A program made the translations under genes and the position numbers. From IMG/VR virus record IMGVR_UViG_3300032297_000073, positions 1 through 32,476 of that record: a stretch of 32,476 nt of DNA. One strand, 5' to 3'. Positions 1 to 32,476 of this stretch are shown piece after piece. This DNA is from a virus. The notes below the pieces were generated by a model. The model was not told the DNA's origin and did not search any database. It saw only the letters and a program-made list of their open reading frames with translations. Numbering within the stretch: position 1 is the stretch's first letter; every line of letters starts with the position of its first letter.

Positions 1-178
1 CCATCTGTGGCTTATTTCCCACACGATAGGCCCAGATCAAGAACGCTACAGTGCCCAGAGCAAAGACTGCAATATTGTAGGGATAGACCGCGGGCCCAAT
101 GGCGTTGAGTACGTGACCTGCTACAATTAATACCGCTCCGACCCACTGTAGTACTTCATCTACGTATCTATAACTCAT
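1..178 (-). CDS. Small membrane protein, 3' end cut by window edge
   Basis: I read this frame directly from the minus strand. An ATG at 178 opens a frame that runs without a stop through the left edge, giving 59 residues so far. Two hydrophobic helices are visible, roughly residues 10-29 and 34-51, separated by a short loop with Pro and Tyr, so it is probably an inner-membrane protein. The start overlaps the stop of the upstream gene in an ATGA arrangement, which suggests translational coupling in a leftward operon. I do not recognise the family; a small two-helix transport-like fold is possible but unproven. Confidence 0.7.
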   Translation of the reverse strand, partial: MSYRYVDEVLQWVGAVLIVAGHVLNAIGPAVYPYNIAVFALGTVAFLIWAYRVGNKPQM

Positions 179-555
179 AGTTCAACGCCTTCTGCGTCAA
201 TAGCAAAGCTGAGTTCTTGGAACTTCTTGTACATGCGATAGACCTCTCGTTTCGCTGTGATCATAGCTTCTGAGATCAAGTCCTCTGCGGTACCGTCTTT
301 GAGTACTTCACGTGGGTCTTCATACAAACAACCGCCCAAATGCTCCGCGGCCATCTCATGACCATCTACTAGTACACGCACACGCAAGAAGAACCAATCA
401 AGGTGGCCGCGTTCGATGTCCTTGATGATCTCGTCAATATCCGAGACACTGTCATCAAAACAATCACGTGGATTCAAGTCTTCCCAGCTCTTGTCTACAA
501 TAACAAAGAAGCCGTCGCGTTCAAAACTGGCAATCTCATCGTAATAGCGTGTCAT
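175..555 (-). CDS. Hypothetical acidic phage protein (126 aa)
   Basis: This is a soluble, strongly acidic protein of 126 residues with no motif I recognise. Its N-terminus (MTRYYDEIA) resembles that of the next gene upstream (MARYYTN), hinting at related translation-start contexts or a shared small family. The ATG follows an AAGGAGC Shine-Dalgarno sequence and lies about 30 bp downstream of an excellent sigma70 promoter on the same strand (582-610). It overlaps the downstream membrane-protein gene by 4 nt. Early-type accessory phage gene; function unknown. Confidence 0.85.
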   Translation of the reverse strand: MTRYYDEIASFERDGFFVIVDKSWEDLNPRDCFDDSVSDIDEIIKDIERGHLDWFFLRVRVLVDGHEMAAEHLGGCLYEDPREVLKDGTAEDLISEAMITAKREVYRMYKKFQELSFAIDAEGVEL

Positions 556-581
556 AGTTGCTCCTTAGTGTGTAAGTGTGT

Positions 582-610
582 ATTGTAACATAGAACAGCT
601 TCAGTGTCAA
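582..610 (-). promoter_or_regulatory. Sigma70 promoter for 175-555
   Basis: Reading leftward, TTGACA (610-605), a 17-bp spacer, then TACAAT (587-582). The leader that follows contains ACACTAAGGAGC just before the ATG. The TTGGTAAAACC motif found in sister promoters is absent here. Confidence 0.85.
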
Positions 611-665
611 CCCCTGCGAAGTGCCCGGGCGAGTTGCGGGGCCTAGTGGCAGGGGTCGGCACTTC
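611..665. repeat. GC-rich nested inverted repeats between two leftward genes
   Basis: GAAGTGCC at 618-625 is complementary to GGCACTTC at 658-665, and CCCCTGC at 611-617 to GCAGGGG at 649-655. The two pairings exclude each other, and the tract is very G+C-rich. It lies at the 3' end of the gene at 664-870 and just upstream of the next promoter, so it could be a terminator-like or attenuator-like structure. No U-tract follows it in the leftward direction. Confidence 0.4.
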
Positions 666-870
666 AGCAATCTGGATCGAAGTCAGCCCACTCGGTGGCT
701 TCATCTACATCGGGCTCGTCTGTTTCGGGCTCGATGAACTCGTTGCATTTCATCATGTCCTTGACGTCATCTTCGCTCATGTAGTTAATACAGGCCATGA
801 TAACTGTATCTTTGTCAAGAATACCATCGTCAACCATTTCCAAAAGCATGTTAGTGTAATAGCGTGCCAT
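664..870 (-). CDS. Hypothetical acidic phage protein (68 aa)
   Basis: A 68-residue acidic protein with an Asp/Glu-rich C-terminal tail (about residues 45-68) and no recognised domain. The ATG is preceded by AAAGGAGC and a perfect-consensus sigma70 promoter at 899-927, which strongly supports expression. It is a stand-alone leftward gene separated from the next by GC-rich inverted repeats. Small acidic proteins of this kind are common among early phage genes that act on host proteins, but nothing here shows its target. Confidence 0.8.
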   Translation of the reverse strand: MARYYTNMLLEMVDDGILDKDTVIMACINYMSEDDVKDMMKCNEFIEPETDEPDVDEATEWADFDPDC

Positions 871-898
871 TTAGTGCTCCTTTGTTGTCTATGTGTGT

Positions 899-927
899 AT
901 TATAACAGGTTTTACCAACCTTGTCAA
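899..927 (-). promoter_or_regulatory. Consensus sigma70 promoter with operator-like spacer, for 664-870
   Basis: Leftward: TTGACA (927-922), 17-bp spacer, TATAAT (904-899), an exact match to consensus. The spacer contains TTGGTAAAACC (918-908), which recurs in other promoters of this window. Confidence 0.9.
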
Positions 928-931
928 CCCC

Positions 932-1222
932 TCATGCGTACTCAGCGTCTTCTACAAGAGTCAGCATGTTAGCAGGCACTTTCCACAGTCCGTTGATGGT
1001 CTTGACTGTGACATACTTGATAGCGATCTTTGTGACCACGCCCGTGTAGTTCTGTCCGGTCTTGTTGGATGTGAAGTTGACGTTGTCGCCCAAACTCAGC
1101 GAACGGATTGACTGTCGACCCAATTTGGCACGAGCGAACTTCACAGCGTCGATGATGCTGGACAGCTGATCGTTGGTGAAGTTGCCTGCGAGGATCTCTG
1201 CGTTAACTGTTTGAATGCTCAT
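932..1222 (-). CDS. Hypothetical protein with small beta-barrel (SH3/KOW-like) C-terminal half
   Basis: A 96-residue protein. Residues about 1-40 look helical. Residues about 43-92 form a beta-rich segment with a GDNVNFTSNKTG...YTGVV turn pattern and alternating hydrophobics (KYVTVKTINGLWKVPANML), reminiscent of SH3/KOW-like barrels in small phage proteins. The ATG overlaps the stop of the upstream 66-aa gene (ATGA) but also has its own SD (AAGGAGC) and its own consensus promoter at 1253-1281 inside that gene. It could bind nucleic acid or protein; the fold call is by pattern only. Confidence 0.8.
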   Translation of the reverse strand: MSIQTVNAEILAGNFTNDQLSSIIDAVKFARAKLGRQSIRSLSLGDNVNFTSNKTGQNYTGVVTKIAIKYVTVKTINGLWKVPANMLTLVEDAEYA

Positions 1223-1419
1223 CTCTGCTCCTTAGTGTTAGTGTGTAAGTCAATTATACGACCTTCTTGCCAATCTGTCAAGACAAACCGCATACTAGGG
1301 TGAAACCGTTGTAATTCTGCAACCTTCTTACGGGCCCGGGCCAAACTCAGCTCATCACTCCAATAGTGTCCCGAGTATAGCTTCTGCCCGTAGAACATCT
1401 GACATTCCCATTTAACCAT
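1219..1419 (-). CDS. Hypothetical small basic protein (66 aa)
   Basis: A 66-residue protein, MVKWECQMFYGQ onward, rich in aromatic and basic residues; no family recognised. A TTG at 1431 would add four residues, but the ATG at 1419 is preferred because it forms a TAATG stop-start overlap with the upstream gene and has GGAG a few bases upstream. The last dozen or so residues are encoded by DNA that also contains the promoter and leader of the next gene, so this C-terminus is under double constraint and may be dispensable. Confidence 0.7.
   Translation of the reverse strand: MVKWECQMFYGQKLYSGHYWSDELSLARARKKVAELQRFHPSMRFVLTDWQEGRIIDLHTNTKEQR
1253..1281 (-). promoter_or_regulatory. Consensus sigma70 promoter inside 1219-1419, for 932-1222
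   Basis: Leftward: TTGACA (1281-1276), 17-bp spacer, TATAAT (1258-1253). It lies wholly within the coding sequence of the upstream gene. The spacer has TTGGCAAGAAGG rather than the recurrent TTGGTAAAACC. Confidence 0.85.
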
Positions 1420-1703
1420 TACATGCTCCAATAGCGTTCTGTTGAAGGATCAACGCAGGTACCGCGATCTGACCTGCGAATCTCTACATCCGCACCGCTC
1501 ATCAAGTTCTTAACAGTGACAAGCTGACGACCGTTGAAAGCTTCTACACTCTTGATGAACTCTTTCTGTTTGCGCTTGGGCAAGAGGTTCAACATCTCTT
1601 GTGCCATGCTGTTCAAGTAACCTGAGGTAAAAGCGGCACCCTGCTCTTCGAACATGATATCAAGTTCTGCCTTGAGTGCTCTCTGATTGTCTGTGGTCCA
1701 CAT
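1419..1703 (-). CDS. Hypothetical phage protein (94 aa)
   Basis: A 94-residue mixed-charge protein with a probable N-terminal helical half (residues about 5-55) and a basic stretch LLPKRKQKEF near residue 40; no recognised catalytic motif. It starts at an ATG preceded by AAGGAGC and a perfect sigma70 promoter at 1733-1761, so it heads a leftward transcription unit with the 66-aa gene, whose start it overlaps by one base. Function unknown. Confidence 0.85.
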   Translation of the reverse strand: MWTTDNQRALKAELDIMFEEQGAAFTSGYLNSMAQEMLNLLPKRKQKEFIKSVEAFNGRQLVTVKNLMSGADVEIRRSDRGTCVDPSTERYWSM

Positions 1704-1732
1704 AGTCTGCTCCTTGTTAGTGTATGTTGTCT

Positions 1733-1761
1733 ATTATACAGTGGTTTTACCAAAGTGTCAA
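1733..1761 (-). promoter_or_regulatory. Consensus sigma70 promoter with operator-like spacer, for 1419-1703
   Basis: Leftward: TTGACA (1761-1756), 17-bp spacer, TATAAT (1738-1733). TTGGTAAAACC occupies 1753-1743 inside the spacer. The leader has ACACTAACAAGGAGC before the ATG. Confidence 0.9.
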
Positions 1762-1772
1762 CCAAAGACCCT

Positions 1773-2111
1773 TTAGTCTCCACGGGTATCTGTGTTCAAT
1801 GCGGGCTTGAGTTGTCTGCGGAGCTCAACTTCCCTCCGATGAGCCGCCGCCTTGCCACGAACGATCTCATGTACATATACTTCGATCTCTGACTTGTCGT
1901 TGAGCTTACGAAGTTCAGCACACAAGAGCCAGTTCTTGTCTTCCTTCTTGGCACGATAGAAGTGCTTGGCCGCACGAGCCAGAACCGATTTGTTCACAGT
2001 ACTCTCTGTCTTAGCTGTGACTCCAATGTAGTTCAAGCCGTTGACCACCAACTCATATATGATATGGTTGCGATCTGCTCTTTTTTTGCGGACGGTGTTT
2101 TGTGTGTTCAT
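1773..2111 (-). CDS. GIY-YIG-like nuclease-domain protein (112 aa)
   Basis: After a basic N-terminus (RKKRAD), residues about 17-32 read HIIYELVVNGLNYIGVT, matching the spaced (G/I)-I-Y ... Y-I-G signature of GIY-YIG nucleases. A helix with basic residues (SVLARAAKHFYRAKK) and a C-terminal RREVELRRQLKPALN, where the Glu could be the metal ligand, fit a minimal domain of about 90 residues. Known members cut DNA, as homing endonucleases or repair and restriction enzymes. The frame could be extended to 2195, but that would cross the promoter; the ATG at 2111 lies only 6 nt from the -10 box and has no SD, so a leaderless mRNA is likely. Confidence 0.65.
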   Translation of the reverse strand: MNTQNTVRKKRADRNHIIYELVVNGLNYIGVTAKTESTVNKSVLARAAKHFYRAKKEDKNWLLCAELRKLNDKSEIEVYVHEIVRGKAAAHRREVELRRQLKPALNTDTRGD

Positions 2112-2117
2112 GTAGTG

Positions 2118-2146
2118 ATTATACAGTGGTTTTACCAAACAGTCAA
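2118..2146 (-). promoter_or_regulatory. Sigma70 promoter with operator-like spacer, apparently leaderless, for 1773-2111
   Basis: Leftward: TTGACT (2146-2141), 17-bp spacer, TATAAT (2123-2118), then CACTAC and the ATG. TTGGTAAAACC lies at 2138-2128. The predicted start of transcription coincides with the A of the ATG. Confidence 0.8.
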
Positions 2147-2205
2147 CCAAAGACCCGCAAAAGAATCTGTGTATAAAAAGCCACACCACCGGCACTCCAA
2201 AAAGA

Positions 2206-2214
2206 TGCTATAAT
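2206..2214 (+). promoter_or_regulatory. Extended -10 promoter for 2240-2500
   Basis: TGCTATAAT is an extended -10 element; no good -35 is seen 16-18 bp upstream. The leader ACACTAACAAGGAGC is nearly the same as those of the leftward early genes. Confidence 0.6.
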
Positions 2215-2239
2215 ACGTATACACTAACAAGGAGCTCTC

Positions 2240-2500
2240 ATGCATAATTTATTAACTGCAAATACTGCAAAAGCCCGTTTATTGTATAATAAAAATAAAG
2301 AAACTTATAAAATCATTTTCGCTTTTAATGTATATAAAACTCTCAATAAGCGAGATGAGGAAGTGTATATATTCCCACAGCAGGCAAAATGCAATTATGT
2401 TTCAGGAGATATTCCCTACGAGACATTATATACAGATAAAGAACGCATAGTCGCTATTGCAAAACAATATCTCAGAACGGATTATGTAGAATTTGTTTAA
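2240..2500 (+). CDS. Hypothetical AT-rich phage protein (86 aa)
   Basis: An 86-residue Lys/Tyr-rich protein (IFAFNVYKTLNKRDEEVYIF) with no recognised domain. Support comes from AAGGAGC 5 nt ahead of the ATG, an extended -10 promoter, and a strong hairpin just past the stop. Its codons are much more A/T-ending than those of the leftward genes next to it, so it probably has a different origin. It is the only rightward gene between the leftward cluster and the repeat region. Confidence 0.75.
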   Translation: MHNLLTANTAKARLLYNKNKETYKIIFAFNVYKTLNKRDEEVYIFPQQAKCNYVSGDIPYETLYTDKERIVAIAKQYLRTDYVEFV

Positions 2501-2506
2501 AAGAAA

Positions 2507-2536
2507 ATGGGGATAATCCAAAATGATTATCCCCAT
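2507..2536 (-). terminator. Intrinsic terminator (12-bp hairpin)
   Basis: A perfect 12-bp stem, ATGGGGATAATC (2507-2518) with GATTATCCCCAT (2525-2536), and a 6-nt loop. Read leftward it is followed by TTTTCTTTT, a good U-tract, so it should stop transcription from the tRNA unit before it runs antisense through 2240-2500. Read rightward the U-tract is poor, but the stem may still serve 2240-2500. Confidence 0.8.
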
Positions 2537-2782
2537 TATCAGTATTATATATACGCAGGTATCCGTTATATAATCCCCGCTGACTTATTCCTATTATCTT
2601 TCGATAATTAGCCCTTACCACTAGAAGAAAAATGGTTATCAGTTTGGCGCAGTATCGGTTAGATTATATCACCCCTCATCTGTTATTCGAGATCTCCCAG
2701 ACTTCTAGCTCCTAATCTCTAGCCACAGCCTATATCCTGCATCCTCGGGTTTATCAACTCTATATACACTATATATACACAA
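2537..2782 (-). ncRNA. Unexplained RNA downstream of the tRNA, candidate ncRNA
   Basis: About 245 nt with no plausible coding frame lie between the tRNA 3' end and the leftward terminator, downstream of the tRNA promoter. Read leftward they contain a 6-bp hairpin with a GAAA tetraloop (2608-2593, ATTATC-GAAA-GATAAT) and other short complementary segments such as ACCA and TGGT. I do not recognise a known family; tmRNA and second-tRNA hallmarks are absent. It may be a structured RNA or only a 3' trailer. Confidence 0.35.
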
Positions 2783-2860
2783 TGGTGGGCCGTCTGTGAG
2801 TCGAACACAGCACCAATGGATTATGAGTCCACTGCTCTAACCAACATGAGCTAACGGCCC
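2783..2860 (-). tRNA. tRNA with anticodon CAU (tRNA-Ile2 or elongator tRNA-Met), CCA encoded
   Basis: A complete 78-nt cloverleaf reads leftward. It has acceptor GGGCCGT/ACGGCCC, D arm GCTC/GAGC with a GG-containing loop, anticodon stem GTGGA/TCCAT with loop CTCATAA, T arm CTGTG-TTCGACT-CACAG, discriminator A and encoded CCA. The CAU anticodon fits elongator Met, or Ile2 after lysidine modification of C34. The acceptor pairs C4-G69 and C5-G68 and the overall resemblance to E. coli tRNA-Ile2 favour the latter, which would help read the AUA codons of AT-rich phage genes. A dedicated promoter lies at 2903-2931. Confidence 0.95.
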
Positions 2861-2902
2861 ACTGTATATATACACTATATAGTAGTGTGTATACTAGTAG
2901 TT
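2861..2902. repeat. TATATACACTATATA-type repeats flanking the tRNA
   Basis: Near-identical tracts lie left (2761-2780) and right (2864-2882) of the tRNA gene, and inverted versions (TAGTGTATATA) occur at 3356-3390. The right-hand tract can pair imperfectly with AGTGTGTATAC at 2884-2894. These could be recombination scars or simply AT-rich regulatory DNA. Confidence 0.5.
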
Positions 2903-2931
2903 ATTATAGCATAGATCTACACTACAGTCAA
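2903..2931 (-). promoter_or_regulatory. Sigma70 promoter for the tRNA unit
   Basis: Leftward: TTGACT (2931-2926), 17-bp spacer ending in TGC, TATAAT (2908-2903), so it also has an extended -10. Predicted transcription starts near 2896, about 36 nt before the mature tRNA. Confidence 0.8.
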
Positions 2932-2971
2932 GTTGAGCTAGTGTGATCCCAATGTGGCCCACCGTGGATCT

Positions 2972-3026
2972 CGGTCAAGAATCGGTGAAAAAACGGTCCA
3001 GAAATGGTGGAATCATGGTAAAATTA
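2972..3026 (+). repeat. Five 11-bp direct repeats ([CT]GGT + A-rich)
   Basis: The tetramer [CT]GGT starts at 2972, 2983, 2994, 3005 and 3016, exactly 11 bp apart. Each is followed by an A-rich heptamer (for example CGGTCAAGAAT, CGGTGAAAAAA, CGGTCCAGAAA). One unit per helical turn resembles an iteron or an array of protein-binding sites. No protein gene covers this stretch. Confidence 0.7.
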
Positions 3027-3134
3027 ATAAGTGAACTTATGATTTTGGGGCAAAATTCGCAGATTTTCCACCGTGAATTCTACTGTGCAGGGCAATTTGG
3101 TGGGGATGGGGAAGAGAGGCTATAGTCAAATGCT

Positions 3135-3211
3135 CCAAATGGTTCTCAGGTATTTTCCAAATGGTTCTCAGGTATTTTCCAAATGGTTCTCAACGCTTTT
3201 CTCAGGTTTTT
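3135..3211 (+). repeat. 22-bp tandem repeats, two perfect and one interrupted copy
   Basis: Units at 3135-3156 and 3157-3178 are identical (start CCAAATGGTTCTCA, end GGTATTTT). A third begins at 3179 with the same 14 bases, then carries about 12 extra bases before GGTTTTT. Twenty-two base pairs is twice the 11-bp period seen upstream. Confidence 0.85.
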
Positions 3212-3230
3212 CCACCATAAACCACTCTGG

Positions 3231-3341
3231 CCTACAGCGGGGTATTTGCACATAGCCCAGACCTACAGCGGGGTATTGTATATATAGAGTTCTAATCACG
3301 CTGGTGGCACTACTCTCTAATAGACCTTACAGCGGGGTATT
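3231..3341 (+). repeat. Three 16-bp repeats CCTACAGCGGGGTATT, helically phased
   Basis: Copies start at 3231, 3262 and 3326; the third has one mismatch (CTTACAGCGGGGTATT). The spacings of 31 and 64 bp are about three and six helical turns. The conserved, G-rich core inside AT-rich non-coding DNA suggests binding sites for a phage protein. Confidence 0.8.
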
Positions 3342-3377
3342 CACTGTAGTATATGTAGTGTATATATAGTGTATAAG

Positions 3378-3383
3378 TATAGT
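3378..3383 (+). promoter_or_regulatory. Possible -10 box for leaderless 3390-3776
   Basis: TATAGT stands 6 nt before the ATG at 3390, and no SD is present. There is no recognisable -35. This repeats the spacing seen at three other genes in the window. Confidence 0.4.
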
Positions 3384-3389
3384 GTATAT

Positions 3390-3776
3390 ATGCCGTCACT
3401 GTTTAAACTACTGCTCGCATCAGTCTTAGCTTGTTCAACAGCGGGCTGTGTCACTGTAGAGTCTGCCGCTGGAGTTGATCGTGTATATCAAGCCACTGCG
3501 GCTGACACACTGTCAACTGCTATTGCACTCAATCAGGGCGGTGTTGAGCTCAATCCTTTGGGCTTTCATGGATCTACCATGGGCAAACTGTTTTATCTAT
3601 ATATAAGAAAAGATCTACCCGAGGATGTTCGACAAAGTTATGATCGCACTGCCACTGCTGTTTGGACGGGTGCGGCTGCTAATAATACCCTACAGATACT
3701 AGTACCCGGAGTGGGCTTGGGCGCCAGTTTGGGATTGGGTATTTGGGTGGCTCTCAGCATATGGGATTCCTGGTAA
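3390..3776 (+). CDS. Lipoprotein with DUF5658-like motif (128 aa)
   Basis: The N-terminus has one Lys, a hydrophobic core (LLLASVLACSTAGC) and a lipobox ending at Cys20, so it is predicted to be cleaved by signal peptidase II and lipid-anchored. Residues about 37-55 (ADTLSTAIALNQGGVELNP) resemble the D-x-x-S/T ... GG-x-E-x-NP signature of DUF5658 proteins. A second hydrophobic, Gly-rich segment lies near the C-terminus (about 103-125). Phage lipoproteins may act in lysis (o-spanin-like) or superinfection exclusion; neither is shown here. ATG 3390 is chosen over an upstream GTG because it starts a proper signal peptide. Confidence 0.7.
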   Translation: MPSLFKLLLASVLACSTAGCVTVESAAGVDRVYQATAADTLSTAIALNQGGVELNPLGFHGSTMGKLFYLYIRKDLPEDVRQSYDRTATAVWTGAAANNTLQILVPGVGLGASLGLGIWVALSIWDSW

Positions 3777-3838
3777 GTTTTTGCTTCTGGCTTTTAAGTC
3801 GCTGCGCTCTTTTGCTGTGTTTGGGCTCTTCGCTCGTG

Positions 3839-3855
3839 TATAAATATGCTATAAT
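3839..3855 (+). promoter_or_regulatory. T4-like late promoter box plus extended -10, for 3878-4963
   Basis: TATAAATA, the exact T4 late-promoter octamer, is at 3839-3846, immediately followed by TGCTATAAT (3847-3855), an extended -10. Both point at the virion-like gene starting at 3878. Confidence 0.6.
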
Positions 3856-3877
3856 AACTTTGGATACTTACAAGTAT

Positions 3878-4963
3878 ATGGCACTAGGAACAGGATCAAT
3901 AAAATTTAGTCAAATAGTCAACGAGTGGAGTGAGACATGGTACCGTGGTAAAGATACACCTAGCACTGGTAATCCCATGAGTATGCGCCGGTTCCTCAAG
4001 GGTTATCCCATTGCTATTGCTAGTAGTGGATTTGGTGGTACTATCTATGATTCCAGTGGTTATGTGCCTAATTACTATACCACCACTGAAGGTATACCCA
4101 CATCGGGTAACATGACCATGAGCAGTTTCAAGGGCACTAATGCTGAGAATGATGCCTATGCCTGTCTCCAAGGGTTCTACAGTAATAACGACGCTCATTA
4201 TCGCAACATCACTGAACAAGGTTATTGGCCCGGTGTCAATACTGTGGCCAATGTCCCCTACAATAGATATCAGGGGTCAGCCTCTGCCAACTATTACTAT
4301 ACAGACAACGACACTTTGCCCAGCCACAGTAAATGGACCACAATAATAGATTGGATCCAAGGTGCACAGGCCAGCCCTACTGATTGGACTGGCATGGGTG
4401 GCATCAGTGGTGTTGATCCCTACTATACTTGGTACAACAGCAGCTACGGTGAGATGCCCGTTATGGTCACCCACTATCGTCGAATGCCCAGAGATATGGG
4501 CGGCCTTGTTACAGAATGGACGCGACTGGGCAACAACAGTGGATCATGGTCTGGGCAGTATCTTTTACCCGGAAAATGGGACACCTATCAGATTCGTATT
4601 CAGCCTGTGACCAACACCAGTAATAATGCCAGTGGTCCCCAAACTGATTATGTGGTCACTGTGCCCGCGGGCATGGCCTACATGTTGCTGACGTACAGTA
4701 CTGGGGCCGACGGCAATGTCACAGGCGGTAACGTTCCCTATACATCCAATAGCAACCAAATTCTACGCACAGCACACTGGTGGTATAATGCCTGTGCCTC
4801 GGTGTTTTTTGTAAACCAAACCACCAGTGCTCAAACCATCACATTCCCCAACGGACTGCAACCCCAATACAACGACAAAGGGCAGACCCAATGGGCCTAC
4901 AACAGTGGCGCCAATTGGTTTGGCACTAACTATCACTGGGATTTCTTATTTCAAAGGTTATAA
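3878..4963 (+). CDS. Probable virion structural protein (361 aa)
   Basis: The protein starts MALGTGSIKFSQIVNEW, an opening of the kind seen in structural proteins of marine T4-like phages. The rest is Tyr/Gly/Asn/Ser/Thr-rich and beta-prone with few Lys, and it lacks enzyme motifs, which suits a fibre, neck or tail-accessory protein. The open frame extends upstream to 3743, but those extra residues run through the promoter region and overlap the lipoprotein gene, so I take the ATG at 3878. A T4-type late box stands just upstream. Codon use is G/C-richer than in the glycan cassette. Exact position in the virion is unknown. Confidence 0.65.
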   Translation: MALGTGSIKFSQIVNEWSETWYRGKDTPSTGNPMSMRRFLKGYPIAIASSGFGGTIYDSSGYVPNYYTTTEGIPTSGNMTMSSFKGTNAENDAYACLQGFYSNNDAHYRNITEQGYWPGVNTVANVPYNRYQGSASANYYYTDNDTLPSHSKWTTIIDWIQGAQASPTDWTGMGGISGVDPYYTWYNSSYGEMPVMVTHYRRMPRDMGGLVTEWTRLGNNSGSWSGQYLLPGKWDTYQIRIQPVTNTSNNASGPQTDYVVTVPAGMAYMLLTYSTGADGNVTGGNVPYTSNSNQILRTAHWWYNACASVFFVNQTTSAQTITFPNGLQPQYNDKGQTQWAYNSGANWFGTNYHWDFLFQRL

Positions 4964-4969
4964 ATTAAA

Positions 4970-5341
4970 ATGGCACAATATATTAGAGCATTACGCAGAG
5001 CAGAGGGCGGCGGAGTCGTCATCGAATACCCACAGTTGGTCACGGAAACTGTGATACTACCCCTAGACGAAGAGGGCAACGAACTACGTGGACAGGCCTT
5101 GTTTGATTGGTTAGATTCACATGTTCTAGACAACTACATACCCAAAGGCACCAGCATTGAGTTTGACCCTACCATGGAAACCCAGTTAGACCTAGACGGT
5201 ATTCGATACACCACTGTACAACTGGCTCGCAAGGCCAATGCACAGAGTATGGATCCTAACAACTACGCACCCATGGACGATGTTCGAGTTAAAGCGTTGA
5301 TCTATGAAGTTCTAGCCGAAATGCGCCTAGATTCGGTTTAA
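4970..5341 (+). CDS. Hypothetical phage protein, possibly virion-associated (123 aa)
   Basis: A 123-residue acidic protein with a beta-strand-like middle (VVIEYPQLVTETVILPLDEEGNEL) and a helical C-terminus (about 102-121); no family recognised. It starts 6 nt after the structural gene, with AAAGG as SD; TATAAATT at 4959-4966 may be a weak late box. Its place between two structural-type proteins suggests a role in the same particle substructure, but this is inference. Confidence 0.7.
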   Translation: MAQYIRALRRAEGGGVVIEYPQLVTETVILPLDEEGNELRGQALFDWLDSHVLDNYIPKGTSIEFDPTMETQLDLDGIRYTTVQLARKANAQSMDPNNYAPMDDVRVKALIYEVLAEMRLDSV

Positions 5342-5353
5342 TGGAGCCGTCAA

Positions 5354-5851
5354 ATGGAAACTAGAGTATTAGCTGCATTTGGTTATGTTGCTACGCTGTG
5401 TACCACAGAGCCCGGTGAAACTCGCACAGTTCAGCTGGACGAGGAGGGATACTCGGCCAGTGGTCACTATTACTATGTTGATGGTTACGTTACCTCAATA
5501 GTACAGGGCACAGATCAGCAATTGCAGGATCGAGCAGCGGGATGGCTTAATTCCGAACACAACGATCCCGGTACTAGCAACGGTAAAGTAGACAATACAT
5601 TCCCCCAAGGAGCCCAGTGGTTGTGCATAGCCAAACGATATAACCAAACACAGGGGTTGCCCAATCTTGCCAGCTTGGTGTTAGAAGATCAAAGCACTGA
5701 AACATTGACTAATGGTACTAACCTGTATCTAGTACGTGGAGTATTGGTTGTGGGCACTAAGACATTTACAGGGCCTGCACAGATCAGGGTACGTTCAGGC
5801 GATGTCACGGCCACTTCACAGGGGAAAAGTTACTCGCTGAGGTTTCTATGA
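5354..5851 (+). CDS. Hypothetical beta-rich phage protein (165 aa)
   Basis: A 165-residue protein, Thr/Gly/Gln-rich and beta-prone throughout, without catalytic motifs. GGAG lies upstream of the ATG at a normal distance, and the stop overlaps the desaturase start (ATGA), so the two are co-transcribed. Composition suits a virion or adhesion protein (for example a short fibre or decoration protein), though I recognise no family. Confidence 0.7.
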   Translation: METRVLAAFGYVATLCTTEPGETRTVQLDEEGYSASGHYYYVDGYVTSIVQGTDQQLQDRAAGWLNSEHNDPGTSNGKVDNTFPQGAQWLCIAKRYNQTQGLPNLASLVLEDQSTETLTNGTNLYLVRGVLVVGTKTFTGPAQIRVRSGDVTATSQGKSYSLRFL

Positions 5852-6579
5852 GGACTAGGGCCTGGCACCGAAGTGTGGGTGCATTGCTGTTTATTCCCTC
5901 ACTGTCTCTGGGTGTGTATTTAGACCCATTGGCCCTAGTATATTCCTTGTCCCTATATTTTGTTATTCTACTCAGTATGACCTGTGGCTATCATAGGCTG
6001 TTTGCACATGCAGCCTACACTACGTCGAGGGGGTGGCATTGGCTGTTTGGAATAGTGGGCAGTATAGGCGTTAACAGTAGTCCTGCACAATGGGCTATGG
6101 TACATTCAGCACATCATCGCTATTCTGACACAGCGCAAGACCCTTATATCACCGATTGGAGATATTTCTTTAGATTCAAAGATATAACAGATGTATCGCC
6201 TGGCCGTGCGGGGCTACGTCTACTACGCGACCCTATGCATCAATTTTTGTTCAATTATAGCTTTACACTTAGCTTGAGTTATGCTATACTAATTCTGGTA
6301 CTAGGGGGTATGTGGGGGTTATTATACCTGTATGCACTGCCTGTATCATTGTTTTTGTTCGTCAGCGGAATCCATAGCATGTATTCTCACAACGCACAAG
6401 GTCCACTAGATCGACCCTGGCTTGAATTTATTCTGCCTTTTTGCGGAGAGTGGTTACATCGAGAACATCACATTAAACCCTATTTAACCCCCTACCCTGG
6501 TGGCATGGACCTAGGGGGCCAATTTATTGAATTGATTAGAACAGATGGCATTAGATCTACAAACAGAACCCCTAGCTGA
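5848..6579 (+). CDS. Fatty acid desaturase, acyl-CoA/acyl-lipid type (243 aa)
   Basis: All three histidine boxes of the membrane di-iron desaturases are present: HRLFAH (49-54), HSAHH (86-90) and HREHH (204-208). Hydrophobic helices lie around residues 10-45, 65-80 and 138-175. The family (stearoyl-CoA/DesC-like) puts a double bond into fatty acyl chains using O2 and reducing power from ferredoxin or cytochrome b5. At 243 residues it is somewhat short but keeps the whole catalytic core. In a phage it is best seen as an auxiliary metabolic gene, probably changing membrane lipids or an acyl group used by the neighbouring acetyltransferase-like protein. It overlaps both neighbours. Confidence 0.9.
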   Translation: MRTRAWHRSVGALLFIPSLSLGVYLDPLALVYSLSLYFVILLSMTCGYHRLFAHAAYTTSRGWHWLFGIVGSIGVNSSPAQWAMVHSAHHRYSDTAQDPYITDWRYFFRFKDITDVSPGRAGLRLLRDPMHQFLFNYSFTLSLSYAILILVLGGMWGLLYLYALPVSLFLFVSGIHSMYSHNAQGPLDRPWLEFILPFCGEWLHREHHIKPYLTPYPGGMDLGGQFIELIRTDGIRSTNRTPS

Positions 6580-6997
6580 TATTATCTCAGAAGTGCAGTA
6601 TCTGCTGGAACAGCACTATGAAGAATTAACACTGAACAAACATCAGATCAAACTAAAGCCCATTTGGGCACGTTACCTAGCACTGGAAGCAGAGGGCAAG
6701 TTCATAACAGTCACAGCCCGCATAGATGGAGAGCTTGTGGGCTATAGTGGATTCTTCCTTGATCAGCATATACACTATGAAGACCTGCGTGTAGCCACTA
6801 ACGATGTGCTATTCCTACGCAAGGATCTGCGTCAGGGTATGACAGGCATACGCCTTATCAAATACTCCGAGGGTACTATGCGTGACTTTGGGGCCAATAA
6901 GATCACATGGCATGTCAAGTATAAAAATGACATACGTCCTATTCTACACAGAATGGGCTACGTTGACGAAGATGTTATTGTGGGCAAGTTATTGTGA
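6545..6997 (+). CDS. GNAT-family N-acetyltransferase (150 aa)
   Basis: The 150-residue protein fits one GNAT domain. It has a central strand VGYSGFFLD, a strand DVLFLRKDLR followed by the acyl-CoA loop RQGMTG (about residues 97-102), helix IRLIKYSEGTMRDFG, strand KITWHV and a late helix RPILHRMGY. These enzymes move an acetyl group from acetyl-CoA to an amine. The start lies 35 nt inside the desaturase gene, so translation is probably coupled. The substrate is unknown; sugar amines or a protein amine are the obvious candidates. Confidence 0.75.
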   Translation: MALDLQTEPLADIISEVQYLLEQHYEELTLNKHQIKLKPIWARYLALEAEGKFITVTARIDGELVGYSGFFLDQHIHYEDLRVATNDVLFLRKDLRQGMTGIRLIKYSEGTMRDFGANKITWHVKYKNDIRPILHRMGYVDEDVIVGKLL

Positions 6998-7596
6998 TAT
7001 ACGCACCCCTTAATAAAGACTGGTTTTACACTTATCTAGATATTCCTAACCTAGATACAATAGCGAAAGAGTTATTAACGCTGTTTAGTACAACTAATAA
7101 CAAAGTAGTCCGTAATGTAGGTTACGTTAACATATTTCAAAATAACATTGTCAACTGCCCTATGTTTATTTCCTACCTGGCCAGTAAAGGGTTAGACAAT
7201 AAACTTAATAGAGTAATGTATACCGAGGGACTACTTGGCCCCCACCCACATGTTGATTCGGGCAACCCAAAGAATTGTACATATTCTCTAAACATACCGT
7301 TAGTTGATGCAGAAGATTCCTATACTGTTTGGTATGCTACTGATAAAACACACCTATTAGATAGATCAAATTTAGGACAAGATCCACAACAGACAATAGG
7401 ATGGTTGGATATATCAGATGTAACTGAAGTTGCAAGACTACAATACACACAGCCCGCATTAGTAAACACAACTATATTACATAAGGGTCTAACTACTAGA
7501 CCTAGTAGGACACTTTGTTGTATTAGATTCTGGCCCGAGCTAACAGATCAGGAAGTGTCTAGATTAACCAGTACGGAAGATGGTAATACGTTTTAG
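6994..7596 (+). CDS. Probable 2-oxoglutarate/Fe(II)-dependent oxygenase (200 aa)
   Basis: A jelly-roll oxygenase signature is visible: HVD at 86-88 as the HxD metal pair, a distal His163 (ILHKG), and Arg169 or Arg172 for 2-oxoglutarate. Length and the intervening strands (YSLNIPL, YTVWYA) agree with the small phage oxygenases. Such enzymes hydroxylate proteins, lipids or nucleobases. The start is GTG at 6994, sharing bases with the acetyltransferase stop (GTGA); the next Met is at residue 57. The 3' end overlaps the convergent gene by 33 bp. Substrate unknown. Confidence 0.6.
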   Translation: MIYAPLNKDWFYTYLDIPNLDTIAKELLTLFSTTNNKVVRNVGYVNIFQNNIVNCPMFISYLASKGLDNKLNRVMYTEGLLGPHPHVDSGNPKNCTYSLNIPLVDAEDSYTVWYATDKTHLLDRSNLGQDPQQTIGWLDISDVTEVARLQYTQPALVNTTILHKGLTTRPSRTLCCIRFWPELTDQEVSRLTSTEDGNTF

Positions 7597-8337
7597 AGTC
7601 TCAGCGTCGGGCTCTAAAACTGTCCACGCACTGCCCAATACCGGAGTTAGATGCAAGTGACTACGTGGCAGGAAGTAGCTGTCCACTGAGTCAGAAATAC
7701 CCAGTTGATCCACTATGTTAGCAATCACAGAGTCCACAGCAATGATGCTCTGAGCACCCTCTAGTACACCTAGCCAATCAAACACAGAGTCGGTGATGGG
7801 GGTGATCTCAATGGTCTTCCAACCCTCGGGTACCCAGCTAGGGTCAATGCTGGTCTTGTAGTCACTGCCCTCAGTGTGTACTACAACATAGGGCTCATCA
7901 CCCTGGATACCCACTCGGGCTTTTAGGGCCTGTTCACGTTGGGGGTCACGAGTGATACACTCAGCTAGGGTCCACTTTAGTTTAAAGGGTACCTGGGCTA
8001 TATGATATTTGATTTGATCAAAGCCCGTGATTTGAAACTCTGGACGTTTGGAGAACTCAGGATGGCTACTCAGAGCTTGATAAAGGCAGATAACTTCGTC
8101 GCATTTAAAGTTACGTAGCCGTTCCATGGGTGTTTCATAGAAGTAGTTGCTACCATCTACAACCAACGGAATCCATTTAATCCAAGGCACAGTCTTTTCC
8201 ACTGAGGGCACGAACTCCTGTGCAATAGGCCACAATATATCGTAGCCCTCGTTATAGTAATAACGGGCAATGGGCAGAGCGATAACAATATCGCCTAGGC
8301 CCCTACTTTGAATAATACCTAGTTTCTTTTTAGCCAT
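7564..8337 (-). CDS. GT9/heptosyltransferase-like glycosyltransferase (257 aa)
   Basis: The N-terminus GIIQSRGLGDIVIALPIARYY is the Rossmann start typical of ADP-heptose:LPS heptosyltransferase-like (GT9, GT-B) proteins. The C-terminal half has YVVVHTEG and a Gly/Ala-rich segment GVLEGAQSIIAVDSVIANI, like the nucleotide-sugar site with its conserved Asp-Ser. At 257 residues it is shorter than full GT9 enzymes (about 320-350). It is probably translated with the 49-aa gene, which overlaps its start by 8 nt. Likely a sugar transferase; donor and acceptor unknown. Confidence 0.6.
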   Translation of the reverse strand: MAKKKLGIIQSRGLGDIVIALPIARYYYNEGYDILWPIAQEFVPSVEKTVPWIKWIPLVVDGSNYFYETPMERLRNFKCDEVICLYQALSSHPEFSKRPEFQITGFDQIKYHIAQVPFKLKWTLAECITRDPQREQALKARVGIQGDEPYVVVHTEGSDYKTSIDPSWVPEGWKTIEITPITDSVFDWLGVLEGAQSIIAVDSVIANIVDQLGISDSVDSYFLPRSHLHLTPVLGSAWTVLEPDAETLKRITIFRTG

Positions 8338-8479
8338 TTATTTGTGTATAGTTAAGAACGTTGCCTGCACCGTATTGTGCCTCAGCAAGCATTTTGGCCT
8401 CCAAACCGTTACTGGCATTAATGCGAACGTGTGCGGTTTGAAGAGCATTGATTCGAACCCAAACTTCAAAGGTGTACAT
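8330..8479 (-). CDS. Small conserved-looking phage protein (49 aa)
   Basis: I read this frame by eye. It has an ATG at 8479 behind AAGGAGTT, ends at 8330 and encodes 49 residues, MYTFEVWVRINALQ onward, with a C-terminal half EAKMLAEAQYGAGNVLNY. The pattern of a short beta strand followed by a helix with AEAQYG recurs in tiny phage proteins. A perfect-consensus promoter (8505-8533) drives it, and its stop overlaps the start of the glycosyltransferase gene by 8 nt. Function unknown. Confidence 0.8.
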   Translation of the reverse strand: MYTFEVWVRINALQTAHVRINASNGLEAKMLAEAQYGAGNVLNYTQING

Positions 8480-8504
8480 GGTAACTCCTTGTTGCGATGT
8501 GTTT

Positions 8505-8533
8505 ATTATACACTGGATTTACCATATTGTCAA
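8505..8533 (-). promoter_or_regulatory. Consensus sigma70 promoter with degenerate operator motif, for 8330-8479 and 7564-8337
   Basis: Leftward: TTGACA (8533-8528), 17-bp spacer, TATAAT (8510-8505). The spacer holds ATGGTAAATCC (8525-8515), a two-mismatch version of TTGGTAAAACC at the same place as in the early promoters. Confidence 0.9.
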
Positions 8534-8536
8534 CCA

Positions 8537-9307
8537 TTAGAAGTATGTAACATTGCCCATATTTGGGAAGTAACACTCGTTGCGATCCAAGGGCATGTCT
8601 ACCCTAGCCTCACATCGAATACTTTTAACACCTAATCCAACTGCCAGCGCATAACATTGGCTTTGGTTACCAATAAAGGTATCAGCTCCTGCGATAACCT
8701 GGGCTAGCTCTAACATATTCTTAGTTACGACCCAGGGTATGTTCCAGCCTGTGGTCTGGGTGAAGGCAGCATACTCTGTTTCTAGTCCTACAAATACGGC
8801 CCTGTCTTCGTAGCCCTGAGCCTGCCACTGAGCCCATTGACCCCCGGGTGTGTTAGGTATCCACCGTTGAGTACGATTGATCACGATGTCTCTACCTTCT
8901 ATCTTTCTAGGTTGAGGTACGGTGAGCCAAGGAGTGCTAGAGCAGACCCTAGCATCTGTTTCAGATAGCCCAAACACTCCGCTGTAGATGTCAATGTAAT
9001 TTGTAGGATGACCTACAAATACAGGACGGAACTTATCCAGATTGTGAGTGATAGCATGAACCTTTGGATCCATAACTTTGAAACTATTGATGTAGTCTTG
9101 TGCTAACATGAAGTACTCCATAAACTCAAAGTCTTTCTCGGTTAGCCTACCCTGATGGAACGGATTAGGTGGCGCACCGTAGTAGTATTGACCTATCCAG
9201 TCTATTTGGTTAAGATGCAAATAGAAGTCGCCGCCGCCAAAGTGTTTGACAATTGGTAGGCTGTAGATCAAGTCTCCAAATGCACCGGAGTGTTTGTATG
9301 ATTTCAT
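8537..9307 (-). CDS. GT-B (GT9-like) glycosyltransferase-like protein (256 aa)
   Basis: The start MKSYKHSGAFGDLIYSLPIVKHF again has the G-x-GD-x-I-x-x-LPI pattern of GT9-like proteins. The C-terminal half reads DIVINRTQRW, then AQVIAGADTFIGNQSQCYALAVGLGVK, a typical donor-site helix region. It is therefore a diverged relative of the protein at 7564-8337. It seems to have its own promoter, TATAAT at 9320-9315, only 7 nt from the ATG and without an SD, so the mRNA may be leaderless. Transfer activity is inferred from fold patterns only. Confidence 0.6.
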   Translation of the reverse strand: MKSYKHSGAFGDLIYSLPIVKHFGGGDFYLHLNQIDWIGQYYYGAPPNPFHQGRLTEKDFEFMEYFMLAQDYINSFKVMDPKVHAITHNLDKFRPVFVGHPTNYIDIYSGVFGLSETDARVCSSTPWLTVPQPRKIEGRDIVINRTQRWIPNTPGGQWAQWQAQGYEDRAVFVGLETEYAAFTQTTGWNIPWVVTKNMLELAQVIAGADTFIGNQSQCYALAVGLGVKSIRCEARVDMPLDRNECYFPNMGNVTYF

Positions 9308-9314
9308 AATACTA

Positions 9315-9343
9315 ATTATATACGTAGTTATCTGTTAGCGCAA
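9315..9343 (-). promoter_or_regulatory. Possible promoter for 8537-9307, leaderless type
   Basis: Leftward TATAAT (9320-9315) is followed by 7 nt and the ATG. TTGCGC lies 17 bp upstream as a weak -35. TATAATTA is the same octamer as at the gene starting at 12021. Confidence 0.45.
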
Positions 9344-9363
9344 TAGTCTGAGCATACTATGTG

Positions 9364-9371
9364 ACTAAATA
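9364..9371 (+). promoter_or_regulatory. Possible late-promoter box for 9396-11975
   Basis: ACTAAATA is a 6/8 match to the T4 late octamer TATAAATA and lies 25 bp before the ATG of the large virion-like gene. Confidence 0.3.
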
Positions 9372-9395
9372 TGTGCAGATAGGGAAATTCTTCAA

Positions 9396-11975
9396 ATGCC
9401 AATCACCACAGTCAATAGTAACCAGCTTATCAGCAGAACCAAATACAATGAAATACAAACGGCCATTGCCGGAGTATTAGCGTATTACGGTGTTGATGCT
9501 ACCAGCGTTCAGGTACCGGATTCTAATAGTATAATATATGCTGAAAATCATTGGGCTAAACTGTATGATGACATAAACAAATGTACGATTCATCAGACTG
9601 GCGCAATTATTCCTAACGCTACTAGGCCTTCGGATACTACTGTTGCATCTGTTCTACTAACCAATTATATAATTGATGCTGCTAATCTGGCTGTGACAAA
9701 CAAAGATACAGTGGCAAGTGGGCAGACAACAACTTTCAGTAATACTAGTATTAGAACCAGTAATTTTGGTGCGTCAACTGCTATACACCATACTGTAGAG
9801 TACGAGTGGGTTGATGCTAACTCTATGACTTATTTCCTACAATCGGGTGGCCGTATCGAAGCTGACCTAAGTTGGGTGAATTCTGGGCTACAATTTGACA
9901 GTGATCTAATTGCCGTTCTAGGTCTAACTGATGCGGCTCTGCAAACAAGTACATATCAAGTTTCCAATACAAATCAAACTCCTTCAAATTACACAGTATC
10001 TCAAGGAGCACACACAATTACTGTTACCTTTGTTAGAAATTCATCTAAAAAGTATACGTTGGATATTTCTATTTTAAGTACATCGGTACAGACGTTAAGT
10101 GGATCAAGTATCACCGGTACTACCAGATATGTTGCGTCAACAGATGAGGGGACACAATCTGGGGGTATTCTAGGACCTATACCGCAGGCAACTACTACTG
10201 TAACCTTTGAAGGTAGCTCAGTCCCTGCTACTCCTACTCGTGCATTATCAGCAAGTCCTACATCACTATCTTATACATTCTATACCGGTGATACAGAAAG
10301 TACGGCTCAGACTATTACATTAACCAATAACGGAAATACCGCAGTTAGTATTACCGGCGTTACATATACCAATGCAGGTACTGTGGTAGCTCGTCCTACA
10401 TATAGCTGGACTGGAAATAGTACCTTTGCTAATACTACTGTTAACGCAGGTGCAAGTAGAACAATTTCTTTGGCTTATTCCGGAGTTGTTGCTGGAACAC
10501 ATAATAATTCTGTGACAATATCAAATAACGGAAGTCAACCATCGTTGATTATACAAACTTCTCAGACAATAACTGGATTTAGTTTATCTCCTGCTAATGT
10601 TACAACAACAGTTTCTACATTAAATCAATATGTACAGCAGTTTATAATTCAAAATTCTAATGTAAGCCCGATATTATCATCAAGTTATACTGCTAGTGTA
10701 TCCGGTAGTGCAGGTTTTGCTGTGATTAACTCTAATGCAGGACCAACAGTAGTTTTTAATCCTAGTGGTAAATCTAACGGATCATACAATGCCACCCTAT
10801 CTGTGACTATAAATGGTTACACTGTGACACGTACAATAGGAATAACATTAAATATCCCCACACAAAATATTGGTAGTTGGATTAGTGCTACCGCTTCTGA
10901 AAATGCAATTCTAGGAGCCAGTTATGATATTATCGGTGGTACGAGATACCTAACAATTGGTATAGGTATGGGCAATGATGGAGCAGCAAAGGTTGAAGCA
11001 GGTGGAGCCAGTTCTGCTAGCGTGGCCAATTTAAATTATGCCGCAGACCCAGACCCTAGCAAAGGTATCCCGTTGTATGATTATTATCAAGGCGACGGAT
11101 CTTGGGTATCTTTCTTAAGAGGACAGGCAGAATCAGACGGATATGGTGTATCTTATCGTTATCGGACAACTATGCAGGTCACTTCTAATTATATCGTACG
11201 CTCTTACACTTTCAACGCAGATGCAGTGGCCCATACATATGACTATTCAGTAGATGACGACGGATTTGTTGAAATCAGTAACCCTAATACCGGCGGATAT
11301 GATATCATATTTGATGGTCGTGGTAGAGGTCGTCCCAACTACAGATCTATCAACAGTGGAACTTGGACACCACAATCAGCAGGTATATATACTGTTAGAT
11401 TGAATAGTAGGAACACGGGTTGGCCCGGTGCAGTGGCATTACGTTTGACTAATAATGTTACAAATCAGGTTGTGTGGAGTACTAGGGTTCCTATTAGAAC
11501 AGCCTACCAATATTGGTCTGAAGTTTACAGAATCCCGCTAAGTCAAGGTGCTACTACATATCAATGTAAAAATTATATTGTCAAAGATTCTGCAATGACA
11601 ACTGAAGGATTGCCTTATGGTGCATTCTTTGAAGGGCAGTCCTTGTTTGCAGTAACTGATGACGGTTCTGGAAATTTAACTATCACTGTAAATCCGTTAG
11701 GGGGCACCTTGCCAAGTGCCCGAGACGATCAAAATACTGTGGGTAATATTAAAGATTTACCATATTACTTTTCAGACTACAATAGATACACCAACTTGAC
11801 AAACCCCTCAGGACTAGCCTCTAACCAAACACTTAGATTTGATGGATTTCAAGCAGATGGATCAGTGAGAACCACAATTGTAAACAAACCTGCAGCCGAT
11901 CCTGTTCCAGCACTAGTTGTTGATACAGGTGTTCCATTTGACGGCGGTGGCTACGGCGGCGGCAGCGACATTTAA
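9396..11975 (+). CDS. Large virion/fibre-like protein with Ig-type beta domains (859 aa)
   Basis: Residues about 1-95 form a mixed N-terminal region. About 95-270 is a Ser/Thr-rich beta domain. Residues about 275-385 (PTSLSYTF...TITLTNNGNTAVSITGV) and 390-485 look like two Ig-like, choice-of-anchor or ASPM-Hydin-type sandwiches. About 600-700 is another beta domain with repeated DD and GRGRGR loops, and the tail ends DGGGYGGGSDI. Low Lys, high Ser/Thr/Asn and glycine-rich termini are typical of tail fibres and adhesins. It probably contacts the host surface. The many exposed Ser/Thr make it a plausible acceptor for the glycan genes that follow, which is inference. Confidence 0.75.
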   Translation: MPITTVNSNQLISRTKYNEIQTAIAGVLAYYGVDATSVQVPDSNSIIYAENHWAKLYDDINKCTIHQTGAIIPNATRPSDTTVASVLLTNYIIDAANLAVTNKDTVASGQTTTFSNTSIRTSNFGASTAIHHTVEYEWVDANSMTYFLQSGGRIEADLSWVNSGLQFDSDLIAVLGLTDAALQTSTYQVSNTNQTPSNYTVSQGAHTITVTFVRNSSKKYTLDISILSTSVQTLSGSSITGTTRYVASTDEGTQSGGILGPIPQATTTVTFEGSSVPATPTRALSASPTSLSYTFYTGDTESTAQTITLTNNGNTAVSITGVTYTNAGTVVARPTYSWTGNSTFANTTVNAGASRTISLAYSGVVAGTHNNSVTISNNGSQPSLIIQTSQTITGFSLSPANVTTTVSTLNQYVQQFIIQNSNVSPILSSSYTASVSGSAGFAVINSNAGPTVVFNPSGKSNGSYNATLSVTINGYTVTRTIGITLNIPTQNIGSWISATASENAILGASYDIIGGTRYLTIGIGMGNDGAAKVEAGGASSASVANLNYAADPDPSKGIPLYDYYQGDGSWVSFLRGQAESDGYGVSYRYRTTMQVTSNYIVRSYTFNADAVAHTYDYSVDDDGFVEISNPNTGGYDIIFDGRGRGRPNYRSINSGTWTPQSAGIYTVRLNSRNTGWPGAVALRLTNNVTNQVVWSTRVPIRTAYQYWSEVYRIPLSQGATTYQCKNYIVKDSAMTTEGLPYGAFFEGQSLFAVTDDGSGNLTITVNPLGGTLPSARDDQNTVGNIKDLPYYFSDYNRYTNLTNPSGLASNQTLRFDGFQADGSVRTTIVNKPAADPVPALVVDTGVPFDGGGYGGGSDI

Positions 11976-11996
11976 CATCAAAGTCTAGCTTTAACC

Positions 11997-12025
11997 CGCA
12001 TACTGTAGTATAATTACTGTATGCG
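11997..12025 (+). promoter_or_regulatory. Promoter-like TATAAT inside an inverted repeat at the start of 12021-13808
   Basis: CGCATAC (11997-12003) and GTATGCG (12019-12025) form a 7-bp inverted repeat that encloses TATAAT (12009-12014) and includes the ATG at 12021. TATAAT is 6 nt from the ATG and there is no SD, so leaderless initiation is likely. This would be the entry promoter of the glycan cassette. Confidence 0.5.
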
Positions 12026-13808
12026 TGATGTCTATAAAGTAGATCTAGAAGAAATCAAAAAAGTTAAATGGCAAGGTGATACCAATCAGTATGACCTTGA
12101 CCTACATGCGCTCGGCAAAGGTAGATCTGAGTTTATTATATTAAACCCAACAGTATCTAATCCTAACCTATATCATTGCATACATGAAATACCGGACACT
12201 GACAGATGCGTGTTTTGGTATCACGAAGGTGAATGGGTTGCCAAATATTTTAAAAAGAATTGGACTCCTAAGACAGGTTATAAAGAAATTGAAATAATTA
12301 AACCTGAGTTCGCTTGGAGAAAGAACCCTGACCTAGATCGAACAATGACATTCGAAGATGATCCGTTTGGTATCTTTGAACCAGAACCTTGGGACATGTA
12401 CTATGAATTGGTATGGTACATGGATCCTAGATTTAATCCACTGTACGATAAAGTGTGGGCTATCAGTTGTAAGCCTATAGGTGTTCCAACAATTGGTGTC
12501 AAGGATATGGGCTACGTCACTCCGCAGGTTGACATAGAATTCAACGAACACATTCCTAGTTTAGATATAAACATCGATGATTGCTATCCAGCCTATTATG
12601 ATTTGTTAAATGAATGTGCATGGGAATTAGATCCTGTACACCTAACAGAGAATGATGAACGTCTATGGGTAGTGAAGTTTACTCCGCGTTATCGTAAGCC
12701 TAAAGAATGGCAATGGTATGGAGTTATCAGCCCGGAGTTTATCATAGAACACAATCCGGTGCTCGGTGAATTAAACTACGATCTTGATCTGTTTATTCCT
12801 TGGTACAATTTAGGGTATGAGCATGTATGGATGTTAGATAATAAACATCTTGACAAGGGCGAAGAAGAGATATGGGCCTTTAAGATTAGAGTAACTGATA
12901 ATCTAGTAGGCAGCACAGTTATAGATTACATCAGTCCTGTATTAGAAGTTGAATACAATGAAGACCTTCCTAGTGTAGATTACAACATTGATTACAACAT
13001 ACCTTGGTATGATCTGTCTTATGAGCACACATGGTATCTAACAGAAGAGACTAAAGAAAAAGTTTGGGCAGTTAAACTCTGTGCAGTAGAAGAACCTACA
13101 GGTGAGAAGGACATGGGTAGTGTGTCCCTAATCATCCCTAGATTAGATGTTATATTCATTAGTTACAATGAACCTAATGCAGAAGCTAACTGGCAACGTG
13201 TCTTAGAGAAAGCTCCTTGGGCTAAACGAGTAAACGGTATTGAGGGTATCTTTAATGCACATAAGGCTGCCGCTAAGTTATCAAAAACAGATATGTTCTA
13301 TGTAGTGGACGGTGATGCATACCTAGCAGATGATTGGCAATTTGATTTTGAACCCAGTATCTTTGACAGAGACTGTGCCTATGTTTGGAGTAGCCGCAAT
13401 CCTATAAATGACCTAGTCTACGAAAATGGCGGAGTTAAATTATTTCCTAGATCCAAGTTATTAAAAACACGCAAATGGATCACTTTGGACATGTTTACTG
13501 GGACTGTGAAAAAAACTAAGTCACAGTCTCAGGTCAGTAACCTAACAGCATTTAACACAGACGAGTTTTCTGCATGGCGTAGTGCATTTAGAGAATGTGT
13601 TAAGTTATATACTATTAACCAAATGACTAAACTCAACGCATGGTTGACCCTAGGTGAAGACAGGCAATTTGGCAAATACGCATTGGAAGGTGCTAGTGCA
13701 GGTTATCAATATGCCAAAGACAACATAACCGATCAAACAGCGTTAGTTAAGATCAACGATTACAATTGGTTGCAAAACCAATTCAATTTATATTATAATA
13801 AACAATGA
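12021..13808 (+). CDS. Repeat-containing GT-A-type glycosyltransferase-like protein (595 aa)
   Basis: Residues about 55-375 contain five copies of a unit of about 69 residues, marked by Trp66, Trp132, Trp201, Trp270 and Trp338. Units carry ...W-x-x-D..., a second Trp (KVWAI, RLWVV, EIWAF, KVWAV) and a VEYNEDLPS-like end. Residues about 375-595 start with LDVIFISYNEPNAE and have FYVVDGDAYL with the DxD pair D430/D432, as in GT-A glycosyltransferases that bind a metal-nucleotide-sugar. The repeats may hold the acceptor or oligomerise. It heads the cassette and overlaps the radical SAM gene by 4 nt. Enzyme activity is likely but the sugar is unknown. Confidence 0.65.
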   Translation: MRDVYKVDLEEIKKVKWQGDTNQYDLDLHALGKGRSEFIILNPTVSNPNLYHCIHEIPDTDRCVFWYHEGEWVAKYFKKNWTPKTGYKEIEIIKPEFAWRKNPDLDRTMTFEDDPFGIFEPEPWDMYYELVWYMDPRFNPLYDKVWAISCKPIGVPTIGVKDMGYVTPQVDIEFNEHIPSLDINIDDCYPAYYDLLNECAWELDPVHLTENDERLWVVKFTPRYRKPKEWQWYGVISPEFIIEHNPVLGELNYDLDLFIPWYNLGYEHVWMLDNKHLDKGEEEIWAFKIRVTDNLVGSTVIDYISPVLEVEYNEDLPSVDYNIDYNIPWYDLSYEHTWYLTEETKEKVWAVKLCAVEEPTGEKDMGSVSLIIPRLDVIFISYNEPNAEANWQRVLEKAPWAKRVNGIEGIFNAHKAAAKLSKTDMFYVVDGDAYLADDWQFDFEPSIFDRDCAYVWSSRNPINDLVYENGGVKLFPRSKLLKTRKWITLDMFTGTVKKTKSQSQVSNLTAFNTDEFSAWRSAFRECVKLYTINQMTKLNAWLTLGEDRQFGKYALEGASAGYQYAKDNITDQTALVKINDYNWLQNQFNLYYNKQ

Positions 13809-15217
13809 GCTCTACAGATAAAATACGCAAGGTAATTGCAATCACTAATGAACTAAGTCCTACATTCTGTATGGCCAAATGGCACCACGCTTCTATATAT
13901 CTACACACAGGTCAGACACATAGTTGCTATCACCCGCCCCCACACGATATATCCTTAGACGAAATCAAAGAGAATCCAGCAGCCTTGCATAACACACTGC
14001 AAAAGAAAAAAGAACGTGCAGAGATGCTGATAGGTACACAACCTGCAGGCTGTAAGTATTGCTGGAACATCGAGAACATGGGTCCTGATTATGTTAGTGA
14101 CCGCCACATTAAAACATCTTCTATCTATACTCCAGAACGCATGGAAGAGATTGCTACAAGCACATGGGATGCAAACTACAATCCAGAATACATTGAAGTT
14201 GCCTTCTCCAATGAATGTAACTTTAAGTGTGGCTATTGCCATCCAATGTCCAGCTCTAGATTCCAAAGTGAGATCAAAGAGTTTGGTCCCTACAACATGG
14301 TTAAGAATCACACACTGAATATCGAATGGTTCAAACCCTTTGAAGAAGAAGTTAATCCCTATATTGACGCTTGGTGGAAGTGGTGGCCCGAGATGTCCAA
14401 GACGCTGAACATACTTCGTGTCACTGGCGGCGAACCTTTGATGCATCGTAGCACATGGCGCTTGTTTGAACATCTAATAAAAGAACCTAAACCACATTTA
14501 GAGTTAAACTTGAACAGTAATTTAGGTGTCAAGGCAGCAATGGTTGAACGATTAAGTGACGATGTAAATTTATTATTGCAGAACAATTCTATCAAAAGTT
14601 TTAAACTATTCTCAAGTATGGATAGTTGGGGTGCCCGTGCTGAGTATATGAGAACAGGGTTAGACTGTGAGCTATGGGAACGTAACTTTGATCACTTTGT
14701 TAGAACAACTCATTCTGAAATATCGATCATGTGTACCTTTAATATATTAAGTGTTACATCCTTTATCGATTTCTTAAAGAAAGTATTAGAGTGGCGTAAG
14801 AAGTATGATGACGTTATTACTATTAACCGAGATAATCTCTCCAAGTCTGACAGCTATAGAAAAGTAAGATTTGATACTCCTTATCTGAAAGAACCTCTTC
14901 AGTATGATATGCACATCTTGCCTAAGGTAGAGTTCCTGCCTTACTTCGATGCCATACTACAATTCATAGACGACAATAGAGATGACTCGGATGTTACTAA
15001 GTTCTCAGATATAGAATATGAAAAGTTCCGTAGGGTTAGAGATTACTATGCTACTACTCATTATCCTGAAGCCAGAATACTAGAAGGACAAAGAGATTTC
15101 TATCTTTGGTTCACTGAATATGATCGCAGGAGAGGTACAAACTTTCTAGCTACATTTCCGGAGATGGAAAAATTCTATAACAGATGTAAAGAGCAGGCAC
15201 AGGTAGTAAATGAATAA
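13805..15217 (+). CDS. N-terminal-twitch radical SAM protein (470 aa)
   Basis: The radical SAM motif CxxxCxxC is C138-C142-C145 (NECNFKCGYC), followed by the SAM-binding GGEP at 209-212. Cys22, Cys41, Cys83 and Cys86 upstream (FCMAKW, HSCYHPP, GCKYCW) fit an auxiliary Fe-S site in an N-terminal twitch domain. Family members use SAM-derived radicals to modify peptides, sugars or nucleotides; the substrate of this group is unknown to me. A close relative is encoded at 26807-28387. It overlaps the preceding gene by 4 nt (ATGA) and the next by 8 nt, with no clear SD, indicating coupled translation. Confidence 0.85.
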   Translation: MSSTDKIRKVIAITNELSPTFCMAKWHHASIYLHTGQTHSCYHPPPHDISLDEIKENPAALHNTLQKKKERAEMLIGTQPAGCKYCWNIENMGPDYVSDRHIKTSSIYTPERMEEIATSTWDANYNPEYIEVAFSNECNFKCGYCHPMSSSRFQSEIKEFGPYNMVKNHTLNIEWFKPFEEEVNPYIDAWWKWWPEMSKTLNILRVTGGEPLMHRSTWRLFEHLIKEPKPHLELNLNSNLGVKAAMVERLSDDVNLLLQNNSIKSFKLFSSMDSWGARAEYMRTGLDCELWERNFDHFVRTTHSEISIMCTFNILSVTSFIDFLKKVLEWRKKYDDVITINRDNLSKSDSYRKVRFDTPYLKEPLQYDMHILPKVEFLPYFDAILQFIDDNRDDSDVTKFSDIEYEKFRRVRDYYATTHYPEARILEGQRDFYLWFTEYDRRRGTNFLATFPEMEKFYNRCKEQAQVVNE

Positions 15218-16556
15218 CATAACCCTTAGATACGAAAAGTTTGAGTTTGATCATGCCTTGTCTCCGCAAGAAGTTCTGTATGTAAACTATAGTAAGTTAG
15301 GAAATCTAGAAGGTATAGATCATCACAGATTTAGGTTCTCGCAGGTTGTTGATAGTATGTTATATTATTATCAACATGTTAAGAACACAGAAGAAGCTAT
15401 TAACATAGAATCAATCGATAGCACTAGCGGCAACAATTATATTATTCCTATTGCGGTAGCCTACAATCCCAATGATTGGACGGATACTCCCAATGGTGTA
15501 CACAATCCTAGTCAGTTATCAGTATTTGAATACTTAAATCCAACGTATATCAAAGACATGCAGGACAAACGAGCCTTGCTTATGTTAGATCAAAGTGTTG
15601 AAGGATATCACAGCCCGTGGTTATGGCAGTGGTTCCATAATAAGTGTCGGCAGTACAATGTACAGCCTGCTTCGATTATATACCTAACAGGAGATCAATC
15701 ATCTGCAGACAGCTACGAGCAATGGTGCATTGAAAACAATCCTAGTTCTAGATTGAAAGTGATCCCTTCTACCTCGTTGGGCATGTACGTTCATAAACAA
15801 TTCCGTAGAGATTTTGCAGACATTAAATTTGATCTACTATTAGAACATAAGAAGTCGAATTACAATGACATCTATTTGTATGATTGTATTAACATGCGAC
15901 CACGCCCCCAACGAGTGTTGAACCTATTGCATTTGTTCAATGCAGGACTGCTAGAGCAGGGTAAAATTACCATGGGTAAAAATGAAGGGTGGCATACTAT
16001 GCCATCTCCTCAATACTTGGCAACATACAACCTACCAACTAATGTAATGCTAAAGGTAAACGAAACTGGTGCATTTGATAAAATACCTGAGCCCACATCT
16101 GTGTCTAACAAAGATAATCATTATTACAACTTTGTTGAAAGAATCTTATATGACATGTATAAGAACAGCTGGGTTTCAATCATTGCCGAAACATCGTATT
16201 TTGAACATGAACATGCAACATTCATCAGTGAAAAGACATTCAAACCGCTGGCATCAATGCAACCATTTGTAATTATTGGAACACGTGGAACACTGAAGTA
16301 TCTACGTAAGTTAGGATATAGAACATTCCATCCGTACATAGATGAATCATATGATGATCTACCTGACAGTGATAGATTTGTTGCAATCGTTGAATCTATT
16401 AAAAAGATACAGGCAATTGAAAATAAAGTAGAATGGTACGAGTCGATAAGGGATATCGTTGAACATAACTACAATCTGTTTGCGTCAACTGATACAAGAA
16501 AATCGCAAGAACACGAAGCTATCATTAAATACTACTTTAATTATTTCAAGGAATAA
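15210..16556 (+). CDS. GT10-like (GT-B) putative glycosyltransferase, paralogue 1 (448 aa)
   Basis: The C-terminal third carries SIIAETSYF...TFISEKTFKPL...PFVIIGTRGTLKYLRKLGYRTF...DESYD. This resembles the fucosyltransferase (GT10) pattern of an Asn/Glu-containing strand, then (T/S)EK and a donor-site helix. The N-terminal part is unassigned. The proteins at 19056-20375 and 22287-23459 share the same C-terminal block, so this is a three-member family in one cassette. The likely role is transfer of a nucleotide-activated sugar; the fold is assigned by motif only. It is followed within one base by an SGNH hydrolase gene. Confidence 0.55.
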   Translation: MNNITLRYEKFEFDHALSPQEVLYVNYSKLGNLEGIDHHRFRFSQVVDSMLYYYQHVKNTEEAINIESIDSTSGNNYIIPIAVAYNPNDWTDTPNGVHNPSQLSVFEYLNPTYIKDMQDKRALLMLDQSVEGYHSPWLWQWFHNKCRQYNVQPASIIYLTGDQSSADSYEQWCIENNPSSRLKVIPSTSLGMYVHKQFRRDFADIKFDLLLEHKKSNYNDIYLYDCINMRPRPQRVLNLLHLFNAGLLEQGKITMGKNEGWHTMPSPQYLATYNLPTNVMLKVNETGAFDKIPEPTSVSNKDNHYYNFVERILYDMYKNSWVSIIAETSYFEHEHATFISEKTFKPLASMQPFVIIGTRGTLKYLRKLGYRTFHPYIDESYDDLPDSDRFVAIVESIKKIQAIENKVEWYESIRDIVEHNYNLFASTDTRKSQEHEAIIKYYFNYFKE

Positions 16557-16557
16557 A

Positions 16558-17427
16558 ATGTATATCACACACTGTGACAGAATTGTTGAAGGCGATAATG
16601 TTATCGTAGGACTTGGAGATAGCTTTACCCAAGGTGTTGGTGCATACTCTTTGGACACATGGAAGTCAATCCCCAGTAATCCCTCTATGTACAATGTATC
16701 GGGACAACACTTTATAGAAGAACAAGGAAATAATAATTGGGTAAGACAGATATGTAAAAGTTTTTTACCAAATTATAAAACATTTAGCCTTGGAGTAAAT
16801 GGTGCAGGTAATCGTGCCGCAGTTAAAGAATTGTATCTTAATCCTTTGCCCAAAAATCTAGGCAATGTTGTTGTAGTATTAATGGCCACAGGTATGGAAC
16901 GATTTGATCTGTTCAAACAAAGCGATGCTACAGCAGGCATAAACTGGCATCAGAAATGGCAGACTATTTGGCCTACTGTCACTGATCGCGGACCTATATC
17001 TGCATTGGAAAAACAATATAAAGAACAAATCTGGTCTCCGAGGAATGATGCATTAGAGTTTTTGTTAAATGTTCGTGATGCACAGAATTTCTGCAGAGCA
17101 AATGGATATAAGTTTCTCTTTGGATCAGCCTTTGATTCTCAAATTTCTAGAAAAAATTTATTGAGAGACCTAGGCGACAAATCAAAGTACATAGATGTAG
17201 CAGATTGGACTGAATTCATTGATATCCCTGAAAGAGATTCTTTTATGGATATGATTAATCAATTAGATGGTAATAAGTACAGATCTATGCACAGTATATT
17301 TCAAGCAAACGCTTCTGCTACATTACCGTCTAAGTACATAACACCCTGTAGTCATTGGACAATTGAAGGACAGATAAAAGTTGCTGAATATTTGTTTAAT
17401 GAAATGACCCTACGAAAAATGGTGTAA
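16558..17427 (+). CDS. SGNH/GDSL-type hydrolase, paralogue 1 (289 aa)
   Basis: Block I is GLGDSFTQG with Ser22 as nucleophile. Block II/III is LGVNGAGNRAAVKEL with the oxyanion Gly and Asn84. The catalytic His is probably His266 in PCSHWTIEGQ. Known members are esterases or carbohydrate O-acyl hydrolases and transferases. The ATG at 16558 is chosen over an upstream Met because it follows AAGGA and begins one base after the preceding stop. A second SGNH protein lies at 23459-24490, again directly behind a GT10-like gene. Likely acts on acyl groups of the sugar product. Confidence 0.75.
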   Translation: MYITHCDRIVEGDNVIVGLGDSFTQGVGAYSLDTWKSIPSNPSMYNVSGQHFIEEQGNNNWVRQICKSFLPNYKTFSLGVNGAGNRAAVKELYLNPLPKNLGNVVVVLMATGMERFDLFKQSDATAGINWHQKWQTIWPTVTDRGPISALEKQYKEQIWSPRNDALEFLLNVRDAQNFCRANGYKFLFGSAFDSQISRKNLLRDLGDKSKYIDVADWTEFIDIPERDSFMDMINQLDGNKYRSMHSIFQANASATLPSKYITPCSHWTIEGQIKVAEYLFNEMTLRKMV

Positions 17428-17432
17428 ATACA

Positions 17433-17450
17433 ATAGACCGGCCGGTCTAT
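17433..17450. promoter_or_regulatory. Perfect 18-bp palindrome upstream of 17465-18136
   Basis: ATAGACCGGCCGGTCTAT is a perfect palindrome with a GC-only core, set in AT-rich DNA between the stop at 17427 and AAGGAAA ahead of the ATG at 17465. It is the only gap of more than a few bases inside the cassette. A dimeric protein-binding site, a methylation/restriction site, or an RNA hairpin that separates messages are all possible. Confidence 0.6.
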
Positions 17451-17464
17451 ATAAGGAAAATAAC

Positions 17465-18136
17465 ATGACGACACAACCGCATTTAGTTTTACATTGGACA
17501 TTTGATATTCCAAACAACAAACTATTCATAAGAATTGCAGACGATCTAGAATATGAAGCTCACGAAGGTGGCTCATTGGGTTATACTAAGATTTATCAAG
17601 GAGTAACATCACATGTTAGTCCAGAACAATGGACACAAACAGAAAAGTATTGGATCAGCGAAAACTATGGGGAAACCTGGGGTTATTATCAACCTGACCA
17701 CGATAGAATGAAACCACATCCTATATTTGGGTGGGATCAAAAATGTTTTGATGGTCTTGGACCAGATGGTGAATACATTGATCACATGCAACGAATGCAA
17801 ATTGTAATGGAAGGCAATGATATGGCAGTTGTTTGGCAAGGAGCAGATCGAATAATGTATTCTACTCCTAACCGGGGACTGACTATCTATAAACGAACTC
17901 CAACTAGAGATGTGCTGTATCCTGCAGAGATGATGGTAGATGAAACAGCATATTGGACTGATCATCCTCAAGCCTGTATAATGCAGCCTCGTACTAAAGG
18001 TTATCAATTGAGTAATTATGCAGAAATGCTAGCTTCTGGAGCACCTCAGGCTATAATTGATCAATGCACTGCTGGCGAATGGGATGCGCCACTTAATCCT
18101 GAACTGCAACAATATTACATTTACCCAACAAGCTGA
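17465..18136 (+). CDS. Hypothetical protein in glycan cassette (223 aa)
   Basis: A 223-residue soluble protein rich in Trp, Tyr, His and Met, with segments such as EQWTQTEKYWISENYGETWGYY; no family recognised. It starts after AAGGAAA and just downstream of the palindrome, and ends 2 nt before the epimerase gene. The aromatic-rich composition might suit carbohydrate binding, but I see no catalytic signature. Confidence 0.75.
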   Translation: MTTQPHLVLHWTFDIPNNKLFIRIADDLEYEAHEGGSLGYTKIYQGVTSHVSPEQWTQTEKYWISENYGETWGYYQPDHDRMKPHPIFGWDQKCFDGLGPDGEYIDHMQRMQIVMEGNDMAVVWQGADRIMYSTPNRGLTIYKRTPTRDVLYPAEMMVDETAYWTDHPQACIMQPRTKGYQLSNYAEMLASGAPQAIIDQCTAGEWDAPLNPELQQYYIYPTS

Positions 18137-18138
18137 AT

Positions 18139-19059
18139 ATGAAAATTTTTATAACTGGAAGCTCTGGATTTATAGGAAGTCACATTCTTCCAGTTCTAGA
18201 AAAAGATTATACAGTTCACCGTATGCAATCTGATCTATTAAATTTTGAAGGAGTTAAAAAAGAACTCAGTCAATTTGGACCAGATTTGATTGTACACCTT
18301 GCTGCTCGTACTGAAGTTGAAAAGAGCTTCTACGAACAGATAACATTCAGTGAAGTTAACTACGTAGGAACAGTTAACCTAATTGAAGCGGCCAGTAAGT
18401 TAGATAAGAAGCCAGTATTCTTATTTGCATCTACTATGGAAGTATATGGCTGGCAACCTGTCAGTGATCAAATACAACAGGGCAATATCCCAGTTTACAT
18501 TCCTGTATTTGACGAGCATACGACTCCGAATCCAAATGCTCCCTATGCTGTGGCCAAATTTGGTTGTGAGAAATATTTGGAATATGCTAGCAGAGCCTAT
18601 GGTCTTGAGTATATAATAATAAGACAGACTAACAGTTATGGTAGGAAAGACAATGATTTCTTTGTGACAGAACAGATCATTAGTCAAATGTTGTCCAATG
18701 CCGAGGAATGTAATCTTGGCTATGGAGAGCCTTTTAGAAACTTCATATACATTGATGATTTAATCGATGCTTGGATAGCTGTAATACATAACAAAGACAA
18801 ATGTGCGAATAATATCTTTACCATTGGTCCTAACTATCCTGTGCAGATTAAAGAACACGCAAACAACATTGCTAAGTTATTAAATTGGCAAGGTAAGATC
18901 AATTGGAATACCAAGCCTAAACGCCACGGTGAGATCTATCTGCTAAACAGCGGTAATGAAAAGCTCACTGCAATGATAGGTTGGGAACCTAAGGTTGATT
19001 ATTGGACAGGACTAAAACAGACTGTTGATTTTTGGAAACATAAACTCGGTGATGCATGA
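18139..19059 (+). CDS. NAD-dependent epimerase/dehydratase, extended SDR (306 aa)
   Basis: Typical extended SDR of sugar-nucleotide metabolism: nucleotide-binding GSSGFIG (7-13), HLAARTEV around 53-60, Ser98-Thr99 in FASTMEVYG and the YxxxK pair Tyr136/Lys140, plus RNFIYIDDLIDAW near 205. Family members epimerise, dehydrate or reduce NDP-hexoses (GalE, RmlB-like). Length is normal, so the enzyme is probably active. It overlaps the next gene by 4 nt. With the UDP-sugar dehydrogenase at 24487 it points to synthesis of a nucleotide sugar in the infected cell; the exact sugar cannot be read from sequence. Confidence 0.9.
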   Translation: MKIFITGSSGFIGSHILPVLEKDYTVHRMQSDLLNFEGVKKELSQFGPDLIVHLAARTEVEKSFYEQITFSEVNYVGTVNLIEAASKLDKKPVFLFASTMEVYGWQPVSDQIQQGNIPVYIPVFDEHTTPNPNAPYAVAKFGCEKYLEYASRAYGLEYIIIRQTNSYGRKDNDFFVTEQIISQMLSNAEECNLGYGEPFRNFIYIDDLIDAWIAVIHNKDKCANNIFTIGPNYPVQIKEHANNIAKLLNWQGKINWNTKPKRHGEIYLLNSGNEKLTAMIGWEPKVDYWTGLKQTVDFWKHKLGDA

Positions 19060-20375
19060 CAAAAACTATAACATTGCTAGACAATGCGGAAATTACTAAT
19101 TGGAATGTAGACACCTCTGTACTGGATACGAGTAAATTTTGGGTACCATCTAACTCAGTATTGATTCCTGAGTTTGTTTTTATAACTAATGACTATGTCA
19201 AACAACAGGGCATAGAGTACAAAATTTCTAAATTTGAAGACATTGATAAATCAAAATCTTGGTTAGTATTTCTATCTATTAATTTTCCTATCAGTGTAAA
19301 TTTTAATGACAAACCTTTACTAGCAAGTAAACAGTTATTCCAAGGCATACCGGATAACATTATTAATGAACTAGTAAACGGCAACGCATACTTAATCATT
19401 TCTTTCGAACAAGAGTCTTATACTAAACAGTTTCTTGATTTGTTTTATGCATTGTATAGAAACAATCCTATAGTCCCTGCAAACAAACTTATTCATATAA
19501 CCGTAGCACAGAACATACACGGGATATATGACGAATACTGCTTAGTAAACAATATCCCAAACACAGAAAGAATACAAATATGGTTTAGTCCTCATTCATT
19601 GTTAGGACCAATACAGTATCATTCTAAATTCTATTCTCCTACATCTATCAATAAAGAAAAGAAATTCTTAAACTTTAATAGAGCACCTAGGTCTCATAGG
19701 ATACTTGCCACAAGCCTGCTGGCAGCATATGATCTATTGGATAACGGATATGTCAGTTTGGGTATCTTGGAGTACAGCAGATTCCAAGATCGCAATAACA
19801 TATTAGAATACGTGCAGAACGATCTTCCTCGTGTCTATGATTTAAATGATGAAGTACAGTCTCTATTGCTGTCTGGAATTAATAAGTTGTTAGATTCATT
19901 GCCTCTGACTATTGATACAGATGAATTTGCCTACGGTCCAACATTTGGATATAGTGGAGACCTAATGAGTTTCTATGATAAAAGCTACTTCAGTGTTGTT
20001 AGCAATACACACTTCTTTGCAGTAGACGAACCTGCAATAACATTAAACGAAAAAGAATACAAACCTATCCTAGCTAGACATCCTTTTATTTTAATAGCAA
20101 GTCCGGGTACGCTTGCATTATTAAAAACTCTAGGATTTAAAACATTTGACCAATGGTTTGATGAAAGCTATGACGCTGAAAAAGATGACTCAGCCCGCAT
20201 GTTAAAGATCATTAAAGAGATCGATAGGCTTTGTAAAATAGATAATGCTACCTGGGATATCATGATTGCTGAGATGGCACCCATACTCGAGCATAATTAT
20301 AATTGGATAGTAAATCATACCAATGATATTATCTTTAGCACAGACTTTAAACACATTTTAGAATACGCAGAATGA
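19056..20375 (+). CDS. GT10-like putative glycosyltransferase, paralogue 2 (439 aa)
   Basis: A second member of the family, with SYFSVVSNTHFF...ITLNEKEYKPILARHPFILIASPGTLALLKTLGFKTF...DESYD at the C-terminus and FLNFNRAPRSHRILA near residue 205. Here the conserved EKTFK block reads EKEYK. Both flanking genes overlap it by 4 nt. Like its paralogues it is probably a GT-B sugar transferase; differences in the N-terminal halves suggest different acceptors. No membrane segment is seen, so it should act in the cytoplasm. Confidence 0.55.
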   Translation: MTKTITLLDNAEITNWNVDTSVLDTSKFWVPSNSVLIPEFVFITNDYVKQQGIEYKISKFEDIDKSKSWLVFLSINFPISVNFNDKPLLASKQLFQGIPDNIINELVNGNAYLIISFEQESYTKQFLDLFYALYRNNPIVPANKLIHITVAQNIHGIYDEYCLVNNIPNTERIQIWFSPHSLLGPIQYHSKFYSPTSINKEKKFLNFNRAPRSHRILATSLLAAYDLLDNGYVSLGILEYSRFQDRNNILEYVQNDLPRVYDLNDEVQSLLLSGINKLLDSLPLTIDTDEFAYGPTFGYSGDLMSFYDKSYFSVVSNTHFFAVDEPAITLNEKEYKPILARHPFILIASPGTLALLKTLGFKTFDQWFDESYDAEKDDSARMLKIIKEIDRLCKIDNATWDIMIAEMAPILEHNYNWIVNHTNDIIFSTDFKHILEYAE

Positions 20376-22324
20376 AACTTATTAGCCTAGTACAGCCCAA
20401 CTTCCAACAAGGGCCAAAAGAATTTAACGCTCACTATCTTCCTTATAGTGCAGGAGTCTTATGGGCTTACGTAAATCAATTTGAATCTATTAAATCTAAC
20501 TATCAGCTAGAAGATATAATTTGGCGCCGTGATAACATAAACGAAACAGTGGCCAAACTAGCCAAGTGTGATATTGTAGGCTTTAGTACCTATGTATGGA
20601 ATAAGAACTATAACTATGCATTGGCTCGCAGACTCAAAGAGATCAATCCAAACTGTATTACTTTGTTTGGCGGTCCTGAGATGCCTATTACAAAGAAAGA
20701 CATATTTGATAAACTACCCTTTGCTGATGTTGTTATCAAGTCAGAAGGTGAAATTATACTACGACAACTATTAGATGCTATCACTGACAACACACCTTGG
20801 GATGACATTCGCGGATTAGTTATTAACCGTAATGGACAGGCTGTTGATACAGGTGACGGAGATCGCATCAATAGTCTAGAAGACATGCCCAGTCCTTATC
20901 TCACAGGTGTGTTTGATAAGATAATGGCAGAGACTACAGATGTAGAATGGAACGCTACTGTTGAAACAAACAGAGGATGCCCTTATGCCTGTACATTCTG
21001 CGACTGGGGTAGCTTGACATACAACAAAGTTAAGAAGTTTAATTTAGAAAAAGTATTTGCAGAGCTAGAGTGGATTGGTAAGAACAAATGTGGCTTTGTC
21101 ACTATCACTGATGCTAACTTTGGTATGTTTGTAGAGCGCGATAATGCTATTGCTGATAAGTTATTAGAAGTACAAAATCAATACGGCTACCCTAGCACAT
21201 TCGCTATGAGCTGGGCCAAAGACCAAAAGCCTGAAGTATTTGATATTGTGTTCAAACTAATTAAAAGTCCTAAGTTTAATCAGGGACTAACTGTCAGTGT
21301 GCAGAGTATGGACTTGGATGTATTAGAAAATATCAAGCGTAAGAATCTAGCACAGCATAAAATTGAAAGTATCTTTGCTCTCTGTGACAAACACAACATT
21401 CCTGTGTACACTGAAATCATTCTAGGTCTGCCTGGGGAAACCAACGACACATGGAAAGAAGGTTTCTACAAGATTTATCGTGCAGGTAATCACACAGGTA
21501 TTAACATCCTACAGGCACAGATGCTTGAGAACGCAGAGATGAATTTATTACAGAAGCGTCTACATAAAATTACCAGTGTGCCTGTTTATGATTATATGAG
21601 TGGCAGTTATAACTACAACGAACTACAAGAGTGTGTAGAGGTAGTAACTGGCACAAAAGAAATGCCCACAGAACAAATGTTGGATAGCCAAATATTCAGT
21701 TGGTTCATGCAGACATTCCACATCAATGGCCTCACTACATACATCAGTAGGTTCTTAGCTAAACAGGGAATAGACTACTCTGTGTTCTATGACAAATTAT
21801 GGAATCATATATCTAAAGATCCATGGATTATGAAGGAGTGCGAAGAAGTTAGACGATATTATCGCAATTGGATGACAGATGGTAAAATCAATCATCCTAA
21901 CATATCTAATATTGAAGTGCATGGCTGGAACATTATTCACCGAACTACATTGAACATGCACTTAGAACGCAGATATGATTACATATTCGATCTAATAGAA
22001 CAATTTGTAAAAACGGAGTTCGACTTAGATGCCAAATGTTTAAATCAATTGGTACAATTCCAGCGCAACTACGTTATTAACTATGACAACATTGGCGAAT
22101 TTCCTTATGCGATATCATTCGATTATGACTTTTTAGGGTATCTACTGGATGACACACCGTTGGATAATCCTGTACAATATAAGTTCGAGTTCTTCGAAGG
22201 CAAAGATATTAGCATGGACAGATTCCTGGAAAATATCTACTTTGGTCGAAAGCGCAACTTTGGTAAATCTTTGATAACAAAAATAAATGATAGAAGTACT
22301 GAACAAACAAATCCCGTTGATTGA
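20372..22324 (+). CDS. B12-binding-type radical SAM protein (650 aa)
   Basis: Residues about 1-150 look like a Rossmann cobalamin-binding domain (DIVGFSTYVWNKNY, TLFGGPEMP, VVIKSEGEIILRQLL) but lack the classical DxHxxG lower-ligand motif. The radical SAM cluster is C203-C207-C210 (GCPYACTFC). The barrel continues with FVTITDANFGM, VQSMDLDVLENIKRKN and EIILGLPGET. The last 200 or so residues are unassigned. Class B enzymes of this type methylate unactivated carbon or carry out other radical chemistry on sugars, lipids and peptides. Overlaps: 4 nt upstream, 38 nt downstream. Confidence 0.88.
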   Translation: MKLISLVQPNFQQGPKEFNAHYLPYSAGVLWAYVNQFESIKSNYQLEDIIWRRDNINETVAKLAKCDIVGFSTYVWNKNYNYALARRLKEINPNCITLFGGPEMPITKKDIFDKLPFADVVIKSEGEIILRQLLDAITDNTPWDDIRGLVINRNGQAVDTGDGDRINSLEDMPSPYLTGVFDKIMAETTDVEWNATVETNRGCPYACTFCDWGSLTYNKVKKFNLEKVFAELEWIGKNKCGFVTITDANFGMFVERDNAIADKLLEVQNQYGYPSTFAMSWAKDQKPEVFDIVFKLIKSPKFNQGLTVSVQSMDLDVLENIKRKNLAQHKIESIFALCDKHNIPVYTEIILGLPGETNDTWKEGFYKIYRAGNHTGINILQAQMLENAEMNLLQKRLHKITSVPVYDYMSGSYNYNELQECVEVVTGTKEMPTEQMLDSQIFSWFMQTFHINGLTTYISRFLAKQGIDYSVFYDKLWNHISKDPWIMKECEEVRRYYRNWMTDGKINHPNISNIEVHGWNIIHRTTLNMHLERRYDYIFDLIEQFVKTEFDLDAKCLNQLVQFQRNYVINYDNIGEFPYAISFDYDFLGYLLDDTPLDNPVQYKFEFFEGKDISMDRFLENIYFGRKRNFGKSLITKINDRSTEQTNPVD

Positions 22325-23459
22325 GACCTACGATATTAATAATCCTCAGGTTAGGAAATTTCATTTAACACAACCAACTTCTGGATTATCGGCATTGTAC
22401 GATTCCTCTCTGATTGACAAAAATGTCTGGTACTGTATGTTTACCACAGAGAACAGTTTTAAGGTTGTTGATATCAAAGAGTTAATGGGCGAAGATGTAT
22501 TCAACGCAGTTATAAACAAAACAGCAAGTATTGTACTCGATATTCCATTTGAGCCTTTCTTAAGAGCAATTGATGCAGTCTATGAAGATATTGTAATAAA
22601 ACTAGGTGTACCATCATCTCAGGTTATATTTTCATCTAATATGTATGATGCAAAAGAATACAATGATCGTGTTTCTGCACAACTCGGCCTACCACCTATT
22701 AGAATAGTTTATTTTTCAGCATTAGAGTGGATGCTGAACAAATATCGAGGTCCGATACCTAATACACTGACATTAAAACAATACGATAAAAAGTTCTTAA
22801 ACTTAAACAGGCGCTGGAGGACTCATCGTCCGTTGTTAGTATTATTGATGTATCATCAAAAGTTATTAGACAAGGGATTTGTCAGTTTTGGTCCAGCTGA
22901 TGAAGAATACTACAACACATGGGAACGCATATGGGGTGGTTTAAAATGTACAACTTGGCAAAACAGAAAAGTTTTTAACGCTGTTATAGAAAGCGAAAGT
23001 ATTAAAGACATGCCATCTCTATATTTAGATACCGATGAGTTGCGTACTAATAGAGCAGAGTTAACGGACTCAACAAATAGATATTATGAAGATAGTTATT
23101 TTAGTGTAATTTCTGAGACAACATTTTATTCTGATGATGTAACTCAAAACTCTAGATTTATAACTGAAAAAACTTTTAAAGCGATTATGATGAAACATCC
23201 GTTTATCATTGTATCATTACCGAGAAGTTTAGAAGTATTAAAAGATCTAGGATATAAAACATTCTCTCCTTGGATCAATGAATCGTACGATCAAGAAAAA
23301 AATGATCTAGAGAGAATGTTAATGATTGTTGACGAAATTAAAAGGCTATCAAATTTACCTGCTGATGAGTTAGAAGCATTTCTGATTGCGGCAAAGGAAA
23401 TTTGTAACTATAATTACAACATACTTAAGAACAGAACAAAATTTATATATGAGCAATAA
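22287..23459 (+). CDS. GT10-like putative glycosyltransferase, paralogue 3 (390 aa)
   Basis: The third family member: FLNLNRRWRTHRPLL near residue 170, then SYFSVISETTF...RFITEKTFKAIMMKHPFIIVSLPRSLEVLKDLGYKTF...NESYD. It keeps the TEKTFK block. The ATG lies 38 nt inside the radical SAM gene, and its stop shares one base with the ATG of the SGNH gene (TAATG). The order radical SAM, GT10-like, SGNH repeats the order at 13805-17427. The probable role is sugar transfer in the cytoplasm. Confidence 0.55.
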   Translation: MIEVLNKQIPLIETYDINNPQVRKFHLTQPTSGLSALYDSSLIDKNVWYCMFTTENSFKVVDIKELMGEDVFNAVINKTASIVLDIPFEPFLRAIDAVYEDIVIKLGVPSSQVIFSSNMYDAKEYNDRVSAQLGLPPIRIVYFSALEWMLNKYRGPIPNTLTLKQYDKKFLNLNRRWRTHRPLLVLLMYHQKLLDKGFVSFGPADEEYYNTWERIWGGLKCTTWQNRKVFNAVIESESIKDMPSLYLDTDELRTNRAELTDSTNRYYEDSYFSVISETTFYSDDVTQNSRFITEKTFKAIMMKHPFIIVSLPRSLEVLKDLGYKTFSPWINESYDQEKNDLERMLMIVDEIKRLSNLPADELEAFLIAAKEICNYNYNILKNRTKFIYEQ

Positions 23460-24490
23460 TGTTTAAATCTCAGATAGCACAAATTAATAAAGACATAACA
23501 CGAACTAAGCGAGCAATAATTGCACTTGGGTGTTCGTTTGTGCAAGGTAGCGGAGCATTTGACACAGATATCTATAAAAATTATAAATGGAATCCTTTGG
23601 CAGAGGGACAGGAACACATTCAATGGGAGTTAACTAACACTGATAAACAACGATTAATTTCTCAGTATCCCGATGTTAACATTAATAACGACGGACAACC
23701 TAATCTATCCTTACATCAGTACAACAATGCATTTGCAAATGTATTATCTCAGAAATATTTTAATGGGGACTATGCTGTTATTAATTTGGGTATTGCAGGC
23801 TGCGGCAACCGTGCTACAATTAAAGAATTACATTACTATCCGGATATTCTTTGGAACGAAATAGAAGAACATATCGTTATATTTTGCCCTAGTGGAGCAG
23901 AAAGGTTGGATTTTATTTCTGATGAGTATCATGATCCTAACCATCATAACAGGTGGAAAGCTATATGGCCAAGAGAATTGAATGAAGTTAGTTCGAGAGC
24001 AGATTTATGGCGCGGTTATGCCAACCACATATACAGTGAGAAATTTCAAACACTAGAGCAGATTGCAATCATACAAGAATTATTATTGTGGTGTAAGTAT
24101 AAAAAAGCTCGACTTATAATTACTCCTGCATTTTCTTCTGTATATAATAAAGATAATTTTAAAAATAATCTACAAAGACTAGTTACACGGAACCATATAG
24201 GAGATCTAATATCTTTTAGTGAGAGTTTTCACAAGAAGGATCAGACTGTTGTTGATATGCTCGATATGTGGCCGTGGGAAAATATGTTTATACCAGATGA
24301 ATGCCCGTCGTTTATGGACCTCACTATGAAACAAGAGTTTGGCAATAAATGGGAAAACAATCATTTTTATTCTTTCGTAGGCTCAGGAAGTCCAGGAGGA
24401 TGGGTTACTCCTTGTGCTCATCCTAGTGCAAAAGCACATGACGTATTTGCACAACATTTATACAAACATATTACAGAGAACAAAAAATGA
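23459..24490 (+). CDS. SGNH-type hydrolase, paralogue 2 (343 aa)
   Basis: Block I reads ALGCSFVQGSGA, with Cys25 in place of Asp before the nucleophile Ser26. LGIAGCGNRATIKEL gives the oxyanion Gly/Asn, and PCAHPSAKAHD near residue 320 holds the likely catalytic His. Alignable blocks (NR-A-x-KEL, ERLD/ERFD, KW/RWKAIWP) show it is a paralogue of the protein at 16558-17427, with a longer middle. Predicted to remove or transfer an acyl group on a glycan. GCSF instead of GDSF is a tolerated family variant rather than a sign of inactivity. Confidence 0.7.
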   Translation: MFKSQIAQINKDITRTKRAIIALGCSFVQGSGAFDTDIYKNYKWNPLAEGQEHIQWELTNTDKQRLISQYPDVNINNDGQPNLSLHQYNNAFANVLSQKYFNGDYAVINLGIAGCGNRATIKELHYYPDILWNEIEEHIVIFCPSGAERLDFISDEYHDPNHHNRWKAIWPRELNEVSSRADLWRGYANHIYSEKFQTLEQIAIIQELLLWCKYKKARLIITPAFSSVYNKDNFKNNLQRLVTRNHIGDLISFSESFHKKDQTVVDMLDMWPWENMFIPDECPSFMDLTMKQEFGNKWENNHFYSFVGSGSPGGWVTPCAHPSAKAHDVFAQHLYKHITENKK

Positions 24491-25707
24491 AAATAGGATT
24501 TATTGGATTAGGCAAGCTAGGACTTCCTTGTGCCGAGGCTATTGCTATTAAAGGACATGATGTTTCAGGCTATGATATTGCCGCAGTAGAATCTACATTA
24601 GTATCAGTTAAATTATCGATTAAAGAAGTTGTACAAGACAGGGATATTGTATTCATTGCTGTACCAACTCCGCACGATCCTGCCTATGATGGTAGAGCTC
24701 CTACAGCACATCTTTCTCCAAAAGATTTTAACTACGATATAGTAAAACAATGCGTAACTGAAGCTAATCTACATATGAATAAGGATCAGCTACTGGTGCT
24801 CATTTCAACAGTACTACCCGGCACCACACGTAAAGAGTTTGTGCCTTTGGTAACTAATACAAGATTTGTTTACAATCCTTATTTGATTGCCATGGGTAGT
24901 GTAGCATGGGATATGGTCAATCCAGAAATGGTTATGATTGGCACAGAAGACGGATCTACTACAGGTGATGCAGAACAGTTGGTAAATTTCTATAAGACTA
25001 TTATGGAGAATAATCCTCGATATGAAATTGGTACATGGGATGAATGTGAATGTATTAAAGTATTCTACAATACCTTTATTAGTGCTAAGATTGGACTGGT
25101 TAATATGATACAAGATGTTGCAGTTCGTCAGGGCAATATCAATGTTGATGTAGTAACTAATGCATTGGCTAAATCTACTATGCGTATCATGGGCCCGCAG
25201 TACATGAAGGCAGGTATGGGTGATGCAGGTGCATGTCATCCTCGAGATAATATTGCATTAAGATATCTTGCTGAAAACTTAGACCTTGGCTATGACTTGT
25301 TTGATTCTATTATGAATGCCCGAGAGATACAGGCAGAGAATCTAGCTAATGAATTAGTTAAACATGCCAAAGAAAATAAAATGAATATCTTTATACACGG
25401 CAAAGCCTACAAACCTAATGTGTCTTACTGTGACGGCAGCTATAGTTTATTAGTTGGGCACTACTGTAAGATTCAAGGATACAAACCAATCTATATTGAT
25501 CCATTAACTGGCAACGACCTCGATCAGTGCTATGGGGTTGTTCTGTTGGCTCATAGTGCTAAAACTACATATCAATATATTGACGAATATGAAGATAAAT
25601 TATACTGTGATATCTTACCGGGAAGTGTGGTAGTAGATCCTTGGAGAGCATATATAAATGATAAAGTTAAAGTAATACACTACGGAAACACTAGGAATTT
25701 AAAATGA
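24487..25707 (+). CDS. UDP-glucose/GDP-mannose dehydrogenase family enzyme (406 aa)
   Basis: NAD-binding GLGKLG lies at 7-12. The central domain has CIKVFYNTFISAKIGL (Lys191, Asn195), and the catalytic-cysteine motif is GDAGACHPRDN with Cys250, matching the G-x-G-x-C-x-P-K/R-D signature. GKAYKPN near residue 305 starts the C-terminal UDP-binding domain. These enzymes oxidise C6 of UDP-hexoses to uronic acids in two NAD-dependent steps. Full domain set and key residues suggest activity, though it is far from the best-known UGDHs and its sugar is uncertain. 4-nt overlaps at both ends. Confidence 0.85.
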   Translation: MKIGFIGLGKLGLPCAEAIAIKGHDVSGYDIAAVESTLVSVKLSIKEVVQDRDIVFIAVPTPHDPAYDGRAPTAHLSPKDFNYDIVKQCVTEANLHMNKDQLLVLISTVLPGTTRKEFVPLVTNTRFVYNPYLIAMGSVAWDMVNPEMVMIGTEDGSTTGDAEQLVNFYKTIMENNPRYEIGTWDECECIKVFYNTFISAKIGLVNMIQDVAVRQGNINVDVVTNALAKSTMRIMGPQYMKAGMGDAGACHPRDNIALRYLAENLDLGYDLFDSIMNAREIQAENLANELVKHAKENKMNIFIHGKAYKPNVSYCDGSYSLLVGHYCKIQGYKPIYIDPLTGNDLDQCYGVVLLAHSAKTTYQYIDEYEDKLYCDILPGSVVVDPWRAYINDKVKVIHYGNTRNLK

Positions 25708-26810
25708 CAATGTGGACCTATGAATCACTGTCTGCCGTACATTTAGAATTGTCCTCTAAATGTAATGCTGCCTGTCCTGGATGTATGCGCTTTGTAAGTA
25801 ATAGTCCCATAATCAATCCTGACCTAGTACAAGAAGAAGTTACTTATGACATGTTTGTAAAATGGTTTCCTAAAGAAATTGTATCTAAGATTTATAATTG
25901 GATTTTATGCGGCAACTATGGTGATCCACTAACCTGTAAAGATTTATACAAGATATTAGAATACATCTGTGAGTATAGTCCCGGTAATATACAAATTAAT
26001 ACCAATGCTGGACTACGTTCTCCTGATTTGTACAGACGTATAGGAGAGTTATTCAATCAACGAACAGAACACGAAGGTAAAGTTCCTAATCGTGTAATAG
26101 CATTTAGTATAGACGGTTTAGAAGACACAAATCACATCTATAGAAGAAATGTACGTTGGGAAAGAGTTTGGGACAACTTAATGGCTTATGTAGATACTGG
26201 TGCTAGTGCTCATTGGGATTTTTTGCAATTTAAACACAATGTCCACCAAATTGAAGAAGCAAGAAAACTTGCTGGACAATATGGGATTAGTTTTGTATTA
26301 AAAAATCCTTTTGGAGTACATCAGACTGCAATGCCTGTGTATAATAAAGAGTTAAAATTGGACTATGTTATTGAACACGCGGTATATTACGGATACCCTG
26401 CATACACACCTGCTCCAGCAGACTACGAAGCTCCGATGCCTGTGCCAGTTGTTGCAGAAGGTTGTATCAACTGTTTGGCGAAACGTAAAGCTCCTGCTCC
26501 TTATCTAGCCAAAGAAATTATTGATATTTTTGTAAATCCTGTAGGCCAAGTATTACCTTGTTGTTTTGTTGGCAATAGGATGAGTACCAAGCACATGCCT
26601 GATGCAGTACAGGTTAGATCAATACAGGCAGAAATGGGAACTGCTAATAATCTTAATCATTATAGTCTTCAAGAAATCTTAGATAATAAAGTTTTAGATG
26701 TATGGTCTGACTCTTGGGAAAACAAATCCATATCAACTTGCTGGCAACAATGTGGTTCAAGTGATAATAAAAAACGTGCCATAGACATTTTATTCAAGGA
26801 TGCAGATTGA
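25704..26810 (+). CDS. Radical SAM protein with SPASM domain (368 aa)
   Basis: The N-terminal cluster is C20-C24-C27 (SKCNAACPGC). The barrel has QINTNAG and IAFSIDGLEDTNHIYRRN. The C-terminal Cys set C254/C257, C286/C287 and C346/C350 (GCINC, LPCCF, CWQQC) fits a SPASM auxiliary-cluster domain. SPASM enzymes modify peptides (for example sactipeptide or PqqE-type) and some sugars or aminoglycosides. With the twitch proteins it makes this one of four radical SAM enzymes in the cassette. 4-nt overlap on both sides. Confidence 0.88.
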   Translation: MTMWTYESLSAVHLELSSKCNAACPGCMRFVSNSPIINPDLVQEEVTYDMFVKWFPKEIVSKIYNWILCGNYGDPLTCKDLYKILEYICEYSPGNIQINTNAGLRSPDLYRRIGELFNQRTEHEGKVPNRVIAFSIDGLEDTNHIYRRNVRWERVWDNLMAYVDTGASAHWDFLQFKHNVHQIEEARKLAGQYGISFVLKNPFGVHQTAMPVYNKELKLDYVIEHAVYYGYPAYTPAPADYEAPMPVPVVAEGCINCLAKRKAPAPYLAKEIIDIFVNPVGQVLPCCFVGNRMSTKHMPDAVQVRSIQAEMGTANNLNHYSLQEILDNKVLDVWSDSWENKSISTCWQQCGSSDNKKRAIDILFKDAD

Positions 26811-28387
26811 GTAATTATAATAAGTCTGCTGATCTAGCAGAACATCAATTAAAATTTATGAGCAAGACAATGTGCTATGCTAAATGGGCACAGGTGTCTA
26901 TGCATCTTACCAATGGTATGACACATAGTTGTTATCATCCACCTTTACATAAAATAGATGTAAAAGAGATCGCTGTCAATCCTAGTGCGCTACATAACAC
27001 CAAAGAGAAGAAAGCTGAACGTGCGCTGATGCTAAAAGGTGAACGCCCTGCAGGCTGTAATTACTGTTGGAAGATTGAGGATGCCGGGTCTCGCAGTGAT
27101 CGAATCTATCGTAGTGGCGAGGATTGGGCACAGAACGCTAGGAAAGATATTATCTCTGTATTAGACACAGGCGATATCGAACCTCGTTATATGGAAGTTA
27201 ACTTTAATCAAGCCTGCAACTTTAAATGTATGTACTGTAGTCCTCACCTAAGTACTACATGGGAAGAAGAAATAAACGAATATGGTCCGTATAATATCAT
27301 AGGCAAAGAGGGCGAGGAAACTAAACACAACGACGTAGAGTATCTTGCCAAAGACGGACTGATGCCACTTAAGATATCAAACAAGAACAATCCCTACGTT
27401 GAAGCATTCTGGCGCTGGTGGCCTACACTTTACAAGAAACTTGAAATGTTCCGCATTACAGGTGGCGAGCCATTGATGGATGCAAATACATTTAAGGTAT
27501 TAGATTACATCTATGAGCATCCTAATTCGTGGCTTGAAGTTAGTGTGACTACAAATTTATGCCCTCCTAAACCCGAACTGATGGATAAGTTTGTGGATAA
27601 GCTAAAGAAACTAGAAGAAATACAGATATGGAAGGACGAAGAACGTTTTAATCCAGGGTCAGGCAATAATTGGTATGTTAATATGGCATTAAAGAATGTT
27701 GCTATATTTGTCAGCTTAGACAGCGTAGGTGAACAGGCCGAATATATTAGAACAGGTTTGGATTTTGAAACACTGAACAACAATGTTAGAGTCTTGTTAA
27801 GCGAAACCAATAATACCACAGTTACATTTATCAATACCTTTAATGCCCTAAGTGTTACTGGATTCAAAGACTATCTAAAGTTTATATTAGAACTACGTAG
27901 AGAGTACAGTATGGATAATCAAGGTACTAAACATATTCCTGTACATTGTCAAGGAATGAACCATCCTGACTTTGTTGTTAGACCCAGACAGCGTATATGG
28001 TTTGACATTCCTTTGTTGCGTAATCCAGCATGGCAGGCTATGCAAATCCTACCAGAATCATTTGATCACTATTTAGAAGAAGCTATTGATTTTATGAAAG
28101 AGAATTCGGATGTAGGCAACTATGTAGGATTCTATGATTTTGAAATTGAAAAAGCAGAACGTAATCTACGCATACTAAAAGATAGAGCAGATCTCGATGA
28201 AGAAGTATTGAAACGAAACCTTGAAAACTTTTTTAATTACTTTGATCAACATGATGAACGTAGAGGAACTGATCTATTGAAAACGTTTCCTGAATTTAGA
28301 AAACTTGCGGTTAGAAATATTAAACCTATTCCAAAAGTTAAGTTTGTTCCAAAAAAGAAAAAACTCAGTGTATTTGATTTAAGATAA
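26807..28387 (+). CDS. N-terminal-twitch radical SAM protein, paralogue of 13805-15217 (526 aa)
   Basis: C137-C141-C144 (ACNFKCMYC) is the radical SAM cluster; Cys23, Cys42, Cys84 and Cys87 (MCYAKW, HSCYHPP, GCNYCW) are the putative N-terminal twitch ligands. RITGGEPLMD follows. It matches the protein at 13805 along its length, with insertions after the first cluster region. The C-terminus is Lys-rich. Translation probably starts at TTG 26807, which overlaps the stop of the SPASM gene (TTGA) and has AAGGA 8 nt upstream; the Met at residue 18 would lie very close to the first Cys. Confidence 0.83.
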   Translation: MSNYNKSADLAEHQLKFMSKTMCYAKWAQVSMHLTNGMTHSCYHPPLHKIDVKEIAVNPSALHNTKEKKAERALMLKGERPAGCNYCWKIEDAGSRSDRIYRSGEDWAQNARKDIISVLDTGDIEPRYMEVNFNQACNFKCMYCSPHLSTTWEEEINEYGPYNIIGKEGEETKHNDVEYLAKDGLMPLKISNKNNPYVEAFWRWWPTLYKKLEMFRITGGEPLMDANTFKVLDYIYEHPNSWLEVSVTTNLCPPKPELMDKFVDKLKKLEEIQIWKDEERFNPGSGNNWYVNMALKNVAIFVSLDSVGEQAEYIRTGLDFETLNNNVRVLLSETNNTTVTFINTFNALSVTGFKDYLKFILELRREYSMDNQGTKHIPVHCQGMNHPDFVVRPRQRIWFDIPLLRNPAWQAMQILPESFDHYLEEAIDFMKENSDVGNYVGFYDFEIEKAERNLRILKDRADLDEEVLKRNLENFFNYFDQHDERRGTDLLKTFPEFRKLAVRNIKPIPKVKFVPKKKKLSVFDLR

Positions 28388-28390
28388 ACA

Positions 28391-29146
28391 ATGATGAAAA
28401 TAGTATTAGTAACAGGTGGGTTCGATCCCTTGCATAGCGGGCATATCGCTTATTTTAAAAACGCACGTGAGTTAGGTGACAAGCTAATTGTAGGAATCAA
28501 TTCTGATGATTGGCTAGCACGTAAAAAAGGACAGCCCTTTATGCCTTGGGAGGAACGTGCGACCATTGTTGCTGCCTTACATGATGTAGATAGAGTTATT
28601 AACTTTAACGATGACGATAACTCTGCCAAGGATGCTATTCGTAAAGCTAGAGAAATATTTCCTAATCACCAAATTGTGTTTGCCAATGGTGGGGATAGGA
28701 CCAAAGACAACATTCCCGAAATGGAATTACTCAACAAATACTTAAACTTAAAATTTGTATTTGGAGTAGGGGGTGAGGATAAAATAAACTCTAGTAGCTG
28801 GATCTTGCAAGAATGGAAGGCTCCTAAGACTGAGCGGCCCTGGGGATACTATCGTATTTTACATAATCCAAATAAAAATATTAAAGTTAAAGAATTAACA
28901 GTAGATCCGGGCAAACGTCTTACAATGCAACGCCATCAAAATAGAGCAGAGTTTTGGTTTGTAGCAGAAGGCACAGCCACAGTTAAATGGGATGAACATG
29001 GACATACTACTACCAAAGTTTATCAAACAGAAAAAATACATCAAAACGAATGGCACCAGCTAATTAATGATACTGCTGATCCTTTAAAGATTATTGAAAT
29101 ACAATACGGAACTAGTTGTGATGAGTCAGACATTGAACGTAGATAA
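28391..29146 (+). CDS. Nucleotidyltransferase-cupin fusion (251 aa)
   Basis: Residues about 1-135 are a cytidylyltransferase-like domain: GGFDPLHSGH with the HxGH catalytic motif at 15-18, then VGINSDDWLARKKG and a late INSSSWIL like the ISS/T motif. Residues about 148-245 are a cupin like the C-terminal mannose-6-phosphate isomerase domain of ManC (RPWGYYRIL, GKRLTMQRHQNRAEFWFVAEG, ...EWHQLIN). A nucleotide-sugar activation step plus a sugar-phosphate isomerase-like step in one chain is unusual. Possible products are an NDP-heptose or CDP-polyol type precursor; not determinable here. Confidence 0.8.
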   Translation: MMKIVLVTGGFDPLHSGHIAYFKNARELGDKLIVGINSDDWLARKKGQPFMPWEERATIVAALHDVDRVINFNDDDNSAKDAIRKAREIFPNHQIVFANGGDRTKDNIPEMELLNKYLNLKFVFGVGGEDKINSSSWILQEWKAPKTERPWGYYRILHNPNKNIKVKELTVDPGKRLTMQRHQNRAEFWFVAEGTATVKWDEHGHTTTKVYQTEKIHQNEWHQLINDTADPLKIIEIQYGTSCDESDIERR

Positions 29147-29684
29147 AGATGCATTCAGCAGCGGGCAAATTGGCAGCAAACTTTGGCTCTGCGAAGAACT
29201 GGAAAAATTATATAGTAAGATAGATCTCTTAGCTATCTACGGAGGTTGGTACGGAACTACTGCATTTATGCTCAAAGTTAGAGATAATATCGAAATATCT
29301 AGAATTGTTAGCTTAGATATCAACCCAGCTTGCCAGCCTGTAGCGGACATGATTAACGAGTATTGGGTATGGCAAGACTGGACATTCAAAGCGCATACAG
29401 AAGATTGTAACAAAGCGATTACCTCCCTAAGACAACCTGATGTCATTATTAACACAAGTACTGAGCATTTTGAAAACCGTGATTGGTGGGACTTTATTCC
29501 TCGAGGCACCGTAGTAGTTCTACAGGGCAACAATATGCCACATGATGATCACTATATTACTACTAACTCTGCTAGAGAATTTGCTGAACAGTTTCCAGTA
29601 ACCGAACGTCTATATTTAGGAGAACGTGAGTTTGTCTATCCAAATTGGCAGTTTACTAGATATATGCTAATCGGCATAAAATAA
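29121..29684 (+). CDS. Probable class I SAM-dependent methyltransferase (187 aa)
   Basis: LLAIYGGWYGTTAFML near residue 37 fits motif I of Rossmann methyltransferases; ISRIVSLDINPACQPVAD is strand 2 with the acidic ribose-binding residue; VIINTSTEHF looks like motif IV; a late VVVLQGNN strand follows. The glycine loop is GGWYG, less typical than E/DxGxGxG, so confidence is moderate. The ATG at 29121 lies 26 nt inside the preceding gene; an upstream Met at 29094 would deepen the overlap and is less likely. Last gene of the cassette; probably methylates the glycan or its carrier. Confidence 0.65.
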   Translation: MSQTLNVDKDAFSSGQIGSKLWLCEELEKLYSKIDLLAIYGGWYGTTAFMLKVRDNIEISRIVSLDINPACQPVADMINEYWVWQDWTFKAHTEDCNKAITSLRQPDVIINTSTEHFENRDWWDFIPRGTVVVLQGNNMPHDDHYITTNSAREFAEQFPVTERLYLGEREFVYPNWQFTRYMLIGIK

Positions 29685-29687
29685 CCC

Positions 29688-29734
29688 GGTTTTACCAAAA
29701 ACCTCTTGACTTTCCCCTCTTTTAGTGCTATACT
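29688..29734 (+). promoter_or_regulatory. Sigma70 promoter with GGTTTTACCAA upstream, for the lysis genes
   Basis: TTGACT (29706-29711), 17-bp spacer, TATACT (29729-29734). GGTTTTACCAA (29688-29698), the operator-like motif of the leftward promoters, here sits 7 bp before the -35 instead of in the spacer. The palindromic GGT...ACC core allows either reading. Confidence 0.8.
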
Positions 29735-29782
29735 AGCGTATAGTTGATAACTATTTTACCACTAACGAAAAAGGAGGTCTAT

Positions 29783-30358
29783 ATGACTGAGTTAACGCTA
29801 GATAGGGAACAGGCACAAGTAGACATGACCAGTGCAGTACAGACTGCAAAAGCTCTACTAATGGTGCTGGCACTGATACTTTCGGTGCTCATGCTCAAAT
29901 GGGTTGTTGTTGATAAACTTAACAAATATGAACCCACTGAGAGTTCTCAAATCACAACAGCAATGCGAGAACGGCAATTAGCCTGCCTTGCTACAAACAT
30001 TTATTATGAAGCAGGTAACCAGCCCTTTGAAGGCAAGGTAGCTGTAGCACAGGTAACAATAAACAGAACCGAAAGCGGGCAGTATCCGGCTGATATTTGT
30101 AAAACTATCTACCAAAAGAACATTGTCTATGAAAAAGTTCTTTGTCAATTTAGTTGGGTCTGTGACAGAGTTGTTATGTCTCGCCCAGTCAACCGAGCTA
30201 ACTTCAAAGAAAGTGAAGAAGTTGCTAAAAAAGTCCTATTAGAAGGTTTTAGGTTACCTGGACTAACTGAAGCAATGTATTTCCACGGTGATTATATCAA
30301 TCCCGGATGGAAACGAGAAAAAGTTGCCAAAATTGGTAATCATATTTTTTACAAGTAA
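29783..30358 (+). CDS. SleB-type cell-wall hydrolase with N-terminal membrane anchor (191 aa)
   Basis: Residues about 23-43 form one hydrophobic helix (LLMVLALILSVLML); the rest is a Hydrolase_2/SleB domain: ACLATNIYYEAGNQPFEGKVAVAQVTINR with the catalytic Glu76, ...CQFSWVCD, and FHGDYINPGW. The family cleaves peptidoglycan glycan strands. A signal-anchor form would place the enzyme in the periplasm, as in SAR endolysins. A very strong SD, AAGGAGGT (29771-29778), fixes the ATG at 29783. It precedes a multi-pass membrane protein, giving a lysis module. Confidence 0.85.
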   Translation: MTELTLDREQAQVDMTSAVQTAKALLMVLALILSVLMLKWVVVDKLNKYEPTESSQITTAMRERQLACLATNIYYEAGNQPFEGKVAVAQVTINRTESGQYPADICKTIYQKNIVYEKVLCQFSWVCDRVVMSRPVNRANFKESEEVAKKVLLEGFRLPGLTEAMYFHGDYINPGWKREKVAKIGNHIFYK

Positions 30359-30367
30359 GGATAGAAA

Positions 30368-30688
30368 ATGAAATTTATCGGACTCATCTCTAAACTAGTT
30401 AATTTTGTTTACATGTTTATTAAAAACCATCTAGGTCATGTTAGTTCACATACCCTGGGTTGGATTACTATTGTATTATTGCATTTTGCCAGTGTACCTA
30501 CTTTGCTCGCTATGATTCTAGCTCAAAGCGATAAGTTGCCACCCTACGATCTTATGCTATTTGTATGGGCTGCCTTGACTACATTGTTCTTTAAGAGTCT
30601 CATTGAAAAGAACTTCTTATACGTTTCTACAATCTGTGTAGGATTCATCGCTCAAGTAGTAATGCTAGGAATGATTGTATTCAAATAA
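30368..30688 (+). CDS. Small membrane protein, possible holin (106 aa)
   Basis: Three hydrophobic helices are visible at about residues 30-52, 62-80 and 84-105, after an amphipathic, Lys-containing N-terminus. AAGGA precedes the ATG, and the gene begins 9 nt after the cell-wall hydrolase. Size, topology and context suit a class I-like holin or antiholin, but small membrane proteins beside phage hydrolases are not always holins and no specific family signature is seen. Confidence 0.65.
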   Translation: MKFIGLISKLVNFVYMFIKNHLGHVSSHTLGWITIVLLHFASVPTLLAMILAQSDKLPPYDLMLFVWAALTTLFFKSLIEKNFLYVSTICVGFIAQVVMLGMIVFK

Positions 30689-30699
30689 TAAATAATTGA

Positions 30700-30945
30700 A
30701 TGCGAATTACAGAACTTATCTCTGAAAAGAAATTAGCCGCCCCCACAGCCAGCCAATGCTCTGTGGGGCATTCCCGTTTAAGTAATGTGCGTTACGCACA
30801 ATGTGTTAGCCGCGGGATGCTAAAACATGATACCGGCCACACAGATGGCACGGGTAAACAAGGTGTCAAAGGTAGTGGACACAAACTAAAAGGTCGTAAA
30901 GCTAAGAGCGAGCTACATGGCGGACCAGTTAAGGACTACAGTTAA
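30700..30945 (+). CDS. Small basic phage protein (81 aa)
   Basis: An 81-residue basic protein beginning MRITELISEKK, an opening common in small proteins of T4-like aquatic phages, and ending in a Gly/Lys/His-rich, probably disordered tail. AATAAATA (30687-30694), one mismatch from the T4 late octamer, lies just ahead of the ATG and there is no SD. The 3' end overlaps the convergent gene by 4 bp. It may bind nucleic acid; function unknown. Confidence 0.65.
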   Translation: MRITELISEKKLAAPTASQCSVGHSRLSNVRYAQCVSRGMLKHDTGHTDGTGKQGVKGSGHKLKGRKAKSELHGGPVKDYS

Positions 30946-31274
30946 TCTTCAAATGTTTTTACAGCTCTGATTAACAGCTCTTTATGAGTTAAATCAGCAT
31001 AGGTGTCATCAAGCTCGTAGAACTTTTCTTCATCTTCTGGAATATCTTTTACACCTAATACTTCCATAAGTTCTACATAGCTAATAGGCTCGCATCTTAA
31101 TTGACTAACCCATATAGCAGTTATAAACATACACATGAAAATCACTCTGTCATCATCGATGTAATTTTCTTCGCACCACTCGCTGGTTTTATCGACATAA
31201 TGTGTAATATCTTCGATGCGATCTTCCAATTGGGCAAAGTAAGCCCGGGTATCTTCTCTAGACCAATAACTCAT
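30942..31274 (-). CDS. Hypothetical acidic phage protein (110 aa)
   Basis: An acidic, mostly helical protein (MSYWSREDTRAYFAQLEDRIEDI onward) of 110 residues with no recognised domain. The frame can be extended to an ATG at 31322, but the ATG at 31274 is preferred: AGAAGGG (31289-31283) is at SD distance and an exact late-promoter octamer lies at 31304-31297, between the two candidate starts. Helical segments near residues 40-65 are partly hydrophobic but too interrupted for a clear membrane span. Confidence 0.7.
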   Translation of the reverse strand: MSYWSREDTRAYFAQLEDRIEDITHYVDKTSEWCEENYIDDDRVIFMCMFITAIWVSQLRCEPISYVELMEVLGVKDIPEDEEKFYELDDTYADLTHKELLIRAVKTFED

Positions 31275-31296
31275 TTGAGTAACCCTTCTGATCAAA

Positions 31297-31304
31297 TATT
31301 TATA
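31297..31304 (-). promoter_or_regulatory. T4-like late promoter box for 30942-31274
   Basis: Leftward TATAAATA at 31304-31297 is an exact match to the T4 late octamer, 22 bp before the preferred ATG. Confidence 0.55.
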
Positions 31305-31329
31305 ATTTGGACATTTAGACATAAAAATC

Positions 31330-31358
31330 TTGACAAAATACCAAAAAGACTATATAAT
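31330..31358 (+). promoter_or_regulatory. Consensus sigma70 promoter for the DNA ligase gene
   Basis: TTGACA (31330-31335), 17-bp spacer, TATAAT (31353-31358). The spacer contains ATACCAA, a partial form of the operator-like motif. AGGAA precedes the ATG. Confidence 0.85.
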
Positions 31359-31388
31359 TAAACATTGAACACACTAATCAGGAACACT

Positions 31389-32476
31389 ATGAACACACCC
31401 TGCGATCGCGTTATCACTAGTTTGGAAGAACATTCTAGCCGTCTTAATAAGGAAGCTATTATTGAAGCTGAACAAGAAAATGTAGAACTGTTTGAAGGCT
31501 TCAAACTAGCCCTTAGTCCATTTATTACATTTGGTGTTAAGAAGGTACCTAGCTTCTCTGGTCCAGACGGACAGGGTCTGCCCTGGGATGCATTTAAAGA
31601 GCTGTGCCACTTACTGGCAACACGCCAGCTAACAGGTGACGATGCTCGTTCAGCAATCGAATTAGCACTATCTGCTAGTACAAACAGCCAATGGAACAAT
31701 TGGTATCGTCGTATCCTTATCAAAGACCTGCGTTGCGGTGTCAGTGAAAAAACAATCAACAAGATTAAAAAGAACGCTGTACCACTGTTTGAGTGCATGT
31801 TAGCACACGATGGCGCTAATCACGAGAAAAAAGTTGCAGGTAAAAAACTGCTAGAACCAAAGTTGGACGGTGTCCGTGCTCTGCTGATTATTGATGCTGG
31901 TGCTAAGACTGCTACAATCTATAGCCGCAATGGCAAGATCTTGGAAAACTTCGGACACATTACCAGTGCAGTTGAAGCTAACATTGAATTGTTTGAACGC
32001 AGTATTGTTATTGACGGTGAAGTTGTTAGCTCTAGCTTCCAAGCACTGATGAAACAAGTACACCGTAAGAGTGATGCCGATGCAGTCGATGCACGACTAA
32101 TGGCATTTGATGTTCTGCCACTCAGTGAATTTCAAAAGGGTAAAAGCGTAATGGGTCAGAAGCGCCGTAGTGCTCTGCTACGTGCTATGAAACCTGTACT
32201 AGACAAAGTGGGCAGTATTGACATTATTCCTCAGATTGAAGTTGACTTAGACACTGCCGTTGGTGAGATGCAGTTTAAGCAGTATAACAAAGATGCTATT
32301 GAGGCAGGCTTTGAAGGTATTATGATCAAAGATGTGGATGCTGAATATGTCTGCAAACGACACGTATCTTGGCTCAAACAAAAACCATTTATCGAAGTTA
32401 GTTTAACAGTTGTAGCAGTTGAAGAAGGAACAGGAAAAAATGAAGGACGCATGGGTGCAATTATCTGCGAAGGCGA
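31389..32476 (+). CDS. ATP-dependent DNA ligase, T4 gp30-like, 3' end cut by window edge
   Basis: I translated this frame by eye: ATG at 31389, open through the right edge (362 codons). The adenylation motif EPKLDGVRA places the nucleotide-binding Lys at 158. The N-terminal helical domain ends in NWYRRILIKDLRCGVSEKTIN, a typical T4-ligase-like segment; VIDGEVVS (motif III/IIIa region), FEGIMIKD (motif IV) and WLKQKP (motif V) follow, leading into the OB-fold. It seals nicks during phage replication and repair. C-terminal OB-fold incomplete in this window. It stands behind its own consensus promoter, as expected for an early gene. Confidence 0.95.
   Translation, partial: MNTPCDRVITSLEEHSSRLNKEAIIEAEQENVELFEGFKLALSPFITFGVKKVPSFSGPDGQGLPWDAFKELCHLLATRQLTGDDARSAIELALSASTNSQWNNWYRRILIKDLRCGVSEKTINKIKKNAVPLFECMLAHDGANHEKKVAGKKLLEPKLDGVRALLIIDAGAKTATIYSRNGKILENFGHITSAVEANIELFERSIVIDGEVVSSSFQALMKQVHRKSDADAVDARLMAFDVLPLSEFQKGKSVMGQKRRSALLRAMKPVLDKVGSIDIIPQIEVDLDTAVGEMQFKQYNKDAIEAGFEGIMIKDVDAEYVCKRHVSWLKQKPFIEVSLTVVAVEEGTGKNEGRMGAIICEG

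Follow-up and report, generated by a model that had tools for sequence, protein, structure and literature searches.

A phage cassette of glycosyltransferase and radical SAM genes and its recurrence beside tail-fibre genes

Gene content of the cassette

The window analysed here, 32,476 nucleotides covering positions 1 to 32,476 of the virus record IMGVR_UViG_3300032297_000073, contains a run of 15 tightly packed open reading frames on the plus strand, in which neighbouring genes overlap or are separated by near-zero gaps (12021 to 29684; Table 1). An earlier note, made from the sequence alone, had described a phage-borne combination of sugar-nucleotide, glycosyltransferase, and radical SAM genes; the run does lie in a virus record, and its joint content was confirmed by family searches. 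The single same-strand run also stands, but gene E had been omitted from a count of 14. Spacing was likewise described only in part correctly, since the longest overlap is indeed 38 nt but one gap within the run measures 37 nt. A 45-nt gap precedes the run. The starts first proposed for genes D (16459) and O (29094) are TTG extensions; the ATG codons at 16555, which overlaps the preceding stop, and at 29121 are likelier.

Table 1. Features of the window, with the families or likenesses assigned to them
Feature	Positions	Strand	Assignment	Basis or remark
Upstream neighbour	7564..8337	-	Conserved; start resembles GT9-type transferases (GLGDIVIALPIA)	No Pfam family
Second neighbour	8537..9307	-	Like appearance (GAFGDLIYSLPI)	Homologue in locus L080; family unconfirmed
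Putative tail/virion protein	9396..11975	+	Ser/Thr rich; candidate acceptor	Directly upstream of cassette
A	12021..13808	+	GT-A-fold domain (about residues 373-513) after N-terminal repeats	Best module marker
B	13805..15217	+	N-twitch radical SAM enzyme	NF033640; directly 3' of the GT-A gene, likewise in 69 other loci
C	15210..16556	+	GT-B-fold glycosyltransferase-like, "GT10-like" family	Alignment; fold predicted from family member I
D	16555..17427	+	SGNH-like protein/DUF6071	DUF6071, 34.4 bits (cut-off 27)
E	17465..18136	+	223-aa protein, no family	Same-length homologues in L134 and L147
F	18139..19059	+	Extended SDR, NDP-sugar 4-epimerase/4,6-dehydratase type	4zrm, 5.4e-30
G	19056..20375	+	Second GT-B-type "GT10-like" protein	Alignment
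H	20372..22324	+	Cobalamin-dependent radical SAM C-methylase-like, KedN5/TokK/CysS kind	Domain and PDB matches
I	22287..23459	+	Third GT-B-type protein	Alignment; predicted structure
J	23459..24490	+	Second SGNH-like protein	Alignment
K	24487..25707	+	UDP-glucose/GDP-mannose dehydrogenase family	phrog_9148, 2.1e-94
L	25704..26810	+	Radical SAM protein, C-terminal SPASM-like domain	Homologue in L057
M	26807..28387	+	N-twitch radical SAM enzyme	NF033640; 65-82% identity across many contigs
N	28391..29146	+	Nucleotidyltransferase (HldE C-domain-like) fused to mannose-isomerase-type cupin	Profile searches
O	29121..29684	+	Small protein	Conserved across 43 loci; no Pfam match
Cell-wall hydrolase	29744..30358	+	Boundary, outside cassette	Own sigma-70-like promoter, 29706-29734

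Four radical SAM proteins of three subtypes had been proposed, and this division was upheld. Genes B and M score 296.9 and 312.5 bits against the N-twitch family NF033640, above its curated cut-off of 170 bits. The CxxxCxxC motif (C137/C141/C144) and C23, C42, C84, and C87 are invariant in 13 M-type sequences, and C23, C84, C87, and the core motif remain so across 39 diverse N-twitch sequences, so that both the core motif and the N-terminal cysteines expected of an auxiliary cluster are present. By sequence, the N-twitch core is matched best in the PDB by 8vpo and SkfB, and the N-terminal cluster region also resembles BtrN; domain searches reported no peptide-recognition domain for B or M. Gene H passes the cut-offs for a B12-binding domain (PF02310, 36.0 bits against 32.1) and a radical SAM domain (PF04055, 40.4 against 29.5), and it matches TokK at 8.7e-80 over about 460 residues and CysS at 1.2e-50. 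Its score against the KedN5 family NF033712 (259.1 bits) lies under the curated cut-off of 700 and outside membership; it is the similarity to TokK and CysS, not the KedN5 score, that suggests that H works like such C-methylases. Gene L itself falls under the Pfam cut-offs (26.9 and 16.7 bits), and a homologue in L057 passes the one for SPASM (26 bits against 21.5).

The structure model of A is reliable only from about residue 373 onward, where the fold matches B4GALNT1 (Z 11.5), the peptide S-glycosyltransferase ThuS (Z 10.2), and an enzyme of PBCV-1 capsid glycosylation, in agreement with the GT-A repeat protein first proposed. Three proteins originally called GT10-like (C, G, and I) remain glycosyltransferase-like with a predicted GT-B fold, but the GT10 label is unsupported at the sequence level: the family gave no GT10 match to Pfam at E 0.05 and none among PDB sequences. 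The closest chain to the model of I is T4 beta-glucosyltransferase (Z 11.2), only 1.3 to 2.1 Z above exostosins, fucosyltransferase, and trehalose phosphate synthases; the GT10 fucosyltransferase match has Z 9.1. PDB sequence searches with the GT-A, GT10-like, and SGNH profiles returned nothing useful.

The SDR epimerase, UDP-sugar dehydrogenase, and nucleotidyltransferase-cupin named earlier correspond to F, K, and N, and two SGNH-like proteins are likewise recognizable in D and J, where the alignment retains the GxS, G, N, and H residues. With J as a search anchor no matches were obtained. A methyltransferase had been placed at O, but neither O nor its relatives match any Pfam family, and no confirmed family was found for E, O, or the transferase-like genes termed c4.

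Two further observations concern short sequence elements. An 18-bp palindrome (17433 to 17450) has no second copy in the related loci examined, among which L001 is the window itself; otherwise it occurs in one viral contig only, the one that holds L134; the window and L134 have identical copies of gene H. The T4 late-promoter motif TATAAATA was discarded as a candidate signal, as it is not enriched in related loci (96 plus-strand and 20 minus-strand occurrences versus about 148 expected per strand).

Recurrence beside tail genes

Related loci were collected with the GT-A gene as the anchor of the scan, radical SAM genes being disregarded in the choice. An N-twitch radical SAM gene is present in 76 of the resulting 80 loci and lies directly downstream of the GT-A gene in 69; GT10-like genes are found near a KedN5-like gene in 61. 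Because homologous sets recur in other contigs, the association of these genes is far beyond chance. Some relatives carry tandem arrays of seven to nine different N-twitch enzymes in a fixed order, beside only the GT-A gene and two small transferase-like genes, and some have about 14 radical SAM genes in a single run. A homologue of the 7564 neighbour is found in L080 beside a GT-A gene and an N-twitch array; heptosyltransferase (GT9) identity of this gene and the 8537 gene was rejected for want of Pfam support.

The link to virion genes made in the earlier note proved general. In 67 of the 70 loci with enough flanking sequence, a member of the TF12 tail-protein family is encoded no more than six genes upstream and itself follows tail-fibre genes; the c11 and c4 genes are present in all 70. 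Genes preceding TF12 match tail-fibre and tail-collar PHROGs. In Serratia phage BF, the gene behind c19 is annotated as a "structural protein," and BLAST ties its family to fibre-like proteins of these loci. Serine and threonine make up 27.5% of TF12 tail proteins and 24.4% of the protein at 9396 to 11975, compared with 12.2% of all proteins; for fibre homologues the mean is 19.3% in uncultivated contigs versus 14.2 to 17.4% in six isolates. The adjacency of the cassette to the 9396 protein holds, but relatives of this protein occur in few contigs only, and in other contigs different Ser/Thr-rich tail proteins stand in its position.

Across the 80 loci and the window, a hydropathy count found at least two hydrophobic segments in 9 of 1,284 proteins of at least 150 amino acids, none of them a cassette protein. 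No flippase-like membrane protein was thus found in any cassette, consistent with the lack of flippase and polymerase noted earlier, and neither these nor an ABC exporter, as in an O-antigen or capsule locus, are among the genes. The marks of a host-recognition cluster of T4-like phages, tail-fibre adjacency in a gp23-bearing genome, are present in relatives: gp23 was found in 13 of 16 related records, the window itself being without it. Established for these cassettes are the families of their genes, the order in which these lie, a conserved link to tail genes, and the absence of export machinery.

With M or GT-A as the query, no cassette was found in isolates. Partial versions occur in Vibrio phages K566/K567, Agrobacterium phage Atu_ph07, and Sinorhizobium phage Phosso, the last two having a cupin/JmjC-type protein and at least three radical SAM genes amid virion-like genes, at the same place and with no recognised transferases. 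The cassette families are rare in proteobacterial genomes; the GT10-like family was found in one, and the N-twitch family in two, of 298 additional same-phylum genomes. An M-type alignment search found relatives in Bdellovibrionota. Constant placement beside host O-antigen transport genes, which the earlier note regarded as evidence against its reading, was not observed.

Candidate function and alternatives

We judge it an even call that aquatic T4-like phages possess a glycosylation module linked to their tail fibres and that the run is one form of it. The acceptor, sugar, step order, and benefit that we infer are as follows. Nucleotide sugars would be made in the cytoplasm by K, F, and N, and the GT-A and GT-B-type proteins would attach a glycan to the Ser/Thr-rich tail-fibre or adhesin proteins encoded just upstream. 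Before or after transfer, B and M (N-twitch), L (SPASM), and H (cobalamin methylase) could oxidise, rearrange, or C-methylate the sugars, and the SGNH proteins could add or remove acyl groups. A fibre decorated in this way may bind receptors differently, differ in stability, or be recognised differently by host defences. Against this, fibre proteins are Ser/Thr rich anyway, the families of E, O, and c4 are unconfirmed, and Atu_ph07 and Phosso carry radical SAM genes at this position with no recognised transferase. Position by itself leaves the target unfixed, because the region behind tail fibres has also been read, in the published account of pelagimyophages, as a hotspot for host-directed genes (PMC7029224).

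That account bears on a possible but doubtful alternative, in which the enzymes remodel host LPS or O-chain sugars, or make a sugar for host transferases and the host flippase to display on the cell surface, and so block superinfection. Glycosyltransferases, UDP-glucose dehydrogenase, and rfaE of the pelagimyophage cluster were interpreted in this manner (PMC7029224), and an HldE-like nucleotidyltransferase with an NDP-sugar dehydrogenase is typical of O-antigen enzymes. However, host-surface modification does not predict the tight link to tail genes, and about 80 loci contain no membrane protein resembling a flippase, polymerase, or ligase; the scarcity of the GT10-like and N-twitch families in same-phylum genomes argues against these being standard surface genes of the host. 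In ribosomal peptide maturation, radical SAM enzymes modify side chains, and they might do so here on virion proteins, with the sugar genes a partly separate add-on. The partial loci of Atu_ph07 and Phosso, the transferase-poor N-twitch arrays, and the matches to SkfB and to 8vpo (an entry cited in a paper on peptide-recognition elements) favour such peptide modification, but we consider it unlikely given the almost invariant GT-A/N-twitch pairing, the interleaving of radical SAM and sugar genes in the window, the proximity of KedN5-like and GT10-like genes, the lack of a reported peptide-recognition domain, and the likeness to BtrN, which acts on an aminocyclitol.

A soluble glycosylated natural product or signal produced during infection is very improbable. 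TokK, CysS, and KedN5 are cobalamin-dependent radical SAM C-methylases of antibiotic biosynthesis, and their relatives would fit such a product, whereas in the window cassette no gene for a carrier protein, a ligase scaffold, or export is seen, and transferases and tail genes dominate. Least probable of all is a scheme like that of T-even phages, in which the sugars would go onto bases of the phage DNA, although DNA had been offered earlier as a possible target and the closest match of the GT-B model is the T4 enzyme, by the small margin given above. Of the four largest cassette-bearing records that were searched, three (236, 257, and 330 kb) lack the thymidylate synthase/dCMP-hydroxymethylase family, which was found in only 6 of 16 related records, the window being a fragment. 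Tail-fibre glycosylation with radical-tailored sugars is the reading we favour over all four rivals, and we hold it at about even chances.

Relation to known systems

Virus-encoded virion glycosylation, carried out by cytoplasmic transferases and sugar-nucleotide enzymes, is known for the capsids of chlorovirus PBCV-1 and of mycobacteriophages. We know of no radical SAM enzymes in these systems or of any that acts in phage virion modification. There the acceptor is the capsid, whereas the candidate acceptor here is the tail fibre; the PBCV-1 enzyme is linked to the GT-A domain through modelled structural likeness. T4 beta-glucosyltransferase and GT10 fucosyltransferases share the GT-B fold with the window family but no sequence-level match.

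Similar gene content is already known from marine T4-like phages. The hypervariable host-recognition cluster of pelagimyophages (Zaragoza-Solas 2020) combines tail fibres, glycosyltransferases, UDP-glucose dehydrogenase, rfaE-like genes, and radical SAM cassettes, read as host O-chain modification; its description does not appear to mention the GT-A/N-twitch pair or a cobalamin methylase, and the freshwater genomes it covers are reported to lack LPS and radical SAM genes (PMC7029224). The 12 radical SAM genes of a T4-like genome from a marine virus were discussed in terms of iron-sulfur metabolism (Nishimura 2017), with no apparent link to tail-fibre or glycan genes in that discussion (PMC5332604). 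The conserved unit of tail fibre, glycosyltransferase, and radical SAM genes appears to be undescribed, as do the isolates bearing partial versions of it.

More tentatively, at somewhat less than even chances, radical-tailored glycans on tail fibres might be a widespread phage system with the conserved GT-A/N-twitch pair at its core, in which variable sets of radical SAM enzymes, as many as about 14, lend variety to adhesin-surface chemistry, and predatory Bdellovibrionota might have related arrays, built from these enzyme subfamilies, on their chromosomes. If tail fibres do carry such radical-tailored sugars, receptor binding of a very common group of uncultivated T4-like phages would not be predictable from protein sequence alone, and the N-twitch radical SAM enzymes, a large uncharacterised family, would gain a testable substrate class.

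Organization and enzymes of the cassette

The window is a virus record of 32,476 bases. Its cassette comprises 15 ORFs, one more than the earlier note had counted, and the tight packing that it described, with overlaps of 1 to 38 nt or gaps of at most 3 nt, holds for most genes but is broken by a single internal gap of 37 nt. Another gap, of 45 nt, lies ahead of the first gene. The sole further copy found of the palindrome in the internal gap is on the contig of the related loci L133/L134, a record with an identical cobalamin radical SAM gene (H). The sigma-70-like promoter marks the end of the cassette, and a transcript from the TATAAT at its start would be nearly leaderless. A stearoyl-CoA desaturase is reported from fonsimyophages (PMC7029224).

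Features and their coordinates
Sequence	Position	Feature
Window	2783-2860, minus strand	tRNA-Met gene
Window	5848-6579, 6545-6997	Two genes adjoining structural-looking ones, for a fatty-acid desaturase-like protein and a GNAT acetyltransferase
Window	12006-12020	TATAAT ~13 nt 5' of the cassette's first ATG
Window	12021-29684	Cassette, all ORFs on one strand
Window	17433-17450	ATAGACCGGCCGGTCTAT, a perfect palindrome of 18 bp within the 37-nt gap preceding gene E
Window	29706-29734	Strong sigma-70-like promoter (TTGACT-17-TATACT) ahead of a cell-wall hydrolase gene
L125 (250-kb relative)	2836-18999	5388-aa ORF 5' of tail genes
L131, L130	21424-29073, 20653-28802	Cupin/JmjC-like gene accompanied by several radical SAM genes, among virion-like genes of Atu_ph07, Phosso
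L083	3104-15100	Chromosomal N-twitch radical SAM array, Bdellovibrionota
L116, L120		Chromosomal N-twitch radical SAM arrays, Bdellovibrionota

Family searches agreed with the radical SAM set first proposed: two N-twitch proteins far over the curated cutoff, one cobalamin-binding protein (best PDB sequence relatives, TokK and CysS), and one SPASM-type protein. They also identified an extended SDR, an NDP-sugar dehydrogenase, and a nucleotidyltransferase fused with a mannose-isomerase-type cupin. The last protein (O), previously labeled a methyltransferase, matched no recognized family. In the predicted structure of the first protein (A), the C-terminal end forms a GT-A domain. For the three proteins called GT10-like, a GT-B fold was predicted for protein I, modeled as their representative, but the GT10 assignment itself is unconfirmed.

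A recurring module beside tail genes

A search with the second N-twitch protein (M) recovered 190 relatives from IMG/VR, of which 80 were kept, and none from 50,697 phage records; the 80 loci contain GT10-like (47), GT-A (53), SGNH (~44), and O (43) genes. Because these loci were all found through M, the scan was redone with a GT-A protein from a 256-kb relative. In 80 loci among the matches listed, N-twitch genes were present in 76, and immediately 3' of GT-A in 69; the tail protein family TF12 lay at most six genes upstream in 67 of the 70 loci with sufficient flank, and the gene families c11 and c4 (transferase-like) occurred in 70/70. Anchoring on the cobalamin radical SAM gene recovered GT10-like genes in 61/80 loci, N-twitch in 47/80, and dehydrogenase in 41/80, although all locus counts overstate independence because near-identical contigs from different assemblies are included. 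The cassette is a recurring module. In the 256-kb record G004, read together with locus L031, three fiber genes, TF12, GT-A, N-twitch and GT10-like genes, and ~14 radical SAM genes follow in one stretch. Another group of relatives lacks GT10 genes and carries 7 to 9 N-twitch genes of different subfamilies behind GT-A, in nearly constant order.

Genes 5' of the module match tail-fiber and tail-collar PHROGs, and the tail proteins adjoining the cassette are rich in Ser/Thr. Relatives of family c19, a neighbor of these upstream genes, occur in T4-like jumbo isolates, one of which, Serratia phage BF, has a gene annotated "structural protein" directly after its c19 relative. The T4 major capsid family gp23 is encoded in 13 of 16 large cassette-bearing records and is absent from the window, which we place in the T4-like group because of its gene content and synteny with loci L002, L015, and L134. 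Comparable gene content has already been published for T4-like phages (PMC7029224 and PMC5332604); a limited literature search found no paper on the conserved fiber-GT-N-twitch unit, the arrays, or a phage cobalamin methylase.

Isolate and cellular relatives

In Agrobacterium phage Atu_ph07 and Sinorhizobium phage Phosso, a cupin gene and several radical SAM genes stand right behind c19/fiber genes, in regions with no recognized transferases. For Atu_ph07, a structural cluster spanning CDS 170-215 is reported from mass spectrometry (PMC6102473). Vibrio phages K566 and K567 carry remote N-twitch genes adjoining two transferase-like genes, with three such genes (~25% identity) in K566.

Close cellular relatives of M come nearly all from Bdellovibrionota MAGs (20/78 genomes of this phylum positive versus 0/14 controls), mostly as a lone gene amid housekeeping genes (e.g., rplU-rpmA-obgE) and at times in arrays. 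The L083 subfamily order, 1-2-3-9-14, recurs in phages L052, L055, L056, and L063. Bdellovibrionota arrays often adjoin a ~318-aa protein that looks like a nucleotidyltransferase and has no Pfam family. A few bacterially binned contigs resembling the cassette (L103, L113) may themselves be viral.

Candidate targets of the proposed modification

The main rival to the proposed tail-fiber glycosylation is that the enzymes modify the host surface, as a similar region has been read (PMC7029224). Rather than always accompanying host O-antigen transport genes, the cassettes contain no flippase-like membrane proteins, as the earlier note had observed for the window. Among 298 other genomes from the phylum to which the Pelagibacterales MAG G020 belongs, N-twitch occurs in 2 and the GT10-like family in 1, so the cassette is not a recently acquired host O-antigen locus. 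Atu_ph07 and Phosso raise a second rival, in which radical SAM enzymes modify peptides directly. Transfer of the sugars onto phage DNA, a target suggested earlier, is disfavored because the hydroxymethylase-containing family is missing from 10 of 16 related records, including those of 330, 257, and 236 kb. For tail-fiber glycosylation, we infer a route in which one or more nucleotide sugars would be made in the cytoplasm, tailored by the radical SAM enzymes, and transferred onto the tail fibers.
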